From Diacronema lutheri (lineage: Eukaryota > Haptophyta > Pavlovophyceae > Pavlovales > Pavlovaceae): DNA of 64,000 nt. Under the pieces are notes generated by a model that saw nothing but the letters and a program-made list of their open reading frames with translations, was not told the DNA's origin and searched no databases. The position numbers were made by a program, and so were the translations under genes. This document shows, piece by piece, positions 1 to 64,000 of the stretch (position 1 is its first letter; each line of letters starts with the position of its first letter). The DNA lies in NCBI GenBank assembly GCA_019448385.1, contig JAGTXO010000007.1, positions 620,001 through 684,000 on the forward strand, written 5' to 3'.

Positions 1-1
1 C

Positions 2-1722
2 GCGGAGAGCGCGGCGCACGCGCGCGCGCTCAGCGTCGTCGTGACCGCCGCGCTGCAGAGCGCCGGCGCGCGCCTCGTGGCGACGATCGACGCCCTGCTC
101 GGCACGGCCGCCGGCGCAGGCGGCGCGGGCGGCGCGGGCGCGCCGCGCGCGCGCTCGGCGGGCGCGGGTGCGGGCGCGGCGCCGAGCGCAGCCGACGGCG
201 CGATTGAGTCTGCGCGCGCGCTGCTGCGAATCGCACAGGCGCCGATGCTTCAGCCGCTCGGCTGCGCGCCCGCCCTCCTCGCCGGGCTGGCCGCGTGGCT
301 CGGAAGGCGGCGCGTCGGCGCGCCGCCCGCGCGTTCACCGCCCAAGGCGGACGCGCCTGCGGCGCCCGCGGGCGACGCGGAGGTGGACGGCGCGCTGCTC
401 GAGCTCACGGCCGTCGTGCTCAGCTCGCCGGGTGGCTACTCGTCGCTCGGTGGGCACGTGCGCGCCGTCGCACCGGACGGCCTGCTCGGCGCGCTCATCC
501 GGACTGTCGGCGCCGCGCACGCCTCGGACGCGGTGGCGTTCGAGGCGGTCAAGCTCTCGTTGCAAGTGCTTCTCGTGCGCGCGGAGCGGCGCGGGCGCCG
601 CGCGCGCCGCGCGCGCCGACCGACGCGCGCGCCGTTGCTCGCTGCGCGCGCCGCGCCCGCGTCCCCCGCCCGGTGCTGCTCCGCGCGCCGACCACTTGAA
701 CAATCTAGCGCGCGTTTGCTCACGCCTGGCATTTGCGCGCTCGCCCCTCGCGTGGCGCGTCGCCGCGCGCGCGTGCGCCCGCGCGCGCGCCCGCTTCGCC
801 GGCGTAGGTGCTGGCCGCACAGCACGACGGCGAGCTCGAGAGCGCGCACGCCGAGCGCGCCGCGCGCGCGTCCGGTGGCGCGCATCCGGACATTGTGCAC
901 GAGTCCGCGTTCTCGCGCGCCCTCGATCGGCTCGTCTCGACGCACCTCGTCCCGTCGCTGCCGCGCACGCTCTCGCGCGCCGAGCCGCTGCCCCTGTACG
1001 CGCTCACGCTCGTTGGCACAGCCTCTGAGATTTGCCCCGCCGTCGCCGACGCGCTGCACGCGCGCGGGCTCGGCGCGCACGTGCCCGCCGCCATTCTGCG
1101 GTATGCGTGCGAGGGCTCGGTGCAGCCAGCCATGCTGATTCTGCTCCTCCGGCTCCTCGAAAGCCCAACGGCCAACCGCGGCGAACTATGGGATGGCGGC
1201 GGGCTCGCGCCGCTCTTCGCCCGTCTGCTCGAGATGGGCGTGCCGACTGACCCGCCTAGCGGCGCGCGACGCGCGGGCGGCGCGGGCGACGCGGGCGGCG
1301 CGGGCGGCACGCTCGCGCACGCATCCCTCGACGTGACGCTGGACGCGTTGCACACGCTACTCGCCTTCATGGCCGACTCGCCGGGCGACTCGCCCGCCGA
1401 CGCGGCGGAGGGCGTCGCGCGCTTTTGGGCGCGGCGCGCGGCCGAGCTTCTGCCCGCAGCGCCGCCGCTCATCCGCTTGTGCCACGCGGAGCTCGGCCTT
1501 GCGACCAAGGCCGCGCACTGCGCGCTGCTGCTCGCGCGCATGTGCGGCGAGGGCGGGCGCGCGTCCGCGCCTGCGGACGCTCGCGCCGCGTTTGTCGAGG
1601 GCGAGACGGGCGCCTCGCTGCGAGCGGCGCTCGAGCTCGCGCCGCCCGAGCGCGCCGCCGTCTCGCAGCCTCTGCTCGCCGTGCTGCGCGCGGTCCTTCC
1701 CTCAGCGGCGAGGGCTTGCTGA
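2..1722 (+). CDS. ULK4/RUNKEL-like armadillo-repeat protein, 3' part (5' end outside window)
   Basis: The reading frame is open from the window edge, so the N-terminus, where a kinase or pseudokinase domain would lie in this family, is not seen. Two exons fit: 2..574 and 808..1722, joined in phase 0 across a 233-bp intron with donor GTGCGCG and a TAG acceptor. The product is helical and Ala/Leu-rich. The stretch PLPLYALTLVGTASEICPAV resembles the PIPLYALK-type helix of the C-terminal ARM/HEAT region of ULK4 and plant RUNKEL, which act in microtubule and cilium or cytokinesis functions. That match is from memory, so another ARM-repeat family is possible. The stop TGA lies 69 bp from the stop of the convergent LRR gene. 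Confidence 0.55.
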
Positions 1723-1791
1723 CACGGCAGAGCCATGCAGGAAGGATTTTTCCGGATTTTTCCTTTATGGGGGTATGTCCAGTCAGCGACG

Positions 1792-4759
1792 TCAGTAGCT
1801 GCCGGCTCGCGGGAAGTGCTCGGCAAGCTCAATGTCAAGCGAGGGCGCCGCGCCAAGGCGGAGCGTGCTTTCAGACGACGCTTGTGGCCGTGATAAGCGC
1901 GCCCACGCGTCCGCGAGCTGCCGCGTCGTTGCGCGGCCGAGCGGGTTTGACGACAGATCGAGCGATGCGAGCGTCGCGTTGTGCCTCAGCGCGTCGCGCA
2001 GCGCCGCGCCGCCAACCTCGCCCACGCCATTCGAGGCGAGGTTGAGGTCGGTGAGGGTCGTGTTGCGCCGCAGCATCGCGCCAAGCGCGACGGCGCCCTT
2101 GTCGTCCACGTAGTTGCTCCAGAGCGAGAGAGCGCGAAGCGAGCTGTGTGGGTTGGCCGCGAGCGCCTCGGCGAGCGCCACGCACCCCGCGTGGCCAATC
2201 GCGTTGCGCCTGGCGCAGCCGAGGGACGATCGGAAAGAAGGGGGGGGGGGGGGTGAGGAGGGGGGGGGGGGGGGGGTTTCAAGGCCATTCGCGCGGGCGG
2301 ACCCAGCAGCGACGCAACTGAAAGACAGGAGCGGAGTGGACCTGCCCGTCAGCCGCCACGTGCCACCGCCCCCGCGCAGCGACGCTGGCGGGCCGGCCGC
2401 CGTCGGCGCGCGCGCGGGGCGCGCGAGCGAGTGGAACGCGGGCGAAGGGGCGGGCGAAGGGGCGGGCGAAGGGGCGTGCGAAGGGGCGGGCGGGCGGGCG
2501 GGCGGGCGGGCGGGCAGTCGGTCGGTCGGTCGGTCGGGCAAGCGGGCGAGCGGGCGGGCGCGGCGCGCACTGCAAGACGAGCACGTGCAGCTTCGCGCCG
2601 CCGCTGGAGAGCGCGCGCGCGAGCGCGAGCGCGCCCGAGTCACCCACGCCGTTGCACGTCACGTCGAGGCTTTCTAGTGCCGCGCCGCGCCCGCCGTCCG
2701 CCGCGCATAGGCCGCGCGCGAGCGCGTCCGCCCCGCCGTTTGAAATTCGGTTCCAGCCGAGCGCGAGCGTGCGCAGCGCAAGGTTGTGCTCGAGCGCGGC
2801 GCCGAGCGCGATCCCCGCGCCCGGTCCAAGCGCGTTGTCTGCAAGCGACAAGTTGCGCAGCGAGCGCGGCGCGCTCGGCGTGTCGCGCGCGCGCAGCAGG
2901 CGGGCGACGCTCTCGCCGCCTGCGTCGCCCAGCCCGTTGGTCGACACGTCAAGATCGAGAAGGGCGTGGTGTGCGCCACCGAGGAGCGCGCGCGCAATCG
3001 CCTCGGCGCCCGCATCGCCCAGCGCGTTCCGCCGGAGTGACAGCGACTGCAGCGCTGCGCCACCGGCGCTCAGCGCGCGCGCGAGGCGCGCGCCCGTGCG
3101 CGCGTCGACGCCGCACGCGGCAAGCTCGAGCACGGCGAGCGCGGGTCGGCCGTTGAGCGGCTCGCGCGCGGCGCGCAGCAGACGCTCGGCGCCGGCAAGC
3201 ACCTCCGGGTGCATGCCCCACAGCCGCAACCGCGCGAGCGTCGGCGGCAGCGCGCGCGCGAGCGACCGCGCGTCGTCGGCGCTCGGCGTGTCGCGCACTG
3301 CGAACAAGTCGCGCAAGGCCGAGGCGGAGAGCGCGTCGGCGAGCCCACGCAACCGCGCAGCGCGTGTGGCGACGAGCGGCGGCTCGCCGCCCACGCAGCG
3401 CAATCCCCAGCCCAACCCAAGCGTGTCTAGCAGCACGTCCGTCCAGCGCACGCCCGTCGTGGAGGGCTGGGCGCTGTGGATCGCGGGCGTGTGCCGCGGC
3501 GCGGTCGGCCCGCGCGCGAGCAGCTTGGCAAGAAGCCACGCGCGCACGGTCACGAGGCCATTGGCTCCCAGCGCGCTGCGCACGAAACGCTCGTCGGCCT
3601 CGCGCGACGCGCGCAGCTCGTCGATCCTGAGGTCGAGCGCGGCGCGCACGAGGCCGTTTCCCGGAAATTGCCTCTCGCGCCGCTCGCGCGCGCTCGCGCG
3701 CATCGGCGAGCCGCACGGGCCGTCGATGGGCGCGTCGCCGTCGACGAGGCCGACGGCAGTTATGAGCGTCCCTGCGCCAGCCGCCAGGCCGCGCGACACG
3801 CGCGCCGTCGCGAGCGCATGCGAGATGGGCTCGGCGGCGTACAGGTCCGTGGGGGCGGACGGCGAGGTGCGCGTGAGCGCCGCGTGCGCCTCGTGCGCCC
3901 ACCAGGCGCGGCTGAGCGCGGCGCCGCGCATGTCGACGACGCAGATCGAGCCGTGCAGCTGTGACAGCAGCCCGCGCATCGCGCGCTCGGCAGGCGGCGG
4001 CAGCGCGCTGTCCTGCTGCGCGTCGTCAAAGCCGCGCGCGTGCAGGTTGAGCGAGAGAGCCCGCAGCTGCCGTCGCGCGGCGCGTCGAAGCAGCGCGGGC
4101 GGCGCGGCGCGGACGAGGGCCGCGAGGCGGGTAGCGGCGCGGGGTGGTGAGACATGGGCGGCACGGACGAGGGCCGCGAGGCGGGTAGCGGCGCGGGGTG
4201 GTGAGACATGGCCGGCGGGCACGGCGCGCCAGCGCCGCTCGCTCGCGCGCGCGGCGCGCACATAGTAGCCCGTCGACGGAGGCAGCCGTCTGTCGGCAGC
4301 GTGCTGCGCGATCGCCGCGACCACCTCCGCCCATGGCTGGCGCAAGGACGCGCACACGAGCCAAGTGGCGCGCGTCGGCGGCACAGGTGCAACCAGCTCG
4401 GCGAATGAGCAGTCGCGCGGCGGCGCTGTCGCCGGCAAGACGACCCATCGCACGATGTCGCCGGTCGTGAGCTCCTCCGGGTTCAAACGCGCGCCGTCCT
4501 TTCGGTACCACGCCTCGGAAGCGCACAGGGCGCTCGCGCGCGCGCTCAGCGCGCGGATTTGCGCGAGCGTCACTCCGCGGCTCGGCGCGTCGAAAATAAG
4601 CGGCACCGCCCCGCGGAGGCGTCCACGCGGCACGAGCGCGCCCAAACGCGCATCCGGTGCGTCGCACCGCATGCCCTGCTTGAAGTCGAGCTCGATTTTG
4701 AAGTAGTAGATAGAGTATGGGAATTGGGGGTCCTCCATATGGAGGTTTTCATACCCCAT
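1792..4759 (-). CDS. Leucine-rich-repeat (RI/NLRC-type) protein
   Basis: Two exons, 4759..2571 and 2209..1792, join in phase 2 and give about 868 aa. The splice rebuilds a clean repeat (LHVLVL-Q-RNAIGHAG), which strongly supports the 361-bp intron and its GTGCGCG donor; the intron holds G-runs and GGGC repeats. The C-terminal third carries at least six ribonuclease-inhibitor-type LRRs (LxxLxLxxNxIGxxGxxALAxAL). The N-terminal half has the motif LSRAWWAHEAHAAL followed by a region ending RAWLLAKL, which recalls the RAWCxWE-type domain of protist sensor-like proteins, but I cannot name that domain. A 54-bp in-frame tandem duplication (4110-4217) repeats AHVSPPRAATRLAALVRA. The start ATG is 16 bp from an A19 tract on the coding strand. 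Function is unknown, perhaps scaffolding or sensing. Confidence 0.8.
2210..2570 (-). other. Intron with G-runs and GGGC/GGTC microsatellites
   Basis: This 361-bp intron contains two runs of 11-17 G, a GGGC-unit array around 2446-2512 and a GGTC array around 2519-2537. It shows how homopurine and short-unit repeats are confined to introns in this genome. Long open frames here on both strands are artefacts of base composition. Confidence 0.75.
4110..4217 (-). repeat. 54-bp coding tandem duplication in the LRR gene
   Basis: Two near-perfect 54-bp units, starting about 4111 and 4165, keep frame and duplicate 18 residues. The near identity suggests a recent slippage or unequal exchange. Confidence 0.85.
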
Positions 4760-4774
4760 GAAACGGACAGAGGC

Positions 4775-4793
4775 TTTTTTTTTTTTTTTTTTT
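4775..4793 (+). repeat. T19 homopolymer (A19 on the gene strand)
   Basis: Nineteen T lie between the IP3-receptor stop (4857) and the LRR start (4759); both genes are on the minus strand. It is a rare A/T homopolymer in a G/C-homopolymer genome. No flanking target duplication was seen, so it is called a simple tract and not a retroposed tail. Confidence 0.8.
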
Positions 4794-4856
4794 AATGATC
4801 GGCCTGTGCGTCGCGACGCGACACTCGAACAGCTCGCGGCGACAAGCCTCTAGTCA

Positions 4857-7800
4857 TCATTGCAGCTGGGCGAGCACGCGAGGTTTGTCGCCGCGAGCGC
4901 GCCCTTGCAGCTGGGCGAGCACGCGCCACGAGGCGTCGACGCGCGCGCTCAGCCCGCGCACGAGCTTGGTCAGCTCGTCCATCTTGGCCTCGAGCTTCTC
5001 GCCCTGCTCGCGCACCTCATCCTCCGACTCCTGCACGCAGCGCGCACGCCGGATCGGGAAGAGCCGCACGTCCTTGGCGCGTATCATCTCGAGCGCGTAG
5101 ACCTCCTGCCCGTTGAGGAGCGTTGGGTCCTTGGACGCGAGGTACGCGATGAAGTACACGTAGTGCCACATGTTGTGCTCCTCGTCGACGTGCTTTTGGA
5201 AGCCCGAGCCGCGCAGCTCGAGCACGTCGCGATCGAGGCCACAGACGAAGCACGTATTCTTGATACTGTGCTCGCGCTCCGTGAGCGACGCGCGCAGCTC
5301 GCTGAACGAGTCGATGATGATCCCGCTCACTATCGCCGTCACGATCAGGATCACGACAACGTAGTAGGCCACGTTGAAGAAAAAGCCGCCGCCCAGGATC
5401 ACGCCATCGTCCGACGGGTCGCCAAACACCCAAATCGGCGCGACGCGAAGGCCGTAGTCGAGGTGCAGCGCAAAGCAGCGGAGGAGCGTGTCGCACGCCG
5501 GCCCCTCATTCTCAAAGCCGTACTTGTTGTTGAACACGCGGAAGCCGACGATCGTAAAGAGGAGCACCGTGACGAGCGTCATGACCACGACCGCGAAGAG
5601 CTGCCCGACATTCTGCCAGACGGCGGTTGCGACGTACCGGCATGTGCGCATGCGCGCGGGCAGCTCGATGAGCGCGACCCTGCGCGTGGCCGCGCGCACG
5701 TGCGAGGCAGCGCGCCGGGCACACGTGACGGCGCGTGAGCTGCGCGCGTGAGCGCCGCGCGCGCCGCGAAAAGCCGTGGGCGCACGCGAGGATAAGATGA
5801 TCGCGAAGGCCTAACGCGAGCGCGGCCAGGAGGAGATAGAGAGCGTCCCACGCGAAGCGCTTGTCCGTGCCAAGCGTGCCGCCGACCGTCGCAAGCCAGC
5901 GCGACGCGGCCATCGCGCCGCTCGCGTCGTGCGCCTGCGCCGCGCGCGCCTTGAGCGCCCTGGCATGCGCCGCGGAGACTGAAGCGATGCAGGTCGGGAT
6001 GAACATGAGCACGGCCGCGAAGAGGTGCGCGAGGCTAAGGGAGAAGAGCGCGACGGCCACCGCAGGCTGCACGCGCGGCAGGTCAGCCTCTCTGTCGAAG
6101 CGAAAGTGCACGACGGAGAGCGCGACGATGGCGAGAGCGAGCGCGAGGCACACGTCCCGCGTCGAGCGGCGCATGGCGATCAGCACCTGTGTCACCGCGC
6201 CGAGCGCGCCCGTCCGGCGCGCCCACCGGTCGAGGCCCGCCTGGTGCCGCATCGCGTCAAGCAACGCGTCGGCGCCATCGTAGAACGATTTGAGCCGCTC
6301 CTCGTCGTTGTCGCGCTTGGCCGAGTAGACAAGCGCGCGTCGCGCGTCGCGCAGGTCCGGGTGCCGCCACAGTCGATCCGTCCGCCAGTCGCGCGCAAAG
6401 TGCACCACCTCAAGCCGCCCGGCGCGGACGATCTCGATGGTGATGATCGACGCATCGACGAGCGCCGCGCGCCCCTTGAGGCGGAGCCACTCGCGCCACG
6501 TCGCCCTCAGCGCGTCGTCCTCGTCGTGCGGCAGCAGCAGCAGCACCGCGATGATGAGCTGCAGGCAGAGATCTTCGTCGACTGAGCCGCTCGTGCCGCG
6601 CCCGTGCCGCGCGCGCAGTTCGGCCACAGCATCCCCGAGTGGGCCGAGCGGGCAGTCGTAGAGGGCGCGCAGCTCGTCCGACAAGGGCGCTGCGCGCGCG
6701 CCCGCGCCGGCCGCCGACGTGCGCGCGGGCTCTGCGCCGCGCTGCTGCGGCGTCGGCGCCCCCGCCCCGGCCGCAGCGACGCCCTCGTCCGTATCGCCCG
6801 TTGCCTGCGCGTCGGCGCGCGCGCCCGCGCGATGCGACGGGCGCGGCTGCTCGTCGAGCGCGATCAGCGCCAAGCTGATCGCCTGCTCCTCCGCCGCCGT
6901 GCGCGCCGGCATCTCGGCAACGGGCGCGCGCAGCTCTGCGAAGAGGTGGGCATGGCGCTCGATCAACTCAACGAGGCGCGTTTCGTCAATGTGCGCGAGA
7001 ATGTCCTCGACCACGTCCGAGCCGCTGGGCTGGCCACGCGTGAGCTCGGCGAGCGTCGAGACCATCGCGCGCTCGAGCTTGGGGATTGCGCGGCACGTGA
7101 GCTCGCCCGCGAGCTCGCGCAGCCCGACGCGCCGCGCGCGCGCGCGGAAGCGCGCGCTCGCGCCTGGGTGCGTCGCCGCGTCAAGCTCGACAAACTCGCG
7201 CCGCTCGAGCAAGCGCGCGGTCGAGGCAAGGATGTCACGCGGCGCCATGCTCTCGAGCTCGACGCTGCCGGTGAGCAGCGTCGCGTTCGCGAGCTCGAGG
7301 AGCGGGTTGAGGTGCGTGATCACGTTTGAATTCACGAGCGACCGCTGTGCTGCAGCGCACGGGCCCTGGCAGAGCTCCGACGCGGTGACGAAGAGCTGCT
7401 CGAGCAGGCGGAGGTCGCGGATGAGCCGCGCGAACGACAGCTCGTCCGCGCACCGCTGCCACTCCACCGTGCGCGCCTGCGGGCTCGCCGCGCCCCACTC
7501 GTCGACGTCATCGACTGACGCCTCGAGCGCAAACGCACCGGCCGCGTCGTTGCGCGCCGACCACGGCACGCGCTCGAGGACGCGCGCGGCGGTCGTCGCG
7601 ATGAGCAGGCCCACCTCGCTGATCAGGTCGACCGAGGGCGGTCGGAGCGCGTGCACGTCGCCGCCATCGCCGCCACCGCCGCCGCTCGCGCCCACCGCGC
7701 CGGCGGAACCGCTGACGACGCCGCCATCGTCATCCGAGCCCGCCGCCTGGTCCTGCAAATACCGCTGCACGGGCAGGTTGACGCCCTCACACAGCAGCTG

Positions 7801-10800
7801 CACAAAGTGCACAAGCATCCGGCAAAGCGCCACCTCGCGCTGCGCGACCGCCGCCGTCGCGAGCGCGCGGCTGGACGCCGCGCTCGCGGAAAGTTCCGAG
7901 AAGCGGCGGAGAAGCCGCTTGATGGACAGGAGCCAGTTGCGCGCGAGCCCGCCGTTGGCGACCTCGCGCCGGTGGTACGCGATGATCGCATCCTGCACCA
8001 GCCGGTTGCCATCGTGCAGCAGCCGCGTGCCAAGCCTCGTGCCCTCCTCAACCAATGAGAGCGTCGACTCGAGGAATTCGCCAAGCGGGCCCACATTGAT
8101 CCCGAGGCTCATCAAGTCGACAACGAGCTTTGAGACGCCGACTGACGCGAGCGCGCGCTGGTATGCGTCCACGTACGCGATCTGCGCCGTCTTGTCGAAC
8201 GGCGAGCCGTCGCGCCGCAGCTGCTGCTCGACGGGGACGAGGGCCTGCAGGAGTTTAACAATTCGGACGCCGAACGCCGCCTCCTCCGCGTCGCTGTGCA
8301 GCTCGGCGGCGCGCGCGGTCTGGCGGACGAGCCGGTGGAAGAGGCGCGTTGCGCCGAGCACCGCGTAACGGCCGAACGACGAGCTTGCCGCCTCGCCGCC
8401 TCCGCCGCCCGCCGCCGTCGGCGCCGCCGCCGTCGGCGCCGCCGCCGTCGGCGCCGCCGCCGTCGGCGCCGCCGCCGGCGCGCCGCCGCCGTCGTTGGGC
8501 GCCACGCGCGCGCCAGGGCACCGTTCGAGCGCGCAGCAGGGTAGCGCGCAGCACGCCGCGCATCCCAACGCGGAGCGCACCAGCGCGGCGGCGCGTTCAC
8601 ACCCACCACCACCGCCGCCGCCGCCGAGGCCGGCGGCGCGCGGCTGCTGTGGCGTGGCCGTGCGCCGGAGCGCGGCGCGGCGGTCGCCCGCGTCGACGAT
8701 TCGATCGAGCTCGCGGCGGAAAAGGCCAACCATCTGCGAAAACTCGTCGTCGTACTGCGGCGGGCCCGTCATCAAGTGGTCCGAATCGAGCATCTCGAGC
8801 ACCGGCGCGCTCCGGCCGCCGTTGGCGCCGTGCGCCGCTGCGCTGGGCTCGTCAGGTAGCGCCGCCTCGCCGCGCGCGGCGGCGGCGAGTGTTGTGTCGT
8901 GCGTGGTGAGCCGATCGAGCCGGCGCACGAAGCGGTCGAACGCGAGGACGATCGCCGATTCATCCGTACCGCCGGCGCCTCCGCCCGCCTCGGCCTCGCC
9001 GCCGCCGCCGTCGCCGCCGCCGGGCGCTGCCAACAGCGGCTGCGGCTGCGGCTGTGCGTGCTCGTCGGCTTCGAACAGCGCGCCCGGCGCGAGCGAGCGC
9101 GCAGCCGCCAGCTCGTCGAGCGAGCGCTCGGTGCCGTACAAGTGCTCGAGCTCCTGCAGCATGCGCAGCGACGTGTCGACCAGGCCGCGCGCAGCCAATC
9201 GCCGATCGCTGCTCCACGCGCGCTGCGGCACCTGCGCCGTCGCGGCCGCATCGCCCGCGCCGTCCGCGCGCTCGGCGCAGCGCGCGCCGTACGCGACGAG
9301 CGCGTCGATCAGCTGCGCATATGTCCGGTCGATCCCCGGAATCTCCGCTGTCAGAGCAAACGGCAGGAAGGGCAGAATCGAACGCTCGCACAGCTCGGCG
9401 CACGCAAGCCACCACGCGACGGTCGGCTCGCGCTGCGCGGCGGATGGGAACGCGCTGTCGCCGCGCGCCGCCGCGCCGCCGCTCTCGGCCAACCCCGCCG
9501 CGCCGCCGCTCTCGGCCAACCCCGCCGCGCCGCCGCTCTCGGCCAACCCCGCCGCGTCGCCGCTCTCGGCCAACCCCGCCTCGGCGACGGCCTCGGCCAA
9601 CCCCGCCTCGGCGACGGCCTCGGCCAACCCCGCCTCGGCGACGGCCTCGCGTACGCGCATCACGGCGATGGCGGCGTGTGCGCGCGGCCTTGGCTGCAAA
9701 CCGACGCGCAGAGCGCGCGCACACGCGTCGAAGAGCTCGACGAGCTCGTCCTCGAGGTCGGCGGCCAACGTCTCGGCCGCGCCGTCCAGCCTCGCGCCGA
9801 GGAGCGCGAGGAAGACGTGCAGCGCTGCGACGCGCTCATCGCCGCTCGCGCTCGCGCTCGCGCGCTCGCTCGCGCACGCGCGCTCGCTCGCACCAAACAG
9901 GTCGAGCGTCTGCGAGAGGAGCACCTTGGTGGGCAGCATCGCCTTGAGCGGCGCGTGGATGGCGTCGAGACGATGGCCCGAGCTCGCCGCCGCGTACAGC
10001 CGCAGGCACGCGACGTGCGCGAGCCGCTCAGCGGGGCGCGCGCGCTCTGCGAACGCCGCCCACGAGTACCCGACCGCGGCGCCGGCGTCGCTGCCATCGG
10101 CGGCGTCCCGCTCGCGCCGCCCAAGGCGTGCATGCGGCAGCAGGCCCTCGTCGATCCCTTCGTTGACGAGCTGTACGTGCGCCGTGCGCAGCGCGTCGAA
10201 GACCTGTGCGCACCGCGGCGCGCGCGCGCGCGGTCAGCACGGCGGAGGGGATCGTGCGCGCGTGCGCATTGCGCGACGGCAGCGGTGCGCGCGCGCACGC
10301 ACGCGCATCTGTATCGCCGGCGCGCTCTTGCCCGCGTGCACAAGCATCGCCGACAGCATTAGCGCGAAGGACGCCGCCCACTCACACGCGTTGTCGTTCG
10401 CCGCAGCGTTGGCACGCGCTCGTGCCGCGTGCCGCGCGCGCGCGAGCGCGTCCAGCTGGGCGAAGGCCCACGGGACGACAATCGGCGCGTCGCGCGCGGC
10501 GGCGTCAATGTTGTTGTCGTAACACGTGGCAAGGCAGCTCAGCGCGGCGCGCGACGCGAAGCGGCCAACGTGCTCGCGCATCGCGCACTGCTTGAGCACG
10601 GTCGCCTGCAGCCGTCTGTCGCCGCGGCTGAGCAGACTGAGGAACTCGTACGCGCAGTCGACGAGGGCGCGCACATCGCCGCCGCCCTCGTGCCGCTCGT
10701 CGTCCTCGCCGCTCGCGCGCGCGCCGGGCGCATCGCCACGCTCGCGCCCTGGCCCACGTGCAGCGGCACCGGCGAGCGGCACGATGGCGGCGCCGCCGAC

Positions 10801-13777
10801 GAGCTGCGCGCCGAGGGCGGCGAGCGACGCGCCGCCGCGGTAGCCGCCACCGCTCGCGGCCGCTCGATCGAGCATCTGGCCGATGACCGCCGGCGCCTTG
10901 AAATGAGAGAAGATGGTGCGTGCGGCGCGCGCGCGATCGGCCGACTGCGCGTCGGCGGCCTCGAGCGCCGACGCGCACGCGCGGATCTCGGTGATCACAC
11001 GCGCGGCCGTGAGGCCGGACGGCCCGCCGATCCCCTCCGTCGCGGCGAGGCGCACCGCGCCCGTCGAGAGCGAAGCATCGGCGAGCGCGTGCAGACGCAC
11101 GTCGTCGGCGTGAATGAGAAGTGTCACGGCCGCGGCCGCGTCGAATAGGTAACGGCGGCTCGAGTGCAGCTCGGCGAGCGTGTCAAGCGCCTCGTCGACG
11201 AGCTCAGTCGACTCGGCTGCGATCGCCGCGAGCAAGTCGCCGCCCAGCGCCACGCGCCACTGCGCCGAGCTCGCCAGCATCTCGCCGACGCGCGCGCGCA
11301 CGCGCGCGCTCGCGCCCTCGCGCGCGCGCGCCGCGAGCGGCGGCGCGCGCCCGGCGGGCGGCACGGCGAGGATGACGGCCTCGGCGAGCAGCTCGCGCGC
11401 GGCGGCGGACGCGGGCGGCTGCGCGCGAGAGACCATCACCAGATCGTAGAAGTATTCGAGCAGTATGCTCAGTTGAAGCTGTAGGCGCGCTGAGCAGAAG
11501 ACTTTGAGCGCGCGCACCGCCTCCGTGTGCGCCGCGTTGGCGAGTCGGTGGATGTGCGCGCGCGCGGCGAGGCGCGGGTGCAGAACGCTCAGTTTGGCGT
11601 TGAGCGGCAGAGGAACAAAGGCGGAGTGCAGAGGCACAGTAGCGCCGCGCAGCAGCTCGGCGAGGCGCGCCTGCACGCCGCTCTCGGTGAGCTCGTCCGG
11701 CGACGAGTCGCGCGCGCCGGGCCCAGCGGTCGCGGCGAAGAAGCGGACCGACGCGAGAGAGCGCACGAGCAATACAACGGCGTGCGCGAGCTCGAGCCGC
11801 TCGGCAAGCCCGTCACCCGCCGCCGGCGTCCGCGCGACACCGCCGCGCAGCGCACCAAAGGCCGCGCCACGCGCCGGCCTGGGCGACGCGCGCGAGGCGC
11901 CGAGGCCGAGGCCGGGCAGGCCGCTCGCCAGCCGCTGCAACCGGCGCGACGGCTCCGCCTTGCCCAGCATGGCGTCATCCGGCACGCGCGCGCGGGCAGC
12001 TGCCGCACGCTCGACGTCGGCCACGTCGGACGCGCGCGGCTCGAGAACGACGCGCGCCTCGACGAGCGCGCCGTCAAGCCAGCGGAGCATGCGTTGCTTG
12101 CTGTGCGCGAGCTCGTGCGTGCCCTCGTCCCCTTTCGCGGCGGCGGCCGCGCTCATGGCCGCGGCCGCGCCCTCGCCGCGCGCCGAGCGCGGCGTGCGCG
12201 CGGCGGCTGCGTGGAGGTCAGACGCGCCCCCCGGCCCTTCCCAGAGGCGCGCGAGCGTGACGAGCGCATCGGCGTTGCGCGAGCACTCGGCGTGCATCAG
12301 AGGGTCGAGGCTGACGGCGTAGCACAGGTCGACCAGCCGGACGCACGTCGCGCGAGCGGCCGCTGGAAACGCGAAGGGCTGCGCGCGTGCAGCGCCGACA
12401 GCTGCGCCGTGTGCCGCCGCGCCGAACGGCGCGCCGCGCGCGGGCGGATCGAGCATTGCGAGGAGCACATCAAGCGGCGCGTGCGCGCGCGCGGCGGCAA
12501 AGCCGTCCTTGTTCCCGCCAATGCACAGCGTGCCGAGCAGGCCGAGCGACGCGTCGTAAAAATCGCACGCGGACAGCAGCGCGTGCAGCGCGCGCCGCTC
12601 GGCGCGTGCGCGGTCGGCGCGCGCCGCGTGCTGCGGCAGCTGCTCGTCGCCCGCATCGCGCGCGAGCGCAAGCGCACGCGCGGCAAAGACATTTCGAAGC
12701 GGCAGCCATGCGCCGCCCTCCACGCCAAGGGCCCCGCTCGCCCCGGCAAAGCCGACGGGCGCAGCGGCACCGTCGGCAGCGCCGTCAACGTCGGCCGCGC
12801 CATCTGTTGCGCCGCCGTCGGCGCCGCCGTCGGCGCGTAGCGCAACCTCCCCGCTCGCGCGCTCGGCAGGCGTCTCGTCCGCTTGATCACCGAGCCCACG
12901 ATGCGCGCCCGCGAGCAGCGCGCGCACCGTGCGCGCGACGGCGTGCGGCATGCACACCTCCGCCTCGCCGCGCGCGCAGCGCAGCGGGAAGAGCGTCGCG
13001 TGCGCGGCGAGCGCGTGCGCAACCCACGACTGGACGGTCGGGACGGCTACCTTGAAGCACACGCAGATCGACTCGAGGAAGTGTACGTGGCGCGCGGAGC
13101 GCAGCTGGCCGGCGGGCCGGACGATCGCGTTGATCGCCGCGTGGTCGAGCCGCGTCGTGAGGAACGCGTTGTCGTCAAACAGCGCGGCGAGCACCTTCTC
13201 CGAGCCCCAGCCGAGGCCGAGCATTGAGATGAGCACCTCGATCAGCGCATCGAACCGGCCTGCCGCCGCGCCCGCCGCGCGCTCGCCCGCCCCCGCGGCG
13301 TGCGCGCCGGCCGCGCCGGCCGCGCCGTGCGCGGCCGCGCGCTCCGCGTCGAGCGTGCGCTGCGCGCACTTTAAAAAGTGGCGCTGGTTGCAATCGTGCT
13401 GCTCAAAGATGAGCGCGAGGAGCGCGCACGCGCTCGTGGCGAGCGCCGAGCCCACGCGGAACACGTCGAGCGCTGCGGCAGACAGCGCCGGTGCGCCGCG
13501 CGCCGAGCCCGCGTGCGCGCTGTCCGCCGGCGTCAGCGCCGCCTCCACCGCCGCCCGCAGCTCGGGCTCGGGCTCCGCCTCAGCCGGCGTGAACAGCTCG
13601 AAGAGCCGCTGCCCGCTGTCCGGCCGCCATCGCTGCTCCTCGGGCAGCGCGAGTTGTAAATCAGCATAGCACGCGAATAAGGTCTGCCAGAGCAGTTCGA
13701 TCAGACCGCCGTCCCTGCACAAGGACTGGCGCGCGTGCACGCCCACCGAGTGCGCGCGCGCGCCGCCGCCTCCGCCT

Positions 13778-13819
<42 letters not shown>

Positions 13820-16212
13820 ACGCCAACGCCCCCGCCACCACTGCGCTGCGCGCGCGCGCCGAGCGCGCCGCGCGCCGCGCGCGCGTACGTTGCGTCTCCG
13901 ACGGCCACATGCACGTCCGGATCAAAGCCCGCGCCCGGACCGTGCGCGCTAGCGCCAAGGTGGCCGCCCGTGCCGACCACAGTGCCCGCGCCACCACCCA
14001 CATCGCCCAACACAAACGCGCCGAGTGCGTCGAGTGCACCGAGGACGTCGTCCAGCATGGCGTCGCTCAGCGGCGCGCCGGAGCGTGCGCCGCATGCCTC
14101 GCTCTCAACGAGCGCCACGTCGCGCGCGCCCGCGCGCGCGCGGGCACTGGCCTCGGAGAACATCTCGTCGCCGACCGCTTCAGCACCACCCGTCGAGCGA
14201 ACAGCAGCGTCGCGCCGCGCCCGCCCGCTGCGTACACTGGACGGTCCCCTGCCGATCGCGTCGGCGCGCCCACCCGCAGCCGCGCGCGCACCGCTTGCCC
14301 CCGCCGCGCGCGCCGCGCCATCCGGCGCGCCGCCCTCGGCGCGCGCTACGCCGTCCGCGCGGCTGTCGGCCGGCGGCGCACGCAGCGCGCCGGCGGCGAG
14401 CGGGCCGCTGACGAGCCCCTCGAGCCTTCTGCGCAGCTCGAGCACGCGCAGCGCCATCGCGCGCGCACCGTGCGGCGCGGGGATCAGCTCGAAGGCATCC
14501 TCCTCCTCGCGCTCAGCGCTGCTGCAGAGCCGCAGCACGTGCGCCACGCCTTGCGCGGACAGCGCCGCAGCCGCGAGGCCGCCGCCGCCCGCAGGCGCTG
14601 CGCTCGCCGCCGTCGCCGCCGCCGCCGCCGCGGCCATCGCGTCGGCCGCATCGTCGGCCGCGTCGGCCTGGGCGAGCGCGCTGTGGGAGCTTGGCGCGCT
14701 CGACCCAGCGCGCAGAGCGTGGGCGTTCGCCTCGACACGAGCCATGTCCACGTGCAGCCAGCGCGGCGCATACGCGTCCGCGCTCGCGAGCGCGGCGCAC
14801 GCCCGAACGGGCACCGTCTCCGACGCTTGCGACGACACTTGCTCGAGCACGAAGAGCGTGCCGAGCGCGTCGGCTGCGTCCGGTTCGTCGCGCCACGGCG
14901 CGGCGCCAGCGCGTGGCGCCTTTCGCGCGTCGTCCGCGCGCGCCGTCGGCCCGTCGTCGGGCGCGTCGGCGTCGCCCGTCAGCCGCGCGCAGTCGAGCGC
15001 CGATCGTCCGCCGACCACGCTGCTCGCGGGCAGCCTTGCGAGGGCAACGCGCGCCACGGCCCCGCGCGCGCTCGCGTGGCTGCTGATGCCCTCCGCGCCG
15101 CCTTCGCGCGCGCCGTCACGGGCCGGCAGCGTGCCCGGCGGCGCTGGCTGGTGCGGCCGTTGCGGCTGCCGCTGCTGCGGCGGCTGCTGCTGTGGCGGCA
15201 ACTGCAGCTGCGGCGGCGGCGGGAGCGCGAGGTATGCGCCCGTGAGCAGGTGGCGAAAGCGAACCCGCGTCGAGTGCCACAGGACTGCGCCCCCGTCCGT
15301 TGCACCTGCGAGCTCGACCTCCCAAAGCGCCTTCCACGACGGCTTGGTCTTGGGCGCCTTGGCGGAGGAGCGCAACATTACGCTGTTTTCGCCGAACAAC
15401 GCCTGACCCTCGCCGCCCTCGCGACGCCCGCCCGCGTCCTCGTGTGCGCGCGCGCCACGCGCCGCGGCCTCGGCGCCGACCGCACGCACGTCGCTCGTCG
15501 CCTTCACTCGCACAAAGCCTTCGGCTTGCCGATGGTAGAGCATGACGACGTCGCCGGCGCGCACGCCGGCAAGGGCGGCGGGCAGCTGTGCGGCGAAGCG
15601 CAGCACCCGCCAGCCGGTCGTGCGGAGCGAAAAGTTCGCCTCGCGCGCGCCGGCCGCGGGCGGTGGCGGCGACGACAACGCGGCGGCGGCCGCCGGCTCG
15701 GCGACGGATGCGTGCAGGTGCTGCAGCGATTGCACGCTGGTGAGCGTAAGCCGGTCGCTCACGTACACCCTCTCGCCCTCGGCGCGCACGCGGTACTGCG
15801 CGCTCAGCCGGAAGAGGAGGTGCGACGGCAGGTCACGCCGCGGGCCGGCGCCGAGCGTCGCCGCCGTCGTCCCTAGCTCGCGCGAGCGCGCGCCGCGCGC
15901 GGAGAATGCGGAGATGTAGAGGCCGGTCGAGACGGAGCGCAGGCTGACGACAGAGCCGTATGTGATCGGCGCGCCGCGCTCAGCCGACGGCAAGAGCACC
16001 TGGAAGCAGCAGCGATCAAAGAAGCCGCCGACGGAGTCGAGCGCCGCCTGCTCGGCGCTGAGCACGCAGAGCGTCAGCTCGTGCGCGGGCTCGGCGAAGG
16101 CGCGCAGCGCAAGGATCTCGCCGCCCGACGCGCCGCCCGACGCGTCCAGGTAGACTACGTCCCCCGACTGGAGCGTCGGAAGCTCGTGCTCAAATTGTGC
16201 GCCAACCGCCAT
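4857..16212 (-). CDS. IP3-receptor-type intracellular calcium-release channel
   Basis: Three exons, 16212..10303, 10203..5786 and 5679..4857, keep frame and give about 3,716 aa, against about 2,700 for animal IP3R and 5,000 for RyR. In order: an N-terminal beta-trefoil/MIR region (GDVVMLYH, KALWEVEL, RFRHLLTGAYLAL), RIH-type helical domains, an RIH-associated segment (LLCEGVNLPVQRYLQDQ), membrane helices near residues 3320-3460, and a pore module ending TCFVCGLDRD...EEHNMWHY, the IP3R/RyR zinc-finger signature. Long Ala/Gly/Pro insertions account for the extra length. The filter reads IWVFGD where animal channels have GGGVGD, and the IP3-contact motifs look altered. The start at 16212 is chosen because the beta-trefoil begins there and the frame upstream overlaps the divergent transporter gene. 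It should release Ca2+ from an internal store. The introns are 99 and 106 bp with GTGCG donors. Confidence 0.93.
8400..8490 (-). repeat. 15-bp tandem repeat coding APTAA units in the channel
   Basis: A short coding minisatellite encodes repeated APTAA units and is followed in the protein by a poly-Gly run. It sits in a loop between RIH-type regions, where length change is probably tolerated. Confidence 0.75.
9475..9656 (-). repeat. About 30-bp coding minisatellite (AGLAESGGAA / AGLAEAVAE units)
   Basis: About seven units of two related types lie in frame in the channel's central region and encode AGLAESGGAA-like and AGLAEAVAE-like decapeptides. The units are nearly identical, which implies recent expansion. 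It would be a good length-polymorphism marker between strains. Confidence 0.85.
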
Positions 16213-16224
16213 AGCACGCACGCC
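16213..16224. promoter_or_regulatory. 12-bp gap between two divergent start codons
   Basis: The channel start (16212, minus) and the first in-frame ATG of the metal transporter (16225, plus) are separated by 12 bp, or 48 bp if the transporter starts at 16261. Each 5' leader and promoter must therefore overlap the other gene's coding sequence. Confidence 0.6.
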
Positions 16225-18025
16225 ATGGAACGTCCGAAAAAAGGTTTGCCGCGGCGGGCCATGGCGGCGGCGCGCATCTCGCGGCTGGGCGGCCGACGAG
16301 CATTCTGCGCGCAAGCGGCGGGGTGGCGCCCGCCGGCGCGCGTGCTCGACGCGCTGCGCTGGAGCAATACGCTCGGCACCATCGACCAGCGGCTCGCCAG
16401 CGAGAGCGAGACTGTCGCCTTCTGGCGCGACGCGCAGACGGTCACGCAGCACGAGGCGCGAACGCTCTACCTGCTGCGCACGGTCGACCTGGCACCGCTG
16501 CCGTTCCTGCTCAAGGTGGGCGCGCATTCGCACACGGTCGATCCGACCGAGGCGCACATGATCCCGCTCTACTTCCGCCTTGACGTGCTGCGCGTCGCGG
16601 CCGCGCGCTGGGGCTCGATGGAGACGATCGCGAAAAAGGTGCAGCACCGCGAGATCGTGCGCACGCGGCGGCTCGCGCGGCGGCAGCAGCTCTTCATCGG
16701 CACTCGGCTCAAGCGCGACAACAGCCAGTCGCGCAGCGCCGCCGCCTCTTCCGCGCCCGTCGGGCAGCAGGCCGTCTACGCGGCGCTCGTCGTGAACGCG
16801 CTCATCGCCGCCGGCAAGGCAGCCGCGTATTACTACACGGGCTCGGGCGCCATGTTCGCTGAGACGGTGCACTCGTGCGCCGATTTCTTCAACCAGGTGT
16901 GCGCGCGTACCGCGCCGCGCGCCGCGCGCACCCGTGGCGTGCCCACGCGCGCGCGCGGCGCGCCCGCACACCGGCGCGCCGTGCCGCGCGCCGCGCGCCG
17001 CGCGCTTCGCAGGCCCTGCTCGCGATCGGCCTGAGCCGCTCGCTGCAAAAGGCGGACCAGAAGCATCCGTACGGCTACGCAAATGAGCAGTACGTCTGGT
17101 CGATGATCTCGGGCGTCGGCGTCTTCTTCCTCGGCTGCGGCATGACGACATATCACGCGTGCCATGCACTCATCTCGCCCGAGCCGCTCGCAAACGTCGG
17201 GCTCGGGATGGGCACGCTCGCGATCGCCGGGCTGCTCGAGGGGTACTCGATGCTCGTCGCGCTGCACGAGATCCGGCGCGAGGCCGCAAAGTCCGGCGTC
17301 AAGACGCTCGACTACATCCGCGACTCGGCCGATCCGCTCAACGTCGGCGTCTTTCTCGAGGACGCGGCCGCCGTCGTCGGCGTCGGCGTCGCGATGACGG
17401 CGCTCGGGCTCTCGCACGTGACGGGCAACCCGGCATGGGACGCGGCCGGCTCGCTCCTCATCGGCGGCATGCTCGGCGGTGTCGCAGCGATGATCGTCTC
17501 GAAGAACCGAGAGATCTTGCTCGGCCAGTCGCTCGCCCCCGCGCGCACGCATCTCGTCCTTGATGTGCTGCGCGCTGACTCGGCGGTGCTCTCGCTGCAC
17601 GACGTGAAGAGCGTGATGGTCTCGCCCGGCGTCGCGCGCTTCAAGGCCGAGGTCCACTTCAACTCCGTCGCCATCGCGGACCGCTACCTTGGTCCGCGCG
17701 CCGCCGGCCGCCGCCACGCCATGCGGCCGATGTCAGGCTGCGCGCCGATTACCGCCTCGCGGCGCGGCGCGCATGCCCGCGCCCTCACGTCCCCGCGCGC
17801 GCGCCGGTCCACACCGCGCGCCGGTTGCCTACAGATATGCACGACAACGCCTCCGCGCTGCGCGAGAGCATACGCGCCGCCGAGTCGGACGCGGACGCGC
17901 GCCGCATCGCGCGCAGGCTGTCGCAACACCTCTACCTCATGCTGGGGCTAGAAGTGGACCGGCTCGAGGCCGTCATACGCAGCAAATGTCCCGAGTTCAA
18001 ATACATCGACCTCGAGCCCTTGTAG
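16225..18025 (+). CDS. SLC30A9: SLC30A9 (ZnT9)-type cation efflux transporter
   Basis: Three exons (16225..16896, 17013..17691, 17835..18025) join in frame and give about 513 aa. The Arg/Ala-rich start (MERPKKGLPRRAMAAARISR) looks like a mitochondrial targeting sequence, and a second ATG lies at 16261. The membrane part has AETVHSCADFFNQ with the metal-binding HxxxD, then SLQKADQKHPYGYANEQYVW, typical of the ZnT9 subgroup, and a later EDAAAVVG segment. Human SLC30A9 is a mitochondrial zinc exporter; the same role is inferred here. Introns are 116 bp (GTGTGCG donor) and 143 bp (GTCCGCG donor). The stop is followed within 70 bp by LINE-derived repeat. Confidence 0.92.
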
Positions 18026-18093
18026 CATGGCTGAGTCAGCGTCGTTCGTCATGACGCGCAGCTGGTGCAGGGTCGTGACGAACGAAAGCGCAG
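18026..18093 (+). repeat. Imperfect hairpin between transporter stop and LINE tail
   Basis: CGTTCGTCATGAC (about 18044-18056) pairs with GTCGTGACGAACG (about 18072-18084) with one mismatch, close after the transporter stop. It may shape the 3' end or be part of the mobile repeat. Confidence 0.45.
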
Positions 18094-18742
18094 TCGACTG
18101 CGCCGGCACCGCGAACAACGTACTTTTCGCCCCGGTCGGTGGGTTTGGAGGTGGCGGGGCGCGCGCGCACGGCCGCACGAGCGACGGCGGCGTGGCCTTC
18201 TCTACGACGAAATCTTCGCTTGCGACGGCTGCGCCCTCGCGCTCTGCTGGCCGCGCTCCGCGCGCCCCGCCGCCCCTGCCCATCGACTGCGCCGGCACCG
18301 CGAACAACGTACTTTTCGCCCCGGTCGGTGGGTTTGGGGGTGGCGGGGCGCGCGTGCGCGGCCACGCGGCCAGCATCGCGGCGCTTGCCACGCTGGCGGC
18401 GGGTGGCGGTGCGCTTCGCGGCGGCGGCAGGGGGCTGCGACGCGGCGGGGAGGGCGGCGGCTCGCTGGCGGCGGGCGTCGCGCTCTGCAGCGGCGGCGGG
18501 CGGCTTGGCGACGTGGCAGGCGGCGGCTCGGGGGTGGCGGTCGTCGCCGACGATCTTCGGGCCTCGGCGTGCGCGTGCGCGTCGGCCGGTGGTGTGATTG
18601 ACGGCGGCCACCGGTGCGGCGGCGCGCGGGCGGCGGCGCGCGGTGGCTAGGCGCGTGTGGGCCTTTGGGCCTGCTCCGCCTGGCGCCTCGCTGCGCACTT
18701 CCTGACCCCATCTGTTGACCCGTCGGAAAGCGTCGTTAGTAT
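18094..18742 (+). mobile_element. LINE 3' fragment (copy A)
   Basis: The segment from 18283 to 18742 is about 98% identical by eye to the reverse complement of 31777-32248. It ends in the shared tail GACCCGTCGGAAAGCGTCGT, then TAGTATA. An ORF tail precedes GGCTAGGCG, as in the larger LINE copy at 39.6-41.4 kb. The first about 60 bp of the unit is present twice (from 18094 and from 18283), so this copy is a compound or internally rearranged insertion. No target duplication could be found. It lies between the transporter and the next gene's start. Confidence 0.75.
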
Positions 18743-18872
18743 ATTTGTCAGGACTCGGCCATGACTTCCGGATTTTTCGCCTACCTTTCCAACTTTCCGT
18801 GTGGGAGCACACGAGGAGGCAGGCCGTCGAGGCCAAACTTGGGTTGGGCAGCTCGGGGATCAGCGCTTTGCG

Positions 18873-21156
18873 ATGGAGCACGCCATCGCCGCGCTGGACA
18901 TGCTCCGGCGCGGTTCAGGGGCAGCGGCCACGAGCGCTCCCGCGCAGTACGGCGACTCGTCGACCACCGACGAGGTGGACGCCCGCACCGGGCGCAGTGC
19001 GGTGCGTACAGACGAGCAGCACGGCGCGGGCGCATCCTGGGGTCGCGTATCGGACGAATCGTTGCACCTGCGCGGCTCGGCCGCGTCCGCTCTCGCAGAT
19101 TTGAGCACCGACGCGCAGCCGACTGGCTCGGCGCGATACGACGGCGCGGCGCTCTCGGCATGGCCACCGCACGGCTGCGCGGCTTTCGGATGCGTCCGCG
19201 GCTCTGCGTGCGGCGCCGTCGCCTCGGCGCACGGCGCGCGCTCCGCGCGGGTCTCCGGCCAGAACGCTTTTGCACAGCGCGGCCTGATGCTGCACATCGT
19301 CGAGCACACCGTGCATCGGATCGACCACGTGCAGGCGACGCCGTCGGTGCGTCGCGTGCCGCGCCACCGCCGCGCCGCTCGTCGCGACGCCGCACGCGCG
19401 CACAGATGCCCCGCGCCCACCGTCGAGCGCGCGCCACATCGCCTCGCAACCCACGCACGCGCGCGCACTGCCCGCCCGCCCGCCCGCCCGCCCGCCCGAC
19501 GCTGCGCAGGTCGACCTACGGCGATCGACGCACGCCGAGATTGAATCCGTGCGTTCCGACCCGTCCGCCGGCAGCTCGGAGCACGTCGAGATGGTCGTGT
19601 CGAACCTGCGGCTGTTCACGCTCGCGGTCGCGCTCATCGGCGTAGACGGCGAGCGCGTCACCGCGCTGCCCGACGGGCGAGAACTTCTGATGCGCGCTGA
19701 GCTTATCTACGAAAACGGACTGCCGGTGCGCGGCTCGTCCAGGGCGGCGGGCGGGCGCGCGTACCCCATATCGCGCGCAGCGAACGGCCGCGGCCGCCAC
19801 GCGGCTCTAAGCGCGCGCGTTTTGGACGCGAGGCCGGGCGCGCCCACGTCGCCGCGCTCCGCCTGCCGTGAGGCGCGTGGGCGCGGTGCGCGTCGCCGCC
19901 GCAATTTGGCCGTGCAATGGCACCCGCGCGCCCCTCATCCTCGCGGCGCTGACCCCTTCTCGCGCTCCCAACATTGCCCCTTGTCCCTGCCTGTCCGCCT
20001 CCCCTCCTCCCCCTTTCCCCAACCCCCCCCCTCCGCCCGCTCGCCCTCCACCCGGTGCGCGCGCGTCGTCCAATCGCGACCGCCTACCGTTACAGGTCGA
20101 TCCGCTCGGCGCACAGGAGCCACCGCTTGTGGGCAAGACGGAGCTGCCGGCCGTGCATGGGCAGGTGCGGCGTCTTGCTGCGTGTGCTCCTTGCCATAGC
20201 CCATTCTGCCCATCTCCACAGCAACGCCCTTCTCACCACGCGCTCGGCGTCGGGCGCGCCTGGCCTGCACGCGCGCGGGCGCCTCACGCGCGCAGGCGAA
20301 CTTTCGGTTACGGATCACGTCACTCTCGTCACACCGTGACAGGCAGCGCTTCCGCGTGCGCGTGACGGCCGTCGACGCGCGCACGAGCGCGCCCGAGCCC
20401 GGCCTCTCCGCTGTGACCAAGCCGATGAAGTGCGTCACCAAGCTGGCGACGACGCGCGCGTCGCTCGGCGGCGCGGGCGCAGGCGCGGGCGTGGGCGCGG
20501 ACGGCGTCGACATCGCGGCCATGCCGGCTGGCGCGGAGGCGAACGGCGCGCTCGGCATGCATGGGCGCGCGGGCGCCAATTCGCGCGAGGCGCCGCTTTC
20601 GCCCTTGTCGCCCGCCCAAGGCGCGCAGGCGTGCAGCCAGCAGCCGTGCGGGGACGACGCCGTGTTGCCCGTTCGGGCCAAGCGCGGCTCGGCGGCGAGC
20701 GCGATGGACGACGACCAGCCGCGCGTCAAGCGTGGCTCGACCGCGATGGAGCCGGCCGAGCAGCAGCAGCTGCTGTTGCTGCAGCACCATCATCAGCATG
20801 GCGAGCAGGGGAATGAGCTCGACGCGATACAGCAGGCGATGGCGACGGCGAAACGGATCTACGGGATGGGAGCAGCGTTCGGCGGCGCGACGGCGGGCGA
20901 CTCAGCGCACCACTCGGAGGACGAGGGCGCCGGCGCGGTGGAGAGGAGGCCCGCCGCCGGCGCCGCCGGCGCCGCGCCGGCCGCTGCGGGCTGCGGCCCG
21001 ATCGCGCAGAACTCGTGGCTGCGCGACATGCGCGAGGTGCACGCGCAGATCGAGGCGGAGATCGCGGCGCTTAAGCAGACGGTCGTGTCCGTCACGAGCG
21101 CGGCGGTGCACGGCGCTGGCGCGGCCGTCAGGGCGCGCGCGGGCTCACACCCGTGA
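18873..21156 (+). CDS. Unrecognised protein with beta-rich core and Q/H-rich C-terminal half
   Basis: Four exons (18873..19346, 19510..19725, 20096..20164, 20347..21156) join in phase 0 throughout and give about 522 aa; donors are GTGCGTC, GTGCGCG and GTGCGGC. The core spans exons 2-4 (SNLRLFTLAVALIG, LIYENGLPV, RFRVRVTAV, VTKPMKCVTKL) and reads like a beta-sandwich whose last strand is SKPxxVxSK-like, as in some p53/Rel-type DNA-binding folds. That is only a weak hint. The C-terminal half holds a basic, NLS-like patch (VRAKRGS, PRVKRGS), a Q/L/H run (QQQLLLLQHHHQH) and a terminal coiled-coil helix. It may be nuclear. The start is the first ATG in a frame opened after the LINE fragment. Confidence 0.7.
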
Positions 21157-21305
21157 GCGCGCAAGCCGCAGGCGCGCGCACGACGCGCTCGCGCGCCGTG
21201 CACGCAGCGCTCGCGCCCGTGGCACGGGCGGCGCACAGCAAAACGTTGAGCCGCTGGAGGTCAGTCTCGGCGGGCAGTGCACACCGAGTCATGCGGTGAC
21301 GGACC

Positions 21306-21737
21306 TCACCATGGGAGCAGGTCGGGCATGTCATCGCCGCCGCCCGTGAATGCGATGACCGCGTCCTCAGCCCGCGCACCCGCCGATGTGGCGGGAGCGC
21401 AGCAGGCGGGCGACGCGGCGAGGTCTCGCGGATCGTCGACGCTATCGCGCACAAAATTGTCGCTCTGTAGGCTTTCGAACCCGTCAAGCAAGTCGCGTAC
21501 GACCCCGTCCGCCAGCGGCTCCTCGTCCGCCACCGTCCGAATCTCGCGCTGCTCGGCCGGCTTGCTCAGCGGGTCGGCGGGCCCGCTGGCGCCGTCGCCA
21601 TCGTCTGCGATCGCGGCGAGCACGTCGATGAGGCCAGGCTCTGCGCTCGGCGGCAGTTTGAGCAACCGCCGGAAGCTCTCGTACGTGTGCGGAGCGTCCG
21701 GCTCCCATCGCGCTGCCTCTATCCGATCGCCCGCCAT
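21306..21737 (-). CDS. Small acidic hypothetical protein (143 aa)
   Basis: ATG at 21737 gives 143 aa with ordinary composition (YESFRRLLKLPPSAEPGLID, then an acidic C-terminal part), unlike the Arg/Ala shadow frames around it. It lies head to head with RPC5, 24 bp between starts. No family is recognised. The longer antisense frame upstream of 21737 overlaps RPC5 and is rejected as coding. The opposite frames in 21306-21737 have no better candidate. Confidence 0.55.
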   Translation of the reverse strand: MAGDRIEAARWEPDAPHTYESFRRLLKLPPSAEPGLIDVLAAIADDGDGASGPADPLSKPAEQREIRTVADEEPLADGVVRDLLDGFESLQSDNFVRDSVDDPRDLAASPACCAPATSAGARAEDAVIAFTGGGDDMPDLLPW

Positions 21738-21761
21738 CGCTCTTTCAAGGCGTGCGTGGCG

Positions 21762-23350
21762 ATGGACGTGGACGATGGCCTCGGCGGCGACGACGAGGTG
21801 GTGGCGGAGATGGACGTGTACCTGACGCAGGAGCTCGCCGAGCAGCTCTACGTCTTCCAATATCCGCTCCGCCCGCAGTGGAAGCCGCATGAGATGGCGT
21901 CGGAGCTCAAGACGGTCCGGCACCGCGCGCTGCAGCGTGCCGTGCAGCTCGAGCTGCAGCTCGACACATCGTCGCCGCACTACGATGGCGAGAGCCAGCG
22001 TCCGCTTGAGACGAGCATGCTGAGCTCGACGCCCGTGCCCGCGCAGACCAACCACTGCGTCGGCGTCGTCTCGGGCGGCACGGTTCACCTGACACCGCTG
22101 CACGCCGTCGTTCAGATGCGCCCGTCGATGGCGCACCTCGACGAGGAGGACACGGCGCGGCGCGAGGAGCGCGAGCGGGAGGCCAAGGCTGAGAAGCGTG
22201 GCGCGCGTCAGGACTCTGCCATCTCCGTCGACGCCAATGACGACGAGGACAAGGCTGACGACGACGAGATGCAGATGCTGCAGGTGCAGTTCCGGCGCGC
22301 TGAGTCAGAGAAGGTGCTCGAGCGCAAGCGGACGTCGTACGCGTCCTTGCACGAGGCGCGCGAGAAGGAGCCATGGGCCGAGCTCGCGTACCACACGCGC
22401 GATAGCGACGAGAGCCACATGCTGCGCGCGCTACTGCTATGTTCTTCCAAGGCGCACATTCCATTTGCCTGCGGTGCAGATGACTACCTCGCGCGCCTCT
22501 CGTGCGGGCGGGCGCACGTGCGCGCAGACGGCGCGGGCAACCAATTTGGCATGCCCATCGACCTGGAGCAGGCACGCCGCGGCGCGCCGTGCCGTGCCGC
22601 GTACCGCGCCGTGCCGTGCCGCTCACGCGCCCTCGCCCGCGCCCCGCGCCCCGCGCATTGCCGTGCGCCTGTCGGCCGTGCGCCTACCGGCCGCAGGAGC
22701 AGCCAAGCGTTTCTGAGCTGCCGGGGCTGTCGAAAGAGGCGCTCCGCCAGATGCGCCCGTCCGAGCGCGCCGGCACCATCCTACGCCACACGCACGTCAT
22801 GTCGTACGCGCGTCTGCGCGAGCTGTGCGCGCCAGCGCCGGCGGACGCGCTCCTGCACGGCCTGCCTGACGTCGCGGTTCTCGTGCAGGGCAACTGGGTG
22901 CTGCGTTCGGCGCTTGCGTGCGCGAGCGAGCGCGATGCGCGCTGCCGCGACGCGATGCTTCTCCACTTCACCAACGACAGGCACATGACCACGAAGGCAT
23001 TTGCTGACAGTGCCAAGCTCTCGACGCAGGCAGCGCGCGAGCTGCTCGCGCAGGTCGCGACGAGCCGGCCGGGGCACGGGTGGGAGTTCAAGCTGCCAAC
23101 GGACACGCAATTCGAGGCCGAGCACCCGCAGCTTGCGCTCGCGCAACGCGAGGCATGGCTGCGGCTCGGCGCGACGCTCCGGCAGCAGCCGCTCGGCGCG
23201 GCCGCGCCGACCGCGCCGGCGGGCGGCGCGCCGAAGGACGGCGCAGCGAGCAAGCGCGGCAAGGGCGCCGCGTCCATGGCTGGCGCCGGCGTCAAGGCCG
23301 CCGGCGCCAAAGCCACCGTGGGCGTAGGCAAGCCGCCGGGCGGCCGATGA
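21762..23350 (+). CDS. POLR3E: RNA polymerase III subunit RPC5
   Basis: Two exons, 21762..about 22610 and 22697..23350. The N-terminus (DEVVAEMDVYLTQELAEQLY, then VFQYPLRP) matches the RPC5/Sin domain closely. TVHLTPLHAVVQMRPSMAHLD-type residues and the FRRAESEKVLERKRTSYASL segment follow in family order, and exon 2 has the LVQGNWVLRS motif. RPC5 dimerises with RPC4 in the TFIIF-like module of Pol III, which makes tRNA and 5S rRNA. The product is about 500 aa, lacks the long C-terminal extension of animal RPC5 and ends in an Ala/Gly/Lys tail. The acceptor at 22696 is clear; the donor is less certain because the exon end is GC-repetitive, and 22611 is the phase-compatible choice. Confidence 0.92.
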
Positions 23351-23364
23351 CGGAAATATTTTGC

Positions 23365-23401
23365 AGGTGTGAATTTACGGCTCGCATCACAATTCACACC
23401 T
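23365..23401. terminator. Perfect 11-bp inverted repeat between convergent genes
   Basis: AGGTGTGAATT (23365-23375) and AATTCACACCT (23391-23401) form a perfect stem with a 15-nt loop. It sits in the 60-bp gap between the RPC5 stop (23350) and the stop of the convergent 204-aa gene (23411). It could serve as a shared 3'-end signal for both transcripts. It is also notably A/T-rich for this locus. Confidence 0.6.
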
Positions 23402-23410
23402 CCCGAACTG

Positions 23411-24384
23411 TCATTCGTCGTCCATGTCGCGCGGCGGTGGGTCCCCGCCGATGGGCTGTGGCTCCTCCGAGCCGGCAGGCCCAGGCGGGCTGCCGCCCGA
23501 CGTGCAGTCGGCATCGCCCGTGTCCGAGCCGGCGGGTGTGCCGGTTCCCGTCCCGCCCGTCCCGGCGCCCGTCTCTTTCGAGCCGCCCGAGCCAATGCCC
23601 GACGTGGCGGGCGAGCCGAGAGCGCGCTCGTCCGCGTGCTCCTCTGCATCGTCCGGTATTCGCTTTTGCGCCGATGTGAAGGACGTTGTCCCTGACGGAT
23701 TCAGCACGTGCGTGACTGCGCCCGTGCCGTAGAGCAGCCCATCCGTAAAAGGTCGAGCGCGCTGGTACGTGCTCAAATGTGGGTTGAACTGGCGCTGTTG
23801 CTGCTGCAGCTCGCGATTCCGCACGCTCTTCATGATCAGCTGTGGAGTGCGTGCGTGCCGAGGGGCGAGGGAGGGTCGGCCGGTCACGAGCGCGCGCTCG
23901 CGCTGGGCCGCGCGCGGCGCGAGGAGCCGGTGGCATCCCAGCAAGGGGAAAGACTGCGCAGCGGCGGGCAGCATGCGCGCGCACCTCCTTTGTGATGCGC
24001 AGAATGCACAGCTGGATCACCTCGTCCGTGAACTCGAGCCTCTCGAGCGACCTGTGCACTCGGCGCGGAGCAGGTCGCGCCGGGCCGAGCGCGAGCGGAG
24101 CGAGCGCCGTTGAGAGGGGAAAAGCAGCCGCACGGTGAGCCACAGCCCGCACGCGCCAGACGCGCGGGCACGGCGCCCTGCTCGAGCGTCCAGCGCGCGA
24201 GACGTGGGCAGATCCGGAAGCCGCCAACCACCCCCCCCCCCCTTCCAATTGGCCCCGCGCCCCACTGGCAGACGCGGTCGGCGCGCTGCGCAGCGACGTG
24301 CCTATTGACACGATCCTCGAGGTCCGTGAGCATCGCATCCACCTGGTGCGCGATCGGCTCGGCGCGGCCCACGTGCGCGGCCAT
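23411..24384 (-). CDS. Unrecognised 204-aa coiled-coil-like protein
   Basis: Three exons (24384..24266, 24051..23985, 23839..23411) join through phases 2 and 0, with acceptors CACAG and ACAG. The joined N-terminal 100 residues read as continuous helix: IAHQVDAMLTDLEDRVNRHV, then SLERLEFTDEVIQLCILRIT, then KSVRNRELQQQQRQFNPHL. The last 80 residues are Gly/Ser/Thr/Pro-rich and probably disordered, ending PRDMDDE. The frame continuity across three exons makes the gene credible. The helical part may be a small-subunit type of complex component, but no family is named. Confidence 0.65.
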
Positions 24385-24404
24385 GCAGACCACGAGCAGC
24401 GCAC

Positions 24405-24423
24405 AGCCTCCCCAAGGGAGGCT
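24405..24423. repeat. Perfect 8-bp hairpin (AGCCTCCC / GGGAGGCT, 3-nt loop)
   Basis: This lies in the divergent promoter between the 204-aa gene and Rpn13, 20 bp before the TATA-like box. It could be a protein-binding palindrome or chance. Confidence 0.45.
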
Positions 24424-24443
24424 TGGCCCTACCCGACCTTTAA

Positions 24444-24451
24444 TATAAAAG
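24444..24451 (+). promoter_or_regulatory. TATA box (TATAAAAG) upstream of Rpn13
   Basis: TATAAAAG starts 72 bp before the Rpn13 ATG (24516) in an A/T-rich island of an otherwise very GC-rich region. Spacing would place transcription start near 24475. It is the only clear TATA box found among the divergent promoters. Confidence 0.6.
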
Positions 24452-24515
24452 AGAACGACGCTTCCACTTTTATCGCCCTTGTAGGCTCACCCACGCGACC
24501 TTTTCGGCGGCCGCC

Positions 24516-25865
24516 ATGCTGTTCTCGTCCGCCGCGCGCGCCGGGCCGCGCCCGCTCGTGCAGTTCAAAGCAGGCAAGATGGCGCTGTCGGGCACGACGC
24601 TCGCGCCTGAGAAGCGCAAAGGCGAGCTCGCCATCCACCAGTCTGAGGACGGCCTGATGCACGTCACGTGGACGGACCTCGCCGCGTCCGCGCCCGAGGA
24701 CGACCTGATCGTCTTCCCGCAGGAGGTGTCGCTCAAGCGGATCGCGCAGTGCAAGGACGCGTACGCAATGGTGCTCGGCTGGACTACATCGAGCCGCAAG
24801 ATCTTCTTCTGGTCGCAGGAGCTTCGCAAGAAGGGGGCGGCCGCTGACGATTTTGCGGCCGAGGATGCGCTCGTCGCGAAGTTCAACTCGACCGTCGACA
24901 ACCCGCCCACGCCAGGCAGCGGTGGCGGCGGCGGCGGCGGCGGCGGCGGCACGATCGGGGGGCTGAGCCAGAGCAACTACAACGAGCTCATGGCCATGCT
25001 TCAGCGCAACGCGGGCGCCACGCGCGTCGAGCCCGCGCCCGCGCCGACGCCCGCACCGACGCCCGCCTCATCCGCGCCGACGCCGTCCGCGACGCCTAGC
25101 GTCGCGCCGACGGCAGCGACGCCCGCGGCGCCCATGGCGGAGCGCACGCACGCCGCGTCAGCCACGCCCGCCGCCGCCGCGCCCATCACCTCCGAGGGTC
25201 TGCAGGCCATCTTGCGCGGCGTGATGCAGCGGTCGCACACCGCGCAGCAGGACGGTGCGTGCGGCGCGGCCTCGCGCGCCTCCTCCGCGCTGGCCGGGAC
25301 GAGCTGCTGCGCATGCCGACCGCTCTATTTGTATCCCGCCCCACGCCCGCGTGCCCTGCGCGCGCTCGCGCCCTCCTTTGCCGCGCGCCCGCTTCCGGCC
25401 GGCGCGCTCGGCACGTCGCGCAGGCGCGCTGCTGCCCGAGCTCTTCTCGCGCGAGGAGCTGCTCGACGTAGTGCGCAGAAACTACAACGAGTTTCAGGCG
25501 CTCCTTCGCCCCCATCTCGCGCCCACCCAGCCGGCTGACTCGGTCGAGGAGACGCTCACGTCGCCCCAGCTCCGCCAGGCGGTCGGCCAGCTGGCCGCCG
25601 CACTCAACTCACCGAACGCCGAGCAGATCTTCGCCGAGCTCAACCTGCGCCCGGCGAACGCCGGCGTGCTCGGCTTCATCGAGGCCGTGCAGCAGCAGGC
25701 GGACAGCGCTGTGCGCGCCGCGCACCGGCGGTGCCCAGCGCCGCGAAGTTGGCCGCGGGGTTGCCACGCTCACGCACGCGCCTGCCGTCCCCGGCGTTCC
25801 GGTGCGCGCGCGCTGCGCAGGGCGGTGCGAGTGCTCCCGCGAGCGACCACATGGACACGAGCTGA
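24516..25865 (+). CDS. ADRM1: 26S proteasome ubiquitin receptor Rpn13
   Basis: Three exons (24516..25254, 25424..25710, 25821..25865) keep frame and give about 356 aa. The N-terminal Pru domain (LVQFKAGKMAL, GLMHVTWTDL, SSRKIFFWSQE) binds ubiquitin and the proteasome base subunit Rpn2. A Gly run and an Ala/Pro/Thr linker follow, then a DEUBAD domain (LTSPQLRQAVGQLAAALNSP) that binds the deubiquitinase UCH37/UCHL5. The tiny third exon adds a short tail ending DHMDTS, and MDxx is the usual Rpn13 C-terminus, which confirms the 45-nt exon. Introns of 169 and 110 bp start GTGCGTG and GTGCGCG. Confidence 0.95.
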
Positions 25866-26271
25866 GGCCAAAGATGCCGCAGCGCTGCCGCGTGCCTCTG
25901 CACGGCTGTCTGGCGCGCTGGGCGTCGCCTGGGCCTCGCGCGCGCCCTCGACCTCGAGTCTGGCGGCGGCGCGTGGCGGCGGGCGGCCCGCGCCGCGCTC
26001 GACGCTGCAATGCGCACCGTCCTTGATCATGCCGCGCCGCACGGGCGGCGCGCTCGTCGCGCCGATGTTCGTCGTGGCATGCCATTCCACTCGGCGACCG
26101 GACGCGCCGGCACAGGGGGGCCGGCCAGTCGTTGTGCCAGTCGGACGCAGTCACCGAGTCAGGCAGTCTTGCGCGATCGGATGACGGTCACGCATGGTGG
26201 CGCCCACCGACGCGCGCGCGCGCGGGATCGCCGCTGAGTGCGCCAGGCGCGCTTGTCGCACTGCTCCGACA
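25866..26271. other. Intergenic region between convergent Rpn13 and lipase
   Basis: About 400 bp between two stop codons. Short Arg-rich open frames on both strands look like base-composition artefacts. Nothing else is recognised. Confidence 0.5.
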
Positions 26272-28830
26272 TCAGGCCTTGCGCCCCTCTGGCGTGCGCC
26301 CTTCGCGTACGGCCGCTTGCGCGTTGCTCATCGCCTTGAAGTAGCTCGGCTCGAGGTGATGCTCGAGCGCGATGCCCGAGGTGATCGACGAGAGAAGCGA
26401 CAGCTCGGCCTCGACGAAGCGGCCCCGGATGCCGGCGAGCGCCGCGACGTCCTTGAGGGTCACGCCCTTGCCCGCCCCGCTCACGCTCTCCGTCAGCGTC
26501 TGAGCGACTTGCCCCGCCGCGCGCTGGAGCGCGCCGAGCGTGCCGATCGCGCCGCCAGCCTCCTCCCAGCCCGCGCCCGTCATGCGCTCGATCACCTCCT
26601 CGAGCGCGGGCAGCAGCCGAGCGTCGGGCACGCCGTCGTCGTCCGTGTCGAGCCGCACGCCGCCGCCGGCGGCACCGGCGGCGTTGTCGCCGCGCGCCTC
26701 GTCGATCGCGCCGAGCGGGTCGGCGAACGGCGAGTCGAGCAACTCAAGAGGGCACTCACGCTCGAGGCCGGCGCCCGCAACGGCGCAGAGTGGCTCGCGC
26801 TCGTCGACGAGCACCGTCCTGCCAGGGTGCCTGTAGTCAAGGATACCGCCGGCAAAGCGGCCGAGCGTTTCGGCGGCCGCGCCGCGCGGCATCCGCGTGA
26901 CCAGGTCCTGCCCGTTCACAATTCGAAACGCCTCGGGCACGTACGCATCGATGAGCGCGCACAAGTCAGCGTTGCCCACGCGCGGCGCGCCGTACGTGTA
27001 GAGCGCGATGCGCGCAAGCGGCAGCGCAGACTGGCCGATCTCGAGCGCGGCGAGCGTTGCGAGCGCGCCGCCGAGCGAATGTCCGGTGCAGAAGAGCGTC
27101 CAGCGCGGCCGGCGGAGCACGCGTGCGCGCGCGTCGGGGTCGTACGCGCGCGCGCCGATGGCGCCCGCGATGAGCTCGAACACGCGCGGCGCGACCGACG
27201 CCCATGCCGTGCGGAAGCCGGAGTGCACAAAGGGCTCGAGCGCGCCCGCGCGCGCGCCGGCCGTGTTCGCGCCTCCGACCGACCACGGCTGCTGAAGCAC
27301 CATCGCATCGATGATCAGATCCTTCCAGGCGGTCTGCTCCGTGCCGCGGAAGCTGAGCACGAGCTCGCGCGCCGCGCAGTCGCGCCAGACCGCCGCCTGC
27401 GTGTCGGTCTCTGCGTTGTCGACGTAGGCGATGAGTTCAAAACGGCGCGGGTTGACTTCGCCCCCACCCATCCCGAGCGTCGTCCAATCGATGCCCTCCG
27501 TCCCGCCGAGCGCGAGCGCGTTCGTCACGTTGCCCACCGCCGCGTCGACCGCACGCTCGGCGCCGGTGCTGTCCGCGCCGAGCAGCGCGCCGAGCGCCTG
27601 CGCCGCGGCGTCGGAGGCGAGCTCGCTCGACGCGCCGCCGCGCACGCTCGCCGCGTTCGCGTCGACGCGCCGCGTGGCGAGCGCCTCCTGCGCGCGCGCG
27701 ACCGCCCTCTTGACGAGATCGGCCTGCTCGTCGCCGTTGAGCGCGGACGCGGCGATGGCCGCCATCGCCTCATCCGAAAAGGCGTTGGCGTCCGGCACGT
27801 CGACCGAAGTCGAGGATGACGATGATGACGAGGCCGGGGCAGAGGGCGAGGCCGAAGATGCGAACGGGATGAATTTGCACGTGAGCTCGGCGGTCGCCTC
27901 GCGCGTCCACCGCTCGGCGATGGCCGCCGCGGCCGCGCCAAGGCCGGCGCCAACGAGGCCGCCAAAGAGGCCGCCGGCGACGGCGCCCGCGGCCATGCCC
28001 GGTCCGATCGGCGCGTTGTACTTGATCGCGAGCGTGCAGCTCTGCTCGACGGACGGGCGCGAGGCGAGGGGAGCAATCGGCAGCGTCGCAGACCCGAGCG
28101 TGTCGTCATCCTTGGCGACGTTCTCGTCGCGCAGCGTGAGGCGGAGGCGCGCGGTGGCGAGGTCGCCCACGTACAGGTAAAAGGTCTCGTCAAACTCTAC
28201 GACGCCCGCCGCGCGCTCCTTGCGTAACGCGTCGGGCGCGCGCGCCGCGTCGGCGCGCGCGTCGGGCGCGGCGGGCTTGCCGCCGCCGTCGCGCCGTTCG
28301 CCATTCCCCTCGCCCATGCGCCACTGCGTGCGCGAGCGGCAAACGTCGCGCACGGGCACTGTGGCGTCGGCTTTCGTCGGCACCCGCCGCCCCTCCACCA
28401 CCGAGAGCAGCGCGTACGGGTCGAGCGCGCCACCGGTGAGAAGCGCCTCGCCCGCGCCGGCCTTGGACGCCGAGTCGAAGAGCCCACGCACGCGGTGGAG
28501 GGTGACGACAAGGACGCCGGTGTAGCACTCCGTAACGAAGCCGGCGCGCTGGAAGGCCACGTCTGTGCTATCCGAGCCGCGCTCCCACTTGCCGCCCGTC
28601 ACCGGCACGTACGTGTGGAACGCGAGCGACGCGAGCTCGACGCTGCGGTCAAAGTCGAACGGCGGCCGGCTATCGTCGCAGTCCACGTCGTCGCGCGCGG
28701 CCGAACCGGTGAGCGCCGGCGCGAGCATCGCCGACCGAGCGCGCGGAGTCACGCGCGCGCGCGCCGGTGGCGCGCGCGCGCCATGCGGCGCGTGGAGGCC
28801 GGCCACGATGAGCGCGCCAAGCACCAGCAT
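26272..28830 (-). CDS. C2-domain class 3 lipase
   Basis: A single exon of 852 aa. A hydrophobic N-terminus (MLVLGALIVAGLHAPHGARA) suggests a signal or transit sequence. A C2-like domain (VLVVTLHRVRGLF ... LDPYALLSV ... ATARLRLTLRDEN) is interrupted by a low-complexity loop and followed by a Gly/Ala-rich helix-prone region near residues 270-300. The C-terminal half is a Lipase_3 alpha/beta hydrolase: FRGTEQTAWKDL oxyanion region, FCTGHSLGGALATLAA with the nucleophile Ser, NGQDLVTRMP with the catalytic Asp, and a later His (YRHPG). It probably hydrolyses membrane galactolipids or triacylglycerol under Ca2+/lipid control, as C2 domains usually target membranes. ATG at 28830 is 41 bp from the divergent gene. 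Confidence 0.93.
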   Translation of the reverse strand: MLVLGALIVAGLHAPHGARAPPARARVTPRARSAMLAPALTGSAARDDVDCDDSRPPFDFDRSVELASLAFHTYVPVTGGKWERGSDSTDVAFQRAGFVTECYTGVLVVTLHRVRGLFDSASKAGAGEALLTGGALDPYALLSVVEGRRVPTKADATVPVRDVCRSRTQWRMGEGNGERRDGGGKPAAPDARADAARAPDALRKERAAGVVEFDETFYLYVGDLATARLRLTLRDENVAKDDDTLGSATLPIAPLASRPSVEQSCTLAIKYNAPIGPGMAAGAVAGGLFGGLVGAGLGAAAAAIAERWTREATAELTCKFIPFASSASPSAPASSSSSSSTSVDVPDANAFSDEAMAAIAASALNGDEQADLVKRAVARAQEALATRRVDANAASVRGGASSELASDAAAQALGALLGADSTGAERAVDAAVGNVTNALALGGTEGIDWTTLGMGGGEVNPRRFELIAYVDNAETDTQAAVWRDCAARELVLSFRGTEQTAWKDLIIDAMVLQQPWSVGGANTAGARAGALEPFVHSGFRTAWASVAPRVFELIAGAIGARAYDPDARARVLRRPRWTLFCTGHSLGGALATLAALEIGQSALPLARIALYTYGAPRVGNADLCALIDAYVPEAFRIVNGQDLVTRMPRGAAAETLGRFAGGILDYRHPGRTVLVDEREPLCAVAGAGLERECPLELLDSPFADPLGAIDEARGDNAAGAAGGGVRLDTDDDGVPDARLLPALEEVIERMTGAGWEEAGGAIGTLGALQRAAGQVAQTLTESVSGAGKGVTLKDVAALAGIRGRFVEAELSLLSSITSGIALEHHLEPSYFKAMSNAQAAVREGRTPEGRKA

Positions 28831-28871
28831 CTGGAGGACGGCCTGTTACGTACCGTCACAGCTGTGGTCAC
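28831..28871. promoter_or_regulatory. 41-bp divergent promoter (lipase / membrane hydrolase)
   Basis: Only 41 bp separate the two ATGs. The gap contains TTACGTAC and CAGCTGTGG. If 28926 is used as the start of the plus gene the gap widens to 95 bp. Confidence 0.5.
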
Positions 28872-30735
28872 ATGTTGCAAGCCCGGCCGGCGGCGGCGTC
28901 CTTGACCTCCTTTGGTGGATCGGCGATGCGGGCCTTTTCAATCGTCGGGATGCTACTGGGCGGCGTCGGGCTGCTCGTGCACGGCGCGATGGCGACGGTG
29001 CGCATGCCCATCCTCCTCAACCATTTTAGCGCCCTCTGGCTCTGCGCCAGCCTCGTCGTTGCGAGCGCCGAGCTCTGGCTGACGGTGCGTGCGTTCGCGT
29101 CCGGCGCGCTGTCGAGCGTCCGTCGGATGCTCGCGACGCTCTACTTTTTGCTCGTCGCGGCGCTCTCGGCGGTGGCCGCCCTCGCGTACGCGGTCGATGG
29201 GCGCTTCGACCTGTTTTGCGAGGGTCTCGTGCAGGCCCTCGTCGGGCTCGTCGGGCTGTACGCGATGCTGTGCAGCAATCGCGACCGCTACCTCGCGTAC
29301 GGGCACGAGCAGTCGGCGGCCGAGCCGCAGCTGCAGCGGCGCGGCGACGCGGAGGCGGGCGTGACGCAGCAGCTATCTCCGGCGCCGCACCCGCCGCACC
29401 GCCACCGCGCGCCCAAGCCGCCGCCGCCTCCGCCCAAGCCGCTGCCCGAGTCAAAGCGGATCGGGCCCTGCGCTCACGCTTTCGTCCTCTTCGCGCATCT
29501 CCTCCTCCTCGCCTTCGTCGCGGCGGGCGCGGTGGTCGCGGCGTACGCGGCGCGCGGGTTCACGCCGACCGGCAAGCTCTACGCTTTCGTCGCCGACAAC
29601 CGCAATCTCGCCGTCAACGTGAGGTGCGTCGAGCCGGCCGCCGGCGCGCCCACGCCTCCGGGCAGGCAGCCCGCGCCGCGCCTCTGGGTGTCGCCGCCCG
29701 ACGGACGCGGCGTGCTCGACGTGTGGGGCTTGCAGCACCACCTCGCGCAGCGCGGCTGGCGATCATGCTCCTTCGACCCCGTCGGCCATGGCGCCTCCTC
29801 GCGCCAGCGCATGCGCATGGGCGGAAAAGGAATGTACCTTCCGCAGCTGATCGACGCAGTCGAGACAGACGACGATGCAGACGTGGCGATCGTCGCGTGG
29901 GGCGAGGGCGGTTCGGCGGCGCTGTCGGTGGCGGCGGGCGGCGTCGACGGCAACGCCGGACGCTCGCGCTTCACGCTCCGCGCCATCGCCCTCGTCGAGG
30001 TCTTCCCGCCAGGCGTCGAGTGCGTGCGCCCCGCCGGCCCCCCCCCCCCGCGCGCAAGTGGGGGGGGGGGGGGGGGGGGGGGGGGGAAGGAAGGGGGGGG
30101 GGGGGGGGGGGGGGGAACGGGGTCGCTGTGCTCACGCGCGGCGCGCGCGCGGCGCGCGCAGGTGGGACGAGCTCGCGCACGCCAACGCGTGGGACGCGGA
30201 GGAGCGGGGCGAGGCGCGGCAGCGCGGCCTAATGAAACGGCTGCGGTACACTCAATTTGTGCTCGCCATCGCCGCGCCGTGGGGGCTGCTGCCCGTCGTC
30301 ATGCCGGCGGGCGAGGCGCCGGCGCACTTCCACCCGGCGGAGCGCTGGGCTGAGCTGCGCGCCGCCGCGTGGCGGCCCAAGCACTGGGTGAGTGAGTACT
30401 GGGCGGCGCGCAGGGCGCTCGTCACGCCGGACGACGACGACCCGCTCGTCCGGCTCGCGCCGTTGGCCGTCCCGATTGGCGCAGTGGTGTGCGAGCTGCG
30501 GGGTGATGCGGCGTGCGTGCTGCCCAGTGGCGACGTGCTCGGCGAGAGCGCGTGCGCCGAGGCCAAGGCGAGCAGCGAGTATCGGCGCGCGGCGCAGCGC
30601 TCGCTCAACGCGCTGCTCGGCGTCAGCGCGACGAGCGTTGACGCAAACGAGCGATGCGGCGCTCTACCCATAAATTTTCCCGAGCGCGCGGCCGCGCGCG
30701 TGCACGCGGTGCTCGCCGACCTGCTGCGCGGCTAA
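28872..30735 (+). CDS. Multi-pass membrane protein with alpha/beta-hydrolase-like domain
   Basis: Two exons (28872..30019, 30162..30735) join in phase 2 and give about 573 aa. Four hydrophobic helices lie in the first 150 residues, and another near residue 205 (FVLFAHLLLLAFVAAGAVVA) follows a His/Pro linker. The soluble part has hydrolase-like features: LQHHLAQRGWRSCSFDPVGHG, the turn VAIVAWGEGGSAALSVA (a GxGxG-like nucleophile elbow without the usual Ser), and the C-terminal LLGVSATSVDANERCGALPI. The serine is not at the expected place, so catalysis is doubtful. The intron is 142 bp and almost entirely G-runs, with a GTGCGTG donor. ATG 28926 is an alternative start. Confidence 0.75.
30036..30116 (+). 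repeat. Intronic C8 then long interrupted G tract
   Basis: About 50 G in two blocks inside the intron of the membrane hydrolase gene. Potential G-quadruplex, and prone to sequencing length errors. Confidence 0.85.
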
Positions 30736-30769
30736 CGGCGCGTATGCAGTGCCATCTCCTCCTCCTTCT

Positions 30770-31560
30770 TCGCAAAACTCTCTTTCCACGCCAGCTGTGC
30801 GCGACGGTGTCGACTGCCGGCCCCTCGATAGCGCCAGGTCGGACGCCGACCGCCTCGAGCCAGCGCGCGAGCTCAGCGAGTCGCGCACCGTCAGCCACTT
30901 TGCGCGCTCAAGGATCCGTGCGCCTCTCGACGCGACCTGCATTGCATGTGCAGTGCATCTCGCCGAGGGGATGGACGAGGTCCGCGTACGCAGCGACCGC
31001 TCGTGAACAGCAGCCGAGGCGTCGCGTGGCGGCGGCTCTCCGTCGAGCTGGCAGACGTGGTACACGATGTTTTGCACCCACAGGTGCTGGCCGTACTTGC
31101 CGGTCATCAGCTCGAGCAAGGTGAGCAGACTGGAGACTTGGCTTGGCGCGTCGTCCTGCCAGTGCAAAGGGCCTTCCGGGTTTGTGACGAGGATTGAGAC
31201 CGCGCGCATCGCCACAGCATTGGTTGGAAGCTCTTCTTGTCGTCGCTGCAAAAGCGTGGCGACAAGCGAAGCTGTGCAAAGCAGTCGTCTCCGGCGGGTG
31301 CGCAGATCGGAAGTGGGATTGCGGCACCTTGCCTTCTTGGATGCGGCGGCTGCGCCGGCCGCCGCCGCAGGCGTGCCGACTGCCGGCGCGCTCGCAAGCG
31401 CGCTCGCGCCCGGCTGCGCGGCGCAATCAGGACGCGCGGTCGGCCGCGCGCGCGCGGTCTGCGAGGCCGGAGGCGCGATCCGCTGACCATGCGCGAACGC
31501 CGGATAAGACGTTACCGCCCGACATATTCGAGCCGTTGGCGTGCGCGTTGTCGCGTTGTC
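30770..31560 (-). pseudogene. Broken polysaccharide-pyruvyltransferase-like gene, N-terminal part
   Basis: On the minus strand, segments such as MRAVSILVTNPEGPLHWQDD and ERAKWLTVRDSLSSR read as part of a pyruvyltransferase-like protein. About 250 bp (30770-31020) matches 63731-64000 at roughly 93% by eye. The reading frame shifts after DSLSSR because this copy has two extra bases relative to the 63.8-kb copy, and the homology stops abruptly near 30770, 35 bp from the neighbouring gene's stop. It is therefore a truncated, frameshifted duplicate of a host-type gene. The lower GC here matches the intact family members downstream. Confidence 0.65.
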
Positions 31561-31776
31561 CATCGGCGCGATGTGCTTCGAGACCGTTTCGCACTTTCCT
31601 CGCGAGGAGCGCGGTGGGGTCCGTGGTATGCGAGCCCCGAACTGATCGAGAAAAAGGCCTGTTGCCTAGCTCGTCGCACATACACCAAAATTGCCAAAGT
31701 TCGGGCGTAGGCTGCCTCTCATGAAGTTACTTTGAAAATAGGCGTAGCTAGGAAGAGGGCTTACGCTGTAAAAATA

Positions 31777-32248
31777 TACTAACGACGCTTTCCGACGGGT
31801 CAACAGATGGGGTCAGGAAGTGCGGGGTCAGGAAGTGCGCAGCGAGGCGCCAGGCGGAGCAGGCCCAAAGGCCCACACGCGCCTAGCCACCGCGCGCCGC
31901 CGCCCGCGCGCCGCCGCACCGGTGGCCGCCGTCAACCACACCACCGGCCGACGCGCACGCGCACGCCGAGGCCCGAAGATCGTCGGCGACGAACGCCACC
32001 CCCGAGCCGCCGCCTGCCACGTCGCCAAGCTGCCCGCCGCCGCTGCAGAGCGCGACGCCCGCCGCCAGCGAGCCGCCGCCCTCCCCGCCGCGTCGCCGCC
32101 CCCTGCCGCCGCCGCGAAGCGCACCGCCACCCGCCGCCAGCGTGGCAAGCGCCGCGATGCTGGCCGCGTGGCCGCGCACGCGCGCCCCGCCGCCCCCAAA
32201 CCCACCGACCGGGGCGAAAAGTACGTTGTTCGCGGTGCCGGCGCAGTC
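31777..32248 (-). mobile_element. 5'-truncated LINE insertion (copy B) with 17-bp target duplication
   Basis: The 472-bp insert is flanked by perfect copies of CTTACGCTGTAAAAATA (31760-31776 and 32249-32265). Read on the minus strand it runs from GACTGCGCCGG to the tail ...GTCGTTAGTA, near identical to copy A. Severe 5' truncation plus a target duplication is the hallmark of target-primed reverse transcription. The right duplication directly abuts the ATG (32266) of a pyruvyltransferase-like gene, so the insertion separated that gene from its original leader and promoter. The perfect duplication says it is young. Confidence 0.9.
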
Positions 32249-32265
32249 CTTACGCTGTAAAAATA

Positions 32266-34101
32266 ATGACGCTCTTCATGCTCGCTGCATTGGCGACGAC
32301 CTCACCGCAGCTTTCCGAAGCATTGCCGCGCTGGCTGCAACCGCCCACAGGACCGCAGTGTCCGTATGGAGTGTTGCGCTCTTTGCCGCAGCCACATACG
32401 ACACCAGCGCAGCTCTACTTGCCGAAGTACACGTTCTGTGCCGAGAGGGGCGTCCGCGGCCATGACACCTGGGACGAGATTTGCACCGTGCTGCCAAAAG
32501 CTTGGGCACGAGGTGGTCGAGCGATGCACTTTGCCATTCAACTGGGCCAGACCGATGAACGTGACATGCGCGCATACGCTGTCGGCCTGAATGCAGGTGA
32601 CGCTATTCTTACGTGGGCTGCGCGGCTCGCGTTCTCCTACTTCTTAGGACATCCGGAATGGCTTCTGCGCGAATGCCACATTCCCATGAGCGTGACGGAC
32701 CTGCGTACCGCGAACAGCGAGCCGACATTGGCTGTCATTGTTGGTGGCGGCGGCTTGTTTTACAGTCTCAACCGCGCGAGCCTGCAGAACATATCTGGAT
32801 GGCAGTGGCAGGTGCCCACGCCTCACCTGACGAGACTCGACCCCCCCCTCTTCTTGTTTGGCGTAGGGTGGAACGAGTTTCGGCACACTACCTCGACGCG
32901 CTATCGAAGCGCGCTGATGCGGAGCCTCACCGCACTTGCGGCAAAGAGCTCCACCATGATTGGCTTGCGCGAGCAGTACAGCCTGGATGCAATGACGCCG
33001 CTCATTCCTCTGCGCAACGCCACCATTACGTACCAACCGTGCGCGACGACCCTGCTCGGTGCAATCCAGCCCTGCATGACAAATCGCGTCCTCCTGCACA
33101 AGGATTCTCCGCGACGGCTGTCCGTGAACGTTGCAGGCGATAAATTGCTGAGCCGACTGGGCGTCGCCACGTACACGTCGGTCATGCGCGAAATCGCCGG
33201 CTTTTGCGAGCGTGCATTGGCCAACGGTTGGGCCGTGGATCTCGTCCACCACCTCAGTATGGATGCAGTCTTCCACCGTTTTTTGCGCCAACATTTTCCC
33301 AATGTCGCCAAGCACGTGGCCACCATCCAATTCACGTCGCACGAGCACATGCTCGACTACTACGGCCGTGTCACAGTCGCCATCTCTTCAAGAGGCCACG
33401 GTGTGATGGTGCCGTTTGATCTCCAGGCTGCGACGATATCAATGATCGCCCACGACAAGGTGGCATCGTTCATCCGAGACATTGGCCACCGCGAGTGGGG
33501 CGTCGAAATCGACCCCACGAAACGGCCTGGAGGCAATGCTTCGGGCATCTCTGAGGAGCTGTGGTACGCTCTGGAGCACATTCATGGCAACAGGGCGCTC
33601 ATCCATCGGCAGATTCTTGAGGCACAGGCGCGATTGATGGCCATCACCGCTGAAAACATGCGTCGATTCGCCAGCGACGCCTGTGCGCGCGCGACCAGCA
33701 ACGCCACCCGAGCGCCCGACGAGTCGGCGACATGGATTCAGGCCCGCCTGGCCTGTGCGTTTGGGGCACTTGGGAGGGCAAACGAGCACTCTCCGTTGCG
33801 CGTCAGCGGCCGAGCGAAGGCGAGCAGGAAGCTCGTCCGCGCGCGGCCGCGCGTGTGGACTCGAGTGCGAGCGGCGAGGGGCTGCGCCGCCGTCAGCGCG
33901 CGCGGCGCGTGGTGTGACCGGCGGCCGCCCCGTCGCTCTCGGCCCAAGCAACTCAAGAGCCTCCTTGGAAAATGCGCAGCGCACGAGCGTAGCCGCACGT
34001 GCCGGCGCGTCGACCTTGCCCATCGTCTGCGACGGCAACTTGCCGCGCTCGTGCCACTTGCCAGACTTGGGGTCGTGCAGCTGACAGCTCCAGTCGCTTG
34101 A
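32266..34101 (+). CDS. Polysaccharide pyruvyltransferase-like protein 1
   Basis: Single exon; the annotated frame is 611 aa. A short hydrophobic start (MTLFMLAALATTSPQ) suggests a signal sequence. Family-like features are the Gly-rich VIVGGGGLF, the FGVGWNEF and MIGLREQYSLD segments, and a C-terminal SSRGHGVMVPF motif followed by ASFIRDIG. Bacterial homologues (CsaB, ExoV, WcaK type) transfer pyruvate from PEP to cell-surface glycans; a Golgi glycan role is inferred. Base composition is near 57% GC, clearly below the neighbours. The last about 95 codons (after about 33810) turn GC-rich and Arg-rich and probably run through into unrelated repeat, so the native end may be lost. LINE copy B lies directly before the ATG. 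Confidence 0.75.
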   Translation: MTLFMLAALATTSPQLSEALPRWLQPPTGPQCPYGVLRSLPQPHTTPAQLYLPKYTFCAERGVRGHDTWDEICTVLPKAWARGGRAMHFAIQLGQTDERDMRAYAVGLNAGDAILTWAARLAFSYFLGHPEWLLRECHIPMSVTDLRTANSEPTLAVIVGGGGLFYSLNRASLQNISGWQWQVPTPHLTRLDPPLFLFGVGWNEFRHTTSTRYRSALMRSLTALAAKSSTMIGLREQYSLDAMTPLIPLRNATITYQPCATTLLGAIQPCMTNRVLLHKDSPRRLSVNVAGDKLLSRLGVATYTSVMREIAGFCERALANGWAVDLVHHLSMDAVFHRFLRQHFPNVAKHVATIQFTSHEHMLDYYGRVTVAISSRGHGVMVPFDLQAATISMIAHDKVASFIRDIGHREWGVEIDPTKRPGGNASGISEELWYALEHIHGNRALIHRQILEAQARLMAITAENMRRFASDACARATSNATRAPDESATWIQARLACAFGALGRANEHSPLRVSGRAKASRKLVRARPRVWTRVRAARGCAAVSARGAWCDRRPPRRSRPKQLKSLLGKCAAHERSRTCRRVDLAHRLRRQLAALVPLARLGVVQLTAPVA

Positions 34102-34500
34102 GCGCGATTACGACCTTGCCGGGCCGCCGTGCGTGCGCGGGCGAACGCGCGTCAACCTCCGGCAGCGGCGTAGGTCTTTGTGGCGGGCAGCGGGGCCAAT
34201 GTGGCGGTCATGTCAGCATGGGTTTTCTGGTGGCGGCCCGTACGGCGAGCCATAGCCGCAGCATCGGCGTCTTCAGTCCCACCGTGCGCGGCCGGCGCGG
34301 ACGCGCTGAGCGCGCTTGCTGTTGACGCAGCCAAATCGCCGCCCCCTCGCCCGCGCCCGCGCCGAGCGACGCGCCCGCCATGTCGTCCATCCCGCGCCCA
34401 GCGCTGCGCCCAGCACTGCGACCACCGCGCACGCCAGCCAACGCCGCCGCCCTCCGCTCGCGCGCCGCCCCCATTCATCGCGGCCTCGTCGCGCGCCGTA
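33811..34500. other. Repeat-like GC-rich stretch between pyruvyltransferase 1 and helicase scrap
   Basis: Composition switches back to GC-rich after about 33810. Minus-strand frames hold fragments such as GKWHERGKLPSQTMGKVDAP that look formerly coding but match nothing I know. Probably mobile-element debris. Confidence 0.35.
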
Positions 34501-34509
34501 GCCACCGCC

Positions 34510-34960
34510 CCCCTCCCCGGCGGCGTAGCTCAGCACCTCGCGGTACCCGACATTGCGCGTGATGCCGTCCACGCGCGACGGATGGTCCACGCGCGAGGCG
34601 GCGACGTACAGCTGGCCGTGCGTGAAGCACGGATCGGCGAGCCACACGCCCGCGCACTCGAGCGCCTGCCCCTGCGCCTCGTTGATCGTCATCGCGAGCG
34701 CAGGCCGGACGGGGGACTGGCGGCGCGTCCACATGAAAGCAAACGCGTTGTCTGTCCGCGACACGTGGTCCACGCGCGGGATGGGCACCGTGCGATTCTC
34801 GCCCGCGTCAACGCCGCGCCGTGCCGCACGCAGCCAAGCAGCCGTCTGCCTGCGCGCACCCTGCGTACAATCAGCCACGTGCCGTTGCACAGCCGTCGCG
34901 TGGCGCAAGGTTGCGCACGAGCATCACGACCATCGCCGGATTGACGTAAGAGCGTGAGGC
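34510..34960 (-). pseudogene. Pif1/Helitron-type helicase fragment
   Basis: The minus strand encodes ALAMTINEAQGQALECAGVW, then HGQLYVAASRV, the C-terminal helicase motifs typical of Pif1-family and Helitron Rep/Hel proteins (MTINKAQGQT ... HGQLYVALSRV). Upstream, VVMLVRNLAPRDG and CNGTWLIVRRVRAGR fit the same protein but lie in different frames, so at least two frameshifts separate the pieces. Only about 150 residues' worth remains. Origin in a Helitron or a duplicated host PIF1 gene cannot be decided, as no Rep/HUH part or Helitron terminus was found. Confidence 0.7.
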
Positions 34961-35188
34961 GAGTTAGATTTTTCGAAAGTTGAGCCCTGCAGCAGCTGTG
35001 ATGTCGCAGCCTATATGGGGGTAGTCTCCCCAGGAGATTATCCATATCTCTTTGCACGACGGGCGTGAAAAAGTGAGCTGGGAAGGGCCTTGTATTGCGG
35101 CCATTAATTTTTTCGTATTCAAGTTTGCGATTCTTCGCAGCTGGCGAGTCGGGACGCGAGGGCGGCTCTTGCTTGTCCCTGCTCCATA

Positions 35189-36607
35189 ATGAACGTGTCG
35201 CACGTTGCGTACCATGATGCCGTGTGCACAATCCTTCTGTCTGCGTTTACCGGCACAAGCGCGGCATCCGCCACGTACTCGCACGGGCATATGGGCATGC
35301 TCACCGCGTCGTACGGGCTGCTCCGAAGCCTTGCGACACTCTCGGACCGCAACGCGCTCGTGCCTGGTTGCAATAGCCAGGATCGTAGCAGGCTCCAGGT
35401 AGTTTTCTTCTCGCACATACTGTATCCTCCCGCCTGTCAGGGCTCGTGGTATCGAGAGACGTCCCTCTTCGTCCAAAACCTTGAGGGAGCATTCTACCAG
35501 ACGTCGACAGGGGCACGCGCTATGCCTGGTGGAGGGGCGAAGCAGGTTGAGCACGTACGACGCTTCGCGCAGCTTCGTCCACATGCACCCATGTGGCTTG
35601 TGAGCGGCTCATTTTACCCTCTTACAAAGGTGTATGCAAAGCATGTTCTTGACAGCTGGGGCCAAGCAGACCACGTGGGCATCAGGGAAAGTTCGTCGGC
35701 GCACATGGTCCGCGAGTACGCCCCGCTCTTGAAGTTCCACACGACCCTGGACATTGCCTTGACCGCACCGAATGCTTTTGGTAGTTCGTTCCTTGGGCAC
35801 ATGGCCAGGAGACACAAATCTCTGTCATCGGCGCAGTTCACCGCCATCTTGATGACGAGCTCCAGGCACGATGGGTTTGGCGAGCTCGTGCCAAAGCTCG
35901 TGCGAGCCCTTCCCACGCTCTCGACAAACCGATCCGTACGCGTGCGCATGGGCGTGCCGATTCGCGACGATGTTCAACGCGCTCGGGACGCCGCTGCAGA
36001 CCTACCAAATGTCGTCGTCGATGTCAACGAGGGCCCTACGCCTGCCGACTACCTCTACGAGCTCACTCGAGCCAACGTCGTCATCAGCGCGCGTTATCAT
36101 GGCGTGGTGATGGCGTCCATGGTTTCAACAGCGACTGTGGCCCTCCCTGCAAAGACAGGCCGTGTCGCCGCCTTTGTCGCCGACGCACAGCACCCTTGCG
36201 TGCATTACGCCGACACGCAACGGTATTGCCATTTCCAAAGCAACCCAGCGCCGCAAAGGCACACCGAGGACGAGGTGCGGTGCGCAGCAGACCTTGTCAT
36301 GAGGACAGCTTCCTACGCCATGCGCATTTGCTCAACGGCAAGCGATGCGGCAAAGTCGTCGGCAGTGATGCAGATGCGCAGCAAGGCGTTCAAAAACTTC
36401 CCCCTACCTAGCGCCCTCACGCACTCCTCGCCCTTTGACGGCGCAACAGAGAAGGTCGACTTCCTGGAGCTGGGTTTACAGGAGGCGTACGTGAAAAGTG
36501 TCAAGGACATTCTCGCCTGCTCGACCGAACGAGAAAATGACGGATGCTGCATCGACCTTTCGAATTTCAAGGCAATCAGCTGCAAGGCCAAGGCATGTTC
36601 GGATTAG
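35189..36607 (+). CDS. Polysaccharide pyruvyltransferase-like protein 2
   Basis: Single exon, 472 aa, start at the ATG after a 230-bp A/T-richer leader region. The C-terminal half carries the family's SARYHGVVMASMVS motif with the following AFVADA segment. The middle has WLVSGSFYPLTKVYAKHVLD and HVGIRESSSAHMVREYAP, the loop equivalent to the REQYS segment of the first copy. The very C-terminus has Cys pairs (NDGCCID ... KAKACSD). GC content is near 55%, far below the housekeeping genes around, and codon use includes many A/T-ending codons, suggesting recent acquisition by horizontal transfer. It is divergent from copy 1, so the pair is not a simple tandem duplicate. Confidence 0.75.
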   Translation: MNVSHVAYHDAVCTILLSAFTGTSAASATYSHGHMGMLTASYGLLRSLATLSDRNALVPGCNSQDRSRLQVVFFSHILYPPACQGSWYRETSLFVQNLEGAFYQTSTGARAMPGGGAKQVEHVRRFAQLRPHAPMWLVSGSFYPLTKVYAKHVLDSWGQADHVGIRESSSAHMVREYAPLLKFHTTLDIALTAPNAFGSSFLGHMARRHKSLSSAQFTAILMTSSRHDGFGELVPKLVRALPTLSTNRSVRVRMGVPIRDDVQRARDAAADLPNVVVDVNEGPTPADYLYELTRANVVISARYHGVVMASMVSTATVALPAKTGRVAAFVADAQHPCVHYADTQRYCHFQSNPAPQRHTEDEVRCAADLVMRTASYAMRICSTASDAAKSSAVMQMRSKAFKNFPLPSALTHSSPFDGATEKVDFLELGLQEAYVKSVKDILACSTERENDGCCIDLSNFKAISCKAKACSD

Positions 36608-36629
36608 CCAAGGCAGCCACGTTCACGTT

Positions 36630-36672
<43 letters not shown>

Positions 36673-36969
36673 GTCGTTCAGCGCCAAGGGTTTCCAAGGG
36701 TATCCCACAATAATAAGGGGGCGCTGCCCTGGGGCTGGAGACCCCGCCGGGGGGCGGGGGGCCGTTTTTCATGTTGCCGGATTAAAGAATGCACCGAGTC
36801 GAGGCTTGTGAGGGACCGAGGCTGAAGGCCTGCCGGCCAGGATTGAGGCTGCGAGACGTTTGGCCGTCTCGGCGTGCGGCATTGACGAGCGCCGGCGGCC
36901 GGTGCAGGACACCGTTGAAGTGGCGGACCGGGGCGGCAAAACCTCCGATTGGCCAGGCTAATTCGATTG
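36608..36969. other. Gene-free stretch with C38-class homopolymer and GC-rich hairpin-like block
   Basis: It holds a C run of over 30 bases near 36631-36666, then GGGGGCGCTGCCCTGGGGC and GGAGACCCC blocks reminiscent of short dispersed structured repeats. No coding signal. Confidence 0.6.
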
Positions 36970-36982
36970 GCTGGTCATATAC

Positions 36983-37090
36983 TAACGACGCTTACAGGCG
37001 GGTCAGCAGGAGGGGCGCGCACGGGGCCGAGGCTGGACAAACGGAGCGAGCGAAAGGGCGCACGCAACATCAGGCCGAAATCAGGGCGTC
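36983..37090 (-). mobile_element. Very short 5'-truncated LINE tail (copy D) with 10-13 bp target duplication
   Basis: GCTGGTCATATAC occurs at 36970-36982 and again at 37091-37103. The about 108 bp between them match, on the minus strand, the last about 110 bp of the LINE at 39.6-41.4 kb, ending in the shared tail CTTACAGGCGGGTCAGCAGG (reverse orientation). Because the last bases (TAC) could belong to either element or target, the duplication is 10-13 bp. Confidence 0.88.
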
Positions 37091-37166
37091 GCTGGTCATA
37101 TACCAAAATGACGAACCCGTCTGAGGAAAATCGTTTGGATTATAGCATCCCAGGGCTCGGTGTCCA

Positions 37167-37193
37167 CCTCAGCTCTGTTTTAAAAAGCTGAGG
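37167..37193. repeat. 8-bp perfect inverted repeat (CCTCAGCT / AGCTGAGG)
   Basis: Arms at 37167-37174 and 37186-37193 with an 11-nt T/A-rich loop, just upstream of the protease exon. It may be part of an old mobile sequence. Confidence 0.5.
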
Positions 37194-37204
37194 GGTCTCC
37201 AGGA

Positions 37205-37224
37205 TACTAACGGCGCTTACGTCA
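37205..37224 (-). repeat. Orphan LINE-tail-like motif (copy F)
   Basis: TACTAACGGCGCTTACGTCA matches 19 of 20 bases of the tail at 41441-41460. No target duplication was found. TACTAAC is also the yeast-type branch-point consensus and lies 35 nt before the TAG acceptor candidate of the protease exon, so it could now serve splicing. Confidence 0.5.
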
Positions 37225-37246
37225 TCGTCGATCACACAATAATTAG

Positions 37247-38431
37247 CCGCTGCGCGCGCTGCGCAGCGCGCTCTACGGGCGGGAGGCGCTGCGCGTGTCG
37301 AGCCACAACCGCGACCGCAGCAAGACGTGGAAGGAGGCCGTCAACGAGTTCAGCCCTCTCTCCGCCGTCGAGCTGCGCAAGACGCTCGGCCACGGCGTTG
37401 CAAACCCGCGCAGAGATGCCGCAGCCGCGACCGCCGCCCTTTCGACATTCAAGGCGCCGTCGCCCAGCGCGGCGCTTGGCGCCCGCCGCCCGCCCGCTGC
37501 GGTCGATTGGCGCGAACATGGCGTCATCACGCCCGTCAAAAACCAGGGCTACTGCGGCTCGTGCTGGGCGTTCGCCGCGACCGAGCAGACCGAGTCGTAC
37601 TGGGCGCTTGCGCACGGCGCACGGCAGCTCACGACGCTCGCGACGCAGCAGATCGTCTCGTGCGCGGACGTGTACGGCGCCGTGCCGTGGTCGTGGCTCG
37701 CGCCGCTCAACGGCTCTGGGTGCTTTGGCGGGTTCGTCAAGTCGGGCTACGAGCACGTGGCGCGCTTCGGCCTCATCGTCTCGGAGGCCGCGTTCCCGTA
37801 CGTGAGCGGCCTGCCGTGGAAGTTCCCCGAGGGCATCGCGGGCTCGCCGCAGAACGGCGTGTGCGTCGGGCCGTTCGCGCCGTTCCCCGGCCCATCCGCG
37901 CGCTCGTATGAGATCGCCGGCCCTGCGGCGCTGCTCGACGAGTGGGCGGTCACGTCGCTCTCCTTTGGCGCGGCCATCCGCGGCCACGCGCAGGTGCAGC
38001 GCAACTCAGCCGAGGCCGTGCTCGCGGCCCTGCACGAGATCGGACCCCTCGCCGTTGTCGTCGACGCCTCCCGGTGGCATCCTTACCTAAGTGGCGTGTT
38101 CGACGGATGCAACAACTCGGCGCTCGAGCTGAACCACGCGGTGCAGCTCGTCGGATACGGCCGCGACGCCGCGCTCAAGACCGAGTATTGGCTCGTGCGC
38201 AATTCGTGGGGGCCGTCGTGGGGTGAGGGCGGTTACATTCGGTTACGGCGCGGCGGCGACGAGTCCGAGTGCACGCGCTGCGTTGACCTGCGGCCGTGGT
38301 TCTCGGAGGCAGAGGGGGGAGAGTGCGTCGATGTCTGCGGCAACTGCGGTGTGCTCACGGACCCAAATTACCCAGTGGTCAAGAACGTGCCGCTGCCCGA
38401 CTTCAAACCGGCCGACGCGCACCGCTTGTAG
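37247..38431 (+). CDS. Papain-like (C1A) cysteine protease, 5' end missing
   Basis: The frame opens at a TAG acceptor-like site (37246) with no ATG. The first residues (ALYGREALRVSSHN ... KTWKEAVNEFSPLSAVEL) are the C-terminal half of an I29 inhibitory propeptide. The mature protease follows: NQGYCGSCWAFAATEQTE with oxyanion Gln and catalytic Cys, LNHAVQLVGYG with catalytic His, and VRNSWGPSWGEGGYI with catalytic Asn. A Cys-rich tail (ECVDVCGNCG) ends the protein. All catalytic residues are present, but the signal peptide and first about 30 propeptide residues are not found upstream, where LINE tails and structured repeats lie. Either an upstream exon is displaced or the gene has lost its 5' end. 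Likely vacuolar or secreted. Confidence 0.88.
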   Translation, partial: PLRALRSALYGREALRVSSHNRDRSKTWKEAVNEFSPLSAVELRKTLGHGVANPRRDAAAATAALSTFKAPSPSAALGARRPPAAVDWREHGVITPVKNQGYCGSCWAFAATEQTESYWALAHGARQLTTLATQQIVSCADVYGAVPWSWLAPLNGSGCFGGFVKSGYEHVARFGLIVSEAAFPYVSGLPWKFPEGIAGSPQNGVCVGPFAPFPGPSARSYEIAGPAALLDEWAVTSLSFGAAIRGHAQVQRNSAEAVLAALHEIGPLAVVVDASRWHPYLSGVFDGCNNSALELNHAVQLVGYGRDAALKTEYWLVRNSWGPSWGEGGYIRLRRGGDESECTRCVDLRPWFSEAEGGECVDVCGNCGVLTDPNYPVVKNVPLPDFKPADAHRL

Positions 38432-38557
38432 GCTATTGCGGGGTGTGCGCAGCCCCCCCGTGCCCCCCCGGCCACCACCCGCAGGCGATGCAGCCACGGG
38501 CAGGATGCCAAGCCCGGAGGCGCAGCCGCACGGCCACAGTGGGCCGACACCGACCGA

Positions 38558-39562
38558 TCATTGCGCGGCGCCGAGAGGCGACGGCTCGCGCGGCGGCGCG
38601 CGCGTGGGCAGGCCGAGGACGCGCTCGGCCGGCAGCAGCCAGTCGTCGATCACGCCCTCCGATCCGTACCAGCGCGAGGTTGGGCTCGCCGTGCCCGGCT
38701 CGTTGATCGAGTGCACCGCCGCGTCGAGCGTCAGCTGCATCGCCGCGCCGGCGAGGTGCGCAGAGCACGTGGGCACAACTCCGTCACCCGGGACAGCGCC
38801 CCTTCCGCAGACCATCTCGTAACTGCCATGCGCGTACCGCTCCGCCGAGCCGCGCTGCGCGTCGGCGTCGCCGACGATCGCATCGCTCGCGACGGTCGCG
38901 TACCCGACGCCGCTGAGGTGCGCGCCCGGGAAGGCGCGATCGACGTGGCGCAAGACGCCGAAGGTTTGGTCGCGCAATTCGGGCGGCGGCGGCAGGTGCG
39001 GCGACCCGAGCGTGACGAGGGCGCGCACGACCGAGTCAGACGTGCGCCCGTCGCCGGCCCACTCGTTGTTCGCGAGAGCAGCGCGCGCGAGCCACCCGCC
39101 CGCCGAGTGCCCGAGCAGCACCACGCGCGCGCCCGAGCGTTCCGCCTCCGCGTCTGCAGCCGCGCGCAGCCGCTCAACGTACCAGCGGAAAGCCGGGCCC
39201 GTGGGCGTGCCCAGCCCGCGCACAAACGCCCAGTCCCGTAGCCCACCCGCCACGCGCAGCCAATCGCCGCGCGCGACCTGCAGCACGGACGCGACGTACC
39301 CGCGCCGCGCAAGCGCCGCGCACAGCCCTTCGCTCTGAGGCGATCCGAGCGGCGCGACGTAGTCGACCATGTCGTTGCCAAAGCCGGGGCAGATGATGAT
39401 GTGTGGCGGTGGCTCAGCCCGTGCGCTGATCGTGACTGGCCGGAGAGCGCGGCGCGCGCCCACGCGCACGCCGCCGTGTGAACCCGCCCCGAGCGCGCAG
39501 ATCCACACCCACGGCGCCATGCCTACGGCTGAGAATTTGAGGATCCGACTGTCCGAGGTCAT
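38558..39562 (-). CDS. Alpha/beta hydrolase (plant-type lipase-like)
   Basis: A single exon of 334 aa from ATG 39562. Core features: PPHIIICPGFGNDMVDYVAP (N-terminal strand and oxyanion turn), VVLLGHSAGGWLARAAL with nucleophile Ser, GDGVVP for the acid residue, and a late AVHSINEPG for the His. It resembles single-domain hydrolases of algae and plants that lack a named substrate. The N-terminus has a hydrophobic stretch (VGMAPWVWICALGAG) that may be a transit or membrane sequence. A LINE (copy C) lies 3 bp upstream of the ATG, so the original promoter is displaced by about 2 kb, and the true start could have been upstream. Confidence 0.85.
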   Translation of the reverse strand: MTSDSRILKFSAVGMAPWVWICALGAGSHGGVRVGARRALRPVTISARAEPPPHIIICPGFGNDMVDYVAPLGSPQSEGLCAALARRGYVASVLQVARGDWLRVAGGLRDWAFVRGLGTPTGPAFRWYVERLRAAADAEAERSGARVVLLGHSAGGWLARAALANNEWAGDGRTSDSVVRALVTLGSPHLPPPPELRDQTFGVLRHVDRAFPGAHLSGVGYATVASDAIVGDADAQRGSAERYAHGSYEMVCGRGAVPGDGVVPTCSAHLAGAAMQLTLDAAVHSINEPGTASPTSRWYGSEGVIDDWLLPAERVLGLPTRAPPREPSPLGAAQ

Positions 39563-39576
39563 CCATATGTGAACGT

Positions 39577-41430
39577 ACCTGTCGGACTCCCTGCCGGCCG
39601 CGGCTGCCTTCGACGCCATTGTCGCCCGGCAGGCTACCGTCGCTCTCGGCGTCTCCCTCTCGACGGATGCCGTCGCGAGCCGCCGGCTGCCGCTCCCGAT
39701 TGCGATGCATGGCACCGGCCTGCGCAAGCAGGTCGACCTCGCTCCCGCCCTGATCTGGAGCGCCGCCAGCCTCGCCCTGCCGCACCTGCTCGACACGCGC
39801 GCCGCGGACGGCTCCGTCCTGGAGGCGGGCGTCCTCGACCGGCCTGCCATCGCGGCGCGCGTCGGGCGCGGCGCCTTCGCCGACATGGGCGCGCACGGGT
39901 GGCGCTCGTTCCTCGCCTCGGGCTCGCGCCTGGGGCGCGAGCTCGCCTCCGCCTGGCACGCCATGCAGGCCGAGCTCGGCGGCGGGCCGGGCGACACGGA
40001 GGTGCGCGTCCTCCGCCTGTCGCCGGGCTCCGTCGCGCCCGCCGCTCCCGCCGCCGGCCGCCGGCCCAGCCTCTTGGCCGACATCACTGGCGACCGCGAG
40101 CGCTGCCGCTTCGACGTGCCCAACGCTGAGCACGCCGCCATGCCGCCGGGCTCGCGCCCACGCGGCCTCTGGTTTGGTCTCGGCAAAGAGAGCGGCCTCT
40201 TCCTCGAGGCCCTGCCGCGAGCCTATGCCGCTTTCTCGCCGGCGGAGTGGGCCGAGGCGGTTGCGCGCTACTTGGGTCTGCCGAGCCCCGTGTGCGCGCA
40301 GCTCGCGGCGGCGGGCGCGCGCCTCGCGCGCAGCGGCAGCCAGCGCCCGATCCCGGTCGATGCGTTCGGCGACGCGCTCGCGGCGGCACCGGGCGTCGCG
40401 CACGACCACGTCGCGAAGCTTCGCCACGACCCCGCTCTCAACCTGCTTGCCTCGCTGGCTCGCGGATACGCCGGGACCTACGCGCGGCGCGAGGACGCGG
40501 ACATCTTTGGCTCCGTGCTCGCCGGCGTGCCGCCGGCCGGGCGCGCGGCCCTGCGGCATCGGCGCGTGCCCACCGTCGATCTCGTCGTCGTGCTCAACGG
40601 TGCGGGTTCGGCCCCTCAGCTCGTGCAGACACTGTGCGAGCTCAAGTCGATCTCGTACTGCCCCACGCGCTACGGCCAGTCGGACACGCGCCGCTGCCAG
40701 GCCGCTGAGCGGCGGGCGGCGGCCGTCGGCGGCGAACGGCGGCGTGCGTGCGCTCAACTCGACGAGGAGCTCTTCGGCATGCAGCCGGGCCAGGTGGGCC
40801 CGATGCAGGCGCGCCTCAACTCGTTCCCGCCCATCCGCGCGCTGGTCATCGGCTCGTTCGGCGAGTGGTCGGCCGGCCTCGCCGACCTGCTCGCCACCTT
40901 CTCGCACATGGGCGCGGACGCGTGGATGGCGCGCATGGGCGACCCTCGCGCCATCGCCCATGTCGCGCGAGGGCGCGTGGATGGGCGACCTTCACGAGGG
41001 CGCGCCCTCGCGCGACGTCGCCCGCGCGGCCCTCGAGCGGCACATGCGCCTCCAGCTCGCCGCGTGCGTCGAGCGTGGGCACGCGCAGCTCCTGCTCGCG
41101 CGCGCGCAGATGGCGAGCGGGCAGGCGCCGCCACACCGCCACGCGGCTCACGGCGTCCAGGCGGATGTGGACGCCTGCGGCGGTGTGGACGGCCTCTGCT
41201 TCCGGCGCAGCGACGGCGGCGGCGGCCGGCGGGGGCCGGCGAGGGGTGGCTAGGCGTGTGTGGGCGTTATGCCGCGTCCTTGCCGTCCCGGCCGTTCCCG
41301 CTGCCGGCGTGCACAGGGTCGACGCTCTGATTTCGGCCTGATGTTGCGTGCGCCCTTTCGCTCGCTCCGCTTGTCCAGCCTCGGCCCCGTGCACGCCCCC
41401 CCCTGCTGACCCGCCTGTAAGCGTCGTTAG
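39577..41430 (+). mobile_element. 5'-truncated LINE (copy C) with RT-downstream and nuclease-like regions
   Basis: The plus strand encodes the part that follows the reverse transcriptase core in LINEs (RLPLPIAMHGTGLRKQVDLA, then PALIWSAASLALPHLLD). Further on, VPTVDLVVVLNGAG ... CELKSISYCPTRYG looks like a PD-(D/E)xK restriction-like endonuclease core. A frameshift near 40970 moves the terminal part (ERHMRLQLAACVERGHAQLL) to another frame, and the frame ends GPARGG-stop just before GGCTAGGCGTG, as in copies A and B. The 3' tail ends GCGTCGTTAG. TATGTGAACGT (39566-39576) and TATGTAAATGT (41431-41441) are likely the decayed target duplication. The RT catalytic domain is absent. Confidence 0.8.
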
Positions 41431-41441
41431 TATGTAAATGT

Positions 41442-41519
41442 ACTAATGGCGCTTACGTCAGGACAGCGGGGTCAGCACCAGCTGCGGGGGATCGAGTAGC
41501 CACCAATGTCGTCGATCTA
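41442..41519 (-). mobile_element. Short LINE tail (copy E) nested at the same target as copy C
   Basis: Seventy-eight bp between perfect TATGTAAATGT copies (41431-41441 and 41520-41530). Read on the minus strand it ends TGACGTAAGCGCCATTAGT, a variant of the shared LINE tail. Its right duplication overlaps the last base of the CDF transporter's TAA stop. Copies C and E thus sit tail to tail in one target. Confidence 0.8.
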
Positions 41520-41529
41520 TATGTAAATG

Positions 41530-42561
41530 TTAGACCGACTGGGTCTTGGTGAGCAGCCCCGCGGCAGTGAGCGTTGGCGCACTGTACCTCTGCGACACGG
41601 TCACGTCATCCGCCGCCATCGGCGTCCGCTGACCCAACACTGGCTGCCGCACGCAGCGAGCTTGGCATAGGAGCGCCGCGCGCGCGATCCACCTGCTCGT
41701 CGTCCCCGCCGAGCTGAGCGCGATGGCGACAGCAACGCAGATTGCCGCGACCGAGTCGGCAAAGCGGCCGTCCATCCCGTGCGAGAGGATGGCCGCCGAT
41801 TCGACCAGCGTCGTGAGCGACCGAAAAAGGTCGGCGAGCACGTGCGCGAGCGCCGAGCTCATATTGAGCTGCTGGCCGCGCATGCTGCCGCAGCAGTGCA
41901 ACACGCGTCCGCGCGCCGCCATCTCGCTGTGCGCGCGCTCCTCCGCCGGCGCGCCGCAGTTGCGCGCGGGCGCGGCCGTACGACGGGCTTCTGGCAAGCG
42001 CGGCATGGCCGCGTTGGCCGCGTCGGCCATGCCCAGCGCCTCGTCATGCGCCTCTCGTGTGTCGCCCCCGTGCGCGTGTCCCTGCGCGAACGAGTGGAGG
42101 ACAATTACATCAATCACAATGCCCACCGCCGCGAATCCGAGCACAATCCTGCCGTCGACCGCGTCGTCGCCGTGCCCCGCCTCCGCACCGCTTGCGCCGC
42201 GCGCCATGCGAAGCGCGGCGGCCGCCTGCGAGACGCTGATGATCATGATGACCCACAGCGTGCACAGCGAAAAGCCTGAGACGCCCAGCTCCACAAGCTC
42301 CGCATGTCGCGCGCCCCTGCCGGCCGCGCATTCCGCCCAGAGGTTGGCGGCATATGTCATGACGTCTACAAGCATCGACGCGGCATCAACGAGGAGCGAG
42401 AGCGAGCGTGCAAAGGCAGCGCCGACAAACTGCGCCGAAGTGATCGACGCGAAGAGTAAGAGCGTGAGCACGAGTGTCCGCTCATTGCGCGACAAGGCCA
42501 TCCGTTTGTGCGGCGCTTCGCGCGCGGCCGGGTCGTCCGCGAGAAACGCGCGCCATCCCAT
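41530..42561 (-). CDS. Cation diffusion facilitator-like transporter
   Basis: 343 aa, single exon, ATG at 42561 chosen because the frame upstream overlaps the cytochrome b561 gene and loses normal composition. About six hydrophobic helices: TLVLTLLLFASITSAQFVGA, SLLVDAASMLVDVMTYAANL, FSLCTLWVIMIISVSQAAAA, IVLGFAAVGIVIDVIVL, a His-containing loop (GHAHGGD), HVLADLFRSLTTLVESAAIL and a last helix. TM5 has the metal-binding HxxxD, but TM2 shows SMLVD where zinc CDFs have HxxxD. Substrate could therefore differ from zinc. The stop is overlapped by the target duplication of LINE copy E. Confidence 0.8.
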   Translation of the reverse strand: MGWRAFLADDPAAREAPHKRMALSRNERTLVLTLLLFASITSAQFVGAAFARSLSLLVDAASMLVDVMTYAANLWAECAAGRGARHAELVELGVSGFSLCTLWVIMIISVSQAAAALRMARGASGAEAGHGDDAVDGRIVLGFAAVGIVIDVIVLHSFAQGHAHGGDTREAHDEALGMADAANAAMPRLPEARRTAAPARNCGAPAEERAHSEMAARGRVLHCCGSMRGQQLNMSSALAHVLADLFRSLTTLVESAAILSHGMDGRFADSVAAICVAVAIALSSAGTTSRWIARAALLCQARCVRQPVLGQRTPMAADDVTVSQRYSAPTLTAAGLLTKTQSV

Positions 42562-42727
42562 TTTTTTAAATTCATCGGTGTCGCAAGGGTGGCCGCAAGG
42601 TTCCTGCCGTCCGTCCGGGCGCCTTGGCGCACGGCGCTGCGCGTGAGCCCGACGCTCTCGAGCCTTCGCTGTGAAAGACCGAGCGCACAGTGGCCGCTGC
42701 AACGCGCAGAGCAAGGCTGCGAGCCAG
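42562..42727. promoter_or_regulatory. 166-bp divergent promoter (CDF / cytochrome b561)
   Basis: Shared upstream region of a metal transporter and a heme redox protein, with a T7AAA tract next to the CDF start. The pairing of metal transport with a putative ferric/ascorbate reductase suggests co-regulation. Confidence 0.5.
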
Positions 42728-43522
42728 ATGGCGCCGGACGCGCACGCGCACCCCGAGGCGCACGTGGCGGCGCCGCTCGTCATCCTGCACGCGTACCTCG
42801 CCGGGGTAGCGCTCTTCGGGCTGATGCCAGCCGCGGTGCTCGTCGCGCGGTACGCCAGAGGCGCGCATGCCGGCGCGCCACCGAGCGCGAATGCGCCGTG
42901 TGCAGCCACGGCTGGCCGCAGCGCGCCCGGCATGCTCGCGCGCACGGCGCACCGCGTGCGGCACTGGCTCGCGGAGCACCGCGTGGCCGTCCACCGGACC
43001 ATGGCAGCGGCGTCTGTCGCTTTGCTCGCGTGTTCGACGGCGGCCGTCCTCGCGCACAAAGTTATGGGCCACCACCGCCACCTCGTTTCCAACCACTCAA
43101 AATGGGGCCTCGCGGCGTACGTGCTCGCCGCGTACCAGATGCAGGGCGGGCTCACTCGCCCGCCCGCGGCGGTGCGCGGCGCGCCCAGCTCCGTCGAGCG
43201 CGGCCGATGGTGGGTGGCGCACGCAGTTGGCGGTGCCGGCGCTCTTGCCACCGGCTGGGTCTCGGCTCTGCTCGCGCTCGTGCGCTCGGTCGAGCGCGAC
43301 GAGCGTGGCGCGCGCGTCGGGCTGTGGCTCGTCGTCGTCTGCGCGAGCGGGCTCGCGCTCGGAACGGCTCTTGTCGAGGCGCGCGCCTACGCGCGCACGC
43401 GGCAGCGCGGCTCGTCGCCTCATCTCGGCGGTGGCCGCGCAGGGATGACCGCGCTTTCAAATTCGGAGGACTTCGAAATTGAGAGCGGTTGCGAGGCTCA
43501 ACCTGCCACACACGCGCAATGA
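42728..43522 (+). CDS. Cytochrome b561 family membrane protein
   Basis: 264 aa from ATG 42728. Five or six hydrophobic helices. Histidines are placed as in b561 four-helix heme cores: ILHAYLAG near residue 21, VHRTMAAAS near 89, SNHSKWGLAAYVLAAYQMQG near 125, and WVAHAVGGAG near 160; the AAYQMQGG segment equals the family's QxxxG-type helix. Such proteins move electrons across membranes from ascorbate, often to ferric chelates or semidehydroascorbate. No DOMON domain is attached. Short acidic tail (SEDFEIESG). It shares a 166-bp upstream region with the CDF transporter. Confidence 0.78.
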   Translation: MAPDAHAHPEAHVAAPLVILHAYLAGVALFGLMPAAVLVARYARGAHAGAPPSANAPCAATAGRSAPGMLARTAHRVRHWLAEHRVAVHRTMAAASVALLACSTAAVLAHKVMGHHRHLVSNHSKWGLAAYVLAAYQMQGGLTRPPAAVRGAPSSVERGRWWVAHAVGGAGALATGWVSALLALVRSVERDERGARVGLWLVVVCASGLALGTALVEARAYARTRQRGSSPHLGGGRAGMTALSNSEDFEIESGCEAQPATHAQ

Positions 43523-43601
43523 AGCACTGGTCGCGCTGGTGGGCACGCGTGGTGCACCGTCTCGGCGACGCCGCTCGTCGGCTGTCGTGCGCGCGCGCGG
43601 G

Positions 43602-45382
43602 TCAGAGGAAGTTGTCCACCTCCGAGTCGAAGGCGTAGAGCCACGCCATGTCGTCCACGTCGACGCCGTAGGTGCCCGTCCCACTTGCGCCCGCCGTGCT
43701 GTCAGCCGCCGCCTTCATCGGGCTGCTGTGGAGCGGCGCGTGCGGCGTGCCGCTGTGCGGTGGCGCGCTCGCCGGCGCGCGCGCGGGGCGCACGCGGGGC
43801 TTTGTGGCCGGCTCGATCACGTCGATGCCGAGGTCGTGCTCCTCAGGCGCGAGCAGCGCGTCGGCGGGCGAGAGCGGACGCGCCTGCGTCGCTGCGGCGC
43901 ACGCGCAGCCGCCGCCGTCGGCCGCGCCGTCGCAGCCGCCGCCCGTGCAATGCGCGCGCGCGTCATGCGCGCCGGGCGCGCTCGGCGCGGCGAGAATGAG
44001 GGCGAGCGGGAGCGGCGCGGCGGCGGGCGGCGTGACAACCGACGCGGCGATGGCCACCGCCATCCCGTCCGCGCCGCCATCCGCGCGCGCGCCCGTCGGC
44101 GCGAGCGGCGGAGTGAGCGGCGTGCCCACCACCGCCGGGTGGTGGGGCGGCGCGGCGCGCGGCGCTGCGGGCTCTTGCGCGAGGCAGACGAGACCGGCGG
44201 CGGCTGAGCCCGCGGCGCGCTCCGCCGGCGCGTCGCGCCGCTCGTGCGCGCGCGCGCGCGCGGCGGCGAGCGCGCCGAAGGCGGCGTGGTGCGAAGCTGC
44301 GAGAACATTCTCGCGCGCGTGCTGCTCCGGGTACGCCCACGCTTCGTCAATGAGCGCGTGGAAGAGGGACTGGCCGTTGTCGTACTCGACCAGCTGCGCG
44401 CCGCACTTCATCGGCGCGTGCACCACGCCGTCATACCACCGCCCCTCGAGCGCCCACCAGACACGCACGCGGCCAGGCGAAGGGCGGCACCCGGGCTTGC
44501 GCGCGGGGGGCGTGTGCATCGCCGCGGCGTGCAGCCGGTCATGCAGGAGCTGCTGCGCGAGGAGCTGCTGCTGCGCGGCGCTGCGCAGCCCGCCCGCGAG
44601 CGCGCCTGCCGGCGCGGCCGCGCCACGCCCGCCGGCCTCGCGCGACGCTCCGCGCAGCGCGCCGACGCCGGCGTCGAGCGCGCCGGCGTCGAGCGCGTGA
44701 CGATTGGGCGCGCCGAGCGCGAGCTTCTCCTGCTGTATGGCAAGGCTGTCTTCAAAGTGCTGCCGGCGGTGGCTCAGCGCAAGCTGCTTGGACAGCGGCG
44801 ACAGCGCCTCGGGCAGCAGCCCCTCGTCGAGCTCGTCCTCGTCGAGCGGCGAGTCGTCGCCGTCGCCGTCGTCGTCGTCGCCGTCGTGCGCCGCGCCCAC
44901 GCCGCGCGTCGGTTCGCGCGCGTCGGTGTGCGCGCGTCGCAGCTGCTGCTGCTGGTGGCAGCGGCGGTGGTAGAGCCGAGCGCGCTCAGCCGCCTGCTCC
45001 TCAGCCTCCATAACGTACGCCTCCTCCGTCTCCTCCGCCCTTCCCCCCGCCTCGTACGCGCGCGCACGCGCGCCGCACGCGCGCGCGCCGTCGCGCGCGC
45101 GCGCCGCGGCCGCGGCCGCGCGCTCGTGCGCGAGGCTTGCGCGCTGGCGCGCAATCTCGCTCGCCTTGCCGTAGATGGACGCGGCGACGTCTTGAGCCTC
45201 GCGCTGCGAAGACGCTTGCGCACGCTCGGCGCGCGCGCGCGCGCGCGCCTGATGCCTGCCGTTGGACGGGCGGACGGCGGCCGAGCCGGCGCGCCGCGCG
45301 CCACCGGACGCCGCCCAACGTGCATCCAGCGGCGTGCCGAGCAGGGCAGCCGCTTCCGACTCATCGCGCTGCAAGCCGCCGC

Positions 45383-45458
<76 letters not shown>

Positions 45459-47017
45459 CGCCTCCTCCGCGTCGTTCTCGTCGTCCAGCCCACCGTACGC
45501 CGCGCCGAGCGCGGCGCCATGCTCGTCGAGCCTCGCGCGCTTGGCCGTGTCGCGCCTGCGCGCGTGCGTGCCCGAGCGGCCGCTCGGCCCGGACCGGCCT
45601 CTCGGCCCGGACTGGCCGAAGCGCCCGGGGCGCGAGCGCTGCTTGGCGCCGACGCCGCTGCTCGGCGAGCTCTTGCCGCCATGCCTGCCGTCGGGCGCGA
45701 GCACGATCTGCGGCTGCTCGGCCGCGCCGAGGCCAAGGGCGCGCGCGCCGGCGGGCGAAGCGGCGACGGGCGTGAATGCTGTTGGCGACAGGGCCTTGCG
45801 CTTGCCAGAGCGCGACTTGGCGCCGCGTTTCAAAGAGGATGGCGGCGTCGGCGCGCGCGCGCCACCGCTTGCGCCGCCCGCGCCGCCGTGCGCGCGCGCC
45901 GCCGGCACGGGCGGCGAGCGCGGGCGCGGCCGCTTGCCGCCGCCGCGCCCCGCGTCCGCCGCGCCGCCGGCCGCCGGGCCCGCGTTGCCCGCCGCTGCAA
46001 GCGCGCCAACTGGGCCGGCTTTTGCACGCGCGCGTGCGCCCGCCGAGCCCGTCAGATCGAAGCCGAGGAAGAAACGACTGCCGACTTTGCCAATCTGCAC
46101 TGCTGCGCCCACCTGCCACGCCACAGGGCGGGGTTGGGGGGGGGGGGGGGGGCATGCGCGCGCGTGCGCGCAGGTGCGCACGCGGCGCAGCGGCGAGGAT
46201 GGGCGATGGCGTGAGTTGGCGCGGAGTCACGGCAAAGCGTGCACGGGAGTGGCTGCTCGCGTGGAGGGCGCGCCGGGACGCCCACGCGCCGCCGAGCGGG
46301 GCGGGGGCCACGTACGTGGCTGCTCGCGCGAGCGCCACCCGCGCATGCGCGCGCGTACGCGCGGCCTCCACGCGGGCGGGTGCACGGGGCGGCGCTCGCG
46401 CTCACGTCGGCGTTCGCGGCACGCATAAAGTCGGTCATGCCCGAGAGGATGTACATCCGGCTCGTCCGGTTCTGCCAAAACCGGAAGCGCAGAGGCCAGA
46501 CGCCGCCGCACAGGTCGTGCCCATCAAAGTCGAACGCCTTGTCGCCGAAGAAGGCGGTGATGGCCTGCGGGTCGGGCAAGGTGACGCGATTGAGCTGGAT
46601 GTCCGTGTTCGTCAGCTTTTTCGACAGCGCCACGTGCGCTGCCGCCAGGCAGTACGGGTTGCTCGGGTCGCCGCAGCCGGCCGGCGCCGAGGGCAGCGGC
46701 GAGCCCTTTTTGGCACGGGCGCGCACGTCGGCTTGGCTGTCCGCGTCGGGCGCGCTGGCGCCGGGCTTGACGGCAATGCGAGGTCCCTTGGCGGCGACCT
46801 TGGTCGCGCGCGTGTCCGGCGTCGGCGCCGCCGCCTCGTCTTCGCCCATGCGCGCGGCGGGCGCGCGCGTGCTCGCCTGGCGAACGCGCGCGCCCGCGCG
46901 ATGCTGCTGCTGGGCGCGATCGGGCGCGCCGGACGCGCCGGCGCGCGCATCGCCATGCAGCGCCACGCGCGCCGCCTTGTCGCCCTCGCCAGCAGGCCCG
47001 TCGGCGACCGACAGCAT
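43602..47017 (-). CDS. B3-like DNA-binding domain plus Tudor-like domain protein
   Basis: Exons 47017..46406 and 46112..43602 join in phase 0 across a 293-bp intron (GTGAGCG donor), giving about 1,040 aa; ATG 46849 is an alternative start. Across the splice the protein reads KKLTNTDIQLNRVTLPDPQA, LRFRFWQNRTSRMYILSGMTDF, then VQIGKVGSRFFLGFDL, the order and spacing of a plant B3 DNA-binding domain (LNRxxIP, FRFxYW, YxLxxGW, FxL). A long basic/disordered region follows with an Asp run of about 20 (GAC/TCG repeat, 45399-45461). Near residue 720 is a Tudor-like segment (RVRVWWALEGRWYDGVV, then LVEYDNGQS). A nuclear chromatin or transcription role is inferred. Acidic residues end the protein. Confidence 0.72.
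45399..45461 (-). repeat. Trinucleotide repeat coding poly-Asp
   Basis: About 21 GAC (GTC on plus) units in frame in the B3-Tudor gene, followed by a Gly run. Nearly pure repeat, expected to vary in length. Confidence 0.9.
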
Positions 47018-47119
47018 GACCACGCCCTGCTCCCGGCGCCTCCCTCGGGTTCGGCCTCACGCCCAAAAGGCTTCTCCAGCTCAGACTTCTCCCGCCCCCG
47101 GGCGTTTTGGCGCGCAGCG
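47018..47119. promoter_or_regulatory. 102-bp divergent promoter (B3-Tudor / EEP)
   Basis: Gap between ATG 47017 (minus) and ATG 47120 (plus). It widens to 270 bp if the minus gene starts at 46849. No TATA box seen. Confidence 0.45.
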
Positions 47120-48556
47120 ATGGCGCCTCCGCTGCGCGTGACGCCATTTCGCGTGCTCGCGCCATCGCCGCTTCCCCGACCGGACGCGGGGCTGCGCGGC
47201 GTGAGCGTGCTGAGCTACAACGTGCTGCTCCCGAACAGCGTGGATGGCTGGTGGACCTTCAAGATGTACGGCCCCGGCGCCATCGCCGAGCTGTCCGAGG
47301 CGGAGTGGCCGGCGCGCAGTGCGCTGTTGCGCGCGCACGTCGCGGCCGCCGATGCGGATATCGTGTGCCTGCAAGAGGTGGCGGAGGTCTCGTTCGCGTC
47401 AGATTTCGCCTTCATGGCCGAGCTCGGCTATGCCGGCCACGAGCTTTACAAGAAGGGCCGCTTCCGCCCCGCCACGTTTTGGCGCCCATCGGTCGCGCTC
47501 GTGACCGCGAGCCACCGAGATCGCGCCCTTGTCACCGCGTTTGGGCTTGCAGGGGCGAGGAGCGGCGAGGTGGACATCACCGTGGTCAACTGTCACCTGC
47601 AAGCGGGCCCCGAGGGCGCGCGACGCCTGCGCCAAATGCACGACGCGGTCGACGCCGCCGTGAAGGGCGCGCGGAAGGCGGGCGTGGCCGACGCGGCCAA
47701 AATGGCCGTGATCGTGTGCGGAGATCTGAACGGCGACGAGCGCTCCGCGGCGATCCGGCTCCTCGAGGACGGCGTCGTCGACCCCTCGCACGTCGAGGAC
47801 GGCGAGCCCGTCACGTCCAAGCCCAAGAAGCTTTCGCTCGGCCCGCTCACGGATTGCGCGGCCGCCGTTCGCGAGAGGCCGCCGCCGCCGACGCTCGTCG
47901 TCGCCGAGCTCATCTCCGCACTCGTCGACGGGGGCGCCGACGCGGGCAGGACCGCCAGCCTCAGCGCGTCCGCCCAAGCCGCACTCCGCGCCGCCTACGA
48001 CGAGCTTGCCGGCGGCAAGCCGCACATGGACGCGGCCGACGTCGAGGCGTGGCTCGTGCGCACCAACCTCAAGCTCGGCCGCGGCTCCGAGTTCCGCGCG
48101 GCGCGCGCAGAGATGCTCGGCATCGACTCGGCTGCGTTGAGCGAGGGCGACGCCACCGCCGCGAGCAACGACGCGGCGGACGCCGCCGACGCCGCCGACG
48201 CCGCCGACGCCGCCGCGTCCGCCGCCGCAACCGCCACGGCGCCCGCCGGTGCGCCGCTCGTAATCCCAGCCGATCGCGTCCTTACGTGGGACGGCTTCAA
48301 GCGCGTGTACACGGCCGAGCTGCGCGCGGGCAAGTTCTGGGGCGTTGCGCACGACATGCACGTGCTTGGTCACCCACCACCCGCCGCGCCTGGCGCGCCC
48401 AGCGTCTTCACCGCGCGGTACGATCGCATCTACGCGAGCGAGGCGCTTGACGTGATCGCCGTGCGCGACTGCACGTCGGACGCGCCGTGCCCAAACAGCC
48501 TCCAGCCGAGCGACCACCTGTGCGTCGGAGCGACCGTTGTGCTGCGGGATGTCTAG
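47120..48556 (+). CDS. Endonuclease/exonuclease/phosphatase family protein (CCR4/ANGEL-like)
   Basis: 478 aa, one exon. The EEP fold is intact: GVSVLSYNVLLPN, then ADADIVCLQEVAEV with the metal-binding Glu, ITVVNCHLQAG, MAVIVCGDLNGDERS with Asp/Asn, and PSDHLCVGATVVL with the final Asp-His. Between the GDLN and SDH motifs lies a 170-residue insertion with an EF-hand-like helix pair (AQAALRAAYDELAGG ... MDAADVEAWL) and a DAADAADAAD run. Family members are deadenylases, nocturnin-like phosphatases or sphingomyelinases; the substrate cannot be told. Start ATG 47120 precedes a Pro/Arg leader. An extended frame upstream is shadow coding. Confidence 0.88.
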   Translation: MAPPLRVTPFRVLAPSPLPRPDAGLRGVSVLSYNVLLPNSVDGWWTFKMYGPGAIAELSEAEWPARSALLRAHVAAADADIVCLQEVAEVSFASDFAFMAELGYAGHELYKKGRFRPATFWRPSVALVTASHRDRALVTAFGLAGARSGEVDITVVNCHLQAGPEGARRLRQMHDAVDAAVKGARKAGVADAAKMAVIVCGDLNGDERSAAIRLLEDGVVDPSHVEDGEPVTSKPKKLSLGPLTDCAAAVRERPPPPTLVVAELISALVDGGADAGRTASLSASAQAALRAAYDELAGGKPHMDAADVEAWLVRTNLKLGRGSEFRAARAEMLGIDSAALSEGDATAASNDAADAADAADAADAAASAAATATAPAGAPLVIPADRVLTWDGFKRVYTAELRAGKFWGVAHDMHVLGHPPPAAPGAPSVFTARYDRIYASEALDVIAVRDCTSDAPCPNSLQPSDHLCVGATVVLRDV

Positions 48557-48722
48557 ATCTCAGACGCAGTCCCCCCCACCTTCTCACCCTGTCCATCTCA
48601 CACATCTCCGTCGACCGTGAACAGCGATGACGGGAGCGAGCGCGGGCAGCACGCGCGCTCATCGCCCTCCTCTGCGCCGACAGTGGATATTCTTCGCGCG
48701 CGCGCAGCGCCACGGTGTGCCG

Positions 48723-51125
48723 TCATCGAGTTGCGGGCGACGCAGAGGGAGGAAGCGCAGGCTTCTTGAGCTGCGTGGCGATCGGCGCCTTGCGGTGGTG
48801 CGGCGACAGCGGCGGCAGCAAGCCGCTCCGCTCGTGGCGCAGCGCGCCAAGGCGCTCTTGCTCGCGGCACTCGGCCAAGTTTCTCGCGCGCTGCCGCTGC
48901 CAGTAACCGCCGCGCTCATCGCCAGCGGAAGCGCCGGCGACGACGGGGCGCGTTAGCGGCGCGACAGTGGACGGCGAGGTGCTGCGCAGCGCAACGACTC
49001 GATCATCGCTGGCTGACGGCAAACGCGGCGATCCGGCTGCCATGCCGAGCTTGCGAGCGGACCAAAAGCCACCGCCGCTCTGCCGCGCATCCGCAGCGTC
49101 GGACGCGTTCGTCAGGTTGATGGCAGACTCGCCGTGCAAAGCAGGCCCCAGAGAATCAGTACCCACCGTAACGACGGCCGCAGCGGCGCGCGTACCATTG
49201 TGCCGAGAACGCGACTTGAAAGTGCGCCGTGCACTCTGGCCGCGCTTTGCACCGCATGCGTGCACAAGCAGCGCGCTTGCCGCACTGCAGCAGCAGATGG
49301 CTGCGGCGAAAGCGCCGACCACGCTGGATGCAACGGCGGGCGTCTCGCGGAAGGCGCGCTCGACGCTCTGCACGAGTGACTCGGACGCTTGCAGCCGAGC
49401 CGTGGCCGCTGCGTCGCCTCCGTGCGAGTCTGGCTCGCCATCGCCGCCCCCATGCGCGGAGCCCGAGCCGCCGCCGCCGCCGCCGCCCGCACCCGCGTAC
49501 GAGCACCGCGCGCCCGTCTGATCGTTGGCCCGCGAGTCAAAGTCGATCGCGAACGGGTCTGTGCACCCGCTCCGCACTTCGCGCGGCCGCGCGATCACCG
49601 GCACGCCCAGCGCGTCTGAGAGCTGCGCAAGGGAAAGCCAGTCGACGGCCTGCTGCACGTCGACGTGCGACTCGCCAAACTGCTCAACGGCGACACGCAC
49701 GATCAGCGAGCCGGCGCGCGCCTCGCGCACGCTCAGCTGCGCGCGCGGCAGGACGAGCACGCCAGCGAGGCCGCTAAGCATTTGCTCCTCCGCCGCGCTC
49801 AGCTCGGAGAGCGTGAGCTGCAGCACGAGCTCGAGGAAGGCGATCGAGCGCGGCGCGCGCGGCGGCAAGGGCGACGGTGACGGCAGGCTCGGCGGCGGAG
49901 GGTGCGGCGGCGCTGGTGCGGCCGTTTCGCCGGGTGGGCGAGGCGGAGGTGGCAGTGCAGGTGGCACAATGGGCCATGGGATGGGCACTGGCGGTGCGCG
50001 CGGCAGCAGGGGTGGTGGCGGCGAGGGCGGCGGTGGCAGGGGCGGCGGAGGCGAGGGCGGCGGAGGCGAGGGTGGCGGAGGCGAGGGCGGCGGAGGCGAG
50101 GGCGGCGGAGGCGAGGGCGGCGAAGGCGACGGCTGTGGAGGCAAGAGCGGCGAAGGCGACGAACGCGGCTTGGCACGTAGAGGCGCGCGCGGGCTGATGA
50201 GCGGCCCTCCCGGCGAGGACGGCGGTGGCGACACGCCCAGCGGCGCCGACGCCGGTGGCAGTGTCGACTGCTGCGACTGAGGCGGAGGCGACGCTGCAGC
50301 CAGAGCAGGCGGCGGCGGAGACAGCGGTGGCGGGCTTGGTGATGGTGGACGCGGCGGCACTAGAGATCCCGAGCCGCCGAATGGCCCTGGAAATGCGGGA
50401 AGCTGGCTGGGCGGTGGCGACACACGGAGCGACACCGGAGGGGGAGGGCTTGGCGGAGCATGCTGCGACAGCGGCGGCATGGGCGGCGGAGGCGAGGGCG
50501 GAGGGGGCACCGGCGGCGGCGGCGAGGGTGGCTGCTCGGCGCTCGACGTTGGGCGTGGCAAAGGTGGCGCTAGCGGCGGCGGCAGTACGCCCAGCGGCGT
50601 GGGCGCGGGCAGCGGCGCGGCAGGCTGGCGTGCTGCCGGCTGCCGCGGATGAGGCGGAGGCGTTGTTGAGGCAGCCAGAGCAGGCGGCGGCGGTGACGGC
50701 GGCGGTGGCGACGGCGGAGGGGGCGATGGCGGCGGTGGCGAAGGGGGAAGAAGCGCTGACGGAAGCAGCGCAGCCGCCAGAGGCGCGTCGCCATCGCCAA
50801 GCGCTGGCGCCGTCCGCACGCCTGCACTCGCCAATGGCGGCAGCGTGCCTGAGATGCGCGCCACGCCGTGCGGACTTGCGGGCGGACGCACGCCACGCGA
50901 GCGCGCGCTTGGTGGCAGCGCGTGCACAGCGGCGTCCGGCTCTGGCCGGGCCTGCCAAACCGCCAGCTGCCTCTGCATGCGCTTTGCTCGTGGCAGGCCG
51001 CGCGGCAGAGGCGAAGCGAGCGAAGCTCGGGCGTGCTGCTGGTGCTGCGCATTCGAGCGAGCCGTGCCAGCGCCTTGCTCCTGCGCGGAGAGGGCTGAGC
51101 ACGCGAGGAGGGCGACAGCGAGCAT
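48723..51125 (-). CDS. SPPPP-rich (hydroxyproline-type) single-pass membrane glycoprotein
   Basis: 800 aa from ATG 51125, which gives a good signal peptide ([17 protein letters not shown]). About 300 residues of SPPPP repeats follow, the type O-glycosylated in algal wall and extracellular-matrix proteins (pherophorin, extensin). Then comes a globular domain ([54 protein letters not shown]), where the [10 protein letters not shown]...C pattern resembles small Cys motifs of chromist surface proteins. One membrane helix ([20 protein letters not shown]) and a 190-residue basic cytosolic tail end the protein. It could link wall to cytoplasm. The frame extends to 51347 without an ATG. The antisense G/A-rich frames are composition shadows. 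Confidence 0.78.
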
Positions 51126-51348
51126 GGCAACCCTCGATTGCCGGGTCGGGGAGGGACGCTTGTCCCAAAATGAGACGCAAGACTGTCTTGATCCGCGCAT
51201 CGCGGAAAATTCCGCGCCATGAACGACGATTCGGGCAAGTTCAGGGGGGCAGACCAGGCCACCAGGGGCAGACGGCCCCCGGGCAACGAACGTAGCGAGC
51301 AAAAGAAGGGCAAAAGCGCGGCAGCAGGAGTCCCACACAGCCTGCACG

Positions 51349-52332
51349 CTAGATTCGCGCGGCCGCCGCGCCGCCGCCGCTCACTTGCTCGAGCGCGTGC
51401 CGCAGCACGGGCATGAGCACCGCAAGGTTCTCGCGCACGGCCTTGGGCCTGCCGGGCAGGTTGACGATGAGCGTGCGGCCGCGGATGCCGGCGATCGCGC
51501 GCGAAAGCATCGCATGCGGCTCGTGCTCGAGCGCACGCCAGAGCATCGCCTCGGGGATTCCGGGCACGAGCCGTTCGGCGACGTCGGCCGTCGCGTCGGG
51601 CGTCACGTCGCGCGGTGCGCAGCCCGTGCCGCCCGTGGTGAGGACGAGCGCGCACGCGGGCGCGCCACCGTCGGGCGCGGGCGCGCTCCACGCGTCGAGA
51701 AGCGCGCGGATTGCCTCGCGCTCGTCGGGCACCACCGCGGACCGGCACACCTCGACGCGCCACGCGCCGGTCCGCTCACCGTGCTCGGTGAGCGCGCGCA
51801 CAATTTCGGGGCCGCTCTCGTCGACGTAGACGCCGGATGCGGCGCGGTCGCTCGCGATGAGCACGCCGAGCGTGATCGTGAGCTCCGACGGCTCGACCGC
51901 CGCGCCCGCCGCGAGCGGCGCCGTGCGCGCGCCGTCGCCGCGCGCGGTCGACGCGCCGGCGGGCGCGACGGCCGTCGCGTCGACGCAGCACACGTCCGAG
52001 AGGGGCGGCGGGACGGGCGGGCGGCTTGGGCCGTGCTCAGCGTGGAGCTCCTTGGACGTTTCGAACGCCGCCATCTGCTCGGCGCTCGCCGTCAGTTGGT
52101 GCGTGCGCTTCCACTCGGAGTAGGGCATCCCGTACACGCGCGCGAGCGCGTCGTCGTACCCGCCCGGCAGCGCGCGCCCGAGCTCCTCCGAGCCGCGGAG
52201 GTACCACTTTGCGAGGCAGTTGCGGCAGAAGCCCGACAGGTTCATCAGGTCGATGTTCTGTACCCGCGGCCGCGCCTGCAGATGCGCGACCAGCGCGCGG
52301 AACGCGTACGCGTCGAGCGACTCGACAGCCAT
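51349..52332 (-). CDS. DUF1244-MogA/Cnx1G fusion (molybdenum cofactor)
   Basis: 327 aa. Residues 1-95 match DUF1244 closely ([33 protein letters not shown]). After a short Ala/Pro linker the rest is a MoaB/Mog domain: [60 protein letters not shown] and [12 protein letters not shown]. That domain adenylates molybdopterin before molybdate insertion, as in the G domain of plant Cnx1. No MoeA (E) domain is present. DUF1244 is usually a stand-alone small bacterial/eukaryotic protein with two Cys of unknown role; its fusion suggests a link to Moco or thiol chemistry. Start ATG 52332 is 45 bp from the PPR gene. Confidence 0.9.
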
Positions 52333-52377
52333 TGCTCTTCGCTGACGCGAGGCCACGTCCACCGCGCTTTCTCGACG
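52333..52377. promoter_or_regulatory. 45-bp divergent promoter (DUF1244-MogA / PPR)
   Basis: Only 45 bp separate the start codons; no box motif was recognised. Confidence 0.45.
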
Positions 52378-54530
52378 ATGCTGTCCGTCGCCGCTCGGGC
52401 GCTCGCCCGGGCGAGACTCGCGCCCAGCGGGCTCGCGTACCGCCACGCGCTCGCGCGCGTGCCGGCGCAGCTGCACCGCACGTTCCGTGCGGCTGCCACC
52501 CTGTGCGCCGACGCAGGGCGCGCGCCCGCGCCCGAGGCCGAGCCGGCCGCGGCCGCGCCCGAGCCGAGCGCGCAGCCGGCGCCTGCCGCCGCCGACGGCT
52601 CGTTCGGGCAGCTCTTCAACGCGCAGTTGAACGCATCCAACTACGACGAGGCGCTTGAGCTCTTCGACAAGCAGCTTGCCGCCGACCCCAGCGTGCCTAC
52701 CATCGCGCACTGGAACGGGATGCTGCTCGCGATGGAGTCGGCTGGCAAGACGCACGCCGAGATCGTCGACGCGATCGGCCGGATGCGCGCGGCCGGCGCG
52801 GCGCCCGACGCATCGTCGTGGACGCACGCGTTACGTGCGTGCGTGCGCGGCTCCGACCCCGCCGCCGACCTCGATGCCGGACTGCGCATCCAGCAGAGCG
52901 CGGCGGCCGACGGCGTGCAGCCGTCGGAAGCCATGCTCACCCAGCTGCTCAACCTGCACATGCGCGTGGGCGATGCGACTGCGGCGCGCCGGACGATGGC
53001 GGACATGTGCGCGCTGGCCCGCTCGCCCGCCCGCCCGCCACGAGCTGGGCCGAGTTCTCCTCTGCGTCACGCCCGCCAGCTGACGCGCGCGTGCGCACGC
53101 CCCGCCGTGTCGCCGACTGTCACCGTCCCGCGCCCGCGCCACCCTCCCCCCCCCCCCCCCCCCCCGGCTCGCGCAGTGCGGCGGGCGAGGTGAGCCGCTT
53201 CCGCGCATCGATCATCTACTTGACGAGCGCGCTCGCGCACGGCGCCGTCGACGAGTTCGTCGCGCACCTCGCCGAGATGCGCGCCAACGGCAAGCAGCCG
53301 CGAGCGGCGCAGATGCGCGAGCTGCTCAAGGCTGCTGTCTCTCGCCGGTCGGTCGACGCGACGATGGCGGCCATGGATGCGCTGCTCGCGGTGGGCGACA
53401 CTTTTGACCCGATGGCGCCGCTCCTCCTCCTCGCAAACTCGGGCGCTTTCGACGCCAAGCCCGCCGAGGCCGAGCGGCTGCTTCGCCAAAGCGTACCGCT
53501 CATTCGGCCCGAGTCCTATTTCACGACCGACAAGCTGCACGTGCTCTCGCGGCTGCTGCCGCTGCTCAACGATCCCGCGCTCAAGATGCGCGTGATCGCG
53601 GTCATCGCCGCCAAGCGCTCGCTCTCCAGGGAAGTCGCCCGCGCAATCTACGAAATGGCGATCACCGGCAAGGAGGAGAGTGCGGACGCGGCCTTCAACG
53701 TGCTCGAGGCCATGCACGCGCGCGGCGAGCGCGTCGCGACGGCGGCGGTGAACGCGGTCATCATGATGTGCGCACACCTCAAGGGTGCGCGCCGCGCCCT
53801 CGCGCGCCCGCGCGCGCCGCCGCGCGCCGCCGCCGAGCCCAACGCCATGCCCATGCGCCTCGTCTGGCTCGCGCCGCGCGCGCGCCGGCCGTGCCGCGCA
53901 GACCTCGACCGCGCGGTGGAGACGTTCCAGGCGATTGAGGGCGTGTTCGGGCTCGAGCCGAACACGGGCTCGTACAATGCGCTCCTCCTCGCCGCCACCA
54001 AGTCCAAGCAGGCCGAGGCGCTGCGACAGGTGCGCGAGCGCATGGCCACCGCCGGGCTCGCGCCGGACCGTGAAACGTTCCGGATCGTCGCGATGCACCT
54101 GCTCGAGGCGGGCGACGAGGCGGGCGCGCTGCGCATGCTCGAGGACGCCAAGGCGAGCGGGCAGGCGGGTGGTGGGCTTTATGCATATCTTCTGAAACAT
54201 TTCCTCGGCCTCCCGCAGCCTGGCATCAAACAGCCGCCGAACCGGAGCTCGCCAAACCTCGCGAAGGTGCGCGAGCTGCGCGACGAGGCGGCGGCGCACG
54301 GCGCGAAACTCAACGACAGGCTGAACGAGCAGATCGAGCAAGCGCTCAGCGGGGAAGGCGGAACGAGCAAGCCGGCCGGCCGCGCGGGCGCGTCGGGCGG
54401 CGGCCCCGCTCGCGGCGGCCACGAGAGCTACGAAGAGGAGGCGGGCAAGCTGACCGCCCCGCGCGGCGAGGCCACGCCGCGCGCGCCCGCCGCGTCGCCA
54501 CCGCCTCCGACCACCGCGACGCCGGAGTGA
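52378..54530 (+). CDS. Organelle-targeted pentatricopeptide-repeat protein
   Basis: Three exons (52378..53006, 53177..53784, 53902..54530) keep frame and give 621 aa; donors are GTGCGCG in both introns and the first intron holds a C18-class run. The N-terminus (MLSVAARALARARLAPSG...) is a clear mitochondrial or plastid transit peptide. Helical 35-residue repeats follow: TIAHWNGMLLAMESAGKTHA, VETFQAIEGVFGLEPNTGSY (then NALLLAATKSKQ) and PDRETFRIVAMHLLEAGDEA. These are PPR signatures, so an organelle RNA processing or translation role is expected. The last 90 residues are a charged, disordered tail. Confidence 0.85.
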
Positions 54531-54684
54531 GCGATGTCGTCTGATGGAACATCCTTGCCGCCTGTAAAAGCGATGTCACGCCTCGCCGATCGACGGCGCG
54601 CTCGACGCGATCTCCGTTCTGCGGCCGGGGGGCTGGCTGTCGCTTCCTTGACTCAGGGACGGGCTGAGAGACAACATAATAAGC

Positions 54685-55269
54685 ATGGCGGATGCCGATG
54701 GGCGCACGCCGCTGCACCACGCCGCGTGCGGGGGGCGGGCGGACGAGGTGCGCGGGCTGCTCGCCGCGGGCGCGTCGGCGCTAACGTGCGACGACGCGCG
54801 TTGGACGCCGCTCCACTCCGCCGCGAGCGCCGGGCACGTCGCTGTCTGCGAGCTCCTACTCGACGCAAGCGCGGACGCAAACGCGGCCAACGAGGCAGGC
54901 TGCAGCCCGCTGCACTACGCATTGTCCAAAGGGCACGGGGCGATCGCGGCACGGTTGCTCGCCGCTGGTTCGGATCCGACTAAGCTCGACCGCGCGGGGC
55001 TCTCGCCGCTGCACCGCGGCTGCGCGGCGAGCCAGCTCGACGCGGTGCGCGCGGCGTGCGAGGCGCTGCCCGCGCACGCGCTCAACCTGCCGGCGGCCGG
55101 TGGGAGCAGCGCGCTGCATCTTGCGGCATTCGAGGCGCGCGAGGACATCTGTGCGGCCCTCATTGACGCAGGCGCGGACCTGCACGCCGTCGACGCGGAC
55201 GGGCGCACGCCGCTCGACCTCTGCCCGGGCGACGTGCGCGCGCGTCTCGCCGCGCGTGCGGGCCAGTGA
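54685..55269 (+). CDS. PSMD10: Gankyrin/Nas6-like ankyrin-repeat protein
   Basis: 194 aa of about six ankyrin repeats from the first residues (DGRTPLHHAACGGRADEVRG, then WTPLHSAASAGHVAVCELLL) to the end (ADGRTPLDLC). Length and the all-ankyrin layout suit gankyrin/Nas6, a chaperone of the proteasome ATPase Rpt3, although other short ankyrin proteins cannot be excluded; gankyrin is usually 226-231 aa, so a repeat may be missing. One exon. The PPR gene ends 154 bp upstream on the same strand. Another proteasome gene (Rpn13) is 30 kb away. Confidence 0.65.
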   Translation: MADADGRTPLHHAACGGRADEVRGLLAAGASALTCDDARWTPLHSAASAGHVAVCELLLDASADANAANEAGCSPLHYALSKGHGAIAARLLAAGSDPTKLDRAGLSPLHRGCAASQLDAVRAACEALPAHALNLPAAGGSSALHLAAFEAREDICAALIDAGADLHAVDADGRTPLDLCPGDVRARLAARAGQ

Positions 55270-55337
55270 CGCGGGGGGGCGTTCCGAGCGCGGCCGTACG
55301 GCCCAGGCGACGCAGTACTGCCGAGCGAACACGGCCT

Positions 55338-56342
55338 CTAGGCGGGATGTAAGGGGGAGGGGGGTGTGGGAGGGGCTTCGGCGGCCGGCCCGCCGGCCGG
55401 CGGCGCGCGCTTGCCGACCGTCCGGAGCGGCACGCCCGCAAACTCGACGTCGGCGTCGAGAAAGTCGGCGCCCGAGCCGACCTTGCACGCGCCCGTACGC
55501 AGCGCTGAAAGGTCAAGCGGCTCGCGCGCGCGCACGAGCGCCGGCGAGCCGAGCGCCTTGAGCGTGTGCGTGTCGGCGACGAGCACCGAGCAGCGCTGTG
55601 CGGCAAGCACGCGCAGCGTCACGGCCGCACGCTCCTCCGGCACGCCACAGCCGCGGATGCCGCCGACTGCGGGCAGGACGATCGCCGCGCCGCTCAGCAT
55701 CGCGCCCGTGCACGCGCTCGCGATGCCAAACGCGTGGCACAGCGTGACGGCGACGCAGACGCGGTCGTCAGGCCGGAGCGCGAGGCCGGCCGCGAACGCC
55801 GAGCCCTGAGCGAGCGCGTCGGCCTGGGTGAGCGGCGTGAGCGCGGCCCAGTACGCGAGCGCCACGTCGGCGCGCGCGTCCGCGGGCGCGCTCGGCTCCG
55901 CCGCCTCGCCGTCCGGCTGGCCGCGTATGAGCTCGTCGAGCGCGCGGCCTGCGGTGACGCTGCCGAGCGGGAGCGCCGCGCCCGCGCCGGCGAGGAAGGA
56001 ATCGGGCGTCGCGGCGATCGTCGCGCTGAGGCGGCCGCCCGTTGCCGCGACGGACGAGGCCAGCTTGGAAAGCTCTTCCGGCCCTTTGACCGTCGCGACG
56101 GCCGCGCCCACGCGCGAGGCTGCGAGCTGCAGGAGGAGGCATTCGCTCGTGTTTGGCAGGTCGACAGCGACGACATCGGCGGGCCGCACGCCCCATGCGC
56201 GCAGGCCGAGCGCAAAGGCGCGCGTGGCGCGGCTCAGCTCGCCGTATGTGAGCGCGACGCCCTGCTCGGGCACAAGCAGCGCGGGCGCGCGCGGCGCGCG
56301 CTGCGCGGCCCTGTCCAGGGCGCAGGCGATGGTGCGTAGCAT
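55338..56342 (-). CDS. AMP-forming ligase-like protein without P-loop or C-terminal domain
   Basis: 334 aa from ATG 56342. The first two thirds follow the acyl-CoA synthetase/4CL N-terminal subdomains: ALTYGELSRATRAFALGLRA, VVAVDLPNTSECLLLQLAAS, then LCHAFGIASACTGAMLSGAA, like the LPLFHIYG segment. Where the ATP-binding P-loop (SSGTTGxPK) should be, the sequence reads ALAYWAALTPLTQADAL. The end stops at GKRAPPAGGP, before the adenylate-binding A5 motif and the entire C-terminal lid. So it should not make acyl-adenylates; a binding or regulatory role, or a decaying gene, is more likely. The frame is nevertheless fully open. Confidence 0.8.
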   Translation of the reverse strand: MLRTIACALDRAAQRAPRAPALLVPEQGVALTYGELSRATRAFALGLRAWGVRPADVVAVDLPNTSECLLLQLAASRVGAAVATVKGPEELSKLASSVAATGGRLSATIAATPDSFLAGAGAALPLGSVTAGRALDELIRGQPDGEAAEPSAPADARADVALAYWAALTPLTQADALAQGSAFAAGLALRPDDRVCVAVTLCHAFGIASACTGAMLSGAAIVLPAVGGIRGCGVPEERAAVTLRVLAAQRCSVLVADTHTLKALGSPALVRAREPLDLSALRTGACKVGSGADFLDADVEFAGVPLRTVGKRAPPAGGPAAEAPPTPPSPLHPA

Positions 56343-56354
56343 CGTCGACGGCGA
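56343..56354. promoter_or_regulatory. 12-bp gap between divergent starts (AMP-ligase-like / TBC)
   Basis: ATG 56342 (minus) and ATG 56355 (plus) lie 12 bp apart, the same spacing as the channel/transporter pair at 16.2 kb. Each transcript must start inside the other gene or use internal starts. Confidence 0.55.
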
Positions 56355-58208
56355 ATGGCCGAAGATGGGGCACTCGAATGGACGGAACCTGAGCGCGAGT
56401 GGGATGCGTGGGGCTTCGCCGTCGCCGCGCCAGCGCCGGCGCGGCGTGCGGAGGACGACGGCGTGGGTACGCCGCCGGCCTCGCCGACGCACGGCGGCGC
56501 GCGCGTGCCATGGCGGATCACGCGGCCGGTGTCGTTGGGCGTCGACGCGACGCGCGAGCTCGCGCGCGCGTCGCGCCGTGCGCTCGCGCGCTCGGCGGGC
56601 TCAGTGGCGAGCCTCGACGCGCGGCGCGAGCGCGCGCGCGTTGCGCACGAGCTCCGCTGGCACGCCTACTGGCGCCGGCTGCACGCGCGCGCGCGTGGTT
56701 CGCCAATCCGCTTGCACGCTGACGACGACGAGCTGCGCGCGCTCGTCCGAGGCGGCGTCTCGGTCGCGATGCGCGGCAGCGTGTGGCCCGCGCTGTGCGG
56801 GCTGCCAGGTCGACTCGCGCACGTGGCCGAGCTCTACCACCACCTCGCCGCCGACCACGGCGCCGACGACCTCCGCTCCGCCGAGGCGATCGAGGCGATC
56901 GACAAGGACATCGAGCGCACGTGGCCACGCCACGCACGGATGGACGCGCGCGCGCGCGGCGCCTTGCGCCGCGTGCTCGTCGCGCTCGCGCGCGCGGAGC
57001 CGGAGATCGGCTACTGCCAGGGCCTCAACGAGGTGGCCGCCGCGCTCCTCCTCTTCGCGCCCGACGAAGCGTGCGCGTTCGGCATGCTGCTGCACATCGT
57101 GCGGACGGCGCTGCCGCCCGACTGGTACGGGCGGACGCTCGCCGGCTCGCTCGCCGAGGCGCGCGTGCTCGGCGAGCTGATCGGGCGGTTCGAGCCGGCG
57201 ATCGGCGCGCGCATGGCGCAGCTCGGCGTCGAGCCCAGCCTCTTCTGCACGCCATGGCTCCTTCGCCTCTTCGTGGACGCTCTGCCGTTTGGGGTGACGC
57301 TGCGCGTGTGGGACTGCGTGCTGCTCGCGAGCGCGGACGGGGCGCGCTCGACGCGGACGGGGCGCGGTGCCGACGTGCTCCTGCGCGTTGCGATCGCGCT
57401 GCTCCGCACGCACCGCCACGCCCTCCTGCGCGCGCCGCACGCCGGCGCCTTTGTGCGCGCGCTCGCCGACAGCGCGCGCGCGACGCGCGAGGCGGACGCG
57501 GACGCCCTGGTCGCCGCCGCCTTCCGCGTTGGTTGGTCGCTGCAGCCGCCGGCGCTGAGCTCGTTCCCACCACAGGCCGAGCTCGACGCGCTGCGCCTCG
57601 CGCACCGCGCCGCCGTCGAAGCGATCGCCGAGCGGCTGCTCCGCGCACGGAGCGCGCGGAGCGACGCTGCGCGCGCGGCCGCCGAGCGCGGCGGCGCGCC
57701 CGCGGGCACGCGCGCGGACGCGCCCGCGCAGCCGGCTGGCCAGGCCGACGCCGCACCGCTGACCGCGCGCGCGCCCGCCGCCGCGGATGCGCGCGTGCGC
57801 GCTGCCACTGCCTCCCCGTACGTCGCCTCTGACGAGCCGCCTCTGCCGGCGGGCGCGCGCGCGGACGGCGGCCCGCCCATTCACCCGCTCGTCGTGAGCG
57901 CGCCCGACGCGCGCGGTCCGCCGCTCGCCGATCCAGCGCCACCACCTGCCGCGGCAGACGTGGCGGACGCGCACGGCGGCGCGAGCGGCGAGCCCGCAGC
58001 CGCGTCGTCGCCAGCCGGCGCACCGCCTCGCGCAGACGCGGCGCAGGCGCGCGCCGCTGGCGCGGCGCCGTCCGCGACGCCCGCGACGCCGCCGCTGAGC
58101 GGCGGCGCCAGCAGCGGCAACGGCGGGCGGCAGGCGCCTCGGACGGCGAGCTGGAGTGGACGGAGGCATTTCCCATTCGTCCGTCTCCCGCGCTTTGACA
58201 TTGTGTGA
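56355..58208 (+). CDS. TBC-domain Rab GTPase-activating protein
   Basis: 617 aa, single exon. The TBC domain spans about residues 130-350: RGSVWPALCGLPGR, AIDKDIERTWP with the catalytic Arg finger, EIGYCQGLNEVAAALLLF with the Gln finger (YCQ), and PSLFCTPWLLRLFVDALPFG with the following RVWDCVLL. Both catalytic fingers are present, so it should accelerate Rab GTP hydrolysis in membrane traffic. The last 220 residues are Ala/Pro/Arg-rich and disordered, ending RLPRFDIV. The start is the only ATG before the WDAWGFAV segment. Confidence 0.92.
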   Translation: MAEDGALEWTEPEREWDAWGFAVAAPAPARRAEDDGVGTPPASPTHGGARVPWRITRPVSLGVDATRELARASRRALARSAGSVASLDARRERARVAHELRWHAYWRRLHARARGSPIRLHADDDELRALVRGGVSVAMRGSVWPALCGLPGRLAHVAELYHHLAADHGADDLRSAEAIEAIDKDIERTWPRHARMDARARGALRRVLVALARAEPEIGYCQGLNEVAAALLLFAPDEACAFGMLLHIVRTALPPDWYGRTLAGSLAEARVLGELIGRFEPAIGARMAQLGVEPSLFCTPWLLRLFVDALPFGVTLRVWDCVLLASADGARSTRTGRGADVLLRVAIALLRTHRHALLRAPHAGAFVRALADSARATREADADALVAAAFRVGWSLQPPALSSFPPQAELDALRLAHRAAVEAIAERLLRARSARSDAARAAAERGGAPAGTRADAPAQPAGQADAAPLTARAPAAADARVRAATASPYVASDEPPLPAGARADGGPPIHPLVVSAPDARGPPLADPAPPPAAADVADAHGGASGEPAAASSPAGAPPRADAAQARAAGAAPSATPATPPLSGGASSGNGGRQAPRTASWSGRRHFPFVRLPRFDIV

Positions 58209-58300
58209 GGGCATGGGGCAGAGGTCCAGAGGTCACCGGCATTTCCGAGTCTGACTGCACCACCTGCCGGGCCATGTTCGATTGCCGCGCGCGCTTCGGC

Positions 58301-60622
58301 TCAGCTCCTCCCGCCGCAACCACACGAGGGCACCAGCGCGCGGCGCGGCGCGGGCTTGGGCCCGTCGCCGCCGCTCGGCCCGCCCGCCGCATCGACGACC
58401 TTGACGTCGGGGATGGGCTCGTGCCCGAGCAGCCGGCGCGGGCGCGCGCGGCGCCAATCGCGCCAGAAGAGCAGCGTGCCATGGTGGTGCCACCGGTGCG
58501 CGACGCACGCGACGACGGCGAGCAAGACGGCGAGCCCGATGCCGAGCCGCATCGGGTAGGCCTCGATCTGCCGGTCGACGGCGGCCTGCTTGAGGAGCGC
58601 CTTGTATCGCTTCGAGTCGGCCGAGTCGGCGGTCATCGCCGCGACCAGCGCGCTCGCGTCGCTCCAGCCGTCCTCCGTCTCGGCGCTCACGCGGAACGAG
58701 AACGTGAGGCCCGCGGGCAGCTCGGTCACAACGAGCGCCGAGTCGGCGCCGCCGACCAGCCCGTCGCTCTCGTTAGTGCTCGAGTTGCGCGCGGCGCCGC
58801 GCCAGCTGAGGCCGCCGTCTTCGCTCATCTCGACGCGGAACGCGCGGACCTGCACCGGCGCGCTCGCGTCGACGGCGCCCGATGCGAGCGTCGCGGCGGG
58901 CATCGTCCACGCGATGCGCAGGCCATCGCGCCCGACCGCGCTCGCCGACGTGATCACCGGCGCGAGCGGCAGCTGCGGCTGCACGTGGATCGTGCCCTTC
59001 TGTCCGCGGTTGGAGAAGTTGTTGTTGCGCGTCGACATGAAGTGGTACGTGCCTTGCTTGAGCCGGAGGAGGCCGAGGTCGACGGTCGGCGCGGCCGCGT
59101 TGAGCTTCTCGCAATTGTTGGCCGCCTGGTCGCTCGGCGCGTCGGCCGACGATGCGCAGCCCGTCTGCCGCACGAGCGCAAACTCCTTGGCGAGCTGGGC
59201 GGCGGTGCGGGCGGGCGCGCCGTCGAGCGTCGTCTCGTCGTGCACGTCAAACATGCTCGTCTGCGAGACGTGCAGCGGGAAGTGGCTGCCGAGGTCGGCG
59301 ATCTGCACGAGGTTGTGCCGGTCGGTGCCGTCGATGCCCTCGCCGTTGTTGCCGCCGTTGTTGTTCGTCTTGTCGTTGCCCGTCCACTGGAAGTGGATCC
59401 ACGCGCCGGGCGACACGGCGAGCACCGACGGCGCAAAGTCGTACTCCACCGACGGGTAGGCCTGCACGATGTTGCCGCGCTTGCCGCGCACGTTGAGGTT
59501 GTACACCTTGGCGGAGGCGCGGACGGCGGCCGGCCGCGCGACGATCTCGAAGCGGAATGTCCGGTCCTGGAAGGTGCGGCCGTGCTGGTCGCTGTTGATC
59601 GCGAGCTCGAGCTGCGAGTCGTCGCCGCCCGTCAGCCCGAAGCCCAGGTCGACGCGCGGGTTGGTCTTGACAGGCGAGTTGCCGTTGTTGTAGCGCGAGT
59701 CGAGCTCCCATGGCACGTCGGCGGTCGAGATGTTATATCGCATGCGGAGCACGCACGCGTTGGACACGTCGTCGGGGATTGTCCAGTTGTACATGGTCGC
59801 GCCGCCTGTCAGCGTGTTGCCCAGGTGGTTGTCGCGCAGGTAGGGCGCGGGGAGGCACTGCGGCGGGTCGACGCCGTGCGATGGCACCTCGACCCACGCC
59901 GAGCCGCCCTGGAAGCACGCGCGCTCGTTGTTGAACTGCGGGTCGTCGCACTCATGCTTGGCGGCGACGTTCTGTGACTCGTTCTTGTAGTACCCGCACA
60001 TGCTCACGTTGGTCGTCAGCACGGCGATGTCCTTCCACACGGTCGGGTGCCAGTACGGGTAGTAGTCGCGCTCCTCGGGGCACTCAAAGCCGTACCGATT
60101 GTTTGGGTTGTTCTCCTGGCGCGTGGCGGTGGCGCGGTTGCGGTTGGCCATGTCTTGGTCTGCCGTCCACAGGCCCATGTTACGCTCGCGCGCCGCGCAC
60201 TTGACGTAGTTTTGGACGGGCTCGTGCAGGCCGCGCGTCTGGTCGGTCGGCGCGGCGAGGTCAATCCTCGCGGGTGTCGTACCGTCGCGCACGTTCATGC
60301 CTTTGGACGGATCGTCATTGCAGTAATACTGGAGGACAAACTGGCAGCGCGCCTTGCCGTGCCCGCACGAGTGCTGCGCCGTCCACTCGATCGAGAGCTC
60401 CGAGCCGACGATGAAGCGGAGCGGAGCAGCCGGCGCCTCCGCGTCGCCACCCATGCCGTACCCGCCGGCGTTGTTGTTTTCCGAGTCGAAGAGTCGATTG
60501 GGATTCTCTGTGTCGCCGTTCCCACGGTCGAGCCGGTTGTTTGAACCGCGCGGGTTGTGCGCATAGATGTCCGCGCCCGCCCGCAGCGCGCCGGCGAGCA
60601 GCGCGACGGCGAGGCGCGTCAT
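58301..60622 (-). CDS. DD3-3-like secreted/membrane protein
   Basis: 773 aa, single exon. A signal peptide (MTRLAVALLAGALRAGADI) precedes ADIYAHNPRGSNNRLDRGNG, the signature opening of DD3-3 proteins first seen in Dictyostelium prestalk cells and widespread in chromist algae. The Asn-rich ectodomain continues with many Cys, Trp and Tyr, several N-glycosylation sequons and a cupredoxin-like part (SPGAWIHFQWTGND ... GTYHFMSTRNNNFSNRG). A fibronectin-III-like domain (PLAPVITSASAVG ... FSFRVSAETEDGW), a membrane helix (LGIGLAVLLAVVACVAHRW) and a short tail (CGCGG) follow. Function is unknown; surface or adhesion role inferred. Confidence 0.88.
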   Translation of the reverse strand: MTRLAVALLAGALRAGADIYAHNPRGSNNRLDRGNGDTENPNRLFDSENNNAGGYGMGGDAEAPAAPLRFIVGSELSIEWTAQHSCGHGKARCQFVLQYYCNDDPSKGMNVRDGTTPARIDLAAPTDQTRGLHEPVQNYVKCAARERNMGLWTADQDMANRNRATATRQENNPNNRYGFECPEERDYYPYWHPTVWKDIAVLTTNVSMCGYYKNESQNVAAKHECDDPQFNNERACFQGGSAWVEVPSHGVDPPQCLPAPYLRDNHLGNTLTGGATMYNWTIPDDVSNACVLRMRYNISTADVPWELDSRYNNGNSPVKTNPRVDLGFGLTGGDDSQLELAINSDQHGRTFQDRTFRFEIVARPAAVRASAKVYNLNVRGKRGNIVQAYPSVEYDFAPSVLAVSPGAWIHFQWTGNDKTNNNGGNNGEGIDGTDRHNLVQIADLGSHFPLHVSQTSMFDVHDETTLDGAPARTAAQLAKEFALVRQTGCASSADAPSDQAANNCEKLNAAAPTVDLGLLRLKQGTYHFMSTRNNNFSNRGQKGTIHVQPQLPLAPVITSASAVGRDGLRIAWTMPAATLASGAVDASAPVQVRAFRVEMSEDGGLSWRGAARNSSTNESDGLVGGADSALVVTELPAGLTFSFRVSAETEDGWSDASALVAAMTADSADSKRYKALLKQAAVDRQIEAYPMRLGIGLAVLLAVVACVAHRWHHHGTLLFWRDWRRARPRRLLGHEPIPDVKVVDAAGGPSGGDGPKPAPRRALVPSCGCGGRS

Positions 60623-60682
60623 GGACGTTTTCCCTGACCGAACGTTCCTCCCCGATCGCGTTTCAAACTCCCCCTTTGAAAG
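60623..60682. promoter_or_regulatory. 60-bp divergent promoter with TTTCAAA-N7-TTTGAAA palindrome
   Basis: The gap between the DD3-3-like and kinase starts holds an inverted repeat, TTTCAAA (60661-60667) and TTTGAAA (60675-60681), ending 1 bp before the kinase ATG. It is A/T-rich and may be a binding site. Confidence 0.5.
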
Positions 60683-62750
60683 ATGGGCGCGCCCCCCCCG
60701 CGTTCAAAACGGGGTTGGGGTTGGTCAGCCATGCGCGGCTCGGGCTCGGGCTGGGCTGAGCCCGTGCCGCTGATCGAGGACGCGGAGGCGTTCGAGGAGA
60801 CCTTCGCGACGCTACGGCACATTGGCGCGGGCGCGTCCGGCCGCGTGCTCCTGGTCGAGCACCGGCGCACGCGCGCGAAGTGCGTCCTCAAAAAGATCCC
60901 GATGATGTCGATGAAGGACGCGGGTGCGGCGCCGCGCGCCGCACCGCGCCGCGCCGCATGGCACGGCGCCGAGCGGCGCGCGCCACGCGCGCGCCGCCCG
61001 CCGCCCGTCCATCCGCCGCGCAGGGCCCGTGATGAAGGAGGTGACTGTGCTCGCGCAGCTCGACCACCCGAACATCACGCGCTACCACGGCAGCTGGCAT
61101 GCCGACGGCTGCCTCAACATCCTGATGGAGTACGCGGACGGCGGCTCGCTCGCCGACGCTCTGCGCGGGCGGGCGGAGGATAAGGCATACCTCGACGAGG
61201 ACGTGATCATGGACTGGTTCGTGCAGGCCGCGCGCGCCGTGCACTACATCCACGAGCGCAAGATTGTACATCGCGACCTCAAGGCGCAAAACGTCCTCCT
61301 CACCAAGCGCGGGCTGATCAAGGTGTGCGACTTTGGGATCTCGAAGGTGCTCGAGGAGACGTCGGGCGGCTCTGCCGGCCTCGCCTCCACCTGCATCGGC
61401 ACGCCCTTCTACCTCTCGCCCGAGATCGTCGAGGCGCAAAAGTACGGCCTGCCCACCGACATCTGGTCGCTCGGCGTGCTGCTCTACGAGATGGCCGCGC
61501 TGCGCAAGCCGTTCGAGGCGGACTCGCTGCCCGCGCTCGCGATGCGCATCACCCGCGCCGTCTACAACGAGCTCCCCGACTGCTTCTCGCCCGAGCTTCG
61601 CGCGCTCGTGCGCCGCCTGCTCCAACGCGACCCGGCCGAGCGGCCGACCGCCGACTCGCTGCTCTGCGACGAGTACGTGCAGGCGAACGAGGATCGGTTC
61701 AACGCGCAGCTTGCCGAGCTCGCGGAGCTTGCGCACGGCCTCGCCTCCGCCCGCGCCTCCTTCGCCTCGCCCCCCGTCCCGCACCACCGGCCGTCCGCGC
61801 TCACGCCGCCCGCGCACCAGCCGGCGGCGGCGGCGGCGGCGGCAGGCGCGGCGGTCGGCGGCGAATCGCCCGCCCCCGGCCCCACCCCCGCGTCCGACGC
61901 GCAAGCGCAGCCAGCGCTCGCGACGATCGGCGACGCGACGCTCGTGCTCGGCGCGCCCGCCGTCAGCGCGCCGCTCGACGCGCCGCCGCCGCCACTCGCG
62001 GCGCGCGTGCTCGCGCAGCCCCCGCGCACGCTCGGCCGTGCGCGGGGGCTCGACATGCTCAGCGAGGCGGGCGAGGCGGCGCAGCTGCCCGCGCGCGGCG
62101 CGTCTCTGCCGAGCGCCACCGCGCCGCTGGCCGCGGAGCGCGAGTCGCTCGCGCCGGGCGCAGGCGCCGGGCGTGCGAGCGTCGGACTGCTGCTGCACGC
62201 CGCGGCGGGCAGCCCGCAGGCCGAGCGCGCGATGGCGTGCGCGCTGCGGCACGAACTCGTGCTTGAAACGAGCGACGCTTGCGCGCTGTCGCCCAGCCGG
62301 CTGCGCGCCTCGCTTGAGGACAACATGCGCTTCTCACTCAACATGCGCGCGCTCGAGACGAACCTCGCGGCCGCGGCCGACGACGACGCGGGCGCGCCCG
62401 ACGCGACGCCGCCGAGCGAGGACAACGCGGCCGGGCGCGCGAGCGACGCGCCGCGCGGTGTGCTCGTGCCCAGCGCCAGCTCGGATGCCGGCGTCTGGGC
62501 TCACGGCGTCGAGCGCGCTTGCGGCGCGTCGGCGTGCGGATCGCGCGAGCACGGGCAACCGGCGGGCGACGCCGAGCACGCGTCGGCGCGATCGCCGCTC
62601 GCCGTCAACAACGCGGGCTTCGTTACGAGGCGCAGGTCGCGCCGCGGCGAGCGGAGCAAGGCGAGGCCCGCAGTCTCGCCCGCGACGTTTGCCGCGCCGC
62701 CGCCTAGCACCGCGCCGCGGGCGGCGGTGGCCGACGCGCCGGCGAGCTGA
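60683..62750 (+). CDS. NEK-like serine/threonine kinase
   Basis: Two exons (60683..60923, 61024..62750) join in phase 1 across a 100-bp intron with GTGCGGC donor, giving 655 aa; ATG 60731 is an alternative start. The kinase domain (residues about 35-320) is complete: HIGAGASGRVLLVEH, CVLKKIPM with the Lys, EVTVLAQLDHPNITRYHGSW, VHRDLKAQNVLLT, VCDFGISKVLEET, CIGTPFYLSPEI and DIWSLGVLLYEMAALRKPFE. The HRDLKxQNVLL and GTPFYLSPE residues suit the NEK family, linked to cilia and the cell cycle. The C-terminal half is Ala/Pro-rich with a basic RRRSRRGERSKARP patch. It should be an active kinase. Confidence 0.92.
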
Positions 62751-62894
62751 CGCCAATCTGCTCGCAGGCGTCGTGTGCGGTGTGCACTGGCGTCCGAAAG
62801 GGATGAACGATCGCATGTTGCCTGACGGCAGAGAACCTCGGCTCGGCTGTCCCGCGGACGAGGTTCTTGAAGCATGGCGGTTGCACGGCCGGAC

Positions 62895-62926
62895 TCTGAG
62901 CCCCCCCCCCCCCCCCCCCCCCCCCC
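62895..62926 (+). repeat. C27-class homopolymer
   Basis: A long C run between the kinase gene and the broken pyruvyltransferase copy; no coding signal. Confidence 0.85.
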
Positions 62927-62949
62927 TAAAGGCCATCGAAACGACCTGC

Positions 62950-64000
62950 CGGTGGCGGGCGTCACCACGGGGCACCCGCTCCACAGCCCCAGCCCATCCA
63001 CGCAAAATTTGCAGAGCGATTTCGGGCGCTCACCCGTGCGTCACCTCCGCGCGAGAAGGCCTCGTGCTCGCGAACCACGTCGATTGTCGCGATCGTTGGG
63101 AAGAGTGCATCCGTGTCGATACAATCGGCGAGGCCGTGCGGCGCGACATTGGCCATGGCCAGCCGGCGCAGCCGGGCCATGACGCCGTCGGCCTGGAGCA
63201 ATTGCTTCTCGTAGCCAGCCAGCCGATGGAGCTCGTCTGCGAGCTGCTTGGGGCCCTGCGAGACCAGGTCAGCGTTGAGCATGAAGGTGTACGCGGGAGA
63301 ATCGATCTCGGAGGCAAGCTCGGCCGCCTTGTACGTGTTGCCCTGCGTAAAGAGGGCGGGGGTGTTCGCGAGGCGCGCGTACAGGGACACGTGGAATGAT
63401 CCGGACACGATCACGTCCGCTTGCCTGAAGAGCCACACGACCTTCGCTCACGACTTGGCCTCTTCTGTGAACAAGTGGGCGCTCGCGTTGTGCTTTGTCG
63501 CCAGCGCGCTGAGCTCTCGAAATGATGGCGAACCGCGACTCGGTATACAGTGCATGCCCATCGGCTGGTAGAAGATGACGTGGAGATGCTCCTCCTTCAC
63601 AAAGAGCAGATCAAGCGCGTTGAGGAGCGTTGTGCGGTATCGTCTAGAGCCGAACGTGCTGCAAGCGTACAGCAACGTTTTGCTTGTGCGAGGCGGCCGA
63701 AGGTGCGCCGGACTCAGGTACGCGCGTTCGCGGAACTCTCTTTCCACGCCAGCTGTGAAGTCGGTGGGCAGCAGCGCGACGGTGTCGACTGCCGGCCCCT
63801 CGATAGCGCCAGGTCAGACGCCGACCGCCTCGAGCCAGCGCGAGCTCAGCGAGTCGCGCACCGTCAGCCATTTTGCGCGCTCAAGGATCCGTGCGCCTCT
63901 CGACGCGACCTGCATCGCACGTGCAGTGCATCTCGCCGAGGGGTTGGACGAGGTCAGCGTACGCAGCGAGCGCTCGTGAACAGCAGCCGAGGCGTCGCGT
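62950..64000 (-). pseudogene. Broken polysaccharide-pyruvyltransferase-like gene (runs off the window)
   Basis: On the minus strand a continuous frame reads KWLTVRDSLSSRWLEAVGV, then EREFRERAYLSP, LLYACSTFGSRRYRTTLLNA, and VVWLFRQADVIVSGSFHVSL, then TQGNTYKAAEL, the NTYK motif of pyruvyltransferases. It is interrupted in frame by TGA near 63813 and 63450; the copy at 30.8 kb has Arg (CGA) at the first of these. Other genes here use TGA as a normal stop, so recoding is unlikely. The 5' part continues beyond the window edge. The end near 62960 merges into GC-rich sequence. It was probably a recent duplicate. Confidence 0.7.

Follow-up and report, generated by a model that had tools for sequence, protein, structure and literature searches.

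How two genes can be transcribed away from each other when as little as 12 bp separates their start codons is the question raised by this 64-kb stretch of the Diacronema lutheri genome (hereafter, the window), in which a sequence-only reading had reported nine head-to-head gene pairs. Our preferred answer, to which we give a probability of roughly 0.6, is that these are real ultra-compact divergent pairs, each of which, judging from arrangement and spacing, would be transcribed from one common initiation zone. The arrangement is an extreme form of an already known divergent pairing; literature searches on haptophyte core promoters, transcription start sites or UTRs returned no match, and no account of head-to-head arrangement in haptophytes was found among the matches listed.

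The window has a GC content of 72.2% and was read as eukaryotic nuclear DNA from its Pfam families (RPC5, Rpn13, RabGAP-TBC, PPR and IP3R/RyR domains), matches on which a viral or prokaryotic origin was rejected; contig scans of virus and prokaryote collections, run with synteny in mind, confirmed no relative. The genome statistics in PMC8379373 give 73.25% GC, 43.5 Mb, 14,446 genes and 45% single-exon genes for D. lutheri. Our curated list holds 29 genes (24 in a tier-1 subset), so that the window, at 2.2 kb per gene (64 kb/29), is denser than the genome average of 3.0 kb per gene (43.5 Mb/14,446; PMC8379373). Among the gene-finder models of the window, 9/26 are single-exon, to be set beside the 45% for the species. 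The suggestion that most genes are paired head-to-head is borne out, as 20 of the 29 curated genes lie in such pairs; the genome-wide architecture also proposed in the earlier reading would be an extrapolation from this one 64-kb window. A tenth divergent pair (39619/39705, 85 bp) was added by the gene finder, which also recovered the other nine boundaries, and all ten consist of adjacent genes on opposite strands with their 5' ends facing:

16213..16260, divergent gap 1: IP3R/RyR-like channel gene 4857-16212 (minus strand) and ZnT-like cation efflux gene to 18026 (plus), its start read at 16225 and more likely 16261 (gene finder)
21738..21761, divergent gap 2, 24 bp: small ORF 21306-21737 (minus, no family) and RPC5 gene 21762-23350 (plus)
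24385..24515, divergent gap 3, 131 bp: gene 23411-24384 (minus, multi-exon, no family above cut-off) and Rpn13-like gene 24516-about 25865 (plus)
24439..24450, within gap 3: TTTAATATAAAA, with the window's only TATAWAW and reading TATA on both strands, its edges 55 bp from start codon 24384 and 66 bp from 24516
28831..28925, divergent gap 4: class 3 lipase gene 26272-28830 (minus) and no-family gene ending at 30735 (plus), its start read at 28872 and likely 28926 (gene finder)
39620..39704, divergent gap 5, 85 bp: alpha/beta hydrolase (PGAP1-like) gene 38558-39619 (minus), its start possibly 39520 (coding score), and no-family gene 39705-about 41330 (plus)
42562..42727, divergent gap 6, 166 bp: cation efflux gene 41530-42561 (minus) and cytochrome b561-like gene 42728-43522 (plus)
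46850..47119, divergent gap 7: no-family gene 43602-47017 (minus), its start possibly 46849 for a gap of 270 bp (our judgement), and endonuclease/exonuclease/phosphatase gene 47120-48556 (plus)
52333..52377, divergent gap 8, 45 bp: DUF1244-MoCF gene 51349-52332 (minus) and PPR gene 52378-about 54530 (plus)
56343..56354, divergent gap 9, 12 bp: AMP-binding gene 55338-56342 (minus) and RabGAP-TBC gene 56355-58208 (plus)
60623..60730, divergent gap 10: gene 58301-60622 (minus, weak fn3 match only) and protein kinase gene to 62750 (plus), its start read at 60683 and likely 60731 (gene finder)

The nine pairs of the sequence-only reading were all found where it had placed them, with ATG-ATG gaps of 12, 24, 131, 41, 166, 102, 45, 12 and 60 bp as read, although some starts probably lie slightly downstream: the gene finder moves three right-hand starts (16225 to 16261, 28872 to 28926 and 60683 to 60731). 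The spacing of 12-166 bp, which covers all ten pairs as read, thus widens to 12-270 bp with refined starts, the upper value depending on whether 47017 is really 46849. The gene finder relies on codon usage and introns, and most of the 11 ORF stretches in its first training set began at starts already named in the earlier reading. When it was run under 12 parameter settings, each run returned 8-10 of the ten boundaries (scored within 200 bp, models under 300 nt dropped). The coding score climbs at or shortly after most of the 20 starts. Homology fixes five starts (21762, 52332, 56342, 56355 and 24516), because it sets in ahead of any second in-frame Met. In the Rpn13-like protein (24516) the Pru domain begins at residue 14, while in the TBC protein (56355) homology runs from residue 119 and an in-frame stop lies 18 bp upstream. 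In the 12-bp gap 56342/56355 the starts on both sides are fixed by homology and ORF limits.

The orientation of the curated genes also alternates along the window. Their 28 adjacencies comprise 10 divergent, 11 convergent and 7 tandem pairs, where 14 tandem pairs are expected (binomial P=0.006, permutation P=0.008), and the 24 tier-1 genes give 8 divergent, 8 convergent and 7 tandem of 23 (P=0.047 and 0.027, respectively). These P values are post hoc, since the window had been flagged for its head-to-head pairs. The gene finder merges tandem genes when introns are cheap, yielding 0-3 tandem pairs (partly from such fusions) and up to 6 with dear introns; the test was therefore placed on the curated list. 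In this one window and post hoc, orientation alternates more than chance predicts, a second feature beyond compactness. PMC2871058 mentions certain species whose gene orientation seems less random than is usual, the ordinary co-directional share being about 50%; in the one window analysed here, tandem pairs make up 7/28.

The other feature beyond compactness is that the divergent gaps are no longer than the promoterless convergent ones. The ten divergent gaps have a geometric mean of 49 bp as read and 71 bp with refined starts, and the 11 convergent gaps one of 124 bp, which gives a ratio of 0.39 (bootstrap 95% 0.20-0.73) or 0.57 (0.29-1.05). Divergent gaps showed no sign of being the longer class in one-sided tests (P=0.99 as read, 0.90 with refined starts) and are below twice the convergent length (P=0.0002 and 0.001, respectively). 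With refined starts, they are not significantly shorter than the convergent gaps either (two-sided P=0.23), a point against our preferred answer. A tier-1 gap test gave P=0.037 with 7 versus 6 rows, leaving out the divergent rows 21737/21762, 24384/24516 and 39619/39705 and the convergent rows 21156/21306, 23350/23411, 25865/26272, 48556/48723 and 62750/62962, and retaining convergent 38431/38558, though its gene also adjoins the dropped 39619 pair.

As in yeasts, the neighbouring genes lie on opposite strands and point outwards from a short inter-CDS region (PMC3128071). Table 1 of that study lists, for old divergent regions of 11 yeasts, averages of 322-853 bp and a 2% limit of 78-255 bp, and its values yield a divergent/convergent ratio of 2.4-4.2; in contrast, the averages here are 49-71 bp and 0.4-0.6 times the convergent gaps. 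With four (refined) to six (as read) of the ten gaps below 78 bp and a ratio of 0.39-0.57, the window falls short of a yeast-type minimal space, and the view that these upstream regions are too short for two conventional promoters stands. Human bidirectional promoters, as described in PMC2871058, share the head-to-head arrangement and short spacing (pairs under 1 kb, e.g., HSPD1/HSPE1, given as 49 bp). Unlike the human pairs, those described here take in 20/29 genes of the window, and their spacing is measured between start codons and therefore includes both 5' UTRs. Only 8.5% of the human pairs tabulated there were judged functionally related; unrelated functions are likewise mixed within our pairs, as had been proposed, for partners with a known family. 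The compact genome of Giardia lamblia offers a further likeness: most of its 5' UTRs are under 20 nt and 928 opposite start-region pairs lie within 5 nt (PMC3792122), and our gaps of 12-45 bp would be compatible with similarly tiny 5' leaders. Unlike the AT-rich start-site consensus given for Giardia (PMC3792122), no AT-rich element is common to the ten gaps.

Since only about 12-270 bp lie between start codons, the paired genes probably use one start region. The zone we propose would be the gap itself, extended in the shortest cases into the first codons on either side. RNA polymerase II would initiate both ways inside or beside the gap, and the 5' UTRs would therefore be very short or overlap the 5' coding end of the partner. 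Both partners would be transcribed from common open chromatin, with short leaders.

The same picture would, nevertheless, arise from two overlapping core promoters, each lying within the coding sequence of the opposite gene. Under this explanation, which we hold to be possible but clearly less probable, each pair has two independent core promoters, mostly within the partner's initial 50-150 bp of coding sequence, and the idea that their overlap follows from genome compactness alone, without common regulation, is equally tentative. The gaps of 12-45 bp offer no space outside coding sequence, and no common bidirectional element emerged: k-mers of 5-8 common to the ten refined gaps, whether 15-bp flanks were included or not, never rose above the 95% level of shuffles. 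Also against our preferred answer, gap-centre GC is 0.66-0.68 in divergent and 0.65-0.70 in convergent gaps, which dip about equally, so that there is no promoter-specific AT-rich dip; nor was the autocorrelation of CpG loss, searched for a nucleosome-linker signature, clearly apart from block shuffles. In favour of separate promoters, the authors of the Giardia TSS-seq study argued that apparent bidirectionality may reflect nearby unidirectional starts (PMC3792122). In contrast, the 11 yeasts show a similar lower size limit for uni- and bidirectional regions, which the authors took as one promoter working in both directions (PMC3128071). The claim of a TATA box in one gap only was also confirmed, since the sole TATAWAW of the 64 kb, at 24444, lies inside the 24.4-kb divergent gap; this single site, with TATA readable on both strands, speaks against separate promoters in one of the ten gaps.

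Spliced 5' leaders are an improbable explanation. True starts would then lie far upstream, in or past the partner gene, the 5' UTR would contain introns, and the short ATG-ATG distance would be uninformative on promoter spacing. The genes do carry predicted introns, and the AG that an acceptor needs directly precedes the ATG at 28830 and 42728, as well as at 60683 as read. Nevertheless, the other 17 of 19 refined starts have no AG in that position, although a leader exon might stop short of the ATG, and antisense overlap would presumably be needed in most of the ten pairs. Finally, it is highly improbable that many gaps really exceed 300 bp because starts were misread or because some of the small partners are not genes. 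In favour of this, three or four starts shift downstream by 36-168 bp, 39619 could be 39520, and ORF 21306-21737 and gene 23411-24384 match no family above the cut-off; against it, homology fixes five starts, the two flanking the 12-bp gap among them, and all ten gaps stay at or below 270 bp after the shifts.

If each pair does share one initiation zone, a eukaryotic RNA polymerase II promoter would be able to function well below the yeast size limit; alternatively, the 5' coding sequence of the adjacent gene would carry promoter information. For algal engineering, the 12-270 bp gaps would serve as ready-made dual promoters, and any change made in them would affect two genes. A bolder version, which we consider rather doubtful, is that promoters of this lineage are not mainly intergenic, with strand alternation placing nearly every gene in a head-to-head pair and the pair's single bidirectional initiation zone overlapping the first codons of both genes; the promoter-bearing gaps would therefore be the shortest of the genome, the reverse of yeasts.

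Regarding the individual genes, family searches yielded no known family for 21306-21737, 23411-24384, 28926-30735, 39705-41330 and 43602-47017, which weighs against our preferred answer. The gene at 4857-16212 (minus) was considered as a giant misjoined ORF and this was rejected, as its four predicted exons carry Ins145_P3_rec, MIR, RIH, RIH_assoc and Ion_trans domains, the order characteristic of the IP3R/RyR family. The product of the PPR gene 52378-about 54530 has an N terminus that, judged by eye, is presequence-like.

All nine head-to-head pairs of start codons claimed by the sequence-only reading (16212/16225, 21737/21762, 24384/24516, 28830/28872, 42561/42728, 47017/47120, 52332/52378, 56342/56355 and 60622/60683; left gene on the minus strand, right gene on the plus strand) are present, with gaps equal to those it gave. 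Our gene finder, which scores codon usage on both strands and allows introns, recovered these boundaries and a tenth pair (39619/39705); because it was first trained on 11 ORF stretches, mostly beginning at the already named starts, it is not fully independent of that reading. We then retrained it on 17 models minus their first 60 codons; across 12 settings, with models shorter than 300 nt discarded, it recovered 8-10 of the 10 boundaries to within 200 bp, with 0-6 tandem pairs and median gaps of 95-102 bp (divergent) and 109-137.5 bp (convergent).

Three right-hand starts were shifted by the gene finder (16225 to 16261, 28872 to 28926 and 60683 to 60731). Judged by eye, coding signal seems weak between 47017 and the following Met (46849), and therefore the gap of the 47120 pair may be 270 bp. 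The start at 39619 could instead be 39520, giving a gap of 184 bp, an alternative left out of our counts. Homology to solved or curated families fixes five starts, since it sets in ahead of any second in-frame Met:

Start codons fixed by homology (position, strand, evidence)
21762 (+), RPC5: query residue 10 aligned to residue 6 of chain 9fso_E
24516 (+), Rpn13-like: Pru domain starting at residue 14, ahead of Met 22
52332 (-), DUF1244: homology from query residue 6, ahead of Met 30
56342 (-), AMP-binding: query residue 3 aligned with residue 2 of the chain, ahead of Met 215
56355 (+), TBC: homology starting at residue 119, ahead of Met 139; stop codon in frame 18 bp upstream

Since 56342 and 56355 are both fixed, the 12-bp pair holds on both sides, barring a spliced-on leader exon. 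The start at 16212 is also well supported, with homology from about residue 70-80 and the next Met at 224; it opens the following gene:

4857-16212 (-), IP3R/RyR-like channel, ~3,680 residues, four predicted exons

Its product carries Ins145_P3_rec, MIR, RIH, RIH_assoc and Ion_trans domains. In the single protein encoded by the DUF1244 gene (51349-52332, -), that domain spans residues 24-91 and is joined to a Cnx1/Mog-like molybdopterin-binding domain at residues 156-312. At only 334 residues, the AMP-binding protein (55338-56342, -) aligns with the initial portion of ~500-residue acyl-CoA ligases; it may be truncated or split. For the RPC5 intron (22570-22720, +), the gene finder places 22611-22717, visual inspection points to a start around 22573, and the donor could be GC in place of GT.

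Gene pairs arranged head to head around a shared promoter are already known, and in compact genomes promoter-bearing gaps are expected to be longer than promoterless ones. Table 1 of a study of 11 yeasts gives geometric means of 322-853 bp for old divergent regions and 88-248 bp for convergent ones, and puts the 2% limit for divergent regions at 78-255 bp (PMC3128071). In the window, the mean divergent gap is 49 bp with the starts as first read and 71 bp with refined starts, against 124 bp for convergent gaps (of which 25865/26272 and 48556/48723 have uncertain ends). The divergent/convergent ratio is thus 0.39 as read (bootstrap 95% interval 0.20-0.73) or 0.57 refined (0.29-1.05), in contrast to 2.4-4.2 in the yeasts (PMC3128071). 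Divergent gaps are less than twice the convergent ones (P=0.0002 as read, 0.001 refined, 0.037 refined with the best-supported rows alone). They come out significantly shorter with the starts as read (two-sided P=0.026) but not with refined starts (P=0.23), and therefore the safe claim is that they are not longer. For tandem gaps, each with a single promoter, the median is 639 bp, but several of them cross repeats or a low-GC island. These pairs are an extreme case of the head-to-head arrangement, with an unusual order of gap lengths; among the literature matches listed, mostly judged from abstracts, none describes it in haptophytes.

We curated 29 genes by hand: 24 in tier 1 (Pfam match or strong coding score), four weaker and one doubtful (48723-51200). 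Five tier-1 genes, at 1-1722, 28926, 39705, 43602 and 58301, either lack a match or show just one that falls short of the curated cut-off, and the match of 31807-34101 also falls short of it. The 28 adjacencies of the 29 genes comprise 10 divergent, 11 convergent and 7 tandem, a tandem deficit whose P values (0.006 binomial, 0.008 permutation) are post hoc, as the window was picked for this pattern. The same applies to 6/27 tandem without the doubtful gene (P=0.003), 7/23 in tier 1 alone (P=0.047 binomial, 0.027 permutation) and 4/25 without the doubtful gene and two lower-GC-island genes (P=0.0005-0.0008). Co-directional pairs reportedly make up ~50% in most of 64 eukaryotes surveyed (PMC2871058), and strand alternation in the window is suggestive.

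The claim that one gap alone has a TATA box was borne out: the element at 24439-24450 contains the sole TATAWAW of the 64-kb window, reads TATA on either strand and has its edges 55 bp and 66 bp from the two start codons. It is the sole sequence element found in the gaps, which showed no common k-mers above shuffles, no promoter-specific GC dip and no clear nucleosome-scale signal. Where only 12-45 bp separate the start codons, the noncoding space cannot hold a core promoter plus two leaders. Transcription would then begin either within or next to the gap, with near-leaderless or overlapping 5' UTRs, or within the partner's coding region. The reading we prefer is a single initiation zone shared by the two genes of each pair (probability about 0.6). 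Giardia is described as a eukaryote working with leaders <20 nt and with opposite starts no more than 5 nt apart; the authors of that study make a case for adjacent unidirectional sites as well (PMC3792122), which speaks for two overlapping independent promoters per pair, a reading we hold to be rather unlikely here. In the streamlined genome of the green alga Auxenochlorella, 165 protein-coding genes are reported to have internal bidirectional promoters making antisense lncRNAs (PMC12636532), which makes promoters within coding sequence plausible.

The window has a GC content of 72.2% (46,220/64,000 bases) and 9/26 single-exon gene-finder models; the genome of the pavlovophyte Diacronema lutheri is reported at 73.25% GC, 43.5 Mb, 14,446 genes and 45% single-exon genes (PMC8379373), and the two are alike in base composition and density. 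The encoded proteins are eukaryotic, including RPC5, Rpn13, cation efflux, class 3 lipase, TBC, PPR, protein kinase, DUF1244-MoCF, papain and IP3R/RyR-like channel families. ARAGORN found no tRNA in the window, and Rfam gave no match there at gathering scores. A lower-GC stretch (31807-36607, +; 64% across 32-38 kb) carries, in tandem, two ORFs resembling polysaccharide pyruvyl transferases (E 1.2e-4, short of the curated cut-off, for one and 2.7e-10 for the other), possibly acquired horizontally. A peptide starting DCAGTANNVLFAPVGGFGGGGAR is encoded in two copies at 18080-18650 (+) and again at 31883-32248 (-). The stretch encoded at 34495-34692 (-), without a Pfam match, presumably resembles Pif1/Helitron helicases, and these three loci possibly belong to a mobile element.
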